From assembly GCF_003703975.1 (NCBI RefSeq), contig NZ_QTJY01000002.1:310001-374000 (forward strand): a stretch of 64,000 bases of DNA, in the 5' to 3' direction. The position numbers were made by a program, and so were the translations under genes. The DNA comes from Larkinella soli. GTDB lineage: Bacteria; Bacteroidota; Bacteroidia; Cytophagales; Spirosomataceae. Numbering within the stretch: the first letter of the stretch is position 1; each line of letters opens with the position of its first letter. Below, one piece after another: positions 1-64,000 of this stretch. The notes beneath the pieces are model-generated. The model searched no databases. It had not been told where the DNA came from and saw only the letters and a list, made by a program, of their open reading frames with translations.

Positions 1-1
1 A

Positions 2-451
2 CGCACGGAAACGCTGGAGAAAATGAGCCGCCAGCGCTGGGCGGATGCCGAAAAGGGCCGACCGGCTCCTTCCACCAACAATCTTCCCGAAAAGTTGCAG
101 GGCAATGAACCCGCCTTTGTAGCGGACTACTTCAATTATTACAAAACGCCCCGCGGTTTTCATGCCGGCTCGATCAATTCCAATGGAGCCTGGACGGCGA
201 CCAGTGCGCTTTCGTTCATGAATATGCCGCTGCTGACCTACATCCGGGAAATCGCACCCCGGCCGGTGTTGCTGATTGCCGGAGAAAAAGCCCACTCCCG
301 TTATTTCAGCGAGGATGCCTACCAGGCTGCCGCCGAACCGAAGGAGCTGGTGATCATTCCGAATGCCACCCACGTCGACTTGTATGACCGGCTGAATGTG
401 ATTCCATTCGGTAAGCTGGAGGCCTTTTTCAGGAAGAATCTGGTTTACTGA
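2..451 (+). CDS. Alpha/beta hydrolase, C-terminal part (cut by window edge)
   Basis: The reading frame is already open at base 2, so the annotated ATG at 23 is probably internal and the gene begins before the window. The visible 149 residues resemble the C-terminal half of dienelactone-hydrolase-like or acetyl-xylan-esterase-like alpha/beta hydrolases. A strand with RPVLLIAGEKAHSR is the usual position of the acidic catalytic residue or its loop. NATHVDLYDR near the end carries the expected catalytic histidine. The nucleophile elbow lies upstream and cannot be seen, so the substrate is unknown. The gene precedes a sugar acetyltransferase on the same strand with an 81-base gap. Confidence 0.7.
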   Translation, partial: RTETLEKMSRQRWADAEKGRPAPSTNNLPEKLQGNEPAFVADYFNYYKTPRGFHAGSINSNGAWTATSALSFMNMPLLTYIREIAPRPVLLIAGEKAHSRYFSEDAYQAAAEPKELVIIPNATHVDLYDRLNVIPFGKLEAFFRKNLVY

Positions 452-532
452 GGGACAGACCCCGGCGAGGCTTCCGATCAGCTTCCTGCAGGGGTATGAT
501 CAAATGGATGGAGTTGATTTGGTACTGAAGTT

Positions 533-1108
533 ATGACTTACGAACAGGGAAGCAGCGATATCTTCCGCCGGTTGCGAGCGGGTGAGCCGCTCCGAAGGGA
601 TGACCCCGAATATGAGCGGTTTGGTGAGGTCGTCGCACGAACCATCCGGCTATGCGTCGAGATGAATGCCGCCGCTACCGACGTGAACGAGGTACGGAAA
701 CGGCTGAGCGAGATCATCGGAACCGAAGTGGATCCGTCGACGACGGTCTTTCCGCCGTTTCACACCAATTTCGGCCGGTTCATTTCACTCGGGAAGAACA
801 TCTTCATCAACCACGCCTGCTCCTTTCTGGATATCGGCGGCATTACGATCGGAGACGATGTGCAGATCGGCCCGCGGGTCAATCTGACCTCCGAAAATCA
901 CCCAACCGATCCCGCCGACCGAAAAACGCTCCTGCTGGGGGCCATCGTAATCAAACGGAATGCCTGGATCGGTGCCGGCGCCACCATTCTGCCGGGCGTA
1001 ACGGTAGGCGAAAACGCCATCGTAGCCGCCGGTGCGGTGGTGAGTCGGGATGTGCCGCCGAATACGGTCGTCGCCGGCATCCCCGCAAAAATTGTAAAGA
1101 CCCTGTGA
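533..1108 (+). CDS. Sugar O-acetyltransferase (maltose/galactoside acetyltransferase family)
   Basis: A 191-residue protein of about the usual length for the Maa/LacA/NodL family, which transfers acetyl from acetyl-CoA to a sugar hydroxyl in the cytosol. The N-terminal part is helical (the Mac domain that covers the sugar). From about residue 70 it shows the hexapeptide-repeat pattern of a left-handed beta helix, for example INHACSFLDIGGITIGDDVQ and the terminal GENAIVAAGAVVSRDVPP. The histidine in TSENHPTDPADRK matches the catalytic histidine of the family. The start ATG at 533 is the first in frame after the preceding gene. The in-frame substrate specificity cannot be read from sequence. 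The cupin gene follows after 31 bases, so the two may be cotranscribed. Confidence 0.88.
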   Translation: MTYEQGSSDIFRRLRAGEPLRRDDPEYERFGEVVARTIRLCVEMNAAATDVNEVRKRLSEIIGTEVDPSTTVFPPFHTNFGRFISLGKNIFINHACSFLDIGGITIGDDVQIGPRVNLTSENHPTDPADRKTLLLGAIVIKRNAWIGAGATILPGVTVGENAIVAAGAVVSRDVPPNTVVAGIPAKIVKTL

Positions 1109-1139
1109 ACTGAACCAAACAGCGGCCAATCGAAGAAAC

Positions 1140-1682
1140 ATGAAATCATCCGCCTTCCACTGCGAACCCGTCGATGCGGGCCGCCCGCCATCGGCCCGGC
1201 CGTTGCGTCTTCTCATCGTTTCCGGCTGCCTGTTTCTGGCGGCCTGCATCGGCTCGACGGCTCCGGCCCTCGGCCAGAGCGCCCGGCCCGGAACGGCTCC
1301 TAAAGGGGCCAACCGCGGCCCCGCCGACAACTTTACCGGGGTGGTCTGGGTAAAACCGCTGGTACCGCCCGGCAGCCGGACCGACTGCATCGTCAGCGAA
1401 GTCACTTTTGAAGCCAAAGGCCGAACCGTCTGGCACAAACACCCAAACGGCCAGATTCTGGTGGTTACGCAGGGCACCGGCTATTATCAGGAAAAAGGAA
1501 AACCGATCCGGATCATCCGGCAGGGCGAATCCGTCGATATCGCCCCCCAGGTGGTACACTGGCACGGGGCCGGCCCGAACGGTCGGTTGACCCACATCGC
1601 CATCATTCCGAACGTCAGCAGGGGCGGAGCCGTCAACTGGATGCAGCCCGTGACGGATCAGGAATATGGACAGGCGAAATGA
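1140..1682 (+). CDS. Cupin-domain protein, probable lipoprotein
   Basis: A 180-residue protein with a hydrophobic N-terminal segment ending in LFLAACIGS, a plausible lipobox with cysteine near residue 38. The mature part is a single small cupin barrel (about residues 60-165). The first metal-binding motif is visible in VWHKHPNGQILVV and the second in VVHWHGAGPNGRLTHI. This resembles the cupins found with carboxymuconolactone-decarboxylase-like proteins, usually of unknown reaction. The precursor has an unusually long basic, proline-rich stretch before the hydrophobic segment, so the true start could be a non-ATG codon further in. The location is inferred to be the periplasm or a membrane-anchored site. 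Confidence 0.8.
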   Translation: MKSSAFHCEPVDAGRPPSARPLRLLIVSGCLFLAACIGSTAPALGQSARPGTAPKGANRGPADNFTGVVWVKPLVPPGSRTDCIVSEVTFEAKGRTVWHKHPNGQILVVTQGTGYYQEKGKPIRIIRQGESVDIAPQVVHWHGAGPNGRLTHIAIIPNVSRGGAVNWMQPVTDQEYGQAK

Positions 1683-1838
1683 TCTGCCCATTTTTAAGTC
1701 CGCATTCTCACTGAAATCCTGTTTTATCTCTTATTTCGGGTCCGTGGCATAAGAATTGTACTCCATCACGAACCGCCGGACAAAGGCCGAATCCTTGCGT
1801 CCGTCGGGTTCCGGCTCAATCCTACTCACGTTCCAGGA

Positions 1839-4800
1839 ATGAAAAATATCATAGGGCTTTTCATAGCCCTGCACCTGTTTCCGTTTTTTCGCACTGCAGC
1901 GCAGGTCGCTCCCCCTCACTTTAAGCATATTTCCGCCAACGAAGGGCTTTCCCAAACCAACGTCACCTGTATCCTTCAGGACAGAAAAGGATTCATGTGG
2001 TTCGGTACGCAGGACGGACTGAACCGCTACGACGGCTATACCTTTCAGATTTTCCAGAACGATCTCCGGAATCCGGCCAGCCTGAGCGGCAATTACGTCA
2101 TGTGTCTGTTCGAAGACCGGAAAGGCCGGCTCTGGGTCGGCACCGACGGGGGGAGCCTCTGCCTACTGAATACGAAAACCGGCACCTTCACCGCCTACAA
2201 AAGCTCCATCAGCGACACCAACAGCCCCAGTAACGACCGCATCTCGGCCATCACCCAGGACCGGCAGGGCTACCTCTGGATCGCCACCGACGGCGGTCTC
2301 GACCGGTTCGACCCCGAAACGAAAAGGTTTATCCGGTATCAGCACCGGGATGGCGCCCCCGGCAGCCTGAGCCATAATCTGGTCTACGACGTACTGATCG
2401 ACCGGCAGGGTACCCTCTGGGCCGCGACGTACGGTGGAGGACTCGACCGGTTCGAGCCGACCTCCCGCACCTTCCGGCATTTTCGGCACGAGCCGTCCGA
2501 ACCGGCCTCCCTTAGTCATAACTCCCTGAGAAAACTGTTCGAAGATTCCAAAGGCCGGCTCTGGATCGCCACGGAAGGGGGCGGCCTGAACCGACTGAAC
2601 CCGGACGGAAAAACGTTTACCCGGTTTCAGCACGACCCGGCCCGGGCCGGATCCATTGCCAGCAACGACGTCAATACCCTTCAGGAAGACAGCCACGGCA
2701 ACCTGTGGGTGGGCACCGAAAACAACGGCATCAGCATCCTGAACCCGGCCCGAACCGTCTTTACCCATTACCCCTACGACGAGAATGATTCCGAAGGAAT
2801 CAGCAACGGTTCGATCTACTCCTTCTGCCGGGACCGCAGCGGTAATATGTGGATCGGGACCTACAGCGGAGGCATCAACTTCCTGAACCACCTGCCCCCC
2901 CAATTCAACCTGTACCGGAAATCGCTGTTGAGGCCCAACACCCTTTCCACCAATAACGTCACGGCTTTCGTGAAAGACCGTCAGGGGGACCTCTGGATCG
3001 GCACCGACGGGGGCGGCCTGAACGTATATCGGCCGGCCGCCAACCGCTACGACTATTTCCGGCACCGGCCTTCCGACGCGGGCAGCCTGCCCAGCGATTT
3101 CATTATGAGCCTGTTCCGGGACAGCGACGAAGACCTGTGGATCGGAACATACAAAGGCGGCCTCGGCCTCCTGAAGAAAGGCGCGAAAACCTTCCGGAAC
3201 TTCACCACCGGGAAGGGAGAGAAAGGACTCAGCCAGGAATCCGTCACCACCGTCACGGAGGGCAAAAAAGGGGAAATCTGGATCGGCACCATGGGGGGCG
3301 GCATCAGCCGGTACGACAAGAAAACCGGTACCTTCACGCATTACCGCCCGAGCGCCGACAAGCCTGACAGCCTCAACCAGGGATACATCGGCGCCCTGAT
3401 GTTCGACCGCCAGGGCCGGCTCTGGATCGCCACCGAAGGAACCGGCCTTATTCTTTTTACCCCGCAAACCGGCAAATTCCGCACATTCAACCATGACCCG
3501 GCGGTGCCGTCGAGCCTCAGCCATAGCCTGGTCAACTGCCTCTTCGAGGATGAGCGGGGTCAAATCTGGGCCGGAACCTACGAAGGACTGAACCGCTTCA
3601 ACCCCAGAACCGGTACGTTCGTCGCCTTCCGGGAAGCGGCCGGGCTGGGTAATAAGGTCATTCAGGCCATCAGCAGCGACCGGCACGGCCACCTCTGGGT
3701 CAGCACCAATAAAGGCATCTCCCGATTCGACACCCGCACCAACCGGTTTCAGAATTTCGACGTAGGCGACGGCTCCCGGAAAATTTCCTTCAACCGGTGT
3801 TCGGTTTTCAGGGATGCCGACGGAATGCTCTACTTCGGGAGCCAGAACGGCTTCACTTTCTTCCGTCCCGACCGGCTGAAGGAAAACACCTATGTCCCTC
3901 CGGTATATATCACAGGTTTCCAGGTCTTTAACCGGCCGGTAGTGACCGGAGGGGCGGACTCCCTGCTCCGGGAAAGCATTTCAGAAACCAGACAAATCAC
4001 GCTCTCCTACCGCGAGTCGGTCTTTTCGTTCGAGTTTGCGGCCCTCAACTATTCGCTGCCGGAAGAAAACCAGTACGCCTATAAACTGGAGGGTTTCGAT
4101 CAGGGCTGGATTTTCGCCGGCAACCGGCGGACGGCCACCTACACCAACCTCGACCCGGGCACGTATGTCTTCCGGGTCAAAGGTTCCAACAACGACGGCG
4201 TCTGGAATCAGACCGGAACCGCCGTTACCCTGATCATCACTCCGCCCTTCTGGCAGACCTGGTGGTTCCGAACGCTGGCGGCCGTCCTGGTTCTGGGGGC
4301 GGCCTACTCGTTTTACAGAGGCCGGATCAACCGGATCAACGCCCAGAAGCTGGAATTGCAGCGCCAGGTGGAAATCCGGACCAGCGAGGTAACCCAGCAG
4401 AAGGAGGAACTGATGGCCCTGAACGAAGAACTCAACCGCCAGCGCGAACAGGAAGAACAGGCCCGGAAAGAGGCCGAACAGGCCAACCAGGCCAAGAGCG
4501 TCTTTCTGGCGACCATGAGCCACGAGATCCGTACGCCGATGAACGGCGTAATCGGGATGGCCTCCCTCCTGGGCGAAACCTCCCTGACCGAAGAACAGTA
4601 CGAATACGTCGACGCCATCCGAAGCAGCGGAGAAAGCCTGCTGGGCGTCATCAACGACATCCTCGACTTCTCCAAGATCGAGTCCGGGAAGCTGGAAATC
4701 GAACACGAGGACGTCAACCTGCGGCAGTGTATCGAAGAGGTGCTGGATATGTTCTCGGCCAAAGCCGCCCTGACCGGCCTCGACCTGGTGTACCAGATCG

Positions 4801-6023
4801 ATTATCAGGTGCCGCTGCACATTCTCGGAGACAGCCTGCGCATCAAGCAGGTACTGATCAACCTCGTCGGAAATGCCATCAAGTTCACGGAAAAGGGCGA
4901 AATCTACGTGGGCGTCCACGTGGGGCCGCAGATGGACGGGAAGCCCCTGTCGCTGGAGTTCGAAGTGCGGGATACCGGCATCGGCATTCCGGCCGAAAAG
5001 CTGGAGCGCCTGTTCAAGGCCTTCTCGCAGGTCGACTCCTCCACTACGCGCCGGTATGGCGGCACGGGGCTCGGCCTTGCCATCAGCGACCGGCTGGTCA
5101 CGCTCATGGGCGGAGCGATGCGGGTGGAAAGCGAACCCGGCACCGGATCGACGTTCTTTTTCACCCTGACGACCGAGGTGAGCCGTCAGAACAAACGGCA
5201 GTATATTCTCTGCAACCAGGCCGGGAATGAAGGCAAGCAGGTGCTGATCGTCGACGACAACCAGACAAACCTGACCATTCTGAAAAGCCAGCTCGAACAG
5301 TGGAAACTGGTGCCCACCCTGGCCGCTTCGGGCCGTCAGGCTCTCGACATTCTCCAGACGAAACCCGGCTTCGATCTGGTCATCACCGACATGCAGATGC
5401 CGGGCATGGACGGCATCGAACTGGCCCGAACGATCCGGAAACTCCATCCGGCCCTGCCCATCATTCTGCTCAGTTCCATCGGGGATGAGAGCCATAAGAA
5501 CAATCCCGGCCTGTTCTCCGCCCTCCTGACCAAACCCGTCAAACAGCAGCAGCTTTGCCGTCAGGTGCAGCAGGTGCTCAAAAGCCAGCCCGAATCCGCC
5601 CCGCAGCCGGCCGCCGTGGCACGCCAGCAGCTGCTGACGGAGGAATTCGCCCGGCATTTTCCGCTACAGATCCTGCTGGCCGAAGACAACCCGCTCAACC
5701 AGAAGCTGGCCATCCGCATCCTGAACAAGCTGGGGTATGACCCGAAGCTGGCGCAGAACGGCCGTCAGGTACTCGAACAGCTGGTAACCCAGTCGTTCGA
5801 CCTGATTCTGATGGATGTCCATATGCCGGAGATGGACGGGCTGGAAGCCACCCGGCTGATCCGGAAAGCCCGGGCCGCCCAGCCCCGGATCATCGCCATG
5901 ACGGCCGGCGTCATGCAGGAAGACCGGGATGCCTGCTTCCAGGCCGGGATGGACGACTACATCACCAAACCGGTGAATATTCAGGAACTCATGGGGAAAC
6001 TTGAAAAGCTGTCCGGCCGCTGA
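1839..6023 (+). CDS. Hybrid two-component sensor kinase with beta-propeller sensor and two receiver domains
   Basis: A 1394-residue protein. Order: signal/anchor at the N-terminus; about twelve or more regulator-propeller repeats with the LWIGT(D/E)GGGL-type motif (residues about 25-690); a Y_Y_Y domain (about 720-790); a transmembrane helix (about 808-825); a coiled coil rich in Q and E; a HisKA domain with H-box [11 protein letters not shown] (His895); a HATPase_c domain with DTGIGIP and GTGLGLAI; a receiver domain with acceptor Asp1184 ([11 protein letters not shown]); and a second receiver with Asp1326 ([11 protein letters not shown]). The periplasmic propeller would sense a ligand and drive phosphorelay in the cytosol. 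Classical Bacteroidetes HTCS proteins end in an AraC-type DNA-binding domain. This one does not, so its output must pass to a separate protein. No SusCD genes lie beside it. Confidence 0.95.
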
Positions 6024-6036
6024 GCCGGGCGGCCCT

Positions 6037-6348
6037 TTACTCCGAAGAAGCTCCGGCCGGGCGCTTCCGGTACAGCCTCGGCATCGCCCGAAGGGATTCG
6101 ATCCGGTCGAGCAGCACCTGTCCGCCGATTTCCTCCAGCCGGCCGGTCCGGTAGGGGAACCGGAAGAAAAACCGGAACGTCCGGACTTGCGGGCGCCGGA
6201 TGGTGAACAGCAGAACCGGCCGGGCCGGCGTCGGCAGCGGGTCTTTCAGCCAGACGGAACGGATCGGTTCGTCCTCTCCTTTCAGATGGAGTATGAAAGG
6301 GCCGTACCCGTCCTCCAATTCCAGCATCCTGAATTCTTCGATCGTCAT
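6037..6348 (-). CDS. Hypothetical protein, 103 residues
   Basis: A small minus-strand reading frame lying tail to tail with the hybrid kinase (13-base gap) and starting at an ATG just beyond a strong bidirectional terminator. The translation has a plausible amino-acid mix: an acidic N-terminal third with hydrophobic core residues (MTIEEFRMLELEDGYG), a central stretch of alternating residues typical of beta strands, and a basic C-terminus rich in R. No signal peptide, membrane helix or recognised motif. An opposing plus-strand frame of similar length exists, but its composition (R, P and G rich) looks like a shadow. I do not recognise the family. Confidence 0.5.
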   Translation of the reverse strand: MTIEEFRMLELEDGYGPFILHLKGEDEPIRSVWLKDPLPTPARPVLLFTIRRPQVRTFRFFFRFPYRTGRLEEIGGQVLLDRIESLRAMPRLYRKRPAGASSE

Positions 6349-6380
6349 CTTCTGAACGGCTTTTCAGGTAAAAGTTAAGT

Positions 6381-6419
6381 AAAAAGAAAGGTCGCAGCCG
6401 GGCTGCGACCTTTCTTTTT
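6381..6419. terminator. Perfect 18-bp inverted repeat, bidirectional intrinsic terminator
   Basis: Arms at 6381-6398 and 6402-6419 are exact reverse complements, separated by three bases (CGG). The inner part is GC-rich (GGTCGCAGC) and the outer part A/T-rich, giving a T run on either strand. It lies directly downstream of the minus-strand gene ending at 6437, for which it is a strong terminator. It could also end plus-strand readthrough from the hybrid kinase. Confidence 0.9.
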
Positions 6420-6436
6420 AACGGTAAGCTTTTCCT

Positions 6437-7063
6437 TCAGGACACGGAAGCCGATCGGACCGGATACAGGGCCCTCATCTCCTGTTCGTCGAACGCCCCA
6501 TCGATGGAGAGGTCATAATCGCACACGTTGGTTACCAAACCCGTCTGAACCAGGTGAATCGTCAGGGCCTTGTCGGCCATGTCGGTGAACACGAATTTCA
6601 CCGACTCTCCGATGGTATCCTCGCCTTTTTCGATGGACTTCCGTTTTTCGTTGAAGATCGAACCGTTGGAATATTTGGCGCAGACGGCGATGTCGGCTCC
6701 TGCCTTGCCCCCGGTTTTTTTGATCGTCACGGTGACTTTATCGAAGGGCGACGAAACGACGACGAACGTGCGCTCCAGCTTCAGAACGCCCGTCACTCGT
6801 TTGGTCGGGATGATCTGATGGCGCGGTCCGATCTTTCCTTTCCCTTCGCCGACCACCACCCCGTACGATTTCAGCAGGCTGGTTTGCAGGTCGATGGCCT
6901 GATCGATCAGGTTGTCGAGCGCTTTCTCCGCACCCGAACTTCCGGGCAGGATGGTGGTGACAAACACTTTGGCGGCTTCTTTCCGAAATTCCTGGTAGTC
7001 GTCGACGAATTTCGAGAATACTTCCACTAACCCGGAGGTCAGACTTTGGCAACTGGCTTTCAT
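6437..7063 (-). CDS. Hypothetical protein, 208 residues
   Basis: No recognised family. The ATG at 7063 opens a protein without an obvious signal peptide. Residues about 1-75 are predicted helical (FSKFVDDYQEFRKEAAKVF, then EKALDNLIDQAIDLQTSLLK). From about residue 95 on, alternating hydrophobic residues suggest a beta-rich domain (RTFVVVSSPFDKVTVTIKK). Two cysteines occur in the C-terminal half (IAVCAKYSNG and TNVCDYDLS) besides one near the start. The gene is monocistronic, with its own terminator at 6381-6419 and a 156-base gap from the LytTR regulator. Its GC content looks slightly lower than that of its neighbours. The composition and clean boundaries support a real gene. Confidence 0.75.
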   Translation of the reverse strand: MKASCQSLTSGLVEVFSKFVDDYQEFRKEAAKVFVTTILPGSSGAEKALDNLIDQAIDLQTSLLKSYGVVVGEGKGKIGPRHQIIPTKRVTGVLKLERTFVVVSSPFDKVTVTIKKTGGKAGADIAVCAKYSNGSIFNEKRKSIEKGEDTIGESVKFVFTDMADKALTIHLVQTGLVTNVCDYDLSIDGAFDEQEMRALYPVRSASVS

Positions 7064-7219
7064 TGGTGTGAAGATTTAAGGTGAAACCATGGGTTTTAAC
7101 GGAGGAAAGTTCGGAAGGCACGGCCGGTTTCGGAACCGCCCATATGCCGGCGGCCGGCCGGAATTCGTATCTGGCGGGAAAGGCCGGTAAGTGGAGAGAA
7201 TCGATCCCCGGAAACGGAG

Positions 7220-7969
7220 TCAGATCCGGTGAAGCAACTGGAGAAATTCGTCTTTTTTGCGCCGGGAAATATCGACATGGTAGCCGTCCGTCAGCAGGAC
7301 GTAACCGCCGTCTCCCCTAACGTATTTCTGGATATGCCGCATGCTGATGAGGGCGGAATGATGCACCCGGCAGAAGTCCGGCTCGCAAAGCAGGGATTCG
7401 AAGTCCTTCAGGTTCCGGGAAACCAGTTTTTTTCGGTTGTTCTTCAGATACAGCAGCGTATAGTTGCCCTCCGCCCGGCAGAAAATGATGTCGTCGGTTT
7501 CGAAAAATTCAATGCCCTCCAGCGTCGGAACCGCCAGCTTCTCGATGCGTCGCGACCGGTACTGCATGTTGTTCAGGACCGACTGGTAGCGGTGGGCGCT
7601 GCCCGGCCCCAGCCGCCGTTCCTCCACCCTTCGGACAGCCTCCAGCAGATCGTCGACGTCGATGGGTTTCAGCAGGTAGTCGAGCGCACTGAACCGGATG
7701 GCCCGGATGGCATACCGGTCATGGGCGGTTACAAAAATCACCTCGAAGTCGACAGGCGCCACCTGCTGCAGCAGGTCAAACCCCGACAGTTGCGGCATCT
7801 GAATATCCAGAAAGACCAGATCGGGTTTCAGGGAGCGGATGGCTTCCAGGCCCTGGACGGGGTGATCGCAGACGGTGAGCAGCCGCACCTGCGGACAATA
7901 GGACTCGAGGGCCGTCCGCAGCGTCTCGCGGCCGTCGACTTCGTCGTCGATGATGAGGGCCTGAATCAT
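7220..7969 (-). CDS. LytTR-family response regulator
   Basis: A 249-residue DNA-binding response regulator of the LytR/AlgR type. The N-terminal receiver (about 1-120) has the acidic pocket in ALIIDDEVDG, the phospho-acceptor Asp55 in LVFLDIQMP, the conserved T/S in VTAHDRYA and lysine in DYLLKPIDV. A linker follows, then a LytTR DNA-binding domain (about 148-249) with GNYTLLYL, the typical FCRVHHSALISMRHI block and GGYVLLTDG. Its ATG overlaps the stop of the upstream kinase gene (ATGA, 7966-7969), so translation of the pair is coupled and the kinase is its cognate partner. Targets cannot be told from the sequence. Confidence 0.95.
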   Translation of the reverse strand: MIQALIIDDEVDGRETLRTALESYCPQVRLLTVCDHPVQGLEAIRSLKPDLVFLDIQMPQLSGFDLLQQVAPVDFEVIFVTAHDRYAIRAIRFSALDYLLKPIDVDDLLEAVRRVEERRLGPGSAHRYQSVLNNMQYRSRRIEKLAVPTLEGIEFFETDDIIFCRAEGNYTLLYLKNNRKKLVSRNLKDFESLLCEPDFCRVHHSALISMRHIQKYVRGDGGYVLLTDGYHVDISRRKKDEFLQLLHRI

Positions 7970-9960
7970 ACGGCCAGAGGAATCTGGATGTCCACGCGGG
8001 TGCCCGCCACCCGGTCCAGCGAATCCTTCAGGTCGGTGATCCGGACCAGTTGCTGCAGGCCTTCCCGGCTCAGGAGCCGAAGCCGCTCCTCCGTAATCCG
8101 CATCCCCATCGACGGCCTCCGGCCGTCACCGGTGTCTTCCAGCATCCGGGCCTTTTCCCGACCCACGCCGTTATCCTCGATGGTACAGCACAACCGGTCA
8201 TCCTGCTCCCTGACGGCAATGGTAATCCGACCCGGACCGGAGACGTCGCGGTGCATCAGCCCGTGCCAGATGGCATTTTCGACAAAAGGCTGAAGAATCA
8301 TCGACGGCAGGTAGGTCTGCTCCGGCTCGATGCCGGTGTCGACCTCGATGCGGAAATCGATCTTTCCCCTGAACCGCAGTTCTTCCAGCCGGATATACGA
8401 CTCCAGCAGGGCCAGTTCATTTTCCAGCGACACGGTCGTCGTTTCCGTATTTTCCAGAATCCGCCGGATGAGCTTCGAGAATCTGACCAGATACCGGGAT
8501 GCGTTTTCGGTATCGCCCTGCAGGACCATCCGGTTGATGGAGTTGAGGCAGTTGAACAGGAAGTGCGGATTGATCTGGGCCCGCAGGGCTTTCATTTCCA
8601 GCTCACTGAGCCGGCTTTGAAACTGCGCCTGCCGGATCTCGTCGTTCTTGACGGCCAGGATCCTCTGGTTGCGCAAGCGCTGCCGGTAGATATACACCAC
8701 CAGAACCGCCAGAAGGCCGGTGATTGCCAGACCCGCCAGAGCCGCTTTCCGGAGCAGGCTCTGCCGCTCGGCTTCCTTCTTCTGGATTTCCTTCTCCCTG
8801 GCCAGCAGGGCGATGCGCCGGTCTTTCTCGCCGGTTTCGTACCGGACCTGAAGTTCGTTCAACTGCCGGGTGGTTTCCTCATTGAGCAGGCTGTCCTGGA
8901 GGGCGGCATACCGCCGGTGGAAGGCATAGGCGCGGGCGTAGTCGTTCCGCTCCGCATACAGTTCCGAAAGGCGGGCATAGGTGTCGCGCATCAGCGGTCT
9001 TGCCTTCGTTTCCGTCGACAGCCGGAGGGCCCGATCCAGAAACCGCCGGGCAAGGTCGTCGTTTTTCAGCAGCAGGTAAGTGTAGCCGACGTGGTACAGG
9101 CTGACGGCCTGTTCGTTTTTCTGCGGGATACGGAGTCGTTTCTCCAGCGCCTGCCGGTGAACCACCAGCGCACTGTCGGGCCGGTGCAGGTGGTTCAGCA
9201 TGATGCCGATGCTGCACAGGTCGGTGGCAACGCCCCAGTCGTTGCCCAGCGCCTGGTCGAGCTGCAGGGCTTGCTGAAACAGCAGCCGGGCGTGGTCGTA
9301 GCGCCGGGTCGCCACGTAGACGTTGGCGAGGTTGACCCGCACGTCCACCTGGTATGTTTTGTTGTCGAGACGGTCGAAGAGGGCGCGGGCCTTTTCGTAG
9401 GCGCGGATGGCTTCCGGGTAGTTGCCCCGGTTTTCAAACTGAATGCCGATGGCCATCGTGACCGCACCGACCCCCTTGCGGTTGCCGAGTTTTTCGTAGA
9501 TCGGCAACAGGCGGTAATAGGTCGCCAGCGCCTGGTCGTAGGCGCCCTGAATGCTCTGGATTACCGCCATCTGGTACAACCCCCGCCCCATGGCCGACGA
9601 GTCGCCGACGGCGGTCTGGTAGTTGACATACCGCCGGAAATGCAGGAGGGCGCGGGCGTAGTCACCGGCGTAGCGGGCGGCCGTCCCATAATAAAACCCG
9701 GCTTCGGCCCGACCGCTTTCGCTGCCCAGCTCGTCGGCCAGCCGCCGGATGCTGTCGGCATACTGCCGCGCCCGGTCGGGATGCATCCGGGAAACCGCAT
9801 AGGCCCAGCTGAGGTCGGCAAAAAGCTTGATCTTCTGTTCGCTCCGGGGCGTTCGCGGAAGCAACCTTTCCAGACTGTCGATCTCCGACCCGGCCTGTCC
9901 GACGGCGGAAACCGGCATGAAAAAGAGATAAGCAATAAAGGATAAAACCGTCGTTTTCAT
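7966..9960 (-). CDS. TPR-containing sensor histidine kinase (LytS-like, His_kinase family)
   Basis: A 664-residue kinase starting at the ATG at 9960 (a GTG one codon earlier is less likely). A signal peptide is followed by a periplasmic array of tetratricopeptide repeats (about 25-380) with repeated YYRLLPIYEKLGNRKG-like and ALAT/ARALF helices. A coiled coil and a transmembrane helix come next (about 395-420, ALAGLAITGLLAVLVVYIY). The cytosolic part has the His_kinase motif QINPHFLFNCLNSI (His467) and a HATPase domain with LQPFVENAIWHGL and IEDNGVGR. This is the standard 7TMR/TPR-LytS arrangement paired with LytTR regulators in Bacteroidetes. TPRs probably sense a protein or peptide ligand outside the inner membrane. 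The ligand is unknown. Confidence 0.94.
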   Translation of the reverse strand: MKTTVLSFIAYLFFMPVSAVGQAGSEIDSLERLLPRTPRSEQKIKLFADLSWAYAVSRMHPDRARQYADSIRRLADELGSESGRAEAGFYYGTAARYAGDYARALLHFRRYVNYQTAVGDSSAMGRGLYQMAVIQSIQGAYDQALATYYRLLPIYEKLGNRKGVGAVTMAIGIQFENRGNYPEAIRAYEKARALFDRLDNKTYQVDVRVNLANVYVATRRYDHARLLFQQALQLDQALGNDWGVATDLCSIGIMLNHLHRPDSALVVHRQALEKRLRIPQKNEQAVSLYHVGYTYLLLKNDDLARRFLDRALRLSTETKARPLMRDTYARLSELYAERNDYARAYAFHRRYAALQDSLLNEETTRQLNELQVRYETGEKDRRIALLAREKEIQKKEAERQSLLRKAALAGLAITGLLAVLVVYIYRQRLRNQRILAVKNDEIRQAQFQSRLSELEMKALRAQINPHFLFNCLNSINRMVLQGDTENASRYLVRFSKLIRRILENTETTTVSLENELALLESYIRLEELRFRGKIDFRIEVDTGIEPEQTYLPSMILQPFVENAIWHGLMHRDVSGPGRITIAVREQDDRLCCTIEDNGVGREKARMLEDTGDGRRPSMGMRITEERLRLLSREGLQQLVRITDLKDSLDRVAGTRVDIQIPLAV

Positions 9961-10076
9961 CACTTTACGGGGCTTGCTACTGTACCGAATGTACGAAGAT
10001 CGGTCATCGGTCTTCCCCTTTTTTTAGGGAAAGGCAAGCTGTTGATTCTCTTATTTACCGGACGGCCCCCGGCTTT

Positions 10077-10952
10077 TTACCGCGAATCGATGAACGGAAG
10101 CACTTCCTGACTGAAACGCCGGGGCTGCTCCAGATTGAGCATATGGCCCGCCCCCGGCAGGACGATGAGCCGGGCATTCTTCAGGTTTTTTGAGAGATAC
10201 TCGCCCACCGCAAGGATGTAGGGCAGATCCCGGTCGCCGTCGATGAGCAGCACCGGCAGCGTCAGCCGGTCGATGCGGTCGATGGCCGAACCCGTCGAGA
10301 ACCGGGGCCAGCCGCTTATTTTATGGACCTGCATGGCCCGCAGGGTGGTTTCGTAGGTATACCGGCGGCCGGCCCGGTCCACCCCGGCGGGCTGGCGGTA
10401 GGGCCCGTCGAACCAGAACCGGGTGAAATACTCGGCCGCCCCGGCAGTATCCTTCCGGTTGAGCCGGTCCAACAGGCCGGGGAAGTAGTTCCGTGTCAGT
10501 GAATCCAGCGGAAAACGGCTTTCCCAGCCCGAAAGGCCGGCCGATACCAGCACCAGTTTGCGGACCCGGCCGGGATGGGTCAGTGCAAAGTCGAGGGCGC
10601 AGGTGGCTCCCAGCGATACGCCCACTACATCGGCCTGTTTCACCTTCAGCTGATCGAATACCGCCGAAATCAGTGTCCCCACTTGCACGGTCGTATCCTT
10701 TCCCTGCGTCCGGCCATGTCCCGGCAGGTCGATCGTGATCACCCGGTGATAAGCGGAGAGGGCGGCCGTCTGAGGTTCCCACATCCGGTGATCCAGAAAG
10801 CCGGCGTGGAGCAGCAGAACCGGCTTCCCGGAGCCGGTCTGGGTGTAATGAACATTCAGGGCGCCCACGGGAATGAACCCGATCCGGGCTTTCTGGGCGA
10901 AGCCATGCAGCGGAAGCCAGAGACCAAGCAGCAGGAGTAGCCGATTTTTCAT
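10077..10952 (-). CDS. Exported alpha/beta hydrolase
   Basis: A 291-residue protein with a clear signal peptide (MKNRLLLLLGLWLPLHGFAQ). The mature domain is a canonical alpha/beta hydrolase: oxyanion motif LLLHAGFLDHRMW, the nucleophile elbow GVSLG with Ser113, the acid in LLIDGDRDLPY, and the catalytic histidine in LPGAGHMLNLEQP. It resembles esterases and C-C hydrolases that act on small molecules, but the substrate is not evident. It lies alone between the LytS kinase gene and the DUF4142 gene, each about 120-190 bases away, so it is probably monocistronic. Confidence 0.9.
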   Translation of the reverse strand: MKNRLLLLLGLWLPLHGFAQKARIGFIPVGALNVHYTQTGSGKPVLLLHAGFLDHRMWEPQTAALSAYHRVITIDLPGHGRTQGKDTTVQVGTLISAVFDQLKVKQADVVGVSLGATCALDFALTHPGRVRKLVLVSAGLSGWESRFPLDSLTRNYFPGLLDRLNRKDTAGAAEYFTRFWFDGPYRQPAGVDRAGRRYTYETTLRAMQVHKISGWPRFSTGSAIDRIDRLTLPVLLIDGDRDLPYILAVGEYLSKNLKNARLIVLPGAGHMLNLEQPRRFSQEVLPFIDSR

Positions 10953-11085
10953 GCGGGGATCAGCAACGGTTTGGCGGGTAAGTTAACCGGTGTTCCGGGC
11001 AAAACCACAAAAAGTATCCGACCTGACCGAATTCCGGGATTACCGCACGCAGCCCGGGTCCGACCGGCGGCTTCCGGTATTTTGC

Positions 11086-11118
11086 AAAAAGAAAAGCCGG
11101 TCCTGAGAGAACCGGCTT
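11086..11118 (-). terminator. Intrinsic terminator of the DUF4142 gene
   Basis: An 8-bp GC-rich stem (AAGCCGGT at 11094-11101 pairing with ACCGGCTT at 11111-11118) with a 9-base loop, 22 bases after the stop codon of the minus-strand DUF4142 gene. It is followed on that strand by a T-rich tract (A-rich 11086-11093 on the plus strand). Confidence 0.75.
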
Positions 11119-11139
11119 CGAAGGCGTTGCGGGCTTCGC

Positions 11140-11790
11140 TTATTTCGCGCTGCCGCCCTGGATGTTGTTCTGGACATCCTGAGCAACCTTCAGGTGCGTT
11201 TTCACGAGCGGATGAGCCGCGGTGGCCAGGCCCTTCAGGCTGGGATCGGAAGCCGATGATTCGACCTTCGACATGACCTGATCCAGCTTCTGGTGGCCTT
11301 TGACCCCACTTTCCGTGACATAAAACCGGTCGAATTCTTCACCGGACATATTCTGCATCCGGGAGATAAGCTGCTCGGTATCGACTCCGGCCGTGGTAGG
11401 CAGGGTAATGCCTTTCGCCGTGGCGATTTCCTTGAGTTTGTTGGCTAAAGTCGTTTGTTCGGCCACTTCCGCCTGGGCCAGCTGGCGCACCTGCTCGCTG
11501 GTGGCTTTCTGAAGGGCGGCCCGACTCAGTTCCAGCTGCATCATGCCTCCCATCGCCACTTCCATCATCAGCGCGTTGTCGGCCTGCGACAGGGCGGTTT
11601 TGGCGGGAGCAATCGCCATGACGGCTGCGGCTCCCTGCTTATTCTGATTGTCGAACTCCATCTTACTCATCTTACCGACCATCGCCGACCCCGAACGCGC
11701 TTCCCGATTCTGCTGGCCCTGCTGGGCGAACGAAAGGTTGGTCATCAAACAGGCCGTCATCAAACCCACTACACTCCAAACTGCTCTCAT
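11140..11790 (-). CDS. DUF4142 domain protein, exported
   Basis: A 216-residue protein. The start is set at the ATG at 11790 because it opens a classic signal peptide (MRAVWSVVGLMTACLMTNLS, then FAQQ). A longer reading frame from 11937 would add 49 residues of unlikely sequence in front of it. The mature part is a four-helix, ferritin-like DUF4142 domain (about 65-205) with regularly spaced A, L and K residues, for example LAQAEVAEQTTLANKLKEIA and LDQVMSKVESSA, and ends in HPLVKTHLKVAQDVQNNIQG. The family is periplasmic and often stress-induced. Its biochemical role is unknown. The gene has its own terminator. Confidence 0.88.
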   Translation of the reverse strand: MRAVWSVVGLMTACLMTNLSFAQQGQQNREARSGSAMVGKMSKMEFDNQNKQGAAAVMAIAPAKTALSQADNALMMEVAMGGMMQLELSRAALQKATSEQVRQLAQAEVAEQTTLANKLKEIATAKGITLPTTAGVDTEQLISRMQNMSGEEFDRFYVTESGVKGHQKLDQVMSKVESSASDPSLKGLATAAHPLVKTHLKVAQDVQNNIQGGSAK

Positions 11791-11920
11791 CTTTTGTGAC
11801 TTTTGGTTGAACGAATATTGTTTCGTAGTTGGATAACTGCCTGATTTAAAAAACTGTTTTATTTTTTGTGTAAACACGCTGCCCAAACCGGGCCGGATGC
11901 GGCCGCTTCCCTTTGCCCAT

Positions 11921-12645
11921 TCAGCGGAGCGGTTCAAAATCGACGTGATAATGGTCGTCGTGGGCGCGGTCGACGGCCGGTTTAAGCGCCAGGGCGAAGT
12001 AGACGCCCTTTCGTTTCAGGATGCGTCCGCTTTCCGTCCGGAACAGCTGCGGTTTAAGACGCGTGTTCAGAATGACTTTCCGGATGCGGAGTCCGTTTCT
12101 GCGGGCCGCAGCCTCCAGGGCCAGCAGGTGCCGCCCCATCGTCTCGAAGTCGATCTTCACGTTTCGGTCCAGCGTCAGCTGTCCGGCCGGTGAGAAGGCC
12201 AGCAGGTAGTGCCACACGCCGAGGCTTCCGAAGAAAAAGTTCATGACGGACGGCGGCCCGGTAGGCGCCATAAAATCGACGCTCAGGCCGTTCCGGTGGG
12301 AGTAATGCAGCAGCTTTCCCCACCCCGGCGGTTGGAGCATTCCATCAGTTGAAACTGCGATCCGGGGCAGGTCTCCTCGCAGGTCCGGTAGGCCTCCACG
12401 ATCGTTCGACAAACCTGCGAGTGGGTATAGGCATTGTCCCAGAGGTAATAGCTGATGTAGCTGAAATACCGGAAGTTCCGACCCGAAAACGGGACCAAGT
12501 ACGGCCGCTCCAGCTTCCCGGCTCCCACTGTCCCGTAAGTGCGGCTCTGACCCCGGTTTTCATGGAAGCATTCGGGAAGGGCGAGGCCGACCAGGGCAGC
12601 CAGTAACAGGGCAGCGCCCCACCTGCAAAACCTCCTCATTTTCAT
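11921..12645 (-). pseudogene. Penicillin-insensitive murein endopeptidase (M74, MepA-like), frameshifted
   Basis: Two overlapping minus-strand frames form one protein. The first (12645 to about 12320) gives a signal peptide and a Cys-rich N-terminal region ending ECSNRRGG. The second continues GKLLHYSHRNGLSVDFM and ends DDHYHVDFEPLR. The histidine and aspartate of SHRNGLSVDF and the HxH of HYHVDF match the zinc ligands of M74 endopeptidases, which cleave D-Ala-meso-DAP cross-links in peptidoglycan. One missing base in the C-run region at 12318-12326 explains the break: adding a single G to the coding strand restores a continuous frame of about 241 residues with all motifs. It may be a true mutation or an assembly error in a homopolymer. 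The gene is divergent from the MetE-like gene. Confidence 0.75.
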
Positions 12646-12688
12646 ATTCTTTCGTATATTGAAGGGACCTTAGCCCGGCCTGAAACCG

Positions 12689-13807
12689 ATGAATCCTACA
12701 CCTTCCCCTGAAACCGGCCCGGTTTCGGAAAAAGCCGTTTCGCCCAAACGCTCCGCGCTGCTGATCGGCAGTCTGCCCTTCTCCGACGAAGAAAGCTGCA
12801 TGCGCCGGGCGCTGGATGCGCTCGGGCCCGCCCTGTTCTGCCTGCCCGACGGCGAAATCGGGGAGAAATCGCCGGCCTTTCCGAAAGGCAACCGGATCGC
12901 CTGGGTGGTCTACGCCATCGAAAAGATCACGGAAGACCCCGCCAACTGGCAGATCGTCCGGCAGCCCGTTCGCGGGGAAGACGGCATGGCCGTCGACTAC
13001 GACGGTTTTCAGAAGCTGAAACCGCTGCGCAGCCCGGCCGAACTCCCGCAGCACGTCACGCTCGGCTACGACACGTTCTTTCAGCAAAGCTATCCGGTGT
13101 TCCGGCGGCTCCGGGCGGAAAAGAACCTGCCGAACCTCGCCTTCCAGATGGGCGTGCCGACGGGTTTTGCCATGGGGTTCGCCTTCGCCAGTCAGTTGCA
13201 GTGGATCCGGTATACGTACGCCTTCAACACCATCATCGCCCGCGAGGTCAATGCGGCCCTGGCGACGGCCGGAAAGGACATGATCGTCCAGATCGAGGTG
13301 CCGCCGGAGCTGTATGCGGCCTACAAACTTCCGACGCCCCTGATGGGTCTGGCCCTCCGGCCGATCAAAGACCTCCTGAGCAAAATTACGCCCGGCGCCC
13401 GCATCGGCATGCACCTCTGCCTCGGCGACTTTCATAACCATGCGCTGGTGCATCCGAAAACGCTCGGCAAAATGGTGGCTTTTTCCAACCGGCTGGTCGA
13501 GGAATGGCCGGACCGGCACACGCTGGAATACATTCACTATCCCTTTGCGGAAGCCGGGGTGCCGCCCAGCCTGGATACCGGGTACTATGCTCCCCTGAAA
13601 GACATCCGGCTGCCGGACGGCGTGCGTTTTGTGGCCGGTTTCGTGCACGAAAAAAGAAGTCCGGAGGAAAATCGCCGGATTCTGAACAGCATCGAAAATG
13701 CCCGGGGGCGGAGCGTGGATATTGCCAGTTCCTGCGGCCTGGGCCGACGACCGCCCGAAACGGCCGAACGGCTGCTGCAGCTGACGGCGGAACTGACCAC
13801 GGTATGA
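12689..13807 (+). CDS. MetE-like (cobalamin-independent methionine synthase C-terminal fold) protein
   Basis: A 372-residue cytosolic protein, about half the length of full MetE, matching stand-alone proteins with the UROD/MetE-like TIM-barrel fold. The N-terminal segment has a substrate-loop-like ALFCLPDGEIGEKS. The histidine and cysteine in IGMHLCLGDFHNHAL and the terminal cysteine in IASSCGLGRRPPE are in the order expected for the zinc ligands of the MetE catalytic domain. The usual glutamate ligand is not assigned with certainty. It may transfer a methyl or alkyl group to or from a thiol, but it is unlikely to be the main methionine synthase. It is the only plus-strand gene between 6023 and the window end, and is divergent from the M74 peptidase with a 43-base shared upstream region. 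Confidence 0.7.
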   Translation: MNPTPSPETGPVSEKAVSPKRSALLIGSLPFSDEESCMRRALDALGPALFCLPDGEIGEKSPAFPKGNRIAWVVYAIEKITEDPANWQIVRQPVRGEDGMAVDYDGFQKLKPLRSPAELPQHVTLGYDTFFQQSYPVFRRLRAEKNLPNLAFQMGVPTGFAMGFAFASQLQWIRYTYAFNTIIAREVNAALATAGKDMIVQIEVPPELYAAYKLPTPLMGLALRPIKDLLSKITPGARIGMHLCLGDFHNHALVHPKTLGKMVAFSNRLVEEWPDRHTLEYIHYPFAEAGVPPSLDTGYYAPLKDIRLPDGVRFVAGFVHEKRSPEENRRILNSIENARGRSVDIASSCGLGRRPPETAERLLQLTAELTTV

Positions 13808-13820
13808 GTAAATTGGATTC

Positions 13821-14075
13821 TCAGGAGGGCAGCCGGTGCAGCCGCAGCTGGGCCCGGTTGAGGGCGCGTTTCAGGAGTTTGTCGTGCTCCTGAACCTGCC
13901 GGAAGGGGTTCGAGGGGTGCCATGACATCTGATTCTGTCGGGGATTGAATACGCCTACGGGGTCGATGTCTTCGTGGACGGCCAGGTCATTCAGGATTTC
14001 CATTCCCTCATTTCCGGACGAACAACGGAGCATCTTGTACTGCCCCCAGTAAAGGTAGATGAGAATCAGATTCAT
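13821..14075 (-). CDS. Hypothetical protein, 84 residues
   Basis: A small gene convergent with the MetE-like gene, 13 bases from its end. The first ATG at 14075 gives MNLILIYLYWGQYKMLRCSS. The methionine at residue 15 is an alternative start. The remainder is hydrophilic with a basic, helical C-terminus (HDKLLKRALNRAQLRLHRL). There is no known motif. A sequence matching the Bacteroidetes -7 promoter element lies 50 bases upstream, which supports expression. The family is not recognised. Confidence 0.5.
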   Translation of the reverse strand: MNLILIYLYWGQYKMLRCSSGNEGMEILNDLAVHEDIDPVGVFNPRQNQMSWHPSNPFRQVQEHDKLLKRALNRAQLRLHRLPS

Positions 14076-14124
14076 ACAGTGTCTGCGGTAGGTTTAGGAG
14101 CGGCACGATCGGTATGCCGTCGTT

Positions 14125-14132
14125 CAAATGTA
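14125..14132 (-). promoter_or_regulatory. Candidate Bacteroidetes -7 promoter box
   Basis: On the minus strand this reads TACATTTG, an exact match to the Bacteroidetes consensus TAnnTTTG, 50 bases before the start of the 84-residue gene. No well-spaced -33 TTTG element is present: the nearest TTTG is about 25 bases upstream. The assignment is tentative. Confidence 0.35.
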
Positions 14133-14241
14133 GCCGCCGGCACTATTCAATCCCCGACAAATCCTGTCACCTTTCGGACAAAGCAATAAAAAGCCGGCCC
14201 AAAAAGCCGAAAATCAGCCGATTACGGATGGCCTGAGCCGG

Positions 14242-15081
14242 TTAACGAATGGGCGTGTCCCGGGAATCGGCGTAAGCTTTGCCAAAATCCAGCTTCTTCA
14301 CCTGCCCGGCCACGTAGCGCAGGCCCTGGAAGAGATGCCGGACAAAAAGGGGATCTTCGTAGTCTTTCTTGTGGTGCCCGAGCGCCGTACACCAGGTGTA
14401 ACCGCCATCGAAATGGTAGTACCAGGCCGCCGGATACAGCTCCGTATAGGAACCGCGGTTGGCCCGGATCTTGTCGATTTCGGTGGTGTCGAGGGCGGTC
14501 AGGTCGTGGGCCATGATGACGGTCGGGCCGGGCGACATTTCCTTCGAGAAATAGCATTCGTCCTCCTTCTCCCACACCTTCGGCAGCCCTTCCATCGACG
14601 GGTGCGACGTATCCAGGACGTGGAGTCTCAGCTTCTGGAACTTCGGATGCCAGGCAAAGGAGCCGCCCAGCATCCGTTTGAACCAGCTCCAGTTGCGCTC
14701 GGTGCCGATCACCGAATGAATGCCTACAAAACCGCCCCCGGCTTCGATGTACCGCCGGAAGGCCAGCCGCTGCTGGTCCGTATCGAACACGTCGTTGTTG
14801 GTACTCGGAAACACCAGGGCGGTATACTGCCGCAGGTTTTCCTCCGTAAACACCGAGGGCTGGTCGGACACGTCGACCTTAAAGCCGTGCTGCTGCCCGA
14901 GCCGCCGGAAGCACTCCACCGCGTTCGGGATGTTGTCGTGGACGTACCCCTTCCCGTTTTTGGTATAAACCAGCACCCTGACCTTCTTCCAGTTGACCTC
15001 AGGGTCTTTGCTCCAGGCGGAACCGAAGACCAGGAGTGACAGAAGAACGGAGCAGAACAGGATTCCAACGGAACGGTACAT
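14242..15081 (-). CDS. ThuA-like domain protein, exported
   Basis: A 279-residue protein with a signal peptide (MYRSVGILFCSVLLSLLVFG) and a full ThuA/glutamine-amidotransferase-like domain. Visible features include VRVLVYTKNGKGYVHDNIPN at the start of the domain, LVFPSTNNDVFDTDQQ, GGGFVGIHSVIGTERNW, and a C-terminal LGHHKKDYEDPLFVRHLF. In this family the nucleophilic cysteine of true amidotransferases is replaced, as in GFVGIHS here. ThuA proteins accompany sugar and disaccharide oxidation genes, originally trehalose utilisation in rhizobia. This is the last gene of the long minus-strand run, 15 bases after a Gfo/Idh gene, so it is probably cotranscribed and acts outside the cytoplasm on a sugar derivative. 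Confidence 0.9.
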   Translation of the reverse strand: MYRSVGILFCSVLLSLLVFGSAWSKDPEVNWKKVRVLVYTKNGKGYVHDNIPNAVECFRRLGQQHGFKVDVSDQPSVFTEENLRQYTALVFPSTNNDVFDTDQQRLAFRRYIEAGGGFVGIHSVIGTERNWSWFKRMLGGSFAWHPKFQKLRLHVLDTSHPSMEGLPKVWEKEDECYFSKEMSPGPTVIMAHDLTALDTTEIDKIRANRGSYTELYPAAWYYHFDGGYTWCTALGHHKKDYEDPLFVRHLFQGLRYVAGQVKKLDFGKAYADSRDTPIR

Positions 15082-15096
15082 ACGCGGGTTTTCGGT

Positions 15097-16269
15097 TTAT
15101 ACTTTAAGGGAAATGGTCTGGGCCTGCTTCTGGGCCTTCAGCGCCAGTTCGGTGGCCAGAAAACAATGCTCCTGACTCATGGCGGTTTCGGTCCGGTTCA
15201 GGATGTCGTTAACCAGTTGTTCGCCGTACGGCAGATTGACCTGCGAAGAGTCGATGTAACGGGTTTCCTTCTGGTCGGTCAGAAAGAGGTGGTTACCGCC
15301 CTCACGCCCGCCGATGTCGATATTTTTCCGGATTTCGATGAAGCCTTCCGTTCCCAGAATGGTCAGCCGGCCGTCGCCCCAGGTTTTCAGGCCGTCGGGC
15401 GTGAACCAGTCGACCCGGATGTAGCCGACGCCCCCGTCGCCCCGCAGCATGACGTCGCCGAAATCCTCGAATTTGGGGTACTGCGGATGGTTCGTATTGC
15501 CGACCTGCGAAGCCACCACCTCGGCTTTGGTGGAGTTGGTGAAGAACAGATACTGGTCGAACTGGTGGGAACCGATGTCACAGATGATGCCGCCGAACCG
15601 CTTTTTATCCCAGAACCACTCGGGCCGGCTTTTCGGGTTGACCCGGTGCGGGCCGAGGCCGATGGTCTGGATGACCTTGCCGATGGCCCCGGCTTTCACC
15701 AGTTCCCCGGCTTTGACGGTGGCTTTGTTCTCGAACCGCTCGCTGTACATGATCGAGTAGATGCGTTTGGTATCCTTCTGCACCTTCCGGACCTCGGCCA
15801 GCTGATCGAGGGTGATGATGCCGGGTTTATCAACCATGTAATCTTTGCCGTGCTTCATGACCCGGACGCCGAGCGGAGCGCGCTCGTCGGGAATGGCCGC
15901 ACTGACCACGAGCTGGACGGTGTTGTCTTCCAGCACCTCCTTCTCGCTCGATGCCTGTTTCGCCTGCGGGAACCGCTTGGCAAAGGCGGCTGCCAGATCG
16001 GGTTCGGGGGCATAGAAAGACACCAGCTGACCGCCCCCGCGGATAACGGCCTGCGTCTGTCCGTAGATATGACCGTGGTTGAGGCCGATGACCGAAAACC
16101 GGATCTTGTCGGCGGCTTTCTTCCGGCCTGTAATACCGATGATTTTTGAACCGGGAGAAGCGGGCGCGGCCGAGGTTTCTTTCGGCAGGATCGACAGCCC
16201 GGCCAGCCCGGCTGCGGTAGCCACGGAATCCCGGATGAACCGGCGCCGATCGGCTTGTTCTTTTTTCAT
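15097..16269 (-). CDS. Gfo/Idh/MocA-family oxidoreductase, Tat-exported
   Basis: A 390-residue protein. The N-terminus has a twin-arginine signal (ADRRRFIRDSVATAAGLAGL) with a hydrophobic stretch and a proteolytic site near residue 33. The NAD(P)-binding domain starts at about residue 55 (IRFSVIGLNHGHIYGQ, a degenerate Rossmann glycine motif) and contains the family DKPG lysine-proline motif (KDYMVDKPGIITL). The C-terminal alpha/beta domain has GGIICDIGSHQFDQYLFF with the conserved aspartate and histidine. Such enzymes oxidise sugars or hydrolyse glycosides by an oxidative mechanism using tightly bound NAD(P), which suits Tat export of the folded protein. It lies between another exported Gfo/Idh gene (33 bases) and the ThuA gene (15 bases). 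Confidence 0.9.
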   Translation of the reverse strand: MKKEQADRRRFIRDSVATAAGLAGLSILPKETSAAPASPGSKIIGITGRKKAADKIRFSVIGLNHGHIYGQTQAVIRGGGQLVSFYAPEPDLAAAFAKRFPQAKQASSEKEVLEDNTVQLVVSAAIPDERAPLGVRVMKHGKDYMVDKPGIITLDQLAEVRKVQKDTKRIYSIMYSERFENKATVKAGELVKAGAIGKVIQTIGLGPHRVNPKSRPEWFWDKKRFGGIICDIGSHQFDQYLFFTNSTKAEVVASQVGNTNHPQYPKFEDFGDVMLRGDGGVGYIRVDWFTPDGLKTWGDGRLTILGTEGFIEIRKNIDIGGREGGNHLFLTDQKETRYIDSSQVNLPYGEQLVNDILNRTETAMSQEHCFLATELALKAQKQAQTISLKV

Positions 16270-16302
16270 GTGCTTGCGTTGGCTAAGGATGGCAAATCGG
16301 TT

Positions 16303-17694
16303 TCAGCGGGACGCTACGGGGCCGGCGGTTTTTTTGGCCAGTTCGAGCGCCTGGGTCGTCGTGTAATATTTGGCCAGCATGTTGGGCACCTCCCAGGCCG
16401 GCATTTTTCCGGCTTTCAGGAAGCTGAGGTACTTCTCCGTTACCCGGCCGAAGTGGGCTTCGTGGCCCTCCTTGAATTTCTCCGGAATGACCACTTCGTA
16501 GCCTTTTCCGTTCTTCTTCACCTCCACGCCCGGGTACTCCTGCTGAAGCGCCGGCAGGGCAGTTTTCAGGGCGGCCTCCAGGCCCGCATTTCCGGCTACG
16601 GCCTCGATGTAAAGGGTCGGTTTGTACTGCTGTTCGGCGCCCTGGCGGATGATCAGGTTGGCCTTCGTGCCGCGCATGATGGAGTAGTGCGTATCCCCGG
16701 CACCTTCCGGGGCCTTGTAGGCCCAGATCACCGACACCCGGGCGTTGACGCCCCTGACCTGATAATTGATCTCCCCATTACTGAACACCTTCAGGACAGA
16801 GTCTTTCTCCACGTCTTTTTTCAGGTAATCCGGGAAGGCGTTCTGTTTGGTGATGGCCGAGAACTGGCTCAGCGTCATGTCGGTAGTCCACCGGCGGGCG
16901 GAGGTCAGGCGGATGTCCTTCGTGTAGTCGATGGTCTGTTCCGGGAAGGCTTCCCACTGCACCAGGTCCACGAGGTGGGTCGTCACGTCGACGATGCCTT
17001 CGCCCTGCTGGGCCACGTCCATGAACCAGGCCGGACGCGTCAGGATGCTGCCCGACACGTTCTTGTAAAAGTGGTGCACGCTCTCTTTAGTAATGGCCGG
17101 GTTGTCGGGCGTCCCTTTTTCGAGGGTACCGAACACCTCCGGCTGCATCGAGAACGCCCGCTGGAGCATGGTCGTGATCTCATACCGCTCGGTCATGATG
17201 TCGTAGAGCAGCTTATCGTTCTTTTCGGCCGATTCGAAGGCCGCCTTCAGCTGGTCGAAATTCGAGGCACTGATCACCATCGGCTTGTCGGCCAGGACGT
17301 TGAAACCGCCGTCGACGGCTTTCCGGATGTAGTCGGTTTTCAGGCGGTTGTTGCCCGAAATGACGACGACGTTGCCGGATTTTTCCGCCAGCATCTTCTC
17401 CAGAAAATCGGCTCCCTTATAGACCTCTTCCTTCCACCGGGTCGGGTTCTCGGCGCGGGTGTTGTAGCCCTGGATGCGGTCGAGGTGCATCTGAAGGTCG
17501 GGGCCTTCGGGGGCATACACGTGAACCACCGGGTCGACGCCCTCATACGTGGTTTTCTGAACCAGGGCGGCATGGAAGTGGCCGGGGTCCAGGGTAATCA
17601 GCCGAATCTGCGAATCGTCTTTTTTCTCCGACGACTGACAGGCGGAAAACAGTGCGGCCATAAGCAGGCTGCCGAAAACAGGCGAAAATTTCAT
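16303..17694 (-). CDS. Gfo/Idh/MocA-family lipoprotein with putative oxidoreductase C-terminal domain
   Basis: A 463-residue lipoprotein from the ATG at 17694, chosen because it opens a lipoprotein signal (MKFSPVFGSLLMAALFSACQ). An ATG 36 codons upstream adds implausible sequence. The NAD-binding domain (about 35-165) is divergent: IRLITLDPGHFHAALVQK at its start and FNVLADKPMVIS as the lysine-proline motif. The C-terminal half matches the putative oxidoreductase C-terminal domain seen with exported Gfo/Idh proteins, with WFMDVAQQGEGIVDVTTHLV, which holds the usual catalytic-region aspartate and histidine. It is 25 bases downstream of the next Gfo/Idh gene. It is probably membrane-anchored and facing the periplasm. 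The exact substrate is unknown. Confidence 0.85.
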   Translation of the reverse strand: MKFSPVFGSLLMAALFSACQSSEKKDDSQIRLITLDPGHFHAALVQKTTYEGVDPVVHVYAPEGPDLQMHLDRIQGYNTRAENPTRWKEEVYKGADFLEKMLAEKSGNVVVISGNNRLKTDYIRKAVDGGFNVLADKPMVISASNFDQLKAAFESAEKNDKLLYDIMTERYEITTMLQRAFSMQPEVFGTLEKGTPDNPAITKESVHHFYKNVSGSILTRPAWFMDVAQQGEGIVDVTTHLVDLVQWEAFPEQTIDYTKDIRLTSARRWTTDMTLSQFSAITKQNAFPDYLKKDVEKDSVLKVFSNGEINYQVRGVNARVSVIWAYKAPEGAGDTHYSIMRGTKANLIIRQGAEQQYKPTLYIEAVAGNAGLEAALKTALPALQQEYPGVEVKKNGKGYEVVIPEKFKEGHEAHFGRVTEKYLSFLKAGKMPAWEVPNMLAKYYTTTQALELAKKTAGPVASR

Positions 17695-17719
17695 AGAAAT
17701 GGGTTGTGATTCACGCTTT

Positions 17720-19144
17720 TCAACGGCTTTTGGCGGAGGCCACCGGCCGGACGGCGTAGGCTTTGCGCTGCGGCCGCGACAGCAGGGCGTTGGCTTCCGC
17801 ATCGTTTTTGAACTGTTCCTTTTTAGGATCCCAGTACAGCTTGCGGTTCAGCTTCATGGCGGCATGGTGCAGCAGGCAGGCCGAGCAGGACCGGTGCCCG
17901 ATCTCGGCCGGGGCGATGGGTTCCCTGCGGCTCGCCACGCTTTCCAGCCAGTTGCCGTGGTGCTCCTTGCTGACGGTCAGATGCACTTCGTTCGGGCCGA
18001 TCTCGGAGGTAAGGAGCTTCGGATCGCTGGCGTCGAGGGCCTTGGCGGCCTGCTGTTTGGCGACGGGGTCGCTGGCCGTGACCGAGGCATCTCCCCGCGA
18101 CACGAAGATCCAGCCGTCGGTCCCCTCGAATTTGATGCCGTTGGGCAGTTCGTTGCTCACGACCATGCGGACGCCGTTCTCATAGAGGGCTTCCGTCCGG
18201 AAAATACCGTGAACATCCCACAGGCCCTTTTTCGGAAAGTCGGCTTTGCCCCAGATTTCCACCGGACCGGTCAGCTCGGTATTCATGGCCCAGTGGGCGC
18301 AGTCGATGTGGTGCGAGCCCCAGCCGGTGATCATGCCGGCGCCGAACTGCTCACAGCGCAGCCAGCCCGGCCGGTCGTAGCCCACCTGCGGGTGAACCCG
18401 TTTTTCGGTGTAGTAGACCTCCGGCGTCGTGCCGAGCCACATGTCGTAGTTGAGATTCTTCGGGATGGGCATCTCCGGTTCCTCCTCCCCCGACGGATCG
18501 CCGGGCAGGCCGACGTATACGGTTTTCAGCTGCCCGATGCGGCCGTTGCGGACCAGTTCGGCGGCATAGCGGAACTGCCTCGACGAACGCTGCTGGCTGC
18601 CCACCTGCACGATGCGGCCGGTGCGTTTGACGGCGTCGGCCATCAGGCGACCCTCCGCGATGGTCAGCGAAGCCGGTTTCTGCATATAGACGTCCTTGCC
18701 GGCCTCCACCGCATGAACCACGATGGGAGCGTGCCAGTGGTCGGGCGTGCTGACCAGCACGGCGTCGATGTCCTTGTTGTTCAGGAGTTCACGGTAGTCG
18801 GTATACACCCGAACGCCGTCGTAGCCTTCCTTGCCGGTCTTTTTGGCGTAGACCCCGTTGACGAGCTGTTTCGCTTCCTCCGCCCGCTTGCTGTCGACGT
18901 CGCAGACGGCCATGATCAGCGCATTGTCATACTGCCAGACGCCCGGCATATCATGGCCGCGAGAGATGCGGCCCGTGCCGATGGCACCGATGTTGATGCG
19001 GTTGCTCGGGGCGTTTTTTCCGAAGACCGAAGCCGGTACGATGGTCGGGAAGCCGCCGAGGATCGCCGAGGACGCCAGGGTGCCCTTCGCCGTCAGGTCC
19101 AGAAATCTTCTGCGGGATACGACTGATTTTTTTTCCGTTGACAT
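17720..19144 (-). CDS. Gfo/Idh/MocA-family oxidoreductase, Tat-exported (GH109-like subgroup possible)
   Basis: A 474-residue protein from the ATG at 19144, which gives a clean Tat signal (KKSVVSRRRFLDLTAKGTL); a start 16 codons upstream lacks this context. The Rossmann motif is INIGAIGTGRISRGHDMPG. STPDHWHAPIVVHAVEAGKD and DVYMQKPASLTIAEG form the family lysine-proline region. GAGMITGWGSHHIDCAHWAM carries the conserved C-terminal histidine-aspartate motif. Sequences with the PDHWHAP motif and Tat signal include the NAD-dependent glycosidases of family GH109 and related oxidative enzymes. Which reaction applies here is not decidable. This gene is 80 bases downstream of the cytochrome-LRR fusion. 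Confidence 0.88.
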   Translation of the reverse strand: MSTEKKSVVSRRRFLDLTAKGTLASSAILGGFPTIVPASVFGKNAPSNRINIGAIGTGRISRGHDMPGVWQYDNALIMAVCDVDSKRAEEAKQLVNGVYAKKTGKEGYDGVRVYTDYRELLNNKDIDAVLVSTPDHWHAPIVVHAVEAGKDVYMQKPASLTIAEGRLMADAVKRTGRIVQVGSQQRSSRQFRYAAELVRNGRIGQLKTVYVGLPGDPSGEEEPEMPIPKNLNYDMWLGTTPEVYYTEKRVHPQVGYDRPGWLRCEQFGAGMITGWGSHHIDCAHWAMNTELTGPVEIWGKADFPKKGLWDVHGIFRTEALYENGVRMVVSNELPNGIKFEGTDGWIFVSRGDASVTASDPVAKQQAAKALDASDPKLLTSEIGPNEVHLTVSKEHHGNWLESVASRREPIAPAEIGHRSCSACLLHHAAMKLNRKLYWDPKKEQFKNDAEANALLSRPQRKAYAVRPVASAKSR

Positions 19145-19224
19145 AGCGGTAAGGGTTTGGGTGTTCAGGGGTTGGGGTGTCCCTCCTTCCAAATCCTATA
19201 AGACCGGCCTGCCGTTTTTTTACT

Positions 19225-21402
19225 TTAGTTGATGAATACTTCGTCGACCAGCAGCAGCGCCCGCTTGCCTTTGCCCGGATGCCAGTCGGGCAGTTTCTCG
19301 ACCGGCCGGGCGACGATCTTCATGAATGAGACCGGCTGCGGTTTGATGCGGCATTCGACGGCCTTCAGCACCGGGGCGCTTTTCTCCTTCGGCATCGCCG
19401 GCTTTACCGTCCCGAGCAGCTTCAGGTTCTCCCGGGTAGAACCGCCCCAGATTTCCACCAGTTGCGGGGGAAAAATGCCGGTTTCCGGTTCCACCATCAC
19501 CCGCAGGGCCACCGACGCCACGCTGACCGGCTTTCTGAACTCCGACAGCAGCGCCAGATCGTTGTTGCGGACGCCCGCCCAGTTGTTGGCCCAGGCCGGG
19601 CTGTTGGCGTTGAAGGTGCCGAGCTTCCGGTCAAAGAAGGTGTAGGGTCCGTCGGCCTGGTGGACGCGGTTCAGGGGCAGCAGCACGGTCACGCTGTCGG
19701 GCTTGTGGGTGCTTTTGAAGAAGTCGAAAACGGCTTCGCTGCTGCCGAACCAGCCGTCCTTGAAGGCTTTGGCGCGGATGGACGTACTCTTGTCAAGCAC
19801 CGTTCCGGCGGTAAATACCGGCGATTTCAGGCTGTCGGGCTCGGTGCCGTCGGTCGTATACCGGATCTGCACCCCGCGGATCGGGTGTTTCAGCTGGAGC
19901 TGGAGCGTTTCGGTAAAAATCGTCGACGCATTCTTCACCTGCGGAGGGTTCAGCCTGATCGGCTCGCTGTCCTCCCCCCGGAAACCGGAAATAAAGGCGA
20001 CTTCTTTGAATTGTTTCCGCAGCCGGCCGATGTCCGCATCCGATATGCCGGTGTTCCAGAGCGAAACCGTTTCCAGGTTTTTGAACGAGCCGAGCAGCGG
20101 CTGAAGGTCCTGATACCGGATCTTCGTGCCTGACAGCGAGAGGCTTTCGAGTTTTTCGAGGGAGGTCAATTCCTTCAGGCCCCCGCCGGTGATCTCGGTA
20201 AAGTTCAGATTCAGCTTTTCAAGATTTTCAAATTTGGCGACGTTGCGCAGATCGGCGTCCCTGACCGGTAATTTACTGAGGTTCAGGCTGACAATCTGGC
20301 GCCGGATGTCGTCCAGTTCCTGGAGTTTATCCGGGCTGTAGGTGGCTTTATTGTAGAGATTGACCGCCAGGGCCGGGGATTCCTTCGCCAGCGGCAGGAT
20401 GGTGCGGTAGTCGTTGGTCAGCTTCTGCACGGTTTCCTCGTCGGCAGCAGCAAACTCATACTCCGGTTCGGTCGGCTCGGCCGGAACAAAATGAACGGAG
20501 GCTATCCGGCGCAGCGAATCCTGCGGGGGCAGGTCCACGAGTTTCTTTTTAAAGTCGGCCCGACCTTTTACCCACAGCGCCAGCAGGGTTACCTCCTCGT
20601 CGGTCAGCTGGGTTTTGCCCAACGGGGGCATGTGTTTCTTTTCCGCCGGCGGCAGGTGAATCCGCTTCATCAGCAGGCTGCTGTCGGGCAGGCCGGCGAT
20701 GAACAGCCTGCCGGATTTTCCGCCTTTCAGGATCGAGGCCGGGTCGGTCAGGGCCAGTTCGCCCTTCAGTTTTTCGGGATTGTGGCAGCTGACGCACTTC
20801 TGCTCCAGAATCGGCTTGATGACATGGTCAAAGACGACGGCCTGCTCCAGCGGCACGGCTTCCTTCGCGGACCGGCTCGTAATCGGCTCGAACAGGAAGT
20901 TTTCTCCATGCGTCAGCGTGGCTCCGTAATGGCCGGCACCGATCAGCAGCAGCACCGACACCAGCGCTCCCGCCCGCGCCACCGGCGCCCGGTACCAGGT
21001 CTGGTTGCGGCCCCAGAAGATGAGCGAAGCCACGAAGAAAATACCGATCCCCGACCATTTGTGCCATTGCAGCACCGTGCCCGTATACCCTTCCTCGTGG
21101 GACAGAAACAGGCCCATGACCACCGTCAGCCCGGCAGTCAGGGCGCCGAGCAGGAGCAGGTTGTTCAGGAAAATACCATAAAACTCATTGGTGCTGTTGG
21201 CGGTTTTGAAGCGGAAAAACTCCATGCCCATCGCCAGCAGCAGGAACACGATCGGGAAATGCAGAAAAAGCGGATGCATCCGGCCGAAGGATTGCAGCCA
21301 GACCGGCACCTCTACCTTACTTTCGAAAAGCAATAGAAACAAGACGAAGAAGTTCAGCGCGAACAGCACCTGTTCGGCGAACCCAATGATCCTTCTGTTC
21401 AT
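19225..21402 (-). CDS. Membrane c-type cytochrome with LRR, chitobiase-like and discoidin-like domains
   Basis: A 725-residue fusion. Residues about 1-165 contain four hydrophobic helices with HPLFLHFPIVFLLLAMGMEF, like the DUF2231 membrane domain. Next comes a Planctomycete-type cytochrome domain (PSCyt1, about 190-290) with heme motif CVSCH and a distal methionine region KHMPPLGKTQLTDEE. Residues about 370-470 are leucine-rich repeats (LEKLNLNFTEITGGGLKEL). Then a chitobiase/FN3-like segment follows (about 490-570, IRYTTDGTEPDSLKSPVF), and the C-terminal region (about 575-725) resembles a galactose-binding-like beta domain. The protein would be a membrane-anchored electron carrier with carbohydrate- or protein-binding periplasmic modules. 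It follows the DUF1501 gene and a palindromic repeat. Confidence 0.85.
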   Translation of the reverse strand: MNRRIIGFAEQVLFALNFFVLFLLLFESKVEVPVWLQSFGRMHPLFLHFPIVFLLLAMGMEFFRFKTANSTNEFYGIFLNNLLLLGALTAGLTVVMGLFLSHEEGYTGTVLQWHKWSGIGIFFVASLIFWGRNQTWYRAPVARAGALVSVLLLIGAGHYGATLTHGENFLFEPITSRSAKEAVPLEQAVVFDHVIKPILEQKCVSCHNPEKLKGELALTDPASILKGGKSGRLFIAGLPDSSLLMKRIHLPPAEKKHMPPLGKTQLTDEEVTLLALWVKGRADFKKKLVDLPPQDSLRRIASVHFVPAEPTEPEYEFAAADEETVQKLTNDYRTILPLAKESPALAVNLYNKATYSPDKLQELDDIRRQIVSLNLSKLPVRDADLRNVAKFENLEKLNLNFTEITGGGLKELTSLEKLESLSLSGTKIRYQDLQPLLGSFKNLETVSLWNTGISDADIGRLRKQFKEVAFISGFRGEDSEPIRLNPPQVKNASTIFTETLQLQLKHPIRGVQIRYTTDGTEPDSLKSPVFTAGTVLDKSTSIRAKAFKDGWFGSSEAVFDFFKSTHKPDSVTVLLPLNRVHQADGPYTFFDRKLGTFNANSPAWANNWAGVRNNDLALLSEFRKPVSVASVALRVMVEPETGIFPPQLVEIWGGSTRENLKLLGTVKPAMPKEKSAPVLKAVECRIKPQPVSFMKIVARPVEKLPDWHPGKGKRALLLVDEVFIN

Positions 21403-21461
21403 TCCGGGTGGTTTAGGAAATTCGTTTTAGTAACCTTTCAGCTTCTTTTTAACTCAGTCTT

Positions 21462-21510
21462 GACCACCCCCCGGCCCCCTCCTTAGCAAGGAGGGGGATG
21501 GGGGGTGGTC
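21462..21510. repeat. Palindromic repeat, single hairpin copy
   Basis: A 49-base near-perfect palindrome centred on CCTCCTTAGCAAGGAGG, with outer arms GACCACCCCCC and GGGGGGTGGTC and one GG/AT mismatch block. It begins one base beyond the DUF1501 stop codon (minus strand), upstream of the cytochrome-LRR gene. It belongs to the same family as 22976-23083, 30173-30441, 37541-37659 and 48741-49030. Confidence 0.9.
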
Positions 21511-21511
21511 C

Positions 21512-22969
21512 TCAGGCCAGAATATCCCGCACGACCTTGCCCGACACGTCGGTGAGTCGGTAGCGACGGCCGAGGTGTTTGAACGTCAGCTGCTCGTGAT
21601 TGAGGCCCAGCTGGTGCAGGACGGTCGCCTGGAAATCGTGGACGTGGACCGGGTTGCGGGCGATGTTGTAGCCCAGCTCGTCGGTTTCGCCGTAGACGAT
21701 GCCGGGTTTGATGCCGCCCCCGGCCATCCAGATCGTGAAGCAGCGCGGGTGGTGATCCCGGCCGTAGTTGTCCTTCGTCAGCTTGCCCTGGGTGTAGCTC
21801 GTCCGGCCGAACTCCCCGCCCCAGATCACCAGCGTTTCGTCCAGCAGACCGCGCTGTTTCAGGTCGGTCACCAGCGCGGCCGACGCCTGATCGACGTCCT
21901 TCGCCTGTTTGGCGATTTCGAAAGGCAGGTTGCCATGCTGGTCCCAGCCCTGGTGGTAAAGCTGCACGAAGCGGACGCCGTTTTCCGACAGTTTGCGGGC
22001 CAGCAGGCAGTTGGCGGCATAGGTTCCCGGCACGAGGCAGTCGGGGCCGTAGAGCTTCACAACGTCGTCCGGTTCCTTCGACAGGTCGAGTACTTCCGGC
22101 ACGGCGGTCTGCATCCGGTAGGCCATCTCATACTGTTTCACCTTCGCCATGATTTCAGGGTCGCCGAACTCCTCGTAGGCCATCTCGTTGAGTTTGGCGA
22201 GGTTGTCGAGCATGGCCCGGCGTTCGTGGCGGTCCATGCCCTCGGGGTCGCGGAGATACAATACCGGGTCTTCGCCCTTGCTGAACTGCACGCCCTGATG
22301 CACCGAATCCAGAAAGCCGTTGGACCACAATTTGGAGTAGACGCCCTGCCCGTTGCCGATCCCGCGCGAGAGCAGCACCGTGAAGTTGGGAAGGTTCTTG
22401 TTTTCGTTGCCGAGGCCGTAGCTGAGCCAGGCGCCCATGCTCGGCCGGTTGCCCTGCTGGGAGCCGGTTTGCAGGAAGGTCAGTGCCGGGTCGTGGTTGA
22501 TGGCCTCGGTGTACATCGACCGGATGATGCAGAGATCGTCGACGATCTTCGAGGTATAGGGCATCAGGTCGCTCACCCAGGCCCCCGACTGGCCGTACTG
22601 TTTGAAATCGACGAACGACCCGACCAGCGGAAACGACGACTGGTTGGCCGTCATGCCGGTCAGACGCTGGTTGCCGCGCACCGAGGGCGGCAGTTCCTTG
22701 CCCAGCAGTTCCCGGAGTTTCGGCTTGTAGTCGAACAGTTCCTGCTGCGAGGGCGCGCCGTTCTGAAACAGGTAGATCACCCGCTTGGCTTTCGGCGCAA
22801 AATGGGGAATACCGGGCGTAAACGCTTCGTCCTCACTTCCACCGCCTTTGAACAGGTCCGGAATCAGCAGCGACCCCAGGGCCGCACTGCCCAGCCCCAG
22901 GCTCAGCCGGGACAGAAACCGGCGCCGGTTAAAGTTATAGCCGTGTTCTAAAATCTCTTTTTCCATCAT
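21512..22969 (-). CDS. DUF1501 domain protein, Tat-exported (sulfatase-like fold)
   Basis: About 485 residues from the ATG at 22969 (adjacent ATG at 22966), just inside the palindromic repeat; a longer frame would run into the repeat. The N-terminus has a Tat signal (FNRRRFLSRLSLGLGSAALG). The body is DUF1501, a relative of the alkaline-phosphatase/sulfatase superfamily: RVIYLFQNGAPSQQELFDYK, SMYTEAINHDPALTFLQTGS, VQLYHQGWDQHGNLPFEIAK, and the metal-site-like IWGGEFGRTSYTQGKLTKDN and GRDHHPRCFTIWMAGGGIKP. The function is unknown. DUF1501 genes nearly always sit beside DUF1549/DUF1553 cytochrome genes, as here (23086-25407). A second such pair occurs at 44857-48654. Confidence 0.92.
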   Translation of the reverse strand: MMEKEILEHGYNFNRRRFLSRLSLGLGSAALGSLLIPDLFKGGGSEDEAFTPGIPHFAPKAKRVIYLFQNGAPSQQELFDYKPKLRELLGKELPPSVRGNQRLTGMTANQSSFPLVGSFVDFKQYGQSGAWVSDLMPYTSKIVDDLCIIRSMYTEAINHDPALTFLQTGSQQGNRPSMGAWLSYGLGNENKNLPNFTVLLSRGIGNGQGVYSKLWSNGFLDSVHQGVQFSKGEDPVLYLRDPEGMDRHERRAMLDNLAKLNEMAYEEFGDPEIMAKVKQYEMAYRMQTAVPEVLDLSKEPDDVVKLYGPDCLVPGTYAANCLLARKLSENGVRFVQLYHQGWDQHGNLPFEIAKQAKDVDQASAALVTDLKQRGLLDETLVIWGGEFGRTSYTQGKLTKDNYGRDHHPRCFTIWMAGGGIKPGIVYGETDELGYNIARNPVHVHDFQATVLHQLGLNHEQLTFKHLGRRYRLTDVSGKVVRDILA

Positions 22970-22975
22970 CGTGAG

Positions 22976-23083
22976 GACCACCCCCCGGCCCCCTCCTTTG
23001 TAAGGAGGGGGAGTGTGCGCTGCCATGTTCAGCAATCTGCGAAGCCACCCCCTCCTTGCTAAGGAGGGGGCCGGGGGGTGGTC
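22976..23083. repeat. Composite palindromic repeat (two hairpins in a 108-base unit)
   Basis: Two copies of the CTCCTT-n-AAGGAG hairpin lie in opposite orientation around a shared spacer (GTGCGCTGCC then AGCCACCCCC). The outermost ends, GACCACCCCCCGG and CCGGGGGGTGGTC, also pair, so the entire unit can fold as one large cruciform. It begins six bases after the end of the DUF1553-type gene and fills the space before the DUF1501 start codon. The same spacer recurs at 48826-48932. Confidence 0.9.
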
Positions 23084-23085
23084 TT

Positions 23086-25407
23086 TTAAGTTTTAGTTAT
23101 CGTCTCCTCCAGGTTATAAATCGTCGTCACCACCCGCATCAGGGCGGCCAGCCGCACCCGGTCCACACCGGCCGGAATCGGGTATTCGCCGACGGCCAGC
23201 GTCTTCTCGGCGGCCGGGCGCTTCAGGGTTTTGCGTTCCTGTTCGAAATAACCCGTCAGCACCTCCAGTTCCTTTTCGGTCGGTTTGCGGCAGACGATGA
23301 GCCGGAACGCCTTGGAAATCTTGTCTTTCTCCGAAGTTTTTTCCTCCAGCAGCCGGGCGGCCAGCACCCGCGAGGCTTCCAGCACCGTCGGGTCGTTCAT
23401 CATCACCAGCGCCTGGAGGGGCGTGTTGGTCCGGAGCCGTTTCACTTCACAGAGATCCCGGTTGCTGGCGTCGAAAATGGCCAGCGACGGGGGCGGCACG
23501 GTCCGTTTGATGAGCGTATACATGCCCCGGCGGTAGAGTTTGGAGCCGTGGTCCTGGTTGTAGGTCGACAGCAGGCCGCGCCCGGAGGTGGCGCCCTCCC
23601 ACAGCCCCGCCGGCTGGTAGGGCTTGACGCTCGGGCCGCCGATGGTCCGGTTCAGCAGGCCGCTGCTCGACAGCACCAGGTCCCGGACGATCTCGGCGTG
23701 AACGCGGTACCGTGGGCCGCGGGCCAGCAGGATGTTGTCCGGGTCCGCTTTCAGCTTCGCGGACGTCACCACCGCCGACTGCCGGTAGGTGGCCGAGGTC
23801 ACCATCTTCTTCACCAGCCGCTGGATATCCCAGTCGTGTTCCATAAAGTCGACGGCCAGCCAGTCGAGCAGTTCGGGGTGGGTGGGCAGTTCGCCCTGCA
23901 TTCCGAAATCACCGGAGGTCTTCACGATGCCCCGACCGAAAAATTCCTGCCAGAGAATATTGACGTACACCCGGGCGGTCAGCGGATTTTTACGGTCGAA
24001 GAGCCATTGCGTCAGCCCCAGGCGGTTTTTGGGATAGCTCGGATTGAAGGGCAGGATGGCGGCCGGGGTACCGGGTTCCACCTCGTCGCCGTGGGCATCG
24101 TAGACGCCCCGCTTCAGGATGTAGGTCTTGCGCAGGGTGTCCAGGTCGCCCATCACCGACACGATGAGCCGGGCGGTATCCTGCTTGTTGACGAAGGTGA
24201 GCAGGTTCTTCACATCGTCGTCGCTGATCTCCATGAGCGGCTTTTTGGCGTAGGTCTCCGGCCCGCCGATCACCGATTCGATGCCCACCTCGGATACGTT
24301 GTTGAAGAAGGCGAACAACTGGTAATACTCCTTCTGGGAGAACGGGTCGTACTTATGATCGTGGCAATGGGCGCATTCGAGGGTAATGCCCAGCAGGCCC
24401 TTGCCGAAGGTGTCGTTGCGGTCGGTCACGTAGCTGACCCGGTATTCCTCCGGAATGACCCCGCCCTCTTCGGTAATCTTGTGGTTTCGGTTGAAGCCGG
24501 TCGCCAGCAGCTGCTCCTTCGTGTGGTTGGGCAGCAGGTCGCCCGCCAGCTGCCAGGTCACGAAGTCGTCATAATGCATGTTTTTGTTGAAGGCATGAAT
24601 CACCCAGTCGCGCCAGGGCCATTGGGTGCGGTAACCGTCGTCCTGGTACCCGTGCGAGTCGGCGTAGCGGCCGAGGTCGAGCCAGTGCAGGGCCATTTTT
24701 TCGCCGTAGGCCGGATTTTTAAACAGCTCGTCGACGGCCCTCTCGTAGGCGTCCGGGCGGTTGTCGGCCAGAAACCGCTCCATCATCTTCAGGTTGGGCG
24801 GCAGGCCGGTGAGATCGAGGCTCAGCCGTTTCAGCAGGCGTTCCCGGTCGGCTTCCTCATTGGGGGAAAGTCCTTTCTCTTCCTGCTTTTTCAGGATGAA
24901 ATAATCGATCTCGTTTTTGACCCACTCTTCCTTCTCCACCTTCGGGATCGAAGGCTTTTTAGGGGCGACGAAGGCCCAGTGCTTCTCGTACCGGGCGCCC
25001 TGCCGGATCCATTTCTCGATCAGCCGGATTTCGCGGTCGCTCAGCTTCAGGTTCGAGGCCGGCGGGGGCATCATCTGGGAAGTATCTTTGGACGTAATGC
25101 GCAGAAAGGCTTCCGACAGCTCGGGTTTGCCGGCTACGAGGGCGTGGGCGGTCGGGTGTTCTTTCAGGGTCGCAAACGCACTTTTAGGATCGTCGAGCCG
25201 CAGGCCGGCTTCCCGCTTGTTGGCGTCGGGGCCGTGGCAGACCAGACACTTGTCCGACAGGATGGGCCGAATGTCGAAATTATAGCTGACCACGTCGGGC
25301 AGTTCGCCGTCGGACGTGGCGGCCGCATTTCCCGACGTACAGGCCTCCGAAGCCCAGATCAAACCGACCAAAACCAGCCCGCCCAGATAAACGGTTGACT
25401 TAAGCAT
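23086..25407 (-). CDS. Planctomycete-type cytochrome protein (PSCyt1-DUF1549-DUF1553)
   Basis: A 773-residue exported protein; the ATG at 25407 is preferred over a TTG at 25422. The N-terminus has a hydrophobic signal or anchor (MLKSTVYLGGLVLVGLIWAS). PSCyt1 spans about 40-140 with heme motif CLVCHGPDANKRE and methionine-rich MMPPPASNLKLSDRE. PSCyt2/DUF1549 (about 155-360) has DLTGLPPNLKMMERFLADN, DLGRYADSHGYQDDG and the second motif CAHCHDHKYDPFSQKEYY. PSD1/DUF1553 (about 475-740) has DRKNPLTARVYVNILWQEFF and NTPLQALVMMNDPTVLEASR. These proteins are thought to carry electrons and to associate with DUF1501 partners; no enzyme activity is established. It follows the rbsB-like gene by 15 bases. 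Confidence 0.93.
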   Translation of the reverse strand: MLKSTVYLGGLVLVGLIWASEACTSGNAAATSDGELPDVVSYNFDIRPILSDKCLVCHGPDANKREAGLRLDDPKSAFATLKEHPTAHALVAGKPELSEAFLRITSKDTSQMMPPPASNLKLSDREIRLIEKWIRQGARYEKHWAFVAPKKPSIPKVEKEEWVKNEIDYFILKKQEEKGLSPNEEADRERLLKRLSLDLTGLPPNLKMMERFLADNRPDAYERAVDELFKNPAYGEKMALHWLDLGRYADSHGYQDDGYRTQWPWRDWVIHAFNKNMHYDDFVTWQLAGDLLPNHTKEQLLATGFNRNHKITEEGGVIPEEYRVSYVTDRNDTFGKGLLGITLECAHCHDHKYDPFSQKEYYQLFAFFNNVSEVGIESVIGGPETYAKKPLMEISDDDVKNLLTFVNKQDTARLIVSVMGDLDTLRKTYILKRGVYDAHGDEVEPGTPAAILPFNPSYPKNRLGLTQWLFDRKNPLTARVYVNILWQEFFGRGIVKTSGDFGMQGELPTHPELLDWLAVDFMEHDWDIQRLVKKMVTSATYRQSAVVTSAKLKADPDNILLARGPRYRVHAEIVRDLVLSSSGLLNRTIGGPSVKPYQPAGLWEGATSGRGLLSTYNQDHGSKLYRRGMYTLIKRTVPPPSLAIFDASNRDLCEVKRLRTNTPLQALVMMNDPTVLEASRVLAARLLEEKTSEKDKISKAFRLIVCRKPTEKELEVLTGYFEQERKTLKRPAAEKTLAVGEYPIPAGVDRVRLAALMRVVTTIYNLEETITKT

Positions 25408-25422
25408 ACCTCTACCTTCCAA

Positions 25423-26376
25423 TTATTTCATGAATTTAGACAAATTTTCCTTAGTGACCAACTGAAACGGGATTAAGGTTTGCTGATCGAAAGGCCGTCC
25501 TTTCACGGCTTTGATGGCCGTCTCGATGGCCTGCCCCCCCTGCTGCTCGGCGTTCTGGTACACCGTAGCGTCCAGCGTTCCTTTTTTCACGGCCTGAAGT
25601 GCATCCGGGATGGCGTCGATGCTGACCACCACCACCTTCTCCTTCAGGCCCGCGTCGGTCAGGGCCTTGACGGCCCCCATGCCCATCTCGTCGTTGTGAG
25701 CGAATACCGCATTGATCTGGTTACCGTACGACTGAATCCAGTTTTCCATCAGCGACATCCCTTTGGCGCGGTCCCACTCGGCGGTCTGGTGGGCCAGCAG
25801 CTTCAGGCCCGGATACTGTTTCAGAATTTCCCGCGCGCCCTGTTCGCGTTTGATCTGGGCGGCCTGCCCCATATACCCGTGCATCATCACGACGTTGCCC
25901 TTCCCACCCAGCTTTTCGGCGATGAACTTCATGGCGATGCGGCCCGATTCGACGTCGTCGGAGCCGACGAAGGCGGTCGGTGTGGTGCTGGTTTCGGAGT
26001 TGACGTTGATGATGGGGATTTTGGCGGCCAGGGCCTTCGCTACGGCCGGGGAGCTGGCTTCCACCTCGCAGGGGTTCATGATGATGGCGTCCACTTTTTG
26101 GGCGATGAAGCTCTCGACCTGTTCGATCTGTTTCAAAGCCGACCGCTCGGCATCCACCGTGATCAGTTCGACGCCTGCTTCCTGGGCTTTCTTTTCGATT
26201 TCGTCATGAACATTCACGATGAACTCGTTCTGCATACTCAGCATCGTAACGCCCACCGTGAGCTTCTTCTCCCCGCTTTCCTGGCTTTTAGTATCGGAAC
26301 CGGACTGACCGCAGCCGGCCAGCAGCACACCGAGCGAAAGCAGGGAACCCAGCGTAACCGTATGGAAATACTTCAT
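25423..26376 (-). CDS. Sugar ABC transporter substrate-binding lipoprotein (RbsB-like)
   Basis: A 317-residue periplasmic-binding protein of type I fold (Peripla_BP_4). The lipoprotein signal ends LSLGVLLAGCGQSGSD. The mature protein has the N-lobe start LTVGVTMLSMQNEFIVNVHD, the hinge-region motif IIMNPCEVEASSPAVAKALA, and AVFAHNDEMGMGAVKALTDA, the classic ribose-binding-protein segment with the sugar-contacting asparagine and aspartate. It ends the rbsA-rbsC-rbsB set, 10 bases after the permease gene. It would deliver a pentose or related monosaccharide to the permease. The exact sugar is not predictable. Confidence 0.95.
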   Translation of the reverse strand: MKYFHTVTLGSLLSLGVLLAGCGQSGSDTKSQESGEKKLTVGVTMLSMQNEFIVNVHDEIEKKAQEAGVELITVDAERSALKQIEQVESFIAQKVDAIIMNPCEVEASSPAVAKALAAKIPIINVNSETSTTPTAFVGSDDVESGRIAMKFIAEKLGGKGNVVMMHGYMGQAAQIKREQGAREILKQYPGLKLLAHQTAEWDRAKGMSLMENWIQSYGNQINAVFAHNDEMGMGAVKALTDAGLKEKVVVVSIDAIPDALQAVKKGTLDATVYQNAEQQGGQAIETAIKAVKGRPFDQQTLIPFQLVTKENLSKFMK

Positions 26377-26386
26377 TTCTAAAGGC

Positions 26387-27376
26387 TTAATTACTTTTAT
26401 GATTCAGACTATCGAGAACGACGGCGCCGATGATGATGATTCCCATGACCACTTCCTGGTAGTAGGAGGTCACGTTCATCAGGTCGAGACCGTTGCTGAT
26501 GACGCCGATCAGCAGGGCGCCGATGAGCGTGCCGGTCATGCTGCCGGTGCCGCCGGAGGTGCTGGTGCCGCCGATGATCGCGGCCGCGATGGCATCCAGT
26601 TCAAAACCGACGCCCGCGTTGGGCTGGCCGGTGGTGATGCGGGAGGTCAGCAGGATGCCGGCCAGGGCCGCCAGCCCGCCGGACAGCATATATACCATCA
26701 TCTTCACCCGGCTCAGCCCGATGCCGGACGCCCGGGCCGCCTGCTCGTTTCCGCCCACCGCGTACATGTAGCGGCCGGGAACGGTTTTCCGGAGGACGAC
26801 CGAGCAGAACACGAACATCAGGATCAGGATGAGGATGGGTGTCGGAATGCCCAGCACCTGGCCCCCGCCGATGAAGTTGAATTCGTCCGAAAGGTTGGAA
26901 ACAGGCCGTCCCTTGCTCAGGATCAGGGCCAGACCCCGGCCGATGGTCATCGTGCCGAGCGTGACGATGAAGGGCGGCACCTTGCTGCGGGTAATCACGA
27001 AACCGTTGAAGGCGCCGAGCAGTACCCCGGTCAGCAGGCCCATCGTCACCGGCACGACCACCGGGTAGTCGTCGGGGTGGGCGAAGGTCGCGGCCACCAC
27101 ACCCGTCACAGCAACGATGGAGCCGATGGACAGGTCGATGCCGCCCGAGATGATCACGAACGTGACGCCGAAGGCCAGCAGCGCGTTGATCGACACCTGC
27201 GTGACGACGATCGTCAGGTTGGATAGGGTCAGAAATCGGGGGGTGATGATCGACAGCACAATGCAGACCAGCAGGAATGCCAGCGCGATGCCGTATTTCC
27301 CGAGGCCCCGCGTATGAATCCCGGGCCGGACCGGCGCGTCGGCCTCCCTGACCTCGGTTGAAAAAGGGAACTTCAT
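26387..27376 (-). CDS. Sugar ABC transporter permease (RbsC-like)
   Basis: A 329-residue integral membrane protein with about nine or ten hydrophobic helices and the BPD_transp_2 signature (GGIDLSIGSIVAVTGVVAAT and GGTSTSGGTGSMTGTLIGAL). The segment VKMMVYMLSGGLAALAGIL matches the cytoplasmic coupling region of the RbsC/XylH family. The first 30 residues are hydrophilic and polar and lie before the first helix. It sits 37 bases after the ATPase gene and 10 bases before the binding-protein gene, as expected for one transcription unit. Confidence 0.95.
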   Translation of the reverse strand: MKFPFSTEVREADAPVRPGIHTRGLGKYGIALAFLLVCIVLSIITPRFLTLSNLTIVVTQVSINALLAFGVTFVIISGGIDLSIGSIVAVTGVVAATFAHPDDYPVVVPVTMGLLTGVLLGAFNGFVITRSKVPPFIVTLGTMTIGRGLALILSKGRPVSNLSDEFNFIGGGQVLGIPTPILILILMFVFCSVVLRKTVPGRYMYAVGGNEQAARASGIGLSRVKMMVYMLSGGLAALAGILLTSRITTGQPNAGVGFELDAIAAAIIGGTSTSGGTGSMTGTLIGALLIGVISNGLDLMNVTSYYQEVVMGIIIIGAVVLDSLNHKSN

Positions 27377-27413
27377 CTATTTTGGGTCAATTAGTTGGGT
27401 CAATTCCGGTCGA

Positions 27414-28910
27414 TCAGGCATGCATGGCAAAGTGCATGATCGTTTCCTGGGTGGCTTCCTCCCGGGAAAGCAGGGCGGTCTGCCGTCCTTCCGAGAGTAC
27501 CAGCACCCGGTCGCTCATTCCCAGAATTTCGGGCAGTTCCGACGAGATCATGATCACGGCGATCCCGCCGGAAGCCAGCTGGTTGATGAGCTTGTAAATT
27601 TCAAACTTCGCGCCTACGTCGATACCGCGCGTCGGCTCGTCGAGGATCACGATCTCCGGCGAGGCCAGCAGCACCTTGCCGATCACCACCTTCTGCTGGT
27701 TGCCCCCGCTGAGGGTCACCACCTTCTGGTCCGGGCCGGACGCCTTGATCTTCAGGTCGGCCATCATTCGGGCCGCCACCGCATCCTCGCTTTTCGATTG
27801 CAGAAACGGCCCTTTCGTGTGCTGCTTCAGGCTGCCCAGCGTGATGTTGTCGCGGACCGACATCCCCGGAATGAACCCCAGCGCTTTCCGATCTTCGCTA
27901 ACATATCCGATTCCGTTCTGAATGGCATCCTGTGGAGTCCTAATATAAACTTTTTTACCCTTTACGAAAATCTCCCCGCCCGTCGGCTGATCAAGGCCGC
28001 ACAGCACCCGGGCGATTTCGGTCCGGCCCGCGCCCATCAGCCCGGCCATGCCGAGCACTTCGCCCTTGTACAACTCGAAGCTGATATCGGCGAATTTGCC
28101 CTCCCGGCTCAGGTTCCGCACCGACAGGGCCTCCCGGCCTTTGCGGTGGATCGCTTCCGGGAACAGATTGTCGATTTCCCGGCCGACCATCATGGTGATG
28201 AGCGTCCGGCGGTCGAGTTCTCCGGCGGTTCCGGTGCCGACGTATTTCCCGTCACGCAGCACCGTGATGGTGTCGGCGATTTCGAAAATCTCGTCCATTT
28301 TGTGGGAGATGTAAATAATCGCCACCCCTTTCTGCTTCAGTTCCCGGATGATCCGGAACAGGGCGGCCACCTCCCGGTCGGACAGGGCCGAGGTCGGCTC
28401 GTCCATGATGATGATGCGGGCGTCGTTGGAGATGGCTTTGGCAATCTCGACCATCTGCATCTCGGCCACGCTCAGGTATTTCATGGGCGTCCGGACGTCG
28501 ATGGCCGTACCGAGCTGTTTCAGCAGTTCCTCGGCCCGCCGGTTGCCGGCCCGGTCGTTCAGCCAGCCGAAGGGGCCGCGATCTTCCCGGCCCAGGAAAA
28601 TGTTCTGGGCGACGGTTAGTTCCGGCACGGCCAGAATCTCCTGATGAATCATGGCAATCCCGCGTTTCAGTGACTCCTTGACGTCGCCGGTCTTCAGTGC
28701 TTCGCCGTCGAAGCGAATCTCACCGGCATCCGGCGCATGCAGGCCGATCAGCATCTTCATCAGGGTGGACTTCCCGGCGCCGTTCTCTCCCATCAGGGCG
28801 TGAACTTCCCCCCGACGGACGTTCAGCCGGACGTTGGCGAGGGCTTTCACCCCCGCGAACGACTTCGACAAATCGCTGACGCTGAGCAGATATTCCGATT
28901 CCGGTTTCAT
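27414..28910 (-). CDS. Sugar ABC transporter ATP-binding protein (RbsA-like, two ABC domains)
   Basis: A 498-residue double ATPase, the usual length for RbsA/XylG/AraG. The first domain has Walker A GENGAGKSTLMKML (about residue 41), signature LSVAEMQMVEIAKAI, and Walker B RIIIMDEPTSALSDREV. The second domain has a degenerate Walker A (GLMGAGRTEIARVL), signature LSGGNQQKVVIGKVL, and Walker B EIVILDEPTRGIDVGAKFE. The degenerate second site is normal for this family. It powers uptake through the RbsC-like permease. The gene starts 19 bases from a strong hairpin (28930-28955) that separates it from the upstream dehydrogenase gene. Confidence 0.95.
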   Translation of the reverse strand: MKPESEYLLSVSDLSKSFAGVKALANVRLNVRRGEVHALMGENGAGKSTLMKMLIGLHAPDAGEIRFDGEALKTGDVKESLKRGIAMIHQEILAVPELTVAQNIFLGREDRGPFGWLNDRAGNRRAEELLKQLGTAIDVRTPMKYLSVAEMQMVEIAKAISNDARIIIMDEPTSALSDREVAALFRIIRELKQKGVAIIYISHKMDEIFEIADTITVLRDGKYVGTGTAGELDRRTLITMMVGREIDNLFPEAIHRKGREALSVRNLSREGKFADISFELYKGEVLGMAGLMGAGRTEIARVLCGLDQPTGGEIFVKGKKVYIRTPQDAIQNGIGYVSEDRKALGFIPGMSVRDNITLGSLKQHTKGPFLQSKSEDAVAARMMADLKIKASGPDQKVVTLSGGNQQKVVIGKVLLASPEIVILDEPTRGIDVGAKFEIYKLINQLASGGIAVIMISSELPEILGMSDRVLVLSEGRQTALLSREEATQETIMHFAMHA

Positions 28911-28929
28911 GGGGTAAGGGAGTAAAGAA

Positions 28930-28955
28930 CAGCCCCCGGATGAGGCCGGGGGCTG
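28930..28955 (-). terminator. Intrinsic terminator or attenuator before the rbsA-like gene
   Basis: A perfect 10-bp GC stem (CAGCCCCCGG at 28930-28939 with its reverse complement at 28946-28955) and a 6-base loop, 22 bases after the dehydrogenase stop codon. On the minus strand it is followed by TTCTTTACT. It probably ends or attenuates transcription ahead of the transporter genes. Confidence 0.7.
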
Positions 28956-28976
28956 TGGAGGTTCCGAAAAAACGGA

Positions 28977-30140
28977 TTAATAGACAGGCCCTTCGACGCC
29001 GGTTTCCTTCCAGCTTTTCGTTTTGGCCGATTCGATGACGGCTTCGCAGACCTTCTGGGTTTCCAGCGCATCCTTGAAGCTCGGGGCGCAGGGTTCGCCG
29101 TTTTCGAGGCTCTTGAGGAAGTCGGCCACCTGGTGGATGAAGCTGTGCTCGTAGCCGATGCCCAGGCCCGGCACCCACCACTTGTTCATGTAGGGCTGAT
29201 CGCCGTCGGTGACGTGGATCGACCGCCAGCCGCGCACGATGGAGTCGTCGGCGTAGTCGAAATATTCGAGCCGGTTCAGGTCGTGGAGGTCCCAGCGGAT
29301 GGAGGCATTTTCGCCGTTGATCTCGAAGGTATACAGGGCTTTATGACCCCGGGCGTAGCGAGTCGACTCGAACAGACCGAGCGAGCCGTTCTCGAAATGG
29401 CAGTGGAAAATACAGGCGTCGTCGATACCGACCGGCTCCACCTTCCCCGTCAGAGCGTGCATCCGTTCCTTCACGAAGGTTTCCGTCACGGCCGATACAT
29501 CGGTAATCACGCCGTTGATCCACATGGCCGTGTCTATGCAGTGGGCCAGCAGGTCACCGGTCACGCCCGAGCCGGCGGCTTCGACGTCCATGCGCCAGGT
29601 GCCGGTTCCGCCCTGCGGCACGTCGGCGTTGATCGTCCAGTCCTGAAGGAAGTTGGCGCGATAATGAAAAATCTTGCCCAGCTTACCGGAATCGACGATC
29701 TGCTTCGCCAGCGTCACGGCCGGCAGACGGCGGTAGTTGTACCACACGGTATTGGCCACCCCGGCTTTGGCGACGGCATCCACCATCGTCTGCGCTTCGG
29801 CCAGATTCCGGGCCAGCGGCTTTTCGACCAGAATCATTTTCCCGGCTTCGGCCGCGGCAATGGCGATCTCGGCGTGGGTGTCGTTCGGCGTACAGATGTC
29901 GACGGCGTCGATGTCGTCGCGGGCGATGACGGCTTTCCAGTCGGTTTCGACGGATTGGTAGCCCCACTGATCCGCGAAAGCCTGCACCTTCTCCCGGTTC
30001 CGGGAACAGACGGCCTGAAGAACGGGTGTGTACTGAAGGTCAGGAAAGAAGTTGGGAACGCGGTTATAACCATTCGAGTGGGTACGGCCCATAAAGCCGG
30101 TGCCGATGAGTCCGATTCTCAGTTGTTTTTTGTCTGCCAT
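28977..30140 (-). CDS. Gfo/Idh/MocA-family sugar dehydrogenase, cytosolic
   Basis: A 387-residue protein from the ATG at 30140; a longer frame would run into the palindromic repeat. Unlike the other members here it has no signal peptide. Motifs: Rossmann [57 protein letters not shown] with the catalytic-region lysine-proline, and [13 protein letters not shown] with the C-terminal histidine-aspartate pair. It resembles inositol- or ketosugar-dehydrogenase-like proteins paired with TIM-barrel isomerases. The isomerase gene is directly upstream in the same direction (30453-31484), with only the repeat between. It is likely to oxidise or reduce a sugar after import, using NAD(P). Confidence 0.9.
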
Positions 30141-30172
30141 TGTTAAGTTACAGTTTTGGATATGTTTTGATT

Positions 30173-30441
30173 TTACCCCCACCCCAGCCCCCTAAGAGGT
30201 TGTTTTGGCAAGGGAAAAGGTGCTTTCCCGACCGGTCTGCCCTCCCGCAGACCACCCCCCGGCCGGACCGCCGGTCCGACCCCTCCTGTTTTAGGAGGGG
30301 CTGGCTCCGCAGGACTGAAAGGGGCAGCGCCCCCGGCCCCCTCCTTAGCAAGGAGGGGGCCGGGGGGTGGTCGGGCGTCCCTCGTTCTTCAGGATGAACG
30401 CTTCCCCAAACCACCTCTTAGGGGGCCGGGGGGTAGGGTAA
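30173..30441. repeat. Long nested palindromic repeat (about 269 bases)
   Basis: Three layers of inverted repeats. Outer arms (about 30173-30208 and 30405-30441) share CCCCCTAAGAGG and its complement, with TTACCC/GGGTAA ends. A middle layer pairs GACCACCCCCCGG (30250 region) with CCGGGGGGTGGTC (30360-30372). The core includes CCTCCTTAGCAAGGAGG and a second hairpin CCCCTCCTGTTTTAGGAGGGG (31 bases apart). TCCCTCGTTCTTCAGGATGA (30378-30397) recurs exactly in the copy at 48937-48956. It lies between the TIM-barrel stop (30453) and the dehydrogenase start (30140). Open frames running through it are repeat artefacts. Confidence 0.9.
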
Positions 30442-30452
30442 TAGGCAGTCGC

Positions 30453-31484
30453 TTACGCCTTCCAGCCGTGGGCTTCGCGGACCTTGATCATCGTCGCCAG
30501 AATGTCGTTCCAGGTCTGCTGGTTGCCCATGACCGCGTTCGGGAACATACAGCCGTCCCAGCAGATGTGCTGGAAGGCCTTCGTCAGGTTGCCGTTTTCG
30601 TCGCGCAGCCAGTAGCCGGCATCGTGAACGATATTGAGCTTGCCGTTGGGGTCGAGGGCCTGGCAGTGGCGGCCGGTTTTGTCGTGGGAGCCGGAGCCGA
30701 ACACCGTGCCGTCGTTCTGGGCCACGTGGAAGTCGATGGTGTAGGGGCGCAGGGCGGCCGTGATGGTTTTCAGGCCGTCTTCCAGCGGTGCGCGGTCGTC
30801 CCAATCATAGTTTTCGGGCAGAATCCGGTCTTCGGGGCGATTATAGCCGAGCAGATACAGCAGCGTGTGCGCCATGTCGGCCTGGAAACCCATGTTCGGG
30901 CGGTCGACGGCCTCCAGCGTGGCGACCATCGTTTTCCAGCTGTGCATCCCGCCCCAGCAGATTTCTCCCTCGGCGGCCAGCCGCTCGCCGTAATCCGCGG
31001 CTACGTCGCAGGCTTCCTGGAAGGTCTGGGCGATGAGTTTGCTGTTGCCGACCGGGTCCACGGCCCAGTCCTGGGGCGAGCTGGCCGAGTCGATCCGGAC
31101 GATGCCGCTCGGGCGAACGCCCAGATCGCGCAGGACCTTGCCGATGTGGCACGACTTCCGGACCATTTCGACGAAATTGGCCCGGTCTTCCTTGCTGCCC
31201 ATGGCCGGGCCGCCCCAGATGGGAGCCACCAGCGAACCGATATTCAGGTTGTAACCGGCCACCTTGTCGGCCAGCCGCTTGATGTCGTCGTCCGACATTT
31301 CGATGCTCAGGTGGGGGTCCAGCAGACCGATGTCCACGCCGTCGAATTTCACCCCGTCCACCTCGGCGGCAGCGGTCATCTCCAGCATGGTGTCGAACGG
31401 AATAACGGGTTCGGAGTCAGGGCCTTTTCCCACAATGCCCGGCCAGGTGGCATTGTGAAGCTTGGGGAAATTATTGTCGTTCAT
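30453..31484 (-). CDS. Sugar phosphate isomerase/epimerase-like TIM-barrel protein
   Basis: A 343-residue cytosolic protein from the ATG at 31484, which gives [20 protein letters not shown]. It matches the xylose-isomerase-like TIM barrel (AP endonuclease 2 superfamily). Probable metal ligands are the glutamate in [17 protein letters not shown], the aspartate and histidine in [14 protein letters not shown], and the histidine of [10 protein letters not shown]. These proteins epimerise or isomerise ketosugars, including 3-keto sugars, and pair with Gfo/Idh dehydrogenases, as in this locus. The cupin/PMI-like gene is 44 bases upstream. A palindromic repeat follows the stop codon. Confidence 0.9.
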
Positions 31485-31528
31485 AAGACGGAAAAAGGTT
31501 AACAATCAGGAATGTTGGAAAGGATGGA

Positions 31529-32752
31529 TCAGAGCACGAGGTCCGGGTTGCCGGGGCCGAAGTGCTTCAGGATCACGATCGGGTCCGTGGTGGACGGGTT
31601 GACGATGGTCACGCCCTCCCGGGCGGCTTTCTCGCTGACGAAGAATTCGTCGTTGGTCAGCTGGCCGTAGCGGATCAGGGCCGGGGTTTCGATGTCCCAG
31701 TCGCCAAGTTTGCCGTGGCCCTGCATCACGATCAGGCCGTAAGCACCGCCGTCTTTGATCGTCACGGTTTTGCCGGGGAAGACGGTCAGTTCCTTGGCGC
31801 TGAAGGCGTCGGATTTGTAGCAGACCCAGTTTTCGACGTACCCTTCGGCCTGCATCTCCTCGACGGAACGCACCGGTTTCGGCGCCATGAAGCGATTCGC
31901 CATCATGTTCGGATCGACGTTCAGGTCCCAGTCGATGGCTTCCAGCAGCTGGTCGTAGTCGCCGATGCGGTCTTTGGGTGTGCCGTTCCAGAGCAGTTCC
32001 TCCGGAATGATGGCCTCGTTCACCAGCGACTGGTACATCGCGAAGACGTCCGATGCCTTCTGCGGCTCGTAGGTGCAGAGGCTGCCCGGCGCGTGGAGCA
32101 GGCCCGGCGGCACGTCCCAGCCGGTGCCGGGTTCGAGCCGGTAGGCCATCGAATAGTTGGTGATCTTGTTGTCGCCTTTCGTGAAGTTTTTCAGGCATTC
32201 CAGAATCTGCTCTTTCGAGGTGCCGGGGGCAATGCCGATGAAGGTGTACGGAAAATCACCGCCGTGGTTGTTCAGCTGAGGGGGGAAGTAGTAAGCCTCC
32301 GGTTTGCCGAGCTGCCCGATCAAAGCCGCCTGCTCGTCGTTGTGGTGCAGGTGGTGCGGCAGCGGCCCCATGTTGTCGAAGAACTTGGAGTACATGGGCC
32401 AGCTCTGGTACTGATCCCACAGCCGGTCGCCGATCAGCGCCCCCTTCAGTTCGTCGACGGCGTCGCGCAGCAGAAACCGGACTTCCCGTCCGCCGTCGTT
32501 GAAGACGATCATGCTGAGTCCTTCATTTTCACCGGTCAGCGGGCCGTTTTTGGCGGGCGTGGTGGACGAGAGCCAGCGCTCGTCGATTCCGCCCCGTTCT
32601 CCGCCGAGGACGTAATAATCGTCGGGGTGGAGTTTGATCCGGCGGCCCGGTACGCAGAACGAGCGGGGTACCCAGGTCGGGGCCAGGCGCAGAATCCCTT
32701 TCCCCTGCTCCAGCGCTTTTTCCGCCAGGCTTACTTCTTTCATCGTTTCCAT
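31529..32752 (-). CDS. Phosphomannose-isomerase-like cupin protein
   Basis: A 407-residue protein related to class I mannose-6-phosphate isomerases or bicupins. The first barrel has LPHHLHHNDEQAALIG, a histidine-rich metal-binding motif, followed by PEAYYFPPQLN with a probable glutamate ligand. WDVPPGLLHAPGSLCTYEPQ carries the third-histidine region. The C-terminal barrel (about 290-400) is a second, degenerate cupin (FPGKTVTIKDGGAYGLIVMQ). No signal peptide, so it should act in the cytosol. An isomerase role on the same sugar as the neighbouring TIM barrel is inferred. The ATG at 32752 and a second at 32743 are both possible. The DUF4432 gene is 7 bases upstream. Confidence 0.8.
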   Translation of the reverse strand: METMKEVSLAEKALEQGKGILRLAPTWVPRSFCVPGRRIKLHPDDYYVLGGERGGIDERWLSSTTPAKNGPLTGENEGLSMIVFNDGGREVRFLLRDAVDELKGALIGDRLWDQYQSWPMYSKFFDNMGPLPHHLHHNDEQAALIGQLGKPEAYYFPPQLNNHGGDFPYTFIGIAPGTSKEQILECLKNFTKGDNKITNYSMAYRLEPGTGWDVPPGLLHAPGSLCTYEPQKASDVFAMYQSLVNEAIIPEELLWNGTPKDRIGDYDQLLEAIDWDLNVDPNMMANRFMAPKPVRSVEEMQAEGYVENWVCYKSDAFSAKELTVFPGKTVTIKDGGAYGLIVMQGHGKLGDWDIETPALIRYGQLTNDEFFVSEKAAREGVTIVNPSTTDPIVILKHFGPGNPDLVL

Positions 32753-32759
32753 AGTGTAT

Positions 32760-33803
32760 TCATGTTAAGTCAGTGTGTTCATTGGTAAGAATATCGATCT
32801 CCAGATCGTATACGCGCGTTTCGCCGGGCTGGAGGAAAATCAGCGTGTTTTCGGCCCGGGCCCGGGCCTGCCCGATGGGCGGGTGGGTGCCGGGTTCGAT
32901 GCCGGTCACGTATTCGCCCCTGCCCCAGTGCTGCCAGTTGGTCAGGCAGGGAAGCTGGTCTTTCCGGAAGCGCAGACGCAGGAACAGACCGATGCGGTCG
33001 TTTTTCAGCCCGGCCGTACACCAGCCCGACGCATCGGCGGTGGGGTAGATGATGCCGGCGGCCTCTCCGGTTCCGAGGTGGGAGTCCAGGGGGGCGGGGC
33101 AACGGCGGAAATCGCTGCCCTCCCGGAAAATGGCATTGTCGCCTTCTCCCCCCCGGCTTTTCCAGTCGCCTTCCCACACGATCTCCGTGCCTTCGTCGGC
33201 CAGCGGCCAGCCGAAGTTGAAGTGATACAGCATCATGTGGGGAGCGGGCGTGTTGCCCCGGTTGACGACCTCGTCGTGGAAGCGGATGACGGGTTGTCCG
33301 AGCGTGCCGGAAATGGTGCGCTTCAGTTCCAGCGTCGGGCCGAAAACCTTCGTCTGCCGGATGCGGCCGGTGAGGCTAAAGTCGAGGCTGCCCCCGAGCG
33401 GGTCGGGCTGAAGGATGGATTCAATCTCGGCCGGGGTGTTGCTGATGGGGCCGTGCAGACCGCGTTCGCCGTAGGCGTCGGATTCGGGGCCGCCGACGTG
33501 GGTGAGGCCGCAGGTGGTCAGCAGCCCCCCGGTGAAGGTGCGGAGCCAGTCGATGCTCCGGTCGGTGGAAGGATCGGGGGCGGTGACGCCCACGGAACTG
33601 ATCCAGCCGAGGCTGTGCCGGTTGAAAAAGGCGTCGGCGATGTCCATGGCCCGGTCAATAACGACTTTGTAGCGCAGGCCGGTGCCGGTGTTGATCCAGG
33701 CAATGCGGGTGCCGCGTCCGCTCCCGTTGTCGAGAACGGCGGTTTCAATACCTCCAAGCTGGGAAGGATGGGATAGTTTGTCGGTCCAGGGATTCGGGTT
33801 CAA
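32760..33803 (-). CDS. Aldose 1-epimerase-like protein (DUF4432 family)
   Basis: A 347-residue protein of the galactose-mutarotase-like beta-sandwich fold. Family segments include GLRYKVVIDRAMDIADAFFN, GLTHVGGPESDAYGERGLHG, MMLYHFNFGWPLADEG with the conserved histidine, and YVTGIEPGTHPPIGQARARA near the end. DUF4432 proteins are thought to mutarotate sugars or bind sugar acids; no reaction is proved. The start is a TTG codon at 33803, because an in-frame stop lies nine bases upstream and no ATG follows within 50 codons. It is 7 bases upstream of the cupin gene, so the two are surely cotranscribed. Confidence 0.88.
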   Translation of the reverse strand: MNPNPWTDKLSHPSQLGGIETAVLDNGSGRGTRIAWINTGTGLRYKVVIDRAMDIADAFFNRHSLGWISSVGVTAPDPSTDRSIDWLRTFTGGLLTTCGLTHVGGPESDAYGERGLHGPISNTPAEIESILQPDPLGGSLDFSLTGRIRQTKVFGPTLELKRTISGTLGQPVIRFHDEVVNRGNTPAPHMMLYHFNFGWPLADEGTEIVWEGDWKSRGGEGDNAIFREGSDFRRCPAPLDSHLGTGEAAGIIYPTADASGWCTAGLKNDRIGLFLRLRFRKDQLPCLTNWQHWGRGEYVTGIEPGTHPPIGQARARAENTLIFLQPGETRVYDLEIDILTNEHTDLT

Positions 33804-33820
33804 TTCGGTTCAAGCAGTTA

Positions 33821-33891
33821 ACCCCTGAATCCCCTGAAGGGGACTTTGAGCCGACTTTCCGGATAAAGTCCCCTTCAGGGGATTCAGGGGT
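33821..33891. repeat. Perfect 27-bp inverted repeat with 17-base loop
   Basis: Arms 33821-33847 and 33865-33891 are exact reverse complements. Each arm itself contains a CCCCTGAAGGGG palindrome. The structure fills most of the gap between the DUF1080 stop codon (33901) and the DUF4432 start (33803). It differs in sequence from the CCTCCTT-type repeats but has the same placement. There is no T run, so it is more likely an mRNA-stabilising or REP-like element than a terminator. Confidence 0.9.
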
Positions 33892-33900
33892 AGTTACCAA

Positions 33901-34689
33901 TCAGTTCTGTTTCAGCAACAGGTTACGATACTGCACCTTCATGGGAGGGCCGACGTGTACCTGGACGCCCAGCAGCCCTTTTTTCGCACCGTTGACGGTA
34001 TCTTCATCGGTTACGTCGCTCATCAGAACGCCGTTGACGTAGTGCTGCAGGCGGTTGCCTTTTACGATCAGGTGGAACGAGTTCCAGTCCGCTTTCTTTA
34101 TAAAAGCCTTCAGCGAGTCGGAGCTACCCAGCGAACCGACAACTTCCATCCCCGTCCAGGCATTCCGGCTCACCTTCGACCGAATAGCTTCGGGCGTATT
34201 CGGCCCGTCGTACGGTTTGATGACGGTCTTCTGCCCGCGGTAGGCCAGCGTGGTCCGCTTGCGTTCCTCGTAGTTCTGGCCCGTGTAGCGCACCTGTCCG
34301 TCGATGTCGGCCTGGTAGCCCCGGAGGGCGAAGGGGATGTCGGTCAGCTGGTCGCTGCGGTAGTTGATGCCCGAGTTGCCGGCTTCGGTGATGTTGAACT
34401 CGCCTTTCAGCTCGAAATCCCCCGGTTCTCCGCCCCGCCAGATGATGAACGAGTTGGTTTTCAGCAGCGTGGTGGGGGTAATTTCCCCCACCAGATTGCC
34501 GTCTTCCACCCGCCAGTAGGTGGGATCACCGTCCCAGCCCTTCAGCGACTTCCCATCGAATATTTTGACGAAACCTTCCTTCTTTTCCTTCTTCGTCTGT
34601 GCCAGAACGGTCGTTCCGAAACCGCCGGTCAGGAGGGCGGCCAGCAGAACTCCGGCCCGGACAGACTGTAAACCCATATGCTTCAGCAT
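33901..34689 (-). CDS. DUF1080 protein (3-keto-disaccharide hydrolase family), exported
   Basis: A 262-residue protein. The signal peptide (LQSVRAGVLLAALLTGGFGT) ends at VLAQ. The DUF1080 jelly-roll domain (about 40-260) is complete: FVKIFDGKSLKGWDGDPTYW, VEDGNLVGEITPTTLLKTNS, GEFNITEAGNSGINYRSDQL, and the terminal GLLGVQVHVGPPMKVQYRNL. The family is named for hydrolysis of 3-keto-disaccharides, a reaction that follows oxidation at C3 by dehydrogenases. That fits the surrounding Gfo/Idh and cytochrome genes. It lies 29 bases downstream of the cytochrome gene and upstream of the 27-bp inverted repeat. Its substrate here is inferred, not shown. Confidence 0.9.
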   Translation of the reverse strand: MLKHMGLQSVRAGVLLAALLTGGFGTTVLAQTKKEKKEGFVKIFDGKSLKGWDGDPTYWRVEDGNLVGEITPTTLLKTNSFIIWRGGEPGDFELKGEFNITEAGNSGINYRSDQLTDIPFALRGYQADIDGQVRYTGQNYEERKRTTLAYRGQKTVIKPYDGPNTPEAIRSKVSRNAWTGMEVVGSLGSSDSLKAFIKKADWNSFHLIVKGNRLQHYVNGVLMSDVTDEDTVNGAKKGLLGVQVHVGPPMKVQYRNLLLKQN

Positions 34690-34718
34690 GGTGATCGTTA
34701 CCGGTTTTTCGCCAGAAA

Positions 34719-37433
34719 TTATTTACCTTTTGAAGTAGCGCCGGCGGTTTTATACACCTCGTGCTCCTGGTTCCCGCCCGATTTCAGGTAGGCCATCAGG
34801 TCCTTCAGTTCTTCCGGGTTCAGGGCGTTGATCAGGCCCGGCAGCATCACGGATTCCATCGAGAACTTGGTCGAAGCCACGTCCTTTCTCGGAATCTTGC
34901 GGAGCTGATCCGGCGCAAACGGGTTCTGGGAGATCGAGTAGTGCGTCTTGTCTTCGTTCACCAGACGGCCCACAACGGACTGCCCGTTTTTCAGGACGAA
35001 GATGGTCGATGCATACTGATCGGAAACCGCCTTGTTCGGGTTGATGATGGCATCCAGAATATCCTTGTTGGAGAAACGGGTGCCGAGCTGGGTCAGATCC
35101 GGACCGATGTCACCGCCCTCGCCCCGCATGGTGTGGCAGCGACTGCAGAGAATGGCCGAATAGATCTTCTTGCCGGTTTCGAAATTCCGGCCCGCCAGCC
35201 CGCCGGTTTCCACCGCCGTCACGGCGTCGTCGAGCTGCCAGCGACGGCCCGGGCCTTTCGGTGCATACGACAGCGCCAGGTCGTTGCCGGAGCTGGTCAG
35301 CAGTTCGGCGCCCGACAGCTTGTTGTATTTCTCGAATTCTTCCTTCGGTACGTTGGCGAGGGCCAGCTTACGGGCCTTGTCGATAAATCCGATGTAGCTG
35401 CGGCCTCCCTGATACCCGAACGCCTTGGCGAACCACTTGAAGTACTGCTCCCGCAGGGCCGGCGTCCACCCGGTTTTCGCGCTGCTCAGCATGGTCGCGT
35501 AGTAGGTCTGCTGGGCCGGCGGCATTTTTTCGAGCATCTTGGCGATGTCCAGACCATACTGCGGGTTGCGCAGGATGAGGTCGTTCGAGGCCGTGACGGT
35601 TTCGCCCCCCACCGGACCCTGGGTTTCATCCTTGCCCTGCAGCAGTGCCATCGTTTTCTCGACGGCCCCCGGTGCCTCCAGCGAGATGAGCAGCTTGCTC
35701 AGGGCGCGGTTCAGGTTCGGGGTTTTGGCCGGATAGCGCGGGCTCAGCATAGCGATCATCTTTTCGCGGTCGGCGCCTTCGGGCATACCCATCCGGGTGA
35801 TGACCAGCTCCAGGGCCCGCATGAGGTCGAGCTGCTGCTGTTCGTTCAGGCCCTCGAACTTGTGGCGGAGCAGGCTGTTGAAAGCCTGGCTTTTCAGGGT
35901 CGGAGCGCCGTGGTGTGCCAGGGCGATGAGGGCATAGGTCGAACGGACGGGGTCGGTTTCGGCCAGGGCCTTTTCCTGCCACTGCGCCACCGGCTGGTGT
36001 TCGACGGCCACCCGGGCGGCATAGCGCACGAAGCGGTCGGGGTGGTTCAGGTGCGGCCAGGCAGCCTCGACGGCCCCGGCTTTCTGCCCTTCATGATACT
36101 GTTCCAGGCTTTTGCGCAGCTGGGCCTCGGCCGTCGGGGCCGGTGTCTGGGTAGCCGCGGCTACGGACTCGCTGCCGGTGTAAGTGATGCGGTACAGGTC
36201 CGACTCCAGCCGGCGGCCGCCGGTCAGGAAATACAGCGAGCCGTCGGGGCCGATCATCCCGTCGGTCAGCGGCAGCGGGGAGCCGGAGATGAATTCTTCG
36301 GCCGTGGCGTTGTAGGAACCGCCTTTCGGCTGCAGGTGAACGGCATACATGATCCCGAAGCTCCAGTCGAAGGCATAGATGGCCTTCTGGTATTTCTGCG
36401 GGAAACGGGAGCCGCGGCCAGCAAACACGCCGGTCGGTGAGCCCTGGCCCATGTTCAGCACGGCGGGCAGACAGTCGGCGAAATAGGGCGACCAGTTGGT
36501 GGCAGCCGTCCGCCAGCCGAACTCGGCCCCGCTGGTAATGTGGCAGATCCGGGTCGGTTTGTACCACGGCAGACCGAAATCCCATTCCATATCGGAGTCG
36601 TAGCCGAAGATGTCTCCGGCATCGTTGAAGGCAAAGTCATAGGTATTCCGGAAGCCGGCGCCGACCAGTTCCCAGCGTTTTCCTTCCGGGTCCAGTTTGG
36701 CGAGCCAGCCGCCCGGCGCCATGCGGTCGGTCGCGTGACCGCGGGGGTCCTTGATCTGAGGGAAGAGGTTGTCTTCCTGCCAGACACGGGGCAGCCGGTA
36801 GGCGTCCATCTGCGGCACGTCGGTGAAGTTACCGCACATGACGTACAGCGACTGCTTGTCCGGCGACAGCACGATGCTGTGCGGGCCGTGTTCGCCCTCC
36901 CCTTTCAGTTCTCTGATCAGGGTTATCTTGTCGTACTGATCGTCGCTGTTGGTATCCTGAAGCCGGTACAGGCCGCTGCCTTTGTCAAAGTTCTGGTTGC
37001 TGCGGTTGTTGACCATGACGTAGAGGCTGTTGAAGGCATAGAGAAGGCCCTGGGCGTATCCCATCCCCACTTTGGCGTCGTTCGTCATCTGGCCGTCGGC
37101 CAGGCGGATGTTGAGTTTTTCGATTTTGGGTTTCTGATTGCCGGAGCCGACGGGCGGCATTTCCAGGCGGTACAGGAAACCGTACTGATCGGAGGTGATC
37201 ATACGGCCCTTGTCGTCGAAGGTCATCGCTACCCAGGAGCCCTGCCCGTTTTCGGAGGGGCTGTACAGGTGCTCGGCCTTAAAGCCGGGCTGCAGCTTCA
37301 GTTTGTCTATTTTGGGATTTTCCGGCGCTTTCTGGTTGATAGCCGCATTCTGCATGCTGATCCAGGAGGCCCCGATCAGAACAAGACCAGAAACGGCTGC
37401 CAGGATTTTGGCCGGTCTGAGTGAAGAAAACAT
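34719..37433 (-). CDS. Pirellula/Verrucomicrobium-type heme-binding protein with HEAT-like repeats
   Basis: A 904-residue exported protein. A signal peptide (KILAAVSGLVLIGASWISMQ) is followed by a six-bladed-propeller-like dehydrogenase domain (about 40-420), with segments such as WVAMTFDDKGRMITSDQYGF and GFRNTYDFAFNDAGDIFGYD. Residues about 430-740 are HEAT-like helices (AAWPHLNHPDRFVRYAARVA). The C-terminal domain (about 760-890) is the putative heme-binding module, with motif CSRCHTMRGEGGDIGPDLTQ and the methionine-bearing SVMLPGLINALNPEELKDLM. Such proteins resemble PQQ- or sugar-dehydrogenase-like electron carriers of unknown substrate. It starts the block downstream of SusCD and may pass electrons from sugar oxidation to the respiratory chain. 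Confidence 0.88.
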   Translation of the reverse strand: MFSSLRPAKILAAVSGLVLIGASWISMQNAAINQKAPENPKIDKLKLQPGFKAEHLYSPSENGQGSWVAMTFDDKGRMITSDQYGFLYRLEMPPVGSGNQKPKIEKLNIRLADGQMTNDAKVGMGYAQGLLYAFNSLYVMVNNRSNQNFDKGSGLYRLQDTNSDDQYDKITLIRELKGEGEHGPHSIVLSPDKQSLYVMCGNFTDVPQMDAYRLPRVWQEDNLFPQIKDPRGHATDRMAPGGWLAKLDPEGKRWELVGAGFRNTYDFAFNDAGDIFGYDSDMEWDFGLPWYKPTRICHITSGAEFGWRTAATNWSPYFADCLPAVLNMGQGSPTGVFAGRGSRFPQKYQKAIYAFDWSFGIMYAVHLQPKGGSYNATAEEFISGSPLPLTDGMIGPDGSLYFLTGGRRLESDLYRITYTGSESVAAATQTPAPTAEAQLRKSLEQYHEGQKAGAVEAAWPHLNHPDRFVRYAARVAVEHQPVAQWQEKALAETDPVRSTYALIALAHHGAPTLKSQAFNSLLRHKFEGLNEQQQLDLMRALELVITRMGMPEGADREKMIAMLSPRYPAKTPNLNRALSKLLISLEAPGAVEKTMALLQGKDETQGPVGGETVTASNDLILRNPQYGLDIAKMLEKMPPAQQTYYATMLSSAKTGWTPALREQYFKWFAKAFGYQGGRSYIGFIDKARKLALANVPKEEFEKYNKLSGAELLTSSGNDLALSYAPKGPGRRWQLDDAVTAVETGGLAGRNFETGKKIYSAILCSRCHTMRGEGGDIGPDLTQLGTRFSNKDILDAIINPNKAVSDQYASTIFVLKNGQSVVGRLVNEDKTHYSISQNPFAPDQLRKIPRKDVASTKFSMESVMLPGLINALNPEELKDLMAYLKSGGNQEHEVYKTAGATSKGK

Positions 37434-37540
37434 AGGTATACGGATTTAGATAATATGCTTCAGATAATCGTACCTCCTGAAAGGGACACCTATTATAAAG
37501 ACTCGCAAGGGCGATACTTACCCTTCCCGTAAGACGTTTT

Positions 37541-37659
37541 AACCACCCCCCAACCCCCTCCTTGGTAAGGAGGGGGTGTTTCACCACCAATTCCCTTCGG
37601 GGAGTTGAAATCGAAGGGATAAAGCCCCCTCCTTACCAAGGAGGGGGTTGGGGGCGGTT
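37541..37659. repeat. Composite palindromic repeat between SusD and cytochrome gene
   Basis: Two CTCCTTggtAAGGAG hairpins in opposite orientation, with outer arms AACCACCCCCCAACCCCCTC and GAGGGGGTTGGGGGCGGTT that also pair. The spacer is different from that of the copies at 22976 and 48826. The right end runs into the SusD stop codon, leaving no space between gene and repeat. Confidence 0.9.
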
Positions 37660-39167
37660 TAAAAATACGGCGTCAGTGCGGCTTCGACGGCCGGGAGGGG
37701 ATAATAATCCTCCAGGTTCGTGAAGGCGTTCGGCGGGGGCACGGCCCCTTTCGGGAAATAATACAGCAGCGGGTTGGCTTTGATCTCGTTGCCGTAGGCG
37801 GTGATCACTTCCTTTACGCGGCCGGTCCGCACCAGATCATACCAGCGCTTGTTCTCGAAAGCCAGTTCGACGCGCCGTTCACGCCAGATGGCCTGCCGCA
37901 TGTCGGCCTGAGAAGCGGCCGTCGAAGCGCCCAGACCGGCCCGCGTCCGTACCTGATTCAGATAGGGAGCGGCTTCGGCGGTTTTGCCCTGCTCGTTGAG
38001 CGCTTCGGCCAGGAACAGCAGCACCTCGGCGTAGCGGTAGACCGGCCAGTTCTGGCCGGTGTTGTTGTGCAGCGCGTGCGTCTTGGCGTACTTCTTGATG
38101 TACGGATACGTCTTGTCGTCGCGCAGGCTCTGGCTGAGCGTCACGGTTCCGATGGAAATGTCCTTCCGCTTGTCGCCGGCCTCGTAGGCCCGGATCAGGT
38201 TCGGGGTCGGCACGTTGTTGTTCTCGCCCGAGAGCGGCTGCGGGTTCGAGGTACCGGTGATCGGACCCAGTTCAGCGGCCGTGATGGGCGTCGGAACAAA
38301 CCGGTAGATATGGTTCCCGTTATACCCGGCGGAGCCTTCCTGATACTGGATTTCGAAGATCGACTCGATGTTGTTCTTGTTCCCGGTCGTGGTCGAGACG
38401 ACGTCGGCGTAGTCGGGCATCAGCTTGTAGGTATCGTTCGTGACGATGTCCTTCAGCACGGTTTCGGCCTGCGCCCATTTCTTCTGCACGATGTACAGGT
38501 TTGCCAGGGCGGTTTTGGCCGCTCCGGACGTCGCCCGGCCCGCATCCTGCTTCGCCTTGGCGGGCAGCAGCTTGGCGGCTTCCGTCAGGTCCTTCTCGAT
38601 CTGGGCATACAGCTGCTCGGCGGTGGCCAGTTCGGCGGCTGCGTCCGTCCGGCCCGTGACCGGCGTCAGGTGCAGCGGAGCCTTCCCGAAAATGCGGGCC
38701 AGCTCGAAGTAGGAGTACCCTCTCAGAAACAGCGCCTGACCTTTCACGTTGTTCTTGATGTCGGCCGTGGAGAAGTTGATCGGATCGATCAGGGCCAGGA
38801 TCTGGTTCGTCCGGGCGATGATCTGGTAGTGCAGGCGGTAGAATACCAGCACGTTGTCGTTCGCCGTGACGCCATTGGCCGACGGTACGGCAAAGTCGGC
38901 GACGTTCTCGGTATTTTCCACGGCCCCGAACAGCACGTTCCGGGCGTAGTAGGTATTGTCCGAGTGCATCTCCTGCAGGACCCAGGCCCGCTCGTTGAAG
39001 ATCTGCCGCAGGGGCACGTAGGCGGCATTGACCGCCTGCAGGAAGTCGGATTCCTTGGTAAAGAAGGTGGCCGAACTGAGGTTCGTCTCCGGAACGACGG
39101 TCAGGAAGTCCTTACAGCTGGAGAGCGAGAGGGCAATCAGACCGGCTAATATGAATTTTGCTTTCAT
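37659..39167 (-). CDS. SusD/RagB-family outer-membrane nutrient-binding lipoprotein (set 1)
   Basis: A 502-residue lipoprotein from the ATG at 39167, opening MKAKFILAGLIALSLSSCKD, with cysteine at the lipobox. The SusD domains are clear: TPR-like helical core (IDPINFSTADIKNNVKGQAL, FLRGYSYFELARIFGKAPL), AKTALANLYIVQKKWAQAE, and the C-terminal SusD domain with RYAEVLLFLAEALNEQGKT and WRERRVELAFENKRWYDLVR. It would sit as a lid on the adjoining SusC and bind the glycan outside the cell. It is the third gene from the sigma-FecR pair, 66 bases after SusC. The palindromic repeat overlaps its stop codon. Confidence 0.95.
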   Translation of the reverse strand: MKAKFILAGLIALSLSSCKDFLTVVPETNLSSATFFTKESDFLQAVNAAYVPLRQIFNERAWVLQEMHSDNTYYARNVLFGAVENTENVADFAVPSANGVTANDNVLVFYRLHYQIIARTNQILALIDPINFSTADIKNNVKGQALFLRGYSYFELARIFGKAPLHLTPVTGRTDAAAELATAEQLYAQIEKDLTEAAKLLPAKAKQDAGRATSGAAKTALANLYIVQKKWAQAETVLKDIVTNDTYKLMPDYADVVSTTTGNKNNIESIFEIQYQEGSAGYNGNHIYRFVPTPITAAELGPITGTSNPQPLSGENNNVPTPNLIRAYEAGDKRKDISIGTVTLSQSLRDDKTYPYIKKYAKTHALHNNTGQNWPVYRYAEVLLFLAEALNEQGKTAEAAPYLNQVRTRAGLGASTAASQADMRQAIWRERRVELAFENKRWYDLVRTGRVKEVITAYGNEIKANPLLYYFPKGAVPPPNAFTNLEDYYPLPAVEAALTPYF

Positions 39168-39233
39168 CGTTATCGTCATAAAGGGTTTACACTGACCTGC
39201 CTCACCGGGGGGTGCCGGCAGGTCGTCCGGCAA

Positions 39234-42200
39234 TTAGAAATTCAGGTTGACGCCCAGCGTATAGGTACGCGGAACCGGATAGTTCGAGAAATCGACCCCC
39301 TGGCTCAGGTTACCGCCGTCGCCGTTCCCGTCACCCTGCGCGCTGGTTTCCGGGTTCGGGCCGCCTTTGTACTTCGTGAATACATAAGCCTGCTGAATGG
39401 AAGCGTACACCCGGGCCGACTTGAAGAATTTCCGTACGGTACCGATGTTGTAACCCAGCGTAATGTTCTTGATGGTGAAGAACGACGCATTGTCGAGGAA
39501 CTGCGTGCTGTTCCAGTCGCGCTCGATCCCGGTGAAGTTCCCTCCGTTGTTGGTGGCGCCGAATCCGCCATTCCCCGGCGTGATCACGGTCGTCGCCTTG
39601 CCGCTGGCGTCGTTTTTCACCCGGAAGCGGTCTTTCACCCCGGCCACCATGTTGAACACCCCGTCGAGGTTGGCGGTGCTGTACAGGTGACGTACCCAGA
39701 GCTGGTTGCCGTAGGAGCCCGAGCCCACAACCGACAGATCCCAGTTGCCGTAGGTCACGCTGTTGGTGATCCCGTAGGTGAATTTCGGGAAGGGCGTACC
39801 GATGATGGTCCGGTCGTCGGCATCACCGCCGTAGGTGATGACCCCGTCGCCGTTGACGTCCCGCATCTTGATGGTTCCGATACCTGACCGCCCCGGAATG
39901 ATGGGTGAGTTGGCGAGTTCTTCGGCGCTCATGTAATAGCCCTCCTTGACCAGACCGTAGAACTGCCCGAACGGCTGGCCGACCTGGGTGATGTGGAACG
40001 TACCGTACACGCGGTCGATGCCCGGCGCCAGTTCCAGCACCTTGTTGCGGTTGAACGAGATGTTGGCGTTCGTCGTCCATTTCACCTTGCCTTCGGTGTT
40101 GCGGGTGGTCAGGGCGAACTCATGGCCCCAGAACTTGATCTCCCCGATGTTGTCGTTGAAGTTCGTGAAGCCGGATTCCTGCGGCACCTGAACGGCATAG
40201 AGCAGGTTGGTGGTCCGCTTGGTGTAGTAGTCGTAGGTGAACTGGATACGGTCGTTGAACAGCCCCAGGTCCAGACCGAGGTCGAGCTGCTTGGTCGTTT
40301 CCCAGCCCAGGTTGCTGTTGGCGAGCGAAGTCACGACGGCGCCCGTGGCGACGGAATTGCCGAAGACCGCGTTGACGGTATTGTTCACCAGCGCATACTG
40401 GGTGTAGTTCCCGATGTTGTTGTTCCCGATGATCCCGTAGCTGGCCCGCAATTTGGCGAAGGAGACCTGCGTGATGGGTTTCAGGAATTCCTCGTCCGAA
40501 ATGACCCAGCCCAGGGAGGCCGAGGGGAACGTACCCCAGCGGTTGCTGCTGCCGAAGCGGGATGATCCGTCGCTCCGGATGGCGGCCGTCAGCAGGTATT
40601 TGCCCTTGTAGTTGTAAGTCAGACGCGACAGCAGGGAGGTCAGCGACCATTCGTTGATCCCGTTGAAGGTGTTCTGGCCGGCCCGGTCGATGTTCAGGGC
40701 CCCCTGGATGGTCGGCAGGCGGTCGTCGGCGTAGGTGTTGGCCTGCACGCGGGTGAACTCCTGCCGGAACTGCTGGTTGGTAAAACCGCCGAGCAGTTCG
40801 AAGTTGTGATCACCGAACGAACGGTTGTAGGTGATCAGGTTTTCGTTCAGCCAGCTGATGTTCTCCAGGCTCTGACGGATGGACACGGCCGTGGTCGGGA
40901 TCGGGACGTTGATGGCGCTGGTGGCCGTCGACGGGTTGAAAAAGAAGAACTTGTTGTTCTCGAACTCGATGTTGATCGTCGACTTCAGCGTCAGGCCTTT
41001 GAGCGGCACGTACTGGATGAAGGCGTTTCCGAGCAGTTTGGTCTGCTTCTGCTCGTTGGTCAGTTCCTGCGCGGCCCGTACCCAGTTCGGATACGCAAAA
41101 ATGTTCCCCGTGCTGCCCGGGAACTGGTTGAATTTGGTCAGCTCGCCGTTCTGGTCGTAGATCGGCATCACCGGCCAGGTGTGCAGGGCGTTGAACAGAA
41201 TCCCGGTACCGCGGTCACCGTCGGTGCGGGGCGTATTGTCGTATACATACTGCGGAGCTACGTTGAAACCGACCCGGATCTTCTGGGAAATGTCGTAGTC
41301 GGTGTTCATCCGGAGCGAATACCGTTTGTATTTATTGTTGATAATCACCCCTTCCTGGCTGAATACCCCGCCGACGATGGCCGTCCGGGAACGCTCGGTG
41401 TTGGCCGTCACGGTCAGGTTGTAGCTCTGGATCGGAGCATCCCGGATCACGGCGTCGTACCAGTCGTTGTTCTTGCCTTCATACTGCGACGGATTCTGGA
41501 ATTCGGCCGGAACCGGCTGGTTCATATCTTCGTAAAACTCCTTCTTGAACTGCGCGAATTCGACGGCGTTCAGCATTTTGATCCGGCCGCGCTCGGGCAC
41601 ATTCTGAATCCCGGCGAAGGCGTTGAAGCTGATGTTGGTCTGACCGGCCTTTCCGCGCTTGGTCGTCACCAGCACGACCCCGTTGGCGGCCCGTGAACCG
41701 TACAGCGAGGTGGAGGAGGCATCTTTCAGGATCGTAATGTCTTCGATTTCGTCCGGGTTCAGCGCACCGATGTTCCCCGTGATCGGAAAGCCGTCGACGA
41801 CATAGAGCGGATCGCTACCGGCCGAAACCGACAGCTGGCCCCGAATCCGGACCGACATCCCCTGGCCGGGTTTCCCGGTGGTCTGGTTGATCTGCACCCC
41901 CGCCAGACGGCCCTGAAGCTTCTGCGTCACCTGCGAAACCGGAATGTCCCGGATTTCCTGCTGGCTCACCGTCTGCACGGCGCCGGTCACTTCTTTCTTG
42001 AGCTGGCTGCCGTAACCGACCACGACGACTTCATTCAGCGTCTGGTCGTCGGGGGTAAGCTGGATCGTCAGGGTCCGCTGATTGCCGACGGTCACTTCCC
42101 TCTTCTGATAACCTACCGAGCTGAAGATCAGCACGGAACTGGCGCCCGGAACGGACAGCCTCCAGTTGCCGTCGACGTCCGTCGTCGTACCGCGGGTCGA

Positions 42201-42659
42201 TCCCTTCACGACGACGTTGACGCCCGGCAGACCGGCCCCTTTTTCGTCGGTCACCCTTCCGCTGATGTCCTCATCGAGGCTGGCCCGGTCGGCTTTGTTG
42301 TCGCGGTTGAGAATGATCTGACGGGATTCCACCTTATAGCTCACCTGAAGCGGAGCCAGCAGACGGTTCAGAACCTCGGCCAGCGATTCGTTGCGGGCCG
42401 TCAGCGACACCTTGGGAGCCGAGGCAAACAGCGAGGAGCTGTAGGTAAAGCTGACGTCGGCCGCCTGGCCCAGCTGGAACAGGGCCGACTTGACATCCTG
42501 ATCGACAATGGTCAGGGTGATTTTCTTGCCCAGAATTTCCTGGGCGTTGGTGTTATTCGCCCACGCCAGACTGGTCATGAAAGTTGCCAGCAGGCACAGG
42601 ATTGCCGATTTTTTTACTAAATGCCGGAAGGCATCTGAGATGGTAGGCCTTTTTTTCAT
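39234..42659 (-). CDS. SusC/RagA-family TonB-dependent transporter (set 1)
   Basis: A 1141-residue outer-membrane transporter. Order: signal peptide ending at about residue 40 (SLAWANNTNAQ); STN secretin/TonB signal-transduction domain (about 45-115, LFQLGQAADVSFTYSSSLF); carboxypeptidase-regulatory-like domain (about 130-205, GRVTDEKGAGLPGVNVVVKG); TonB-box and plug starting LNEVVVVGYGSQLKKEVTG, with the SusC signature SDPLYVVDGFPITGNIGALN; and a 22-stranded barrel ending YTLGVNLNF. The STN domain is the part that signals to FecR (42823-43920) to release the sigma factor (44005-44646). Its partner is the SusD at 37659-39167. The substrate is unknown. Confidence 0.96.
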   Translation of the reverse strand: MKKRPTISDAFRHLVKKSAILCLLATFMTSLAWANNTNAQEILGKKITLTIVDQDVKSALFQLGQAADVSFTYSSSLFASAPKVSLTARNESLAEVLNRLLAPLQVSYKVESRQIILNRDNKADRASLDEDISGRVTDEKGAGLPGVNVVVKGSTRGTTTDVDGNWRLSVPGASSVLIFSSVGYQKREVTVGNQRTLTIQLTPDDQTLNEVVVVGYGSQLKKEVTGAVQTVSQQEIRDIPVSQVTQKLQGRLAGVQINQTTGKPGQGMSVRIRGQLSVSAGSDPLYVVDGFPITGNIGALNPDEIEDITILKDASSTSLYGSRAANGVVLVTTKRGKAGQTNISFNAFAGIQNVPERGRIKMLNAVEFAQFKKEFYEDMNQPVPAEFQNPSQYEGKNNDWYDAVIRDAPIQSYNLTVTANTERSRTAIVGGVFSQEGVIINNKYKRYSLRMNTDYDISQKIRVGFNVAPQYVYDNTPRTDGDRGTGILFNALHTWPVMPIYDQNGELTKFNQFPGSTGNIFAYPNWVRAAQELTNEQKQTKLLGNAFIQYVPLKGLTLKSTINIEFENNKFFFFNPSTATSAINVPIPTTAVSIRQSLENISWLNENLITYNRSFGDHNFELLGGFTNQQFRQEFTRVQANTYADDRLPTIQGALNIDRAGQNTFNGINEWSLTSLLSRLTYNYKGKYLLTAAIRSDGSSRFGSSNRWGTFPSASLGWVISDEEFLKPITQVSFAKLRASYGIIGNNNIGNYTQYALVNNTVNAVFGNSVATGAVVTSLANSNLGWETTKQLDLGLDLGLFNDRIQFTYDYYTKRTTNLLYAVQVPQESGFTNFNDNIGEIKFWGHEFALTTRNTEGKVKWTTNANISFNRNKVLELAPGIDRVYGTFHITQVGQPFGQFYGLVKEGYYMSAEELANSPIIPGRSGIGTIKMRDVNGDGVITYGGDADDRTIIGTPFPKFTYGITNSVTYGNWDLSVVGSGSYGNQLWVRHLYSTANLDGVFNMVAGVKDRFRVKNDASGKATTVITPGNGGFGATNNGGNFTGIERDWNSTQFLDNASFFTIKNITLGYNIGTVRKFFKSARVYASIQQAYVFTKYKGGPNPETSAQGDGNGDGGNLSQGVDFSNYPVPRTYTLGVNLNF

Positions 42660-42822
42660 AATGTTCTAAGGAGATTGGGTTTAGTAAAATCCGGATGCGC
42701 GCAATCCCTTTCGGGCAGGACAGGCGGGGCAATCAGCAAGGTTAAGATTGCTTCGGTAAGTCCGGTGCCGGATGGAGGCCGACACCTTTCCTGTTTTTGG
42801 TTCACGGTCATTCAATTCAGCG

Positions 42823-43920
42823 TTAAGGGTTGCAACCATTACTTTTAATGACGACCTGGCTCTGGTCGATTTCATAGGTAGCTCCAATGGCCTGGCAAAT
42901 CGCACTCAGGCGTTCGCGAAGGTTTTCGTCCCGGAATGACGTATTGATATAACAATGCTCTAAATCGGCTTCATTAAATACCAGCTCGACGCCGTACTGC
43001 CTTTTCAGGCTCTTTAGCACCAGCGGAACGGCGGTGTTGTCGAAGACCTGATCCCGGTTCAGCCGGTTCCGGCCGGGTTCGGTCTGTTTCAGGTCCAGCT
43101 TAGCCATCCGGTTTTCGTCCCGGTAGAAGACGGCCTGCTGGTTGGCCGTCAGCACCAGGTGGTGGCGCTCGCTTTCCGGCGTCCCGTAGCCCCCGTGCCG
43201 CGACTCGACGGCCACCTTCCCCGTCCGGACCGTCACCCGGGCGGTTTCGTCCTCCTTCCGGACTTCCACCCGGAAGTTGGTGCCGAGCACCTGGGTAACT
43301 AACTCCCGGCTATACACGACGAACGGCCGACGTTGATTTTCAGCAATTTCGAAAAAGGCCTCGCCCTCCAGAAACACCTTGCGCCGGTCGGCCTCGAACC
43401 GATCCGGAAACTGAAGCCGGCTGTGACTTTCGAGCGTAACCACGCTGCCGTCTTCCAGCAGCACCGTCATCGGCCGGTCGGTGTGGTTGATTTTCTCCAC
43501 CTTCTGCTGCTTCCGGGCCGTCGGGCCGGTCGGCTTTTCGCCGGGGCGGTTCCGCATCCACCAGAATCCGGCCGCGCCGAGCAACAGAACGGAGGCCGCC
43601 ACCCACATCAGCTGCCGCAGGCCGGAAAAGAGCGGGTCCGAACCGGTTTTTTCCGGCCGGGCGGCTTCCTGCCGGAGGGCGGCCTGCACAAGGACCGCAA
43701 TGTCGTGCTGCACTTCGCTGGAATCGATGGAGGAGGTGAAGCGCCGGTTGATTTCTTCCAGAAAAGCCCGGGCCTGCCGGACTGCGTCGGCCCGGTCCGG
43801 ATTCTGTCGGACCCACTCCTGCCAGAAAGGGGCGGAAGGTCCCCCGGGATGTTTTACCCAATCCCGAAAGGAGGCCTCCTGAATGAAATCTTCAACTTCA
43901 TAGTTTCGGTACTCTTTCAT
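42823..43920 (-). CDS. FecR-family anti-sigma factor (set 1)
   Basis: A 365-residue inner-membrane protein. The cytosolic N-terminus (about 1-90) has the anti-sigma segment FIQEASFRDWVKHPGGPSAP. A transmembrane helix (about 125-145, QLMWVAASVLLLGAAGFWWM) is followed by the periplasmic FecR domain (about 170-270, VLLEDGSVVTLESHSRLQFP, VLGTNFRVEVRKEDETARVT). The C-terminal DUF4974 domain (about 295-365, SLKRQYGVELVFNEADLEHC) resembles the STN fold and would contact SusC set 1. It is 85 bases downstream of its cognate sigma factor gene and 160 bases upstream of SusC. Confidence 0.94.
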   Translation of the reverse strand: MKEYRNYEVEDFIQEASFRDWVKHPGGPSAPFWQEWVRQNPDRADAVRQARAFLEEINRRFTSSIDSSEVQHDIAVLVQAALRQEAARPEKTGSDPLFSGLRQLMWVAASVLLLGAAGFWWMRNRPGEKPTGPTARKQQKVEKINHTDRPMTVLLEDGSVVTLESHSRLQFPDRFEADRRKVFLEGEAFFEIAENQRRPFVVYSRELVTQVLGTNFRVEVRKEDETARVTVRTGKVAVESRHGGYGTPESERHHLVLTANQQAVFYRDENRMAKLDLKQTEPGRNRLNRDQVFDNTAVPLVLKSLKRQYGVELVFNEADLEHCYINTSFRDENLRERLSAICQAIGATYEIDQSQVVIKSNGCNP

Positions 43921-44004
43921 GAAGAAGTAGAACTATTTACCCTTTCATGAATTGAGTTCCGGTTCTCAGAGGAATCTAACCAAAAAATCTACAATTTTTT
44001 ACAC

Positions 44005-44646
44005 TTATTTTTCTATGAAGGAAAGAAGGGGAAGACTGATCAGAAACAGGACCGAAACGCTGCTCATGAACCACAGATTCCTGAGTTCTTTCAGCGTACG
44101 GGAAAACAGGTTATAGACGCCCTGGCGGCTGATGTTCATGACTTCAGCAATCTGGTCACAGTCCATACCTTCGTAAAAATGCAGAAAGACGATTTCGCGC
44201 TGACGCCGGGAGAGCGCCCCGATCACCTGGTCGAGACGGGCGCTGGTGATCTGGCGGATTTCATCCTGAATGAGGAACGACTCGATGGTGGCCTCCTCGC
44301 CGGCCAGGTCCGTATCGAACGGCAGTTCGTCCACTTCCGACAGACGCTGCGAGCTCAGCCGGGCTTTATAAAGTTTGTTGCGATAGGCACCGAACAGATA
44401 GGCTTTAATGTTGGCCGGCATCGAGATCACTTCCCGGCGGGTCCACAGATCCAGGAACAATTCCTGCAGGATATCCCTCAGCAGCTCCCGGTTCCGATTC
44501 ACTTTGAGGCCGTAGTTCAGCAAAGCCGGATAATATTGCTCGGCGATTTTTCCCAGGGCGGTAGCGTCCCCCATCCGGAAGCGCAGCCACAGCTCTTCGC
44601 TGCCGGTTTTTACAGGCTGACCTTCAACAAGCTCTTTCGATTGCAT
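44005..44646 (-). CDS. FecI-type ECF sigma factor (set 1)
   Basis: A 213-residue ECF sigma factor. Region 2 (about 30-100) contains YYPALLNYGLKVNRNRELLR and DILQELFLDLWTRREVI, the core-binding helix. Region 4 (about 140-195) contains LSRRQREIVFLHFYEGMDCD and IAEVMNISRQGVYNLFSRTL, the -35-recognition helix. The C-terminus ends in a hydrophobic stretch (FMSSVSVLFLISLPLLSFIE), a possible membrane-binding tail found in some Bacteroidetes sigma factors. It would direct transcription of the SusCD block when released by its FecR. The upstream 210 bases hold the terminator of the preceding DUF1501 operon. Confidence 0.94.
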   Translation of the reverse strand: MQSKELVEGQPVKTGSEELWLRFRMGDATALGKIAEQYYPALLNYGLKVNRNRELLRDILQELFLDLWTRREVISMPANIKAYLFGAYRNKLYKARLSSQRLSEVDELPFDTDLAGEEATIESFLIQDEIRQITSARLDQVIGALSRRQREIVFLHFYEGMDCDQIAEVMNISRQGVYNLFSRTLKELRNLWFMSSVSVLFLISLPLLSFIEK

Positions 44647-44796
44647 TGAAGCTTCTTAGTTGGTAAACTACAAGTATTCACTGAAAAACTTCAATTAAAC
44701 AGCATTTCCGCTCGGGACCATCCTTTACTCTACTGCCTTCCCCCAAAAAAGGTGATTTTCTGAAATAAACTTTTCCGACCACCCCGTCCGGCCATG

Positions 44797-44841
44797 AAAA
44801 AACGGCGCAACCCGGGAGAAAGGCCCGATTTGCGCCGTTTT
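44797..44841 (-). terminator. Strong intrinsic terminator of the second DUF1501 operon
   Basis: Ten-bp or longer stem, AACGGCGCAA (44801-44810) with TTGCGCCGTT (44830-44839), extended by A/T pairs, with a partly paired loop. On the minus strand it is followed by a run of six T. It lies 15 bases beyond the DUF1501 stop, so the locus upstream and set 1 are separate transcription units. Confidence 0.85.
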
Positions 44842-44856
44842 GCGGGGTGCGGTTCT

Positions 44857-46290
44857 TCAGGCCAGCAGTTCCATGACGGCCTGTCCCTTCCCGTCCGGTG
44901 TGGTATAGAAGGGCCGTTCCTCGATCTCGTAGTGGGTGTCGCCCGCAATGCCCAGGGCGTGATAGATCGTCTGGTGGATTCCTTCGATTTTAATGGGTTT
45001 CTCGATGGTTTTGCAGGGCCGCTCGTCGGCAGTTTTGCCGTAGACGAACCCGCGCTTGATGCCCCCGCCGAACATCAGGATGGAGCAGCCGTCGGTGAAA
45101 TGCCGGTGCATGCCGTAAAATTTCAGATCGGACAGGATGTCGGGCTGCCGGACCTGTTCGAGAACCTTGGCGTCGGGGCGGCCTTCCACCATCATGTCGC
45201 GGCTGAACTCACTGGCCAGGATGATGAGGGTCCGGTCGAGGTGGCCGGTCTTGTCGAGGTCCTTGATGAGCTGGGCCACGGGGCCGTCGATCATCTTCTT
45301 CATGCCCTCCAGGCGGGTATGGCCGTTTTCGTGCGTATCCCAGCCCATGAACGGCTCGTATTCGGTCGTCACGCTGATGAAGCGGGCGCCCTGCTCCGTC
45401 AGCCGGCGGGCCAGCAGACAGCCCAGCCCGAACCGGCCGGTATTGTAGATGTCGAAGGTTTCCTTCGGCTCGGTGCTCAGGTCGAAGGCTTTCGCTTCGG
45501 GCGAGTTGAGCAGCATATAGGCCTGCTCCATCGACCGCTTCAGCGATTCCTTCTGGTAATCGCTGCCGAACTCCCCGAACGGCCCTTTGCTGATCAGTTC
45601 GTTGTACAGCTGGTTCCGGCGCTCGAACCGTTTGGCATCCATCCCGACCGGCGGCCGGACGCTCTCCAGCCCCTGCGTGGGGTCCGGGATAAAGAACGGG
45701 CCGAATTCGTTGCCGAGGAAACCGGCGGTATGGAAGGCCTTCAGTTCCTCCCCCTCCCCGACCGTAAACCGCTGTCCGATGTCGATGAAGGCCGGGATCA
45801 CCGGATTTTTAGGGCCGAGTTCCTTGGCGATCCAGGCCCCGATGTGGGGAGCGGCCACCGTCTGCGGGGGTTCGTAACAGGTATGCCAGTGGTACTGATG
45901 CCGGGAGTGCAGGATATGGCCCAGGTCGGCGGCCACGTAGGACCGGATGAGCGTTCCCTTGTCCATCACTTTTCCGATGGACTCCAGCCCTTCGGAGAAG
46001 TGAATGCCGTCCAGAACGGTCGGCACCGACTTGAACGTACTCAGCACCCGGTTTCCTTCCATGCCCTTCTCGAAGGGTGTATACCGTTTGGGGTCGAAGG
46101 TTTCGGTGTGGGCCATGCCGCCGGCCATCCAGAGCAGGATCACCGTATCGGCCGAACCGTCGGTCTGGCCCGGTTTTTTGGAACGGCAGCCGGAAACCAG
46201 GCTCGTCATCGGCGCCCCGGCCGCGAGGGCCGCCAGGGTGGCCGCGCTGGTCCGCTGCAGAAATTCACGTCGATTCCAGGTCGTTTTCAT
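44857..46290 (-). CDS. DUF1501 domain protein, Tat-type export signal (set 2)
   Basis: A 477-residue DUF1501 member and the second copy in the window. The N-terminus has a Tat-like signal (TWNRREFLQRTSAATLAALA). Family motifs: TVILLWMAGGMAHTETFDPK, YVAADLGHILHSRHQYHWHT with the histidine-rich metal-like site, EYEPFMGWDTHENGHTRLEG, IILASEFSRDMMVEGRPDAK, and GMHRHFTDGCSILMFGGGIK. The C-terminal PFYTTPDGKGQAVMELLA is typical for the family. It lies 3 bases after the DUF1553-type cytochrome gene and is cotranscribed with it. The two DUF1501 proteins differ widely, so this is not a recent duplication. Confidence 0.92.
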   Translation of the reverse strand: MKTTWNRREFLQRTSAATLAALAAGAPMTSLVSGCRSKKPGQTDGSADTVILLWMAGGMAHTETFDPKRYTPFEKGMEGNRVLSTFKSVPTVLDGIHFSEGLESIGKVMDKGTLIRSYVAADLGHILHSRHQYHWHTCYEPPQTVAAPHIGAWIAKELGPKNPVIPAFIDIGQRFTVGEGEELKAFHTAGFLGNEFGPFFIPDPTQGLESVRPPVGMDAKRFERRNQLYNELISKGPFGEFGSDYQKESLKRSMEQAYMLLNSPEAKAFDLSTEPKETFDIYNTGRFGLGCLLARRLTEQGARFISVTTEYEPFMGWDTHENGHTRLEGMKKMIDGPVAQLIKDLDKTGHLDRTLIILASEFSRDMMVEGRPDAKVLEQVRQPDILSDLKFYGMHRHFTDGCSILMFGGGIKRGFVYGKTADERPCKTIEKPIKIEGIHQTIYHALGIAGDTHYEIEERPFYTTPDGKGQAVMELLA

Positions 46291-46293
46291 TGG

Positions 46294-48654
46294 CTACAAA
46301 ATCAATTGAAATTCAGGGTGTAACGTAATGGCCCATACCAGGTCCTGGATACCGGCCACCGTCGGTTTTTTACCGAGGGCCTGCTCGGCCAGCGCCAGTT
46401 CTTTCGGCTGGGGGTCGCGGTTCAGCGCCTTGCGGTAGAGTTCCCTCACCAGAAGGTCGGTCGAGGGGTATTTCTGCCGCCACATTTCCGCCCCCCGTTT
46501 CAGGGACTCGTTGAATTTGGTTCCGTTGGTCAGTTCCAGCGCCTGAAGCAGGTTGGCCTGCGACGCCCGGCCGGTGCTGACGGTTTCGCGGTTCGGGCGG
46601 CCGAGAGCCGTCAGGAACGGGTCGTTTTTCACCAGCGCGGCCCGCGGGAAGGGAATCTCCTTTTTAATTTCTTCCGGCAGTCGCTTCATCACCAGGGCCG
46701 AGTCGGCATAGAGCGGGTTGAAGGCTTTGCTGACGGCATCGGCAAACTGCTCGGCGGTCAGGCGCCGGCGCACCATGCCCTGGAAGACGAAATCCTGGGC
46801 GGTGATCAGTCCTGCATCCCGGATTCCGACCGAGGGCAGCTGATAGGTTTTGGAGGTCAGGATGTTGTACACCAGCTTTTTGATGTCGTAGCCGTTGGCC
46901 GTAAAATCGGAGGCCAGGTAGTCGAGCAGGTCCTGGCTCCAGGGTACGTTGTCCATCGCATCGACGGGTTCGACGATCCCGCGGCCCATCAGCTGCGCCC
47001 AGACCCGGTTGGCGAGGGTCCGGTAGAGCCGCCCGTCTTTCGGCTGGGTCAGGAAGTCGGCCAGCTGGCGAAGCCGTTCTTCGGTCGGGGCCTTGCCGCT
47101 GATCGACCCCAGTTGGCTGAACAGGATTTTGGTATCGGCCATCTTGCCGGTCGGCTTGTCGCAGCGGTGAATTTCCAGCGTACTGTCGGCAAAGATGTTG
47201 GCGAAGGCATAGGCGTCGGCCAGTTTCCAGTCGCTGATGAAGCTGTCGTGGCAGGACGCACACTTGAGGTTCAGACCCAGAAATACCTGTGCCACGTTCT
47301 GGGCGGCCTGCATTTCGGTGCGCTGGCTGGCGTTGATGGTTCCCCGCCATTTGATGCCCTTGACGAACCCTTCCGATTCCTTGTTCGGACTGATGAGTTC
47401 CTTCACGAAGAGGTTGTAGGGCTTATTGGTTTTCAGCGCATTATACAGCCACTTCGTAATATCGAACCGGCCGCCGGTAATGTAACCGGTTCCGGAGTAG
47501 TCGTTTCGGAGGGCGTCGTTCCAGAAGGTCAGCCAGTGCTGGGCATAGTCTTCGTCCCGGTTCAGGAGGCTCTGCACGAGCACTTCCCGCTTGTCGGGCC
47601 GGTTGTCGGCCACGAACGCCTGCACCTCCTCGGGCGAAGGCAGCAGACCGATGACGTCCAGATACACCCGGCGAATGTAGATACGGTCGTCGACGGGCGA
47701 CTTCCAGCTTTGTTTCTGCTGCTGAAAATAGACGTTGACGAACCGGTCGACCGGGTTGGTCAGGTGGGCGGGGCCGGCCGGAATTTGGGGCGTCCGCGGT
47801 TCGAGGGCAGCCACGCGGTACACGCTTTTCTCGGCACCGGCAGGCCAGGGCGCGCCCTGTTTGATCCAGAACGTCAGCAGTTCGATTTCTTTTTCGTTGA
47901 GCCGCTTGCCTTTGGTGGGCATGGCTTCCTTATGACCGGCCGGAAGGGTGATCCGCCGGATGAGTTCACTTTTATCGGGATTTCCGGCCACGATGATGGG
48001 GCCGTGTTTACCGCCTTTGAAAATGAGTTCTTTCTTGTCTAAACGCAGTTCGCCCTTCGTTTTGGAGGCACTGTGGCAGTTGTAGCAGTTGTGGGCCATG
48101 ATGGACCGCACCTGGAGGGTCAGTTCCTCGATCTGCTGCGGAGCCAGCGGCTGGTTGCTTACGTTGACGAACGCGAAGGTCGGATTTTCCGGCCCGGGCG
48201 TCTCGGGCGCTTTATCGAAGGGAAGAACGCTGGTCAGGTAATCGTCGCCGTGGGTCAGCAAAGCCCCATAATGGCCGGCCACCGTTACCCCGCCCACGGT
48301 CAGGAACAACAGGCTGCGGTAGAGCGGCAGGCGGTTTGCCCGCAGGGCCAGCACGGTTGCGATGGCGAGCGCCATGGTGGCCAGGCCGGTCCACTGGTGG
48401 ACGGAAACGGTTTCACCCCCGTATTCTTCCTGGTTGATCAGAACCAGACCGAGAGCGGCCGCCACGACCGAGCTGATGGCCCCGATCCAGACCAGGGCCG
48501 AAATTCCCGCCTTCAGGTCGGCGGACTTCCGAATACGGCCGAACAATTCCAAAACCAGGGCCACCACCAGCAGACTGACCGGAAAATGGACGATCAGCGG
48601 GTGCAGCCGGCCGAGAAACTGCCAGAGCCAAAAGGATTCAGTTAAGACGGTCAC
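46294..48654 (-). CDS. DUF2231-PSCyt1-DUF1549-DUF1553 cytochrome fusion (set 2)
   Basis: A 786-residue protein that adds a DUF2231-like four-helix membrane domain (about 1-150, FLGRLHPLIVHFPVSLLVVA) to the Planctomycete-type cytochrome architecture. PSCyt1 has heme motif CYNCHSASKTKGEL (about 195). DUF1549 has DVIGLLPSPEEVQAFVADNR and a second motif CASCHDSFISDWKL. DUF1553 has RLYRTLANRVWAQLMGRGIV, TSKTYQLPSVGIRDAGLI and ATGRAS-like GRPNRETVSTGRASQANLLQ. The start is a GTG at 48654: no ATG lies near enough to include the membrane helix. It follows the palindromic repeat and SusD set 2. The N-terminal domain matches that of the cytochrome-LRR fusion at 19225. Confidence 0.9.
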   Translation of the reverse strand: MTVLTESFWLWQFLGRLHPLIVHFPVSLLVVALVLELFGRIRKSADLKAGISALVWIGAISSVVAAALGLVLINQEEYGGETVSVHQWTGLATMALAIATVLALRANRLPLYRSLLFLTVGGVTVAGHYGALLTHGDDYLTSVLPFDKAPETPGPENPTFAFVNVSNQPLAPQQIEELTLQVRSIMAHNCYNCHSASKTKGELRLDKKELIFKGGKHGPIIVAGNPDKSELIRRITLPAGHKEAMPTKGKRLNEKEIELLTFWIKQGAPWPAGAEKSVYRVAALEPRTPQIPAGPAHLTNPVDRFVNVYFQQQKQSWKSPVDDRIYIRRVYLDVIGLLPSPEEVQAFVADNRPDKREVLVQSLLNRDEDYAQHWLTFWNDALRNDYSGTGYITGGRFDITKWLYNALKTNKPYNLFVKELISPNKESEGFVKGIKWRGTINASQRTEMQAAQNVAQVFLGLNLKCASCHDSFISDWKLADAYAFANIFADSTLEIHRCDKPTGKMADTKILFSQLGSISGKAPTEERLRQLADFLTQPKDGRLYRTLANRVWAQLMGRGIVEPVDAMDNVPWSQDLLDYLASDFTANGYDIKKLVYNILTSKTYQLPSVGIRDAGLITAQDFVFQGMVRRRLTAEQFADAVSKAFNPLYADSALVMKRLPEEIKKEIPFPRAALVKNDPFLTALGRPNRETVSTGRASQANLLQALELTNGTKFNESLKRGAEMWRQKYPSTDLLVRELYRKALNRDPQPKELALAEQALGKKPTVAGIQDLVWAITLHPEFQLIL

Positions 48655-48740
48655 TTGCTTTTAAGAGGTTGTATATCTGTGAAAATTACTAAAAAATATT
48701 CAAAAGACTCTCCTGTTCTCTGCTGGAACACCCCGGCCCT

Positions 48741-49030
48741 TTTTACCCCCAACCGCACCGGCGGCCCGGCCCCTAGAGGTGGTTTGGGGAAGGGTTTTGC
48801 CCTTCCGGGCGTTTTGGCATCCTGTTGACCACCCCCCGGCCCCCTCCTTAGCAAGGAGGGGGAGAGTGCGCTGCCCTTTTTCAGTCCTGCAGAGCCACCC
48901 CCTCCTTAGCAAGGAGGGGGCTGGGGGTGGTCTGGCGTCCCTCGTTCTTCAGGATGAACCCTTCCCCAAACATCCTCATAGAGGCTGAGGGTAAAACCCC
49001 CTCCTTGCCAAGGAGGGGCAGGGGGTGGTT
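48741..49030. repeat. Long nested palindromic repeat (about 290 bases)
   Basis: The largest copy of the palindrome family. Outer arms pair TTTTACCCCC/CTAGAGGTGGTTTGGGGAAGGG (48741-48796 region) with CCCTTCCCCAAACATCCTC and GAGGGTAAAA (48959-48996). The middle unit 48826-48932 has the same layout and spacer (GTGCGCTGCC) as the copy at 22976. TCCCTCGTTCTTCAGGATGA at 48937-48956 recurs in 30378-30397. A further half-copy hairpin (CCTCCTTGCCAAGGAGG) at 48999-49015 reaches to within three bases of the SusD stop codon. This is a 378-base intergenic stretch otherwise without a gene. Confidence 0.9.
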
Positions 49031-49032
49031 TT

Positions 49033-50535
49033 TCAATACCCCGGATTCTGCGTCAGCTTGTTGTTGATCAGAATCTGCGGGGCCGGGATCGGGAAGTAAT
49101 ATTCATTGTCGGTATAGACGTAGTCGAGGGCGTTGAAGGCGATACCGCCCCGGTCGACGGTCGGTTTGGCCTTTTCACGGGCGCCGTGCGCGTTCATGAA
49201 AGCGGACAGTTCGGCCGGGGTTTTGGTCCGGCGCAGGTCGAACCAGCGATGGTTCTCAAAGGCCAGCTCCACTCTCCGCTCCTTCAGGACGGCATCCCGG
49301 AAGGCGACTTTATCCAGACCCGACAGGGCCTTCAGACCCGCCCGGGTCCGCACCTGGTTCAGATAGCCCAGGGCTTCGGCGTCGGGGCCGGAAGCCTCGT
49401 TGATCGACTCCGCCAGCATCAGCAGCACGTCGGCATACCGCAAAACGGGCCAGTTGTTGTCCGACCGGCCGGAGATGGTATGCGCATACCGGTATTTGTT
49501 CACGAACGGCATGGCCACGAACTTCCCGTTCAGGGTGTAGCCGGGCTGCACCGAGACGTCTTTCCGGAGGTCGCCGGGTTCGTAGGCCGCCATCATGTCG
49601 TTGGTCGGGATGTTCCGCCCGCCCGGCGTGGTGTTGGCAAAGCCCGTGACGGCGCCGGCCGAGGCCCGGGGCGCAAACACGTACACGAAGTTGCTCCACT
49701 CGCCCAGGTCGTTCCCGCCCTGATACTGCACTTCAAAGATCGACTCGGGGCCATTCTTTCTGGCGGGGTCGAAGTTGTCGGCATATTTGGCGTTCAGCGA
49801 ATACCCCAGCGGGAGCACCTGCTTCAGGGTGGTCACGGCGTCGGCGTACTTTTTCTGGGTCAGATACACCTTGCCGAGCAGGCTCAGCGCAGCCCCCTTG
49901 GTCACGCGGCCCACCTGAGCGGCCGGATAGGTGGCCGGCAGCAGGGTAACGGCTTCCTTCAGGTCTTTTTCGATCTGCGCCCAGACGTCGGCCTGCGGAG
50001 AACGGACGAGGTCGAACGCCTTGTCGGGTTTGTCGAGGGTGTTGGTGACCAGCACCACATCGCCGAAATACTGCACCAGGTGGAAATAGAGATACGCCCG
50101 CAGCCACTTCAGCTGTCCTTCGATGGGGCCTTTGGCGGCCGCGTCGATGGTGGTGGCCCCGCTCATTTTCTCCAGCGCGTAGTTGATGTTATACATCGCC
50201 GAATAGTACTGGTTCCACATGTTGGAGATTTCGCCGTTCCCCTGGTTGACGGTGGAGAACTCGAATGCCTCCCAGCCGGCGGCTCCCCCGCGGTCGAGCG
50301 GGTTGAAGTCGAGCGTCGTGTTGTCCGACGTAAACTCCTGGAAGATGTAGGCTGCGTTGGTGATGGTCTGTAACTGTCCATACACCCCGTTCACGGCCTG
50401 ATTGAGCTGCGTTTCGTTTTTATAGAAGAGGTCCGCGCCGATCCGGGTCGGGTCCGTCGTTACGAGGAAATCCTCCTTGCACGCGAACTGGGACAGGCTG
50501 AGAACCAGCGTACCGATTACGGTTATTTTTTTCAT
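49033..50535 (-). CDS. SusD/RagB-family lipoprotein (set 2)
   Basis: A 500-residue SusD homologue. The signal is MKKITVIGTLVLSLSQFACK, with a less typical lipobox before the cysteine. SusD-type helices include NQAVNGVYGQLQTITNAAYI, IEGQLKWLRAYLYFHLVQYF, LSLLGKVYLTQKKYADAVTT and the C-terminal LRYADVLLMLAESINEASGP and LKERRVELAFENHRWFDLRR. It ends FPIPAPQILINNKLTQNPGY, a common SusD tail. It partners SusC set 2, 11 bases upstream. It should bind a different ligand from set 1, since the two SusD proteins are only distantly alike by eye. Confidence 0.95.
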   Translation of the reverse strand: MKKITVIGTLVLSLSQFACKEDFLVTTDPTRIGADLFYKNETQLNQAVNGVYGQLQTITNAAYIFQEFTSDNTTLDFNPLDRGGAAGWEAFEFSTVNQGNGEISNMWNQYYSAMYNINYALEKMSGATTIDAAAKGPIEGQLKWLRAYLYFHLVQYFGDVVLVTNTLDKPDKAFDLVRSPQADVWAQIEKDLKEAVTLLPATYPAAQVGRVTKGAALSLLGKVYLTQKKYADAVTTLKQVLPLGYSLNAKYADNFDPARKNGPESIFEVQYQGGNDLGEWSNFVYVFAPRASAGAVTGFANTTPGGRNIPTNDMMAAYEPGDLRKDVSVQPGYTLNGKFVAMPFVNKYRYAHTISGRSDNNWPVLRYADVLLMLAESINEASGPDAEALGYLNQVRTRAGLKALSGLDKVAFRDAVLKERRVELAFENHRWFDLRRTKTPAELSAFMNAHGAREKAKPTVDRGGIAFNALDYVYTDNEYYFPIPAPQILINNKLTQNPGY

Positions 50536-50546
50536 GTTCAGTCGAA

Positions 50547-53500
50547 TTAGAAGTTTAACTTAAGACCAACCGCCATCGTTCTCGGAACCGGGTAGGACTC
50601 GTCGTCGTTGTTCAGCTCGGTTCCGCCCCGAACCCCGGCGTCCGGGTTGTTGCCCGGGTATTTCGTGAACAGGAACAGGTTGTTGGCCGTCACGAAGATG
50701 CGGGCGTCGCTCAGCACCGACCGGAGCTTGGGCAGCGTGTAGCCGAGGGTGACGGTCTTCAGCCAGACGTAGCTGCCGTCGTACACGTAGCGTTCGCTGC
50801 TCTCGCGTGACCACTTGAAGTAGCTCGTACCGCCCTGCGAGTTCTTGGCGTTTGGGTTCGAGCCGGGGTTCTGCGGTGACCGCCACCGGTCTTTCGCCTT
50901 GTCGAGGACGTTGAAAACCCCGTCCATGTTCATCGTCGAAGCCTCGATGTTCCGGTAGATGTCGAAGTCATGCGCGCCCAGGAACAGGATGTTCAGGTCG
51001 AAGCGCTTGAAATCGGCCGCAAAGGTCCAGGCCCAGGTGAAGGCCGGGTTCGGGTTGCCGATTTCGACCATGTCCTGCGTATCGTAGGAGACTACGCCGT
51101 CGCCGTTGGTATCGAGAAACTTCATCGCCCCCGGAATGGCGCCGTCCTGCTTCGGCCATGCGTCGATTTCGGCCTGGGTGTTGAAGATGCCCACTTTTTT
51201 GTAACCGTAGATCATCCCGATGGGCCGGCCCACCTTCTGAACGTTGTAGCCGCCGTAGAACGAGCCGTAATAGAGCATGTCGTTGGCTCCTTTGATGGCC
51301 AGAATCTTGCTGCGGTTGAAGCTGATGTTGGCGTTGGTCCGGAAGTTGACCGGTCCGATGGGAATCCGGAAGTCGGCCCCGATTTCGACGCCCTTGTTCT
51401 GCACCTTCCCGATGTTGGCCAGACTGGTCGTGAAACCCGACACGGCCGGGATCGAGATCGGCAGCAGCATGTCGTTGGTGATCTTGCGGTAGTATTCCAG
51501 TGTCAGCGACAGTTTGTTGTTGAACAGCGCCAGGTCCATCCCGAGGTCGAGCTGATTGGATTTCTCCCACTTCAGTTCGGAGTTGGCAAACGAGCTGACG
51601 ACCTTGCCGGGTGCGAAGCTGTTGCCGAGGATGTAGTTGTTGGCGCCGACGAAAGCCAGGCTGGAGTAGTTCCCGATGTTGTTGTTCCCCGTGACCCCCC
51701 AGCTGCCGCGCAGCTTCAGATCGGTCAGCCAGTTGAACTTCGGCATGAACGACTCCTCCGTCAGACGCCAGCCGACGGACGCGGCCGGAAATTCCCCGTA
51801 TTTGTTCTTGGCCCCGAAGCGGGAGCTGCCCTCCCGGCGATACGAAGCCGACAGCAGGTATTTGTCCTTGAAGGCGTAGTTGACCCGCCCGAAATAAGCC
51901 AGCATCGACCATCCCAGGTCGTACGAGTTTGAAGACCGGATCGAGGCCGAACCCAGGTACGGCACCAGGTCATCCGGGAAGGTGTTCCCGGTTCCCTGCA
52001 CGCCTTTCACCTTCTCTTCCTGCGCCGTATAGCCCAGCAGGGCGTCGAGCGTGTGGTCGGTTCCGATTTTCGGCGTGTAGGTCAGCAGCTGGTCGAAGGC
52101 GTAGTTCTGAAGCTGTTCGTTGATTTCATTGGCCGTAGCGATCCGCGGAGGAGCCCCGGAGGTTCCGGTGGCGACCGGCAGACCGATCGTGGAAGGAACA
52201 TACTCGCTGAAGGCGTTGAAGTTGACCTTGGCGTTGACCGAAGACCGGAACTTCAGGTTTTTCAGCAGGTTGATTTCCACATACGTATTGGCCAGAATGT
52301 CGGCGATATTGCGTTTGCGCTTCACGTTTTCCAGCACATACAGCGGGTTCGGGAAGCCGAATACCCCGTCGACGCCGTTGATGTACGGAATCAGCGAACC
52401 GTCCGGGTTGTAGGGCGTCGCCCGCGGGTCCATGAGCAGGGCCCCACCGACCAGCGCGCTCCGGCCGTCGGTGTTGGCGAGGTTCTGGCGGGTGAGCGAG
52501 CCGTTGATGTTCAGCCCGACGTTGATGAATTTATTGATCTGCCCGCCGAGGTTGCTGCGCAGGGAGATCCGGTCGTAGTTGGTGCGCTTGATCGTCCCCT
52601 GCTCCTTATAATAGCCCACCGAAATCATGGCCTTCAGCGGCCCCTGCCCGGAGGTCACCGTCAGGTTGGCGTCCGAATAAGGCGCATTCTGACGCATGAT
52701 CAGGTCATACCAGTCCGTCGAATATTTGGTCTGTTCAGGAAAACGATAGCCGATGGGCACCTCGTCGATGGACGGTTCGCGGTTCTGCAGAATGCGGATC
52801 TGGTCCATGAACACATCCTTCTTGAACTGGGCGAACTCCACGCCGTTCAGCATCTTCACCCGGCGACTCATCGGCACGTTCTGTACGCCGTAGTCGAGCG
52901 ACAGGTTGACGCCCACCTTGCCGTCCTTGGCGTTGCGGGTGGTGATCAGCACAACCCCGTTGGAGCCCCGCGCTCCGTAGATGGCGGTCGAGGCCGCATC
53001 TTTCAGAATCGAGATGCTCTCGATGTCGTTCGGGTTCAGGTTCTGACCGATCGACGTACCGACCGGAAAGCCGTCGATGACGTACAGCGGATCGCTGCCG
53101 GCACCCAGGGAGCTGATCCCACGGACCCGCACCTCGAACGCACCGCCCGGCGTACCGGCTTTCTGCTTCACCACCACACCCGGCGCCCGGCCCTGAATGA
53201 GCTGGTTGGCGTTGTTGGCGGGCTGCTCGCCGATATCCTTCATGTTGATGACCGACACGGCCGAGGTAATATCCTGTTTGCGTTGCGACCCGTACCCCAC
53301 AACCACCACTTCTTCCAGCGCCTTGTCGTCGGCGGCCAGAGCAATATCGATCCGGTTCTGGTTACCGACGATGACTTCCTTTGTGGCATACCCCACGAAC
53401 GAGAAAACCAGCGTCGCATTGGTTTCCGGCACGTCGAGCCGGAAGTTACCCGATGCGTCGGTCGAGGTTCCGCGGGTGGTTCCTTTCAGCACCACGCTGA

Positions 53501-53990
53501 CGCCCGGCAGGCCGTCGCCTTTCTCATCTTTTACGGTCCCGGTAACGGGGCGGTCGGCGAAACTACTGGTGATCAGCGTACCCCGGGTGGCGGAAGCCTC
53601 CTGAACCGCCGGCATTTCCCCGGCGGTCGGTTCCATGTTGATGACGATCTGACCGCCCACCACGCGGTAACTGATCCTGCTGGGTTTGAACACCTCCTCC
53701 AGCACTTCGGCCAGCGGTTTTTCTTCCAGCTTCAGGGTCACTTTGCGCTTCGCCGGCAGCGACCGTGAACTATAGACGAATTTGACGTGAATCATGTTTT
53801 CGAGCTTGTTCAGCACGGTTCGAACGTCCATGTCCTTCACGGACAGACTGATACTTTTCTGAAGCAGTTCCTGGGCCGTGGCCGTCCGGGCGTAGATGTT
53901 CGTCGCCACCAGGAGAATCAGGCAGAATTGAATGAGCGTATACCTCATAAATCGAGCCGTTATTAATGCGATAGGGTCGAGGTTCTTCAT
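50547..53990 (-). CDS. SusC/RagA-family TonB-dependent transporter (set 2)
   Basis: A 1147-residue transporter with the same order as set 1. Signal peptide (FMRYTLIQFCLILLVATNIY, ending at ARTATAQ); a second in-frame ATG at 53948 could be the true start. STN domain (about 55-120, VLNKLENMIHVKFVYSSRSL), carboxypeptidase-regulatory-like domain (about 152-230, GTVKDEKGDGLPGVSVVLKG), TonB box and plug from LEEVVVVGYGSQRKQDITSA, the SusC signature SDPLYVIDGFPVGTSIGQNL, and a barrel ending MAVGLKLNF. It signals to the FecR at 54214-55254. The two SusC proteins share domain order but differ strongly in barrel sequence. Confidence 0.96.
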   Translation of the reverse strand: MKNLDPIALITARFMRYTLIQFCLILLVATNIYARTATAQELLQKSISLSVKDMDVRTVLNKLENMIHVKFVYSSRSLPAKRKVTLKLEEKPLAEVLEEVFKPSRISYRVVGGQIVINMEPTAGEMPAVQEASATRGTLITSSFADRPVTGTVKDEKGDGLPGVSVVLKGTTRGTSTDASGNFRLDVPETNATLVFSFVGYATKEVIVGNQNRIDIALAADDKALEEVVVVGYGSQRKQDITSAVSVINMKDIGEQPANNANQLIQGRAPGVVVKQKAGTPGGAFEVRVRGISSLGAGSDPLYVIDGFPVGTSIGQNLNPNDIESISILKDAASTAIYGARGSNGVVLITTRNAKDGKVGVNLSLDYGVQNVPMSRRVKMLNGVEFAQFKKDVFMDQIRILQNREPSIDEVPIGYRFPEQTKYSTDWYDLIMRQNAPYSDANLTVTSGQGPLKAMISVGYYKEQGTIKRTNYDRISLRSNLGGQINKFINVGLNINGSLTRQNLANTDGRSALVGGALLMDPRATPYNPDGSLIPYINGVDGVFGFPNPLYVLENVKRKRNIADILANTYVEINLLKNLKFRSSVNAKVNFNAFSEYVPSTIGLPVATGTSGAPPRIATANEINEQLQNYAFDQLLTYTPKIGTDHTLDALLGYTAQEEKVKGVQGTGNTFPDDLVPYLGSASIRSSNSYDLGWSMLAYFGRVNYAFKDKYLLSASYRREGSSRFGAKNKYGEFPAASVGWRLTEESFMPKFNWLTDLKLRGSWGVTGNNNIGNYSSLAFVGANNYILGNSFAPGKVVSSFANSELKWEKSNQLDLGMDLALFNNKLSLTLEYYRKITNDMLLPISIPAVSGFTTSLANIGKVQNKGVEIGADFRIPIGPVNFRTNANISFNRSKILAIKGANDMLYYGSFYGGYNVQKVGRPIGMIYGYKKVGIFNTQAEIDAWPKQDGAIPGAMKFLDTNGDGVVSYDTQDMVEIGNPNPAFTWAWTFAADFKRFDLNILFLGAHDFDIYRNIEASTMNMDGVFNVLDKAKDRWRSPQNPGSNPNAKNSQGGTSYFKWSRESSERYVYDGSYVWLKTVTLGYTLPKLRSVLSDARIFVTANNLFLFTKYPGNNPDAGVRGGTELNNDDESYPVPRTMAVGLKLNF

Positions 53991-54213
53991 TTCATTTTTT
54001 CTTTTTATCGTAGAGAGTTTCCAAATACCTTTTCTTTATCACGCCTGACGCCAGCGACAGGGCGAGAAAGGAATTAACAGGAGAGCAGAGCGGGATCGGG
54101 GCGGAAATAACGGAGTAGTTCCGGCGTTTAGTTTTTTAAAAAAGTAGAAGTCGCCTGGTCATAAGATTTAAAGCTAGAGGGTTCATTAATAGTTGAAAAA
54201 CGAGTGCCTGAGA

Positions 54214-55254
54214 CTATAAACAACTACCTCCGGTAATGATAATTCGGGTACCTTTTATATCGAAGTTTGCCTTCAGGGCTGCGCAGATCACTTCCAGTTT
54301 AGTGTATAGGGACTGCTGGGTCAAATCGGCGGTGATGGGGCACGTCCGGATGCCTTCGTTTTCCACCACGATCTCGATCCCGTACGCAGCTTCCACTTCA
54401 TTCAGGACGTCCGTCAGAGGTACGTCCTCGTACCGGAACAGGGTGGGTTTCACCACCTCCGTCGACATTTTCACCAGCAGGGGCATGGCGACGAGGCCGG
54501 TTACGAAATGGTTCTTATGGGGAAAATACGTTACCTTCTGGTTGGGCGTCAGCACGACGCGGCTGTCGGCGGGGTCGTCGGGATCCGAAGCCGCCCCGCT
54601 CCTCTTTTCCACCATCACTCTGCCGGTCAGCACGGCCACTTCCGTATCGCCCACCGACGACCGGATCGTAAAACTGGTTCCGAGGACCTTCGTAACGATG
54701 TCCCCCGCGTAGACGACAAAGGGTTTCTTCGGATTTTTCGTCACCTCGAACAGGGCGTTTCCGCTCAGATACACGATCCGGCGGTCGACGGCGAAGGGTT
54801 CGGCATACCGGACGCTGCTGCCGGGTTCGAGCCGGATGCGGCTTCCGTCTTCCAGCCGGACCATCCGGGTTACCTTTCCCGGATTGGCTTCTTCATGCAG
54901 GCCGGAAAGGGCGACGGGCGTCCGCTCCCAGCCGATCTGCTCCGGTAACTGCCGGGTCCGCAGCACCCACAGCAAACCGGCCGCCAGCACCACCGAGGCC
55001 GCAGCGGCCGGCATCCACGGCCGGCTGCGCCACCCGGGAACCATCCGGGCGGCCGGCGCTTCGACCGGCTCGGTCAGGGTGTTGATTCGGCTCCAGAGCA
55101 GGGCCTCCAGCTGCTCCTTCGACATTCCTTTCGGACCGCCGGGGTCTTCCTGTTCCAGTTCTTCATACCAGCGATCGACCAGCTCCCTTTCCTCAGGTGT
55201 GCAGGTACCGTTCAGATAGCGTTGAAGCAGGTCTAAAAATCCTTTCCGATCCAT
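54214..55254 (-). CDS. FecR-family anti-sigma factor (set 2)
   Basis: A 346-residue anti-sigma factor. The N-terminal cytosolic segment is FLDLLQRYLNGTCTPEEREL, the common start of this subgroup. The transmembrane helix is near residue 85-100 (WMPAAAASVVLAAGLLWVLR). FecR domain (about 130-235): MVRLEDGSRIRLEPGSSVRY, YLSGNALFEVTKNPKKPFVV, VLGTSFTIRSSVGDTEVAVL. DUF4974 (about 270-345): FRYEDVPLTDVLNEVEAAYG. It lies 223 bases upstream of SusC set 2 and 264 bases downstream of the sigma factor. The terminator at 55422-55453 separates it from that gene, so it may have its own promoter. Confidence 0.94.
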   Translation of the reverse strand: MDRKGFLDLLQRYLNGTCTPEERELVDRWYEELEQEDPGGPKGMSKEQLEALLWSRINTLTEPVEAPAARMVPGWRSRPWMPAAAASVVLAAGLLWVLRTRQLPEQIGWERTPVALSGLHEEANPGKVTRMVRLEDGSRIRLEPGSSVRYAEPFAVDRRIVYLSGNALFEVTKNPKKPFVVYAGDIVTKVLGTSFTIRSSVGDTEVAVLTGRVMVEKRSGAASDPDDPADSRVVLTPNQKVTYFPHKNHFVTGLVAMPLLVKMSTEVVKPTLFRYEDVPLTDVLNEVEAAYGIEIVVENEGIRTCPITADLTQQSLYTKLEVICAALKANFDIKGTRIIITGGSCL

Positions 55255-55421
55255 GAATATGGCTAACGATACGGTTGAATCCGGGCAATCGCTGGAAATC
55301 CTTCCTCTCTATCCGTTAAGTCACACGAAGAGGAAAAAACCGCAACTTATTATGAAGAGAAATCTGAAAATTTATATAAAAAAGAAGGCAGGGAAATAAA
55401 CTTCTTATAATAATTATATAC

Positions 55422-55453
55422 AAAAAAATAAACCAGCGAATCTCGCTGGTTTA
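55422..55453 (-). terminator. Intrinsic terminator after the set-2 sigma factor gene
   Basis: An 11-bp perfect stem (TAAACCAGCGA at 55429-55439 with its complement at 55443-55453) with a three-base loop. On the minus strand it is followed by a run of seven T (A at 55422-55428). It lies 66 bases after the sigma factor stop codon and separates that gene from FecR. Confidence 0.85.
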
Positions 55454-55518
55454 CCCGGTCAAACGTTTAGGATGTTAGTCAGGATTATATCGTTTCCGAC
55501 GCTTTTCCGCGCCGTCGT

Positions 55519-56115
55519 TTATTGGGCGAGCCCGAAAAGAAAAAGGGTACACATCACAAAATCTTTCAGATGCAGACGAAGCGCCCGGACCGATTGGGTC
55601 AGATGGTATTCGACGGTGCGTTCGGGAACCTGAAGCCGATGGGCGATCTGTCGGACCGACTGGTTCTCCTCGCGATTCATCCGGAAGATCAACTGCGTTT
55701 TTTCCGGCAGCAGGGCTATGCTGCTGCGGACGGCATCGCTGAGTTCCTCATAGGCCAGCATCTCCTCCGTCCGGTGATCCGCTTCGGGGAGGGAAGCGCC
55801 GGCCTGCTGCTGGAAGCGGCTTTGCTGCAGGCGGCTTCTGATCTCGTTCAGCACCTTATATTTGACGGCTCCGAACAGGTAGTTGCGCAGCTCGTCGATC
55901 CGGGCGGTTTGCCGGCGCTCCCAGAGGTCCACAAATAGATCCTGGACAAGCTCTTCGGCCACCTCCTGCGATTGCAGTTTCCGGCGGGCCATCACCAGGA
56001 GCGGGTGCCAGTGCCGGAGGTAAATCTCTCTGAAAGCGCCATGATCCCCCTTCTGAAGAAGAATTACCAATAGTCCGTCGCTGAGCGTACCATATTCCCG
56101 GTGTGGAGCGTTCAT
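55519..56115 (-). CDS. FecI-type ECF sigma factor (set 2)
   Basis: A 198-residue ECF sigma factor. Region 2 (about 15-90) has AFREIYLRHWHPLLVMARRK and VAEELVQDLFVDLWERRQTA. Region 4 (about 120-180) has SSIALLPEKTQLIFRMNREE, SVRQIAHRLQVPERTVEYHL, and TQSVRALRLHLKDFV. The short hydrophobic tail (MCTLFLFGLAQ) resembles that of the set-1 factor. It should be held by FecR set 2 and freed on ligand uptake by SusC set 2. It starts at the ATG at 56115 and is followed by a terminator, so it may be transcribed separately from FecR. Confidence 0.94.
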   Translation of the reverse strand: MNAPHREYGTLSDGLLVILLQKGDHGAFREIYLRHWHPLLVMARRKLQSQEVAEELVQDLFVDLWERRQTARIDELRNYLFGAVKYKVLNEIRSRLQQSRFQQQAGASLPEADHRTEEMLAYEELSDAVRSSIALLPEKTQLIFRMNREENQSVRQIAHRLQVPERTVEYHLTQSVRALRLHLKDFVMCTLFLFGLAQ

Positions 56116-56250
56116 TCCTGCCTAAAAAAGAGGTATCTTCTGAAATGTACTAAAAAATTCCATAATTAATATCGTAAGATTGCCATTTTCGGAAGGGTCA
56201 GCATCCTGCACTTACCTGTTTCGACGGCGAAAAATTCAGTATAATAGGTC

Positions 56251-56281
56251 AAGAAAACGGCCGGCTCCTCAGGAACCGGCC
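56251..56281 (-). terminator. Intrinsic terminator of the 119-residue gene
   Basis: A GC-rich hairpin with arms GGCCGG (56259-56264) and CCGGCC (56276-56281), an inner CCT/AGG pairing and one mismatch, 46 bases after the stop codon. The minus strand then reads GTTTTCTT. It is weaker than the other terminators here. Confidence 0.6.
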
Positions 56282-56327
56282 CGCGTGGGTCGGCCCGCGA
56301 CCCGGAAGGGGGAGAGTGTCGATGCGC

Positions 56328-56687
56328 TCAGCGCGCCGACTGCAGGCGATAGGAAGAAACCGACAGGCCCATCGGCTTTGAAATAAGCAGCAGCTCCGTA
56401 TTGAAATAGTCTTCGAACAGATCCTGAAGCTCGTGAACGTACTGCAGGTACCGGCGCGTGGCTACACAGACCCAGCAGTTCATGCCGGGAATCAGCCGGG
56501 CGTCTTCAAAAGTCCAGGAGTGGGCCGACGGATCGGGGCGGAACCCGAAGGCCGCCAGCCAGGCCTTGCTGAGTCGGATGGGTTGGGGACGGTTAGGAGG
56601 TTGAAGCGATTTGAGAACTTCTTCGGTTAATAAAGTTGGTTCGTTATGAATGTAATAGAACCGATCAGCTTTGGGTATAATTAACAT
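56328..56687 (-). CDS. Hypothetical protein, 119 residues
   Basis: A monocistronic gene between the set-2 sigma factor and the acyltransferase, with its own terminator. No signal peptide or membrane helix. The sequence has a balanced globular composition with aromatic clusters: YYIHNEPTLLTEEVLKSLQ, WLAAFGFRPDPSAHSWTFED and RYLQYVHELQDLFEDYFNTE. The last part resembles the short, phage- or accessory-type proteins common in Cytophagales, which contain YLQYVHELQ-like helices. I do not assign a function. Its codon use matches the neighbours. Confidence 0.7.
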   Translation of the reverse strand: MLIIPKADRFYYIHNEPTLLTEEVLKSLQPPNRPQPIRLSKAWLAAFGFRPDPSAHSWTFEDARLIPGMNCWVCVATRRYLQYVHELQDLFEDYFNTELLLISKPMGLSVSSYRLQSAR

Positions 56688-56861
56688 TTGGAATACGTTG
56701 AGAAAATTGATTTCGTCAAGATAAACAGGAAAATAACCAAATGCTTAGTTGCACCGACAATTTTATTTAAGGGTATCTAAAATTCAAAGCCCCGGGTACG
56801 AAATGTCCCTTCCGGACGACGAAAACCGGTCGTCGCCGGCTCAATTCCCGTTCCGGCTAAT

Positions 56862-57977
56862 TCAGCGTAGGCCGCTAATAGTCAGGCATTCCGACCGCCG
56901 TGCCGGTCGGTTGATTGCCCGAAGCAGCGGCTTTTCAATCCGCAGGTGAATCTGGATGCTAAACCAAACCAGGCTCACAAAAAGCAGCAGGTTAATCGTC
57001 AGTACCCAGGCATGAAAACCGAGCAGTTGCAGCGCGTGGGTGACGACCATGATGATGGGGATATGAATAAGATAAAGGACGTAGGAAGCATCTCCAATGT
57101 GCAGAAGCCATTGGGGATAAGTCAATCGGCCGAATCGTTCCCGATGAATCATTCCCAACAACAAAATAGTGACCGGTATTCCGAAACCAATCACTCGCCA
57201 CCACACCTGATACGGCTGGATTAATTCTCCCGAAAGCGCAAATACCAGGGCTGCCAGAACCATACCGAAAGTGCTGATTCTAACCGTTCCGTTCTGAACC
57301 AGCAGGCAGCATATTACACCAAGGCAAAATTCCAGATTATAGGGGCTAATCAGGAAGTTTATCAACTCGGTATTCAGAAAAGTATATGGTCCTGAAAGGC
57401 TCAGCATTCCACCCAGAAGAGTAGCCGCCAATACGGCCAGAGGTACAGCCGCCAGTTGGCGGGAGAAAATCATCAGACCGAACAGAAGATAAAAATAGAC
57501 CTCGTAACTTAAAGTCCAGGTAACCGGCAGGATACTCTCGTGGGTAGGAAGCAAAAAAAAGGCTTTTATAATTTCAGCCGCGTCGATCGGATACCGCAGC
57601 CATTGCAGAGAAGGGGCATAAAAATGCAGCCAGGTTAACAGCAGGCCGGCGCCGGAACCCACGATCCAGTAAATTGAAAAAATGCGGCCAAACCGCTTCC
57701 GAACGTACGGCAGAAGGCGCTCGGGGTGGCCGATATTCAAAGAATTGGTATACATGATGACAAAGCCGCTGACGATAAAAAACAGATCGACGCCCCCAAA
57801 ACCGGATTTGAAACAACGCAGGAGAGGAGAATAAATACCGATCGATTCCATTTTAACGGAGAGATGGAATAAAGCTACCAGCAGACAGGCCACCGCCCGT
57901 AAAGCGCGAATCGATTCTATGGTTTTCGGAACGGTGACGGTTCGGGTTTCTTCATAGCTTTCCGCATAAGTGTTCAT
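56862..57977 (-). CDS. Acyltransferase 3 family membrane protein
   Basis: A 371-residue integral membrane protein with about ten hydrophobic helices. The start IRALRAVACLLVALFHLSVK carries the family's conserved arginine and histidine. FFIVSGFVIMYTNSLNIGHP and YVLYLIHIPIIMVVTHALQL are further signatures of Acyl_transf_3, which acetylates or succinylates sugars on lipid carriers or extracellular polysaccharide. Its GC content is clearly lower than that of the flanking genes, and it has large AT-rich flanks (56116-56327 partly and 57978-58580), so it may be a recent acquisition. It has no partner gene of an exopolysaccharide cluster nearby. Confidence 0.92.
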   Translation of the reverse strand: MNTYAESYEETRTVTVPKTIESIRALRAVACLLVALFHLSVKMESIGIYSPLLRCFKSGFGGVDLFFIVSGFVIMYTNSLNIGHPERLLPYVRKRFGRIFSIYWIVGSGAGLLLTWLHFYAPSLQWLRYPIDAAEIIKAFFLLPTHESILPVTWTLSYEVYFYLLFGLMIFSRQLAAVPLAVLAATLLGGMLSLSGPYTFLNTELINFLISPYNLEFCLGVICCLLVQNGTVRISTFGMVLAALVFALSGELIQPYQVWWRVIGFGIPVTILLLGMIHRERFGRLTYPQWLLHIGDASYVLYLIHIPIIMVVTHALQLLGFHAWVLTINLLLFVSLVWFSIQIHLRIEKPLLRAINRPARRSECLTISGLR

Positions 57978-58580
57978 AATTCTTCATAAGACAGAGTGAG
58001 AAAATTTCAAAAATGCAGGCACGGAAAACCCTTGATCCTAAAGCGCGAGGGTCAGCGGTGAGACACAAAAGCAGGAAATAACGAAAAGGAATTAGAAGGA
58101 AGAGCGTCGTTTTTTATGAATAATTTTAAGGCTGATGTGGTTTATTTAACAGATCAGTTTTTAAAGTTTCCTATTCAAATATGTGTGCTATCCATATAGT
58201 TATTTTACCTCTATCGTTGACCAAGGTATGGCATTTATCGAAGGGATCAAAGGAGCCTTCCCTTCCCTGCAATGGCCTGCTCTGCTATTTTGTCTGAGAA
58301 AATAAGGCGGAAAACCGCCCCGATTAATTGCGGCTGACCGGCATTTAACCGAAGGTCATTTCGACAGGAGTTCAATATCTCAGCATGTTTTCGACTGATA
58401 ATCAATTAATTCAATATTAAGTAAGATTATTTTTACTTCTTCCGCTTGCTTGTACCTGCATAACATCCGGTACAAAAAACGTTTCTAATGCCCGCAGACG
58501 GCATACCGGTAATCCCGAACGGGAAGTTATTTAGTGGTATTCCGACGTTAAGAAAAGGAGGACCGCACCGGGTCGAAAAA
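57978..58580. other. AT-rich intergenic region without recognised gene
   Basis: About 600 bases between NagA and the acyltransferase, clearly richer in A/T than the rest of the window. No convincing gene, tRNA or repeat was seen. A 25-codon frame starting at 58228 is probably chance. The region may hold the promoter of the acyltransferase gene, although no TAnnTTTG element was found close to its start. The upstream boundary may mark an insertion junction. Confidence 0.6.
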
Positions 58581-59801
58581 TCACGCGGCCCCTATACGTT
58601 CCCGGGACCAGACCACCCTCCCGCCGATCAGGGTGTTCCGAACCCGCACCCCGTCGTCAAAGATGACCAGATCCGCATCCTTCCCCACCGCCAGCGACCC
58701 TTTGCGGTCGGCTACCCCCATAATGCGGGCCGGGGTGGTACTCATCATCCGGACGGCGTCGGGCAGCGGGACATCGGCCATCCGGATCATGTTCCGGACC
58801 AGCCGGTCGGCTGTGGCGACGCTGCCCGCAAAAGAACTGCGGTCGGGCAGCTTGGCGACCTCGTCCTCCACGATCACCCGCAGCCCGTCGCGCAGGCTGC
58901 CGAGGATGCTCTCGCCCGGCGGCATACCGGCCGCCCGCATGGCGTCGGTGATCAGGGCGGTCCGGTCGGGGCCTTTGATCTTATAAACCAGCTTCAGCAG
59001 CGGAGCGGGCAGATGCACCCCGTCGGCGATGATCTCCACATCCATTCCGTCGATCAGGTAGGCGGCCTCGATCACCCCGGCATACCGGAAGGCGTTCCGG
59101 CGCGTGACGCCCGACATGGCGCTGTAGAGGTGGGTTGCTAGGCTGTAGCCGTTGTCGAAGGCCTCCAGCACGTCCTCGTATATAGCGTCGGTATGAGCCA
59201 CGGCCGCCAGCACCCCATTCGACCGCAGGTACCGCCCGAACTCCATGGCTCCCTTCAGTTCGGGAGCCGCGCTCCAGCGGGCAATGGAGGAGGAATAGGC
59301 CAGAATCTCCCGGTATTCGTCGGGATCGGGCGGGCGGATGTAGCGCGGGTCCTGCGCCCCCCGCTGGCTCAGGGCAAAATACGGGCCTTCGAGATGGATC
59401 CCCAGAAACTGCGCTCCCTTCGTGTTCTGCCGATGGGCGCGCTCGTAGGCGTCCAGCGTCTGGAGAAGGTCGTCTTTTCCGGCCGTGAGCGTGGTCGGAA
59501 TCATCGCGGTGGTTCCATAGCGGGCGTGTAGTTCGGCCACCGCTAGAAAGGCGGTTTCGGTACCGTCCATGAAGTCGTGGCCGCCCCCGCCGTGGACATG
59601 AATGTCGATGAAGCCCGGGGCCACCCAGCAGCCGCCCGCGTCGATTTCAGGCACGCCGGGAAGCTCGGGGTTGCCGGCCTCGATGCCGATGATCTTTCCT
59701 TCTTCAAGAATCAGCGTCCCGTTCGGTATTACCCGGAAGGGTGTAATGATCCGGCCGTTAACGATTTTCGTGCGCGGGGGTGGTCCGGGCAGTGGTTCCA
59801 T
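58581..59801 (-). CDS. nagA: N-acetylglucosamine-6-phosphate deacetylase
   Basis: About 406 residues from the ATG at 59801; the frame begins at a TTG six bases earlier. NagA removes acetate from GlcNAc-6-P to give glucosamine-6-P in the cytosol. Motifs of the amidohydrolase family: FIDIHVHGGGGHDFMDG (metal site), FLGIHLEGPYFALSQRGAQD with the metal glutamate, AVAHTDAIYEDVLEAFDNG (histidine), ATHLYSAMSGVTRRN (histidine and substrate loop), and ALITDAMRAAGMPPG with the catalytic aspartate. The C-terminus has the DADLVIFDDGVRVRNTLIGG signature. It overlaps the end of the permease gene by 44 bases, indicating translational coupling. It is the last gene of this cluster. Confidence 0.93.
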   Translation of the reverse strand: MEPLPGPPPRTKIVNGRIITPFRVIPNGTLILEEGKIIGIEAGNPELPGVPEIDAGGCWVAPGFIDIHVHGGGGHDFMDGTETAFLAVAELHARYGTTAMIPTTLTAGKDDLLQTLDAYERAHRQNTKGAQFLGIHLEGPYFALSQRGAQDPRYIRPPDPDEYREILAYSSSIARWSAAPELKGAMEFGRYLRSNGVLAAVAHTDAIYEDVLEAFDNGYSLATHLYSAMSGVTRRNAFRYAGVIEAAYLIDGMDVEIIADGVHLPAPLLKLVYKIKGPDRTALITDAMRAAGMPPGESILGSLRDGLRVIVEDEVAKLPDRSSFAGSVATADRLVRNMIRMADVPLPDAVRMMSTTPARIMGVADRKGSLAVGKDADLVIFDDGVRVRNTLIGGRVVWSRERIGAA

Positions 59802-61143
59802 CTCCAAAAGATTGAGCGCGGGAAAGCGTCCACCGGCGGATCTTATGCCCGTAGTACGCGTAAAACATCAGATACAGGTAGCAGGGCAGCAGCACCCAGT
59901 AGGCCGACCGCAGGCCGAAGCGGTCGGCAAAAAAGCCGTAAAACAACGGCAGGATGGCGTTGCCGCTCAGGCCCATGATCAGGAGGGCGGCCGCCAGCTT
60001 GGTAAACCGGCCCAGACCGTCGAGCGCCAGGGGCCAGATGCCCGCCCAGATCAGCGAGTTGGCCAGCCCCAGCCCGACCACGAACCAGATCGACACGTCG
60101 GCCCGGTGGCCCAGCAGGGTCACCGTCCCTCCCGCCAGCACGATCCCCAGGGTGAGAAACGCGCCCAGCGTGGCGCAGAACCGAAACGTGTTGACCTGAC
60201 TGACAAACCGGGGAATCAGGGAAATACCGACCAGATAACCGCAGATGGTGGCCGCCAGCGTATACGACGGAAACACTTTGGCCTCCAGCAGGTCGATGCC
60301 CATCGAGCCGGCATAACCGATGATGGTGTCGATGGCGATGACCTGACTGCCGACGTGCAGAAAAATCGCGACGGCCCCCAATACCGCCTGCGGAAACTGG
60401 AAGATGCTGCTTTTGCCGGAATTGGCCGCGGCCACCTCCCCCGTTTCGCGGTCGGTATCGATCTCGGGGAGGGGTGAAAACCGCACGAACAGACCCAGCC
60501 CGATCAGCACGAAGCCCATGACGGTATAGGGTGGAATGACGCGCCGGATCAGGGCGTCGAGGGCCGCGCTTTTTTGTCCGGCCGTCATGGTCGGCAACTG
60601 GCTGAACAGGTCGGTATCGGTGGCTTTCAGGATGACGGCGGCAAACAGCAGGGGCGCCAGAATACCGGCGGCCTTGTTGCAGATGCCCATCATGCTGATG
60701 CGCTGGGCGGCCCGTTCCTGCGGCCCCAGTACGGTGATGTACGGGTTGGCGGCCGTCTGCAGAATCGCCAGGCCGATCCCGATCAGGAACAGGCCGAGCA
60801 GAAACACCTCGTACGTCCGCGTCAGGGCCGCCGGAATGAAGGTAAATGCTCCCACTGCCATGACAAAGAAGCCGGTCATCATGCCCCGCTTGAAGCCGAG
60901 CGACTTCAGCAGGTACGACGAAGGCACCGACATGACGAAGTAGGAAATGTAGAAGGCGAACGTGACCAGATACGATTGAAAGTTGGTCAGTTCGCAGGCG
61001 ATTTTAAAGTACGGAATCAGGATGGCGTTCACCCAGGTCACGAACCCGAAGATGAAGAACATCATTCCGATAATCAGGATCGACACGGTGGTTCCCCGCT
61101 TGCTCAGGGAGCCGACCTCCACGGCCGCCGACTGGTTGCTCAT
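59758..61143 (-). CDS. Sugar MFS transporter (FucP/NagP-like)
   Basis: A permease of about 461 residues from the ATG at 61143; a GTG at 61179 in the same frame would add 12 residues. Twelve hydrophobic segments are recognisable. The region ISYFVMSVPSSYLLKSLGFK and GMMTGFFVMAVGAFTFIPAA matches the fucose-permease family, and QTAANPYITVLGPQERAAQR is the family signature in helix 4 to 5. The long inserted loop before helix 7 (KATDTDLFSQLPTMTAGQKS) is common in Bacteroidetes members. Linkage and overlap with nagA suggest that it imports N-acetylglucosamine or a related amino sugar by proton symport. The Gfo/Idh gene is 39 bases upstream. Confidence 0.92.
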   Translation of the reverse strand: MSNQSAAVEVGSLSKRGTTVSILIIGMMFFIFGFVTWVNAILIPYFKIACELTNFQSYLVTFAFYISYFVMSVPSSYLLKSLGFKRGMMTGFFVMAVGAFTFIPAALTRTYEVFLLGLFLIGIGLAILQTAANPYITVLGPQERAAQRISMMGICNKAAGILAPLLFAAVILKATDTDLFSQLPTMTAGQKSAALDALIRRVIPPYTVMGFVLIGLGLFVRFSPLPEIDTDRETGEVAAANSGKSSIFQFPQAVLGAVAIFLHVGSQVIAIDTIIGYAGSMGIDLLEAKVFPSYTLAATICGYLVGISLIPRFVSQVNTFRFCATLGAFLTLGIVLAGGTVTLLGHRADVSIWFVVGLGLANSLIWAGIWPLALDGLGRFTKLAAALLIMGLSGNAILPLFYGFFADRFGLRSAYWVLLPCYLYLMFYAYYGHKIRRWTLSRAQSFGDGTTARTTPAHENR

Positions 61144-61182
61144 GCTGCTGCTGGTTGAAGGGCGTTGCGTTCGGTTCACTTC

Positions 61183-62526
61183 TCAGACGGTCGGTTCCCA
61201 GCCCGACTGGTACTCGCGGCCCCAGAGCTGCTGCGCCTGCGGGTTGTTTTTGATATGGCCGTTGGCCGGATCAAGGTGCAGGGTTTCGCCCACCCGGAGG
61301 GCGATGTTCCCCAGCTGTGCCAGCAGGGTGCTCTGGTGCCCGCCCACGATCTCGGCCGCCAGCGGAGTGCCTTTTTTGATCCCGTCGAAGAAGTTCTGGA
61401 TATGCAGGGCGTCCAGCGCCTGCGAGGGGTTCATTTTGTCGCGCGGGTCGATGACGAGGTCGTTTTTAACGTCCTTCACCACCTTGTTGTCAAGGTCGAA
61501 GATCTTGTAGGAGTTGCCGCCGTCGAGCAGCAGAGACCCTTTTTCGCCGTAAAACATCACCCCGACGCTGGAGCCTTCGACCGTGCGGCCGTTGCAGCTC
61601 CGCCCCTCCCAGCTCATGGTGGTATTGTTGGCGAAATCGAGGTTGATCACCTGCGTGTCGGGCGTTTCCCAGTCGTCTTTGTACCGAAACCGCCCGCCGG
61701 ACGAGCTGACCCTGGTCGGATACTCGACGCCCAGACCCCAGCGCATCAGGTCGAGCATGTGGGTGCCGTTGTTGAGGGCTTCGCCGGTGCCCCAGTTCCA
61801 GAGCCAGTGCCAGTTGTAGTGGATCAGGTTGTCTTTGAACGGCTTGCGGGGGGCCGGCCCCTGCCAGAGGTCGTAGTTGAGCCACGCCGGCACGGCCACC
61901 TCCTTCCCGACGCCGATGGAGGCCCGGTTATTGGTGTACCAGCCTTTGGCGAAATACGGCCGGCCGATGGCCCCGGCTTTCAGGGCGTCGATACCGGCCA
62001 CCACGTTCGGCCACGACCGTCGCTGATTGCCCATCTGAATGACGTTGCGGTATTTTTTCGCGATCGCCACCAGCATCTCGCCCTCGTTCGGGTTGTGGCT
62101 GCACGGTTTTTCGAGGTAGACGTGCTTGCCGGCTTTGGAGGCCAGGATAGCGGCCGGGGCATGCCAGTGGTCGGGCGCGGCCACCACCAGCGCGTCCATG
62201 TTCTTATCTTCCAGCGCCCGCCGGAAATCCGGCTGTGCCTTCGGTTTCGACTTCTGGGTGGTCTCGACGGTAGCGATGCACTTGTCGGCCGCCCGCGAAT
62301 CGACGTCCGAGACGGAAATCACTTCGCAGTTCGGCTGGAGGGCAAAGTTGGTCGCCAGGGCCAGCCCCCGGCTGTTGACGCCCATCATCCCGACCCGCAC
62401 GCGCTCGTTGGCGCCGAGGATCCGGGCATAGCTGCCGGCGCTGAAACCGGGCAGCACCCCGCCCACGGTCAGCACGGTGGTGCCGGCCAGGGTATTCCGG
62501 AGAAATTGACGACGAGAGGAATTCAT
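61183..62526 (-). CDS. Gfo/Idh/MocA-family oxidoreductase, Tat-exported (GH109-like possible)
   Basis: A 447-residue protein with a twin-arginine signal (SSRRQFLRNTLAGTTVLTVG). The Rossmann motif is VRVGMMGVNSRGLALATNFA. VVAAPDHWHAPAAILASKAG and HVYLEKPCSHNPNEGEML carry the family lysine-proline, and ALNNGTHMLDLMRWGLGVEY has the conserved C-terminal histidine-aspartate. It is similar in layout to GH109 alpha-N-acetylgalactosaminidases, which use NAD in a redox-assisted hydrolysis. Its place before an amino-sugar permease and nagA makes release of an N-acetylhexosamine plausible, but a simple dehydrogenase role cannot be excluded. The related gene at 17720 shares the APDHWHAP-type motif. Confidence 0.88.
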   Translation of the reverse strand: MNSSRRQFLRNTLAGTTVLTVGGVLPGFSAGSYARILGANERVRVGMMGVNSRGLALATNFALQPNCEVISVSDVDSRAADKCIATVETTQKSKPKAQPDFRRALEDKNMDALVVAAPDHWHAPAAILASKAGKHVYLEKPCSHNPNEGEMLVAIAKKYRNVIQMGNQRRSWPNVVAGIDALKAGAIGRPYFAKGWYTNNRASIGVGKEVAVPAWLNYDLWQGPAPRKPFKDNLIHYNWHWLWNWGTGEALNNGTHMLDLMRWGLGVEYPTRVSSSGGRFRYKDDWETPDTQVINLDFANNTTMSWEGRSCNGRTVEGSSVGVMFYGEKGSLLLDGGNSYKIFDLDNKVVKDVKNDLVIDPRDKMNPSQALDALHIQNFFDGIKKGTPLAAEIVGGHQSTLLAQLGNIALRVGETLHLDPANGHIKNNPQAQQLWGREYQSGWEPTV

Positions 62527-62555
62527 ATCTGGAAAAGGGTTTGGGTCTGTTGGAT

Positions 62556-63572
62556 TCAGGCTTTTTTGGCTTTGGCCAGCACCTCGGCCAGCTGGACGGC
62601 CGTACCGCCCCGGCGCTTGCTTTCGTCGGCGGCTTCCATGAAGGTAAAGATTTCCAGCGTTTCTTCGGGCGAAACCGGCACGTTTCCGGTTTCAAAAAAC
62701 CGGATGATCTCTTTCAGCAGCGGGTTATAACCGCCGTACGGCCCCAAAACCACGTTGCCGTTTTTGGTATACGCCGTACCGCCATATTCGTGCCTGCCGG
62801 TCCGGGTGCCGCGGAACGTGCCGACACGGCCGTCCTCCCAGGTGCCCACGACGATGTCGGTATCGGGCGTGTTGACGCGGACGACGCTTTTGCAGCCCCG
62901 GCCCATCACCGTGAACAGCGTTTCGACGCCGTGGATGCCGTACCAGAACAGGTCGGGGTGGGTTTTCTCCAGCACCGCCGGGCTGTAGGTATCCGCCCCC
63001 ACGACCTGGCTTTTGTCGAGCCCCTCGATGCCCTTGATGTAGCGCAGCGACGAGGCCGAAAAGGTCGGAGTTTTGTATTTCCGCGACGCGTCGAAGATGG
63101 CGACGACGTCGCTGAGCGAGGCCGCGATGGGTTTGTCGATGAATACCCGCTTGCCGGCCCTAAACACTTTCTCGACCTGCTCGCGGTGCAGCCGTCCGTC
63201 GTTGGTTTCCAGCAATACCGCATCGACCCTGCCGAGCAGTTCGTCGATGGAGCCGACGATTTCCACGCCCATTTTCTTCACGTCTTCCGTATACCCGGCG
63301 ATGCGTTTGACGCTGGATTCGATGTCGTTGCTGCCCTTCGGGTAGGCCGCCACCACCTTGTAACCGCTCCAGTCGGCCCCGGCGGAAGGGCTGTTGAGTT
63401 CCTTCGTAAAGGCAATGCTGTGGGAGGTGTCCAGACCGATGATGCCGATCCGTTTGCCTTCGGCCGGGCGTCCGAAAGCCAGGGAAGGGACGGAAAGACC
63501 GGCGATCCCGAGACCGGCCCCGGCGGAAGCCGTCAGGCCGAGAAAGTTTCTTCGATTCAGGGTTTGGCTCAT
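62556..63572 (-). CDS. Gfo/Idh/MocA-family protein, exported
   Basis: A 338-residue protein, short for the family, with a Tat-type signal (TLNRRNFLGLTASAGAGLGI). The NAD-binding part is atypical (GKRIGIIGLDTSHSIAFTKE), lacking the last glycine of the usual motif. DAVLLETNDGRLHREQVEKV and RVFIDKPIAASLSDVVAIFD form the lysine-proline region. The C-terminal domain is reduced (YGIHGVETLFTVMGRGCKSV), with a histidine but without the usual aspartate spacing. It lies between the ROK gene (41 bases) and the GH109-like gene (29 bases) and is probably in one operon with nagA. Its exact reaction is unknown. Confidence 0.85.
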   Translation of the reverse strand: MSQTLNRRNFLGLTASAGAGLGIAGLSVPSLAFGRPAEGKRIGIIGLDTSHSIAFTKELNSPSAGADWSGYKVVAAYPKGSNDIESSVKRIAGYTEDVKKMGVEIVGSIDELLGRVDAVLLETNDGRLHREQVEKVFRAGKRVFIDKPIAASLSDVVAIFDASRKYKTPTFSASSLRYIKGIEGLDKSQVVGADTYSPAVLEKTHPDLFWYGIHGVETLFTVMGRGCKSVVRVNTPDTDIVVGTWEDGRVGTFRGTRTGRHEYGGTAYTKNGNVVLGPYGGYNPLLKEIIRFFETGNVPVSPEETLEIFTFMEAADESKRRGGTAVQLAEVLAKAKKA

Positions 63573-63613
63573 TGGGTATCTATCTGTTTCATAGCCTGTC
63601 AGGGGCTATTCGG

Positions 63614-64000
63614 CTACATAAGTGACAGTAAGCGGTTCCGCACGAGCAGACAGGCGCCGATCAGGCCCGCCTGTTCGCCCAGGGTCGACATCTTCAGCTG
63701 GGTGTCGTTGTTGACCAGGCTCAGCGAATATTTGTTGAGGGCGGTTTTGACCGGCAGCCGGATGTAATCCTCGGTAACCGCCAGGCTTCCGCCCAGAACC
63801 ACCAGTTCGGGGTTGAAGACGTTGATCAGGAAGGCGATGCCCCGCCCCAGGTTCTCGCCGATCCGGGCGATGAGTTCGATGGCCAGCACGTCGTCGTTCC
63901 GGGCGGCCTGGATGATGTCGTCCATGCCGACGTCTTCCGGATCGGGAAACTGCTGACTCAGCACCGACGACGACCCTTCCCGCAGCTTTTCCCGGAACAT
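63614..64000 (-). CDS. ROK-family protein, C-terminal part (cut by window edge)
   Basis: The 128 visible residues match the C-terminal lobe of ROK proteins (sugar kinases such as glucokinase or NagK, or NagC/XylR-type repressors). Family segments are IGENLGRGIAFLINVFNPEL, VVLGGSLAVTEDYIRLPVK and GEQAGLIGACLLVRNRLLSL. The start codon shown at the window edge is likely internal, so the gene continues beyond 64000. Whether it has an N-terminal DNA-binding domain is not visible. Given its place beside nagA and the sugar permease, it may be an N-acetylglucosamine kinase or a regulator of the cluster. Confidence 0.85.
   Translation of the reverse strand: MFREKLREGSSSVLSQQFPDPEDVGMDDIIQAARNDDVLAIELIARIGENLGRGIAFLINVFNPELVVLGGSLAVTEDYIRLPVKTALNKYSLSLVNNDTQLKMSTLGEQAGLIGACLLVRNRLLSLM

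Follow-up and report, generated by a model that had tools for sequence, protein, structure and literature searches.

The repeat family described here, which in Larkinella soli is strongly biased toward the 3′ ends of genes, is best read as a non-autonomous, REPIN-like mobile palindrome that multiplied in one Larkinella lineage and has been kept as an RNA hairpin next to stop codons. From sequence comparison we give this reading a probability of about one half. Its spread would have depended on a transposase acting in trans, probably neither of the two Y1 genes found in the genome. Copies landing in genes or upstream regions would mostly have been lost, and those directly behind a stop would have survived, since a stable hairpin in the RNA is possible at that position. 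In polycistronic mRNAs the element would, at certain junctions and most of all after SusD, provide the upstream cistron with its 3′ stem-loop, standing in for a native or other repeat-borne one. As most copies lack the T tract that intrinsic termination requires, the hairpin would most likely act by blocking 3′ exonucleases or by affecting the ribosome as it terminates.

The family was first seen in a 64-kb stretch of the L. soli genome (the window). All five copies given in a preliminary description of that stretch proved to be real and to belong to one repeat when their coordinates and hairpin arms were re-examined; two of them are composites, two plain doublets and the fifth a single hairpin (Table 1). 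With at most one mismatch, GACCACCCCCC matches the window 12 times, whereas 100 shuffles gave 2.9 matches on average (sd 1.8, maximum 8). The reported closeness to stop codons holds for four copies, at 0-3 nt, but the fifth (E3) lies 21 nt from its stop and not 12. Window positions 33821-33891 are taken up by another perfect palindrome doublet, of unrelated sequence (ACCCCTGAATCCCCTGAAGGGGACTTT and its complement), whose edge is 9 nt past the stop codon of the gene spanning 33901-34689, and a TTTACGG-type palindrome is found at that junction in most congeners.

Table 1. Repeat copies in the window and the genes that precede them.
Feature	Position	Strand	Remarks
E1, single 49-bp hairpin	21462-21510		1 nt from DUF1501 stop (21512-21514)
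E2, doublet	22976-23083	-	2 nt from PSD1/DUF1553 stop (23086); few nt before likely DUF1501 ATG
E3, composite, outer arms CCCCAGCCCCCTAAGAGG.. / ..CCTCTTAGGGGGCCGGGG round doublet	30182-30431		Outer arm 21 nt from stop at 30453
Doublet within E3, extra CCGGACCGCCGGTCCG hairpin in one arm	30250-30372	+	Model match 30267-30371
E4, doublet	37541-37659	-	Touches stop of first SusD gene (37659)
E5, composite, fills most of gap behind second SusD gene	48741-49029		3 nt from stop (49033)
Doublet within E5	48827-48932	-	
Extra half element within E5, adjoining SusD stop	48997-49029		
DUF1501 gene (PF07394), upstream cistron of E1	21512-22969	-	Pfam
PSD1/PSCyt2 (DUF1553/DUF1549) gene, upstream cistron of E2	23086-25293	-	Pfam
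Xylose-isomerase-like TIM barrel gene, upstream cistron of E3	30453-31484	-	Pfam
First SusD gene, upstream cistron of E4	37659-39167	-	Pfam
Second SusD gene, upstream cistron of E5	49033-50535	-	Pfam

The unit of the family is a double hairpin of 103 bp, in which ACCACCCCCC-RG-CCCCCTCCTTnnnAAGGAGGGGG is followed by a core and a mirror arm. In order, the doublet runs from ACCACCCCCCRG through the hairpin CCCCCTCCTTnnnAAGGAGGGGG and a core of approximately TGGCTCCGCAG..TGAA..TGGCAGCGCACTC to the second hairpin and the mirror arm; the model derived from an alignment of 19 copies has 103 positions with a mean column identity of 87%. The loop of the core palindrome is 3 nt long, and the core pattern with a 4-nt loop had no match in the window. 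Among the exact cores of the L. soli loci, 147 of 153 carry a purine-N-pyrimidine loop, mostly GCT/AGC and ACC/GGT, which may be a recognition mark for the mobiliser. Terminal inverted repeats are present in the 19-copy alignment, where the element ends in ACC..GGT (ACC CCC in one copy). Inspected by eye, most members of a listing of 100 elements share these ends, the remainder being truncated, shifted or variant matches; neither GTAG nor CGTC ends were read there, and no target duplication was seen, the feature that would mark a MITE together with terminal inverted repeats shared with an autonomous IS. Covariation in the stem is almost lacking, most base pairs being invariant. When one long stem was weighed against two hairpins, the loops of a doublet were complementary in 22 of 56 cases (15% expected) and identical in 16 of 56 (16% expected). 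A search of Rfam at the gathering score gave no match between window positions 21000 and 49500.

Large nested palindromes, as which the copies had originally been described, were dropped as a general rule because the complementarity of the flanks hardly exceeds that of swapped flanks (mean score 9.8 vs. 8.8; scores of at least 20 in 7 vs. 3%; n = 98); genuine nesting is thus confined to certain sites. The stem of the exact cores, CCTCCTT/AAGGAGG, is identical to the anti-Shine-Dalgarno and Shine-Dalgarno heptamers. On both strands of the L. soli loci, 315 of 454 AAGGAGG sites fall inside elements. Of 366 genes, only five have AGGAG or GGAGG upstream, compared with 11 in a control taken inside genes, and from this rarity the genome seemingly makes no use of such sites.

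With respect to distribution, the earlier view of a lineage-specific, REP-like family was upheld by the contrast with the congeners and by the strong 3′-end bias. The L. soli genome (6.92 Mb in 82 contigs) holds 184 exact core palindromes and no match to a control pattern read backwards, and none of eight Larkinella congeners holds a single exact core. Only five of 59 genomes searched contain the exact core, namely L. soli itself and G047, G030, G034 and G054, with eight, four, three and one, respectively. A broader model, R1, was applied to 222 genomes from the family to which L. soli belongs and matched 57 of them, L. soli included, no more than 18 candidates being scored in each genome, which makes the counts lower bounds; among the congeners only G003 and G007 had matches, and these were weak. 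The doublet model has at least 150 matches in L. soli, on both strands. Thirteen of the 222 genomes contain a sister form whose loops read AAAAC/GTTTT; it is present in L. soli (15 + 14) and reaches several copies in G221 (32 + 30), G235 (23 + 22), G185 (11 + 16) and G238 (12 + 14). Variant arrangements were also seen. In G047, a member of the same order, loci L056 and L058 contain a doublet of reversed polarity, with CCTCCTT hairpins outside and AACCACCCC arms inside, and in G235 the doublet lies inside a larger repeated palindrome with TTTATTGATTTGA arms (L217, that is, G235:C38 1-200; also L173-L176). When locus L167 was sought in other genomes, the matches listed contained only repeat matches.

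The placement of the family was analyzed with 100 distinct elements from 87 L. soli sources, gene ends being taken from a purpose-made hexamer gene caller. The sample divides into 58 elements in tandem gaps, 26 in convergent and nine in divergent gaps, three inside genes and four at edges; the 280 element-free gaps of at least 21 bp in the same loci comprise 173 tandem, 30 convergent and 77 divergent ones. A bias toward 3′ ends, for which the preliminary description had asked, was clearly borne out: 84 of the 93 gap-placed elements have a 3′ neighbor, 36 of these 84 at -1 to 4 nt from its stop. Within tandem gaps, 28 of 58 elements lie no more than 4 nt from the upstream stop, where 5.2 are expected under uniform and 9.3 under start-protected placement, and none of 20,000 simulations reached the observed count (elements that overlap the gene, in one case by 27 nt, were given a distance of 0). 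The median distance from tandem elements to the next start is 125.5 nt, and the elements lie in the same orientation as the genes in 34 cases and in the opposite one in 24.

Not all of these cases are independent, since eight tandem elements stand behind homologous gene ends that appear permease-like by eye where translated; after clustering of homologous upstream gene ends, 22.3 of 49 were still within 4 nt of the stop. Six elements (L103, L104, L105, L106, L118 and L149) lie 1 nt from the stop behind homologous gene 3′ ends (permease-like by eye in L104 and L105), and at these six loci the element may have been duplicated along with its gene. In G221, G185 and G235 the pattern is weaker, with three of 20 doublets within 3 nt of a stop and four of 20 flagged inside ORFs. 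Five of the 26 elements between convergent genes lie no more than 6 nt from both stops; this was dropped as a special signal, since lengths of 0-13 bp are also common among convergent gaps that lack an element. Where the stop was more than 10 nt away, the spacer contained repeated DNA in all 62 cases, and the edge of that repeat fell at -3 to 10 nt of the stop in 11 of the 62, the others entering the gene or ending further off. Gene cassettes between close copies were also considered, and the genes in the six loci viewed were ordinary by eye.

Copies inside genes, which the preliminary description had set against placement at gene ends, do occur, albeit rarely: three of the 100 elements lie within called genes, all three in an open frame and two of them in genes recognized by Pfam. 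In a penicillin-binding protein gene (Pfam Transgly, Transpeptidase, BiPBP_C) the element is in frame and replaces a variable stretch of ~22 residues of seven congeners, and in lpxK, where it is likewise in frame, the Pfam match runs across it. The third gene, at L115, had no Pfam match. Outside L. soli, a hydantoinase B gene of G185 carries an element in frame.

All eight congeners are syntenic with the window region, and the same junctions could therefore be compared. The E1 junction measures 21-42 bp in the congeners, against which E1 looks like an insertion, and no inverted repeat with arms of 6 was present in the four congener spacers tested (of eight), from which it follows that a hairpin is not needed there. 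E2 likewise looks like an insertion: five of eight congeners have a gap of 2-3 bp, and the other three have an unrelated doublet of the CACGGACT..AGTCCGTG type. At the E3 junction all eight have an inverted repeat unlike E3; by eye these repeats fall into four or more sequence types. Behind the first SusD gene (E4), seven of eight congeners could be aligned, each with a hairpin unlike E4 shortly behind the stop; six of these hairpins have arms of at least 12 and lie 5-9 nt from the stop, the seventh was read by eye, and L194 and L199 share one hairpin. Behind the second SusD gene, where L. soli has the composite E5, a conserved stem-loop of ~63 nt starting 28-29 nt behind the stop is common to six of eight congeners and is replaced by a repeat palindrome of the TTTACGGTTTTTGG type in the other two. 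More generally, 41 of 57 congener 3′ gaps of 45-450 bp contain an inverted repeat with arms of at least 12, at a median of 7 nt from the stop, as opposed to 0-3 of 57 at a median of 65 nt in five rounds of dinucleotide shuffling of the same gaps. Hairpins behind stops are thus common in the genus, and the CCTCCTT element is one supplier among several.

The congener stem-loops at these junctions would favor a role in RNA at some sites, those behind SusD being the best argument. Several observations count against the reading given at the outset, namely the lack of a visible target duplication, the E1 junction with no hairpin in the congener spacers tested, the distance of 28-29 nt between stop and congener stem-loop at the E5 junction, the weaker stop bias and the copies flagged inside ORFs in G221, G185 and G235, the paralogous stop-adjacent cases, the dependence of gene ends on a purpose-made caller and the near-absence of covariation. 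A wider proposal, which we put forward tentatively and judge less likely than not, is that in Larkinella the stem-loops following susD and similar genes can be exchanged for one another, such that unrelated mobile palindromes inserted right after stop codons may replace conserved native ones and selection would act on position and fold while the sequence turns over between species.

The family could instead be a purely selfish palindrome that prefers gene ends as targets or is purged elsewhere, with the congener palindromes only marking shared hot spots. We lean against this explanation but consider it a serious possibility. The jump in copy number in one lineage speaks for it, as do the hairpin-free E1 junction, the nearly empty E2 junction in five of eight congeners and the occurrence of other palindrome families at the same junctions. 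It fits less well with the SusD genes, behind which every alignable congener has a stem-loop or palindrome even though its sequence differs between several of them, and a model in which only starts are protected still expects just 9.3 of 58 elements within 4 nt of the stop.

If the hairpins do act in RNA, the direction of the effect must also be considered. SusD is regarded as highly expressed, and the preliminary description proposed that the repeats stabilize such upstream cistrons. The hairpin might rather stall the terminating ribosome and so lower expression of the upstream gene, which would agree with the 36 of 84 elements at -1 to 4 nt from a stop. Work on E. coli also speaks for such damping, as it reports that ribosomes can stall and translation can drop when a REP is closer than 16 nt to the stop codon (Liang 2015, as cited in PMC12306157). 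Six congeners have hairpins at 5-9 nt after the first SusD stop, which tells against it given the expression ascribed to SusD, and we judge it unlikely. As many L. soli copies lie within this zone of less than 16 nt, "stabilizes" may have the wrong sign. Intrinsic terminators copied to gene ends would likewise place GC-rich hairpins behind stop codons, and 26 of the 93 placed elements are in convergent gaps. A run of four T within 12 nt after the element is so rare, however (six of 58 tandem cases), that intrinsic termination becomes improbable. Of 26 terminator-like calls between window positions 30000 and 49500, where 24.3 were expected by chance, one fell in an element, and it was antisense to the genes. 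On these two counts a role as bidirectional terminators was rejected.

The source of mobility is a separate question. In a classical REPIN system, a Y1 transposase of the genome (RAYT) would move the doublet in trans, an explanation that the REPIN-like build and two Y1_Tnp matches in the L. soli genome would allow. Both matches lie on other contigs (C16 and C6) than the window (C2), in accord with the earlier remark that the window has no transposase of the TnpA-REP type. However, the CCTCCT palindrome is absent from 13-kb stretches around both genes. The C6 gene, of 152 aa, has AACCGTT-type palindromes beside it, and its active-site motif reads YIRNQEEHH; by eye this resembles subclass 1.2 in the tables of PMC6006769 more than it does the YI..NP motifs listed for class 2. 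The C16 gene, of 129 aa, has an unbroken Y1 match and seems, by eye, to be shortened by a stop directly behind it. Among 55 Y1 loci from several genomes, a part of all Y1 matches listed and mostly covering 1.5 kb on each side, five have AACCGTT-type palindromes, four TAGGGC-type and one CCTCCT-type. The latter, in G235, offers the one case in favor, with the palindrome directly upstream of a 155-aa Y1 gene, although there it lies within a larger palindrome. G238 has its 12 + 14 sister palindromes and no Y1 match, and G162 likewise has matches to the R1 model and no Y1 match. The link to a RAYT that had been suggested was accordingly not found, and mobilization of this kind, rejected as the main reading on the Y1 neighborhoods and on G238, seems very unlikely to us.

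As far as the literature surveyed goes, REP biology rests mainly on Proteobacteria with RAYTs. The papers listed in searches on palindromes in Bacteroidetes, on Larkinella and Spirosoma and on SusD hairpins, mostly from outside the subscription literature, included none recognizable as dealing with the Larkinella family or with a series of junctions with a displaced conserved stem-loop. The family adds a case from Bacteroidota with the same stop-adjacent placement, without a GTAG/CGTC tag and without an evident RAYT. Furthermore, the congeners supply versions of the same junctions that are empty, carry a native hairpin or carry another palindrome. Such a natural series could separate the parasite, stabilizer and damper readings of stop-adjacent palindromes, and could show if conserved stem-loops behind SusD are open to replacement by a mobile element.

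Compared with known systems, the family shares with REPs the character of a short, high-copy, extragenic palindrome with 3′ bias (184 cores; 93 of 100 elements in gaps). The sections of PMC3733652 consulted already describe, from five phyla including Bacteroidetes, REPs that lie near the 3′ end of the upstream gene as well as CGTC REPs that lack a transposase. Like the GTAG and CGTC REPs treated there, the Larkinella element lies between tandem and convergent genes, mostly near the upstream 3′ end, with some copies intragenic, and like the CGTC REPs it is without an evident dedicated transposase; it differs in its ACC/GGT ends and its 103-bp unit. E. coli REPs near stops are similar in having a hairpin no more than 15 nt from the stop (Liang 2015, via PMC12306157), while the Larkinella sequence is a different one. 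Rickettsia palindromic elements, which PMC3733652 mentions, are also palindromes and are read through in proteins, compared with only three of 100 intragenic elements in Larkinella. A further likeness is to REPINs, in which, in the excerpts of PMC3116915 used here, two inverted palindromes of ~100 bp multiply as one mostly extragenic unit. The Larkinella doublet has that build, but it has no GTAG head, and no cognate RAYT flanked by the same palindrome was found in the 13-kb stretches around the two L. soli Y1 genes; one of the 55 Y1 loci carries the palindrome, and G238 has no Y1 match. We class the family outside both the GTAG/CGTC REPs and the RAYT-bound REPINs.
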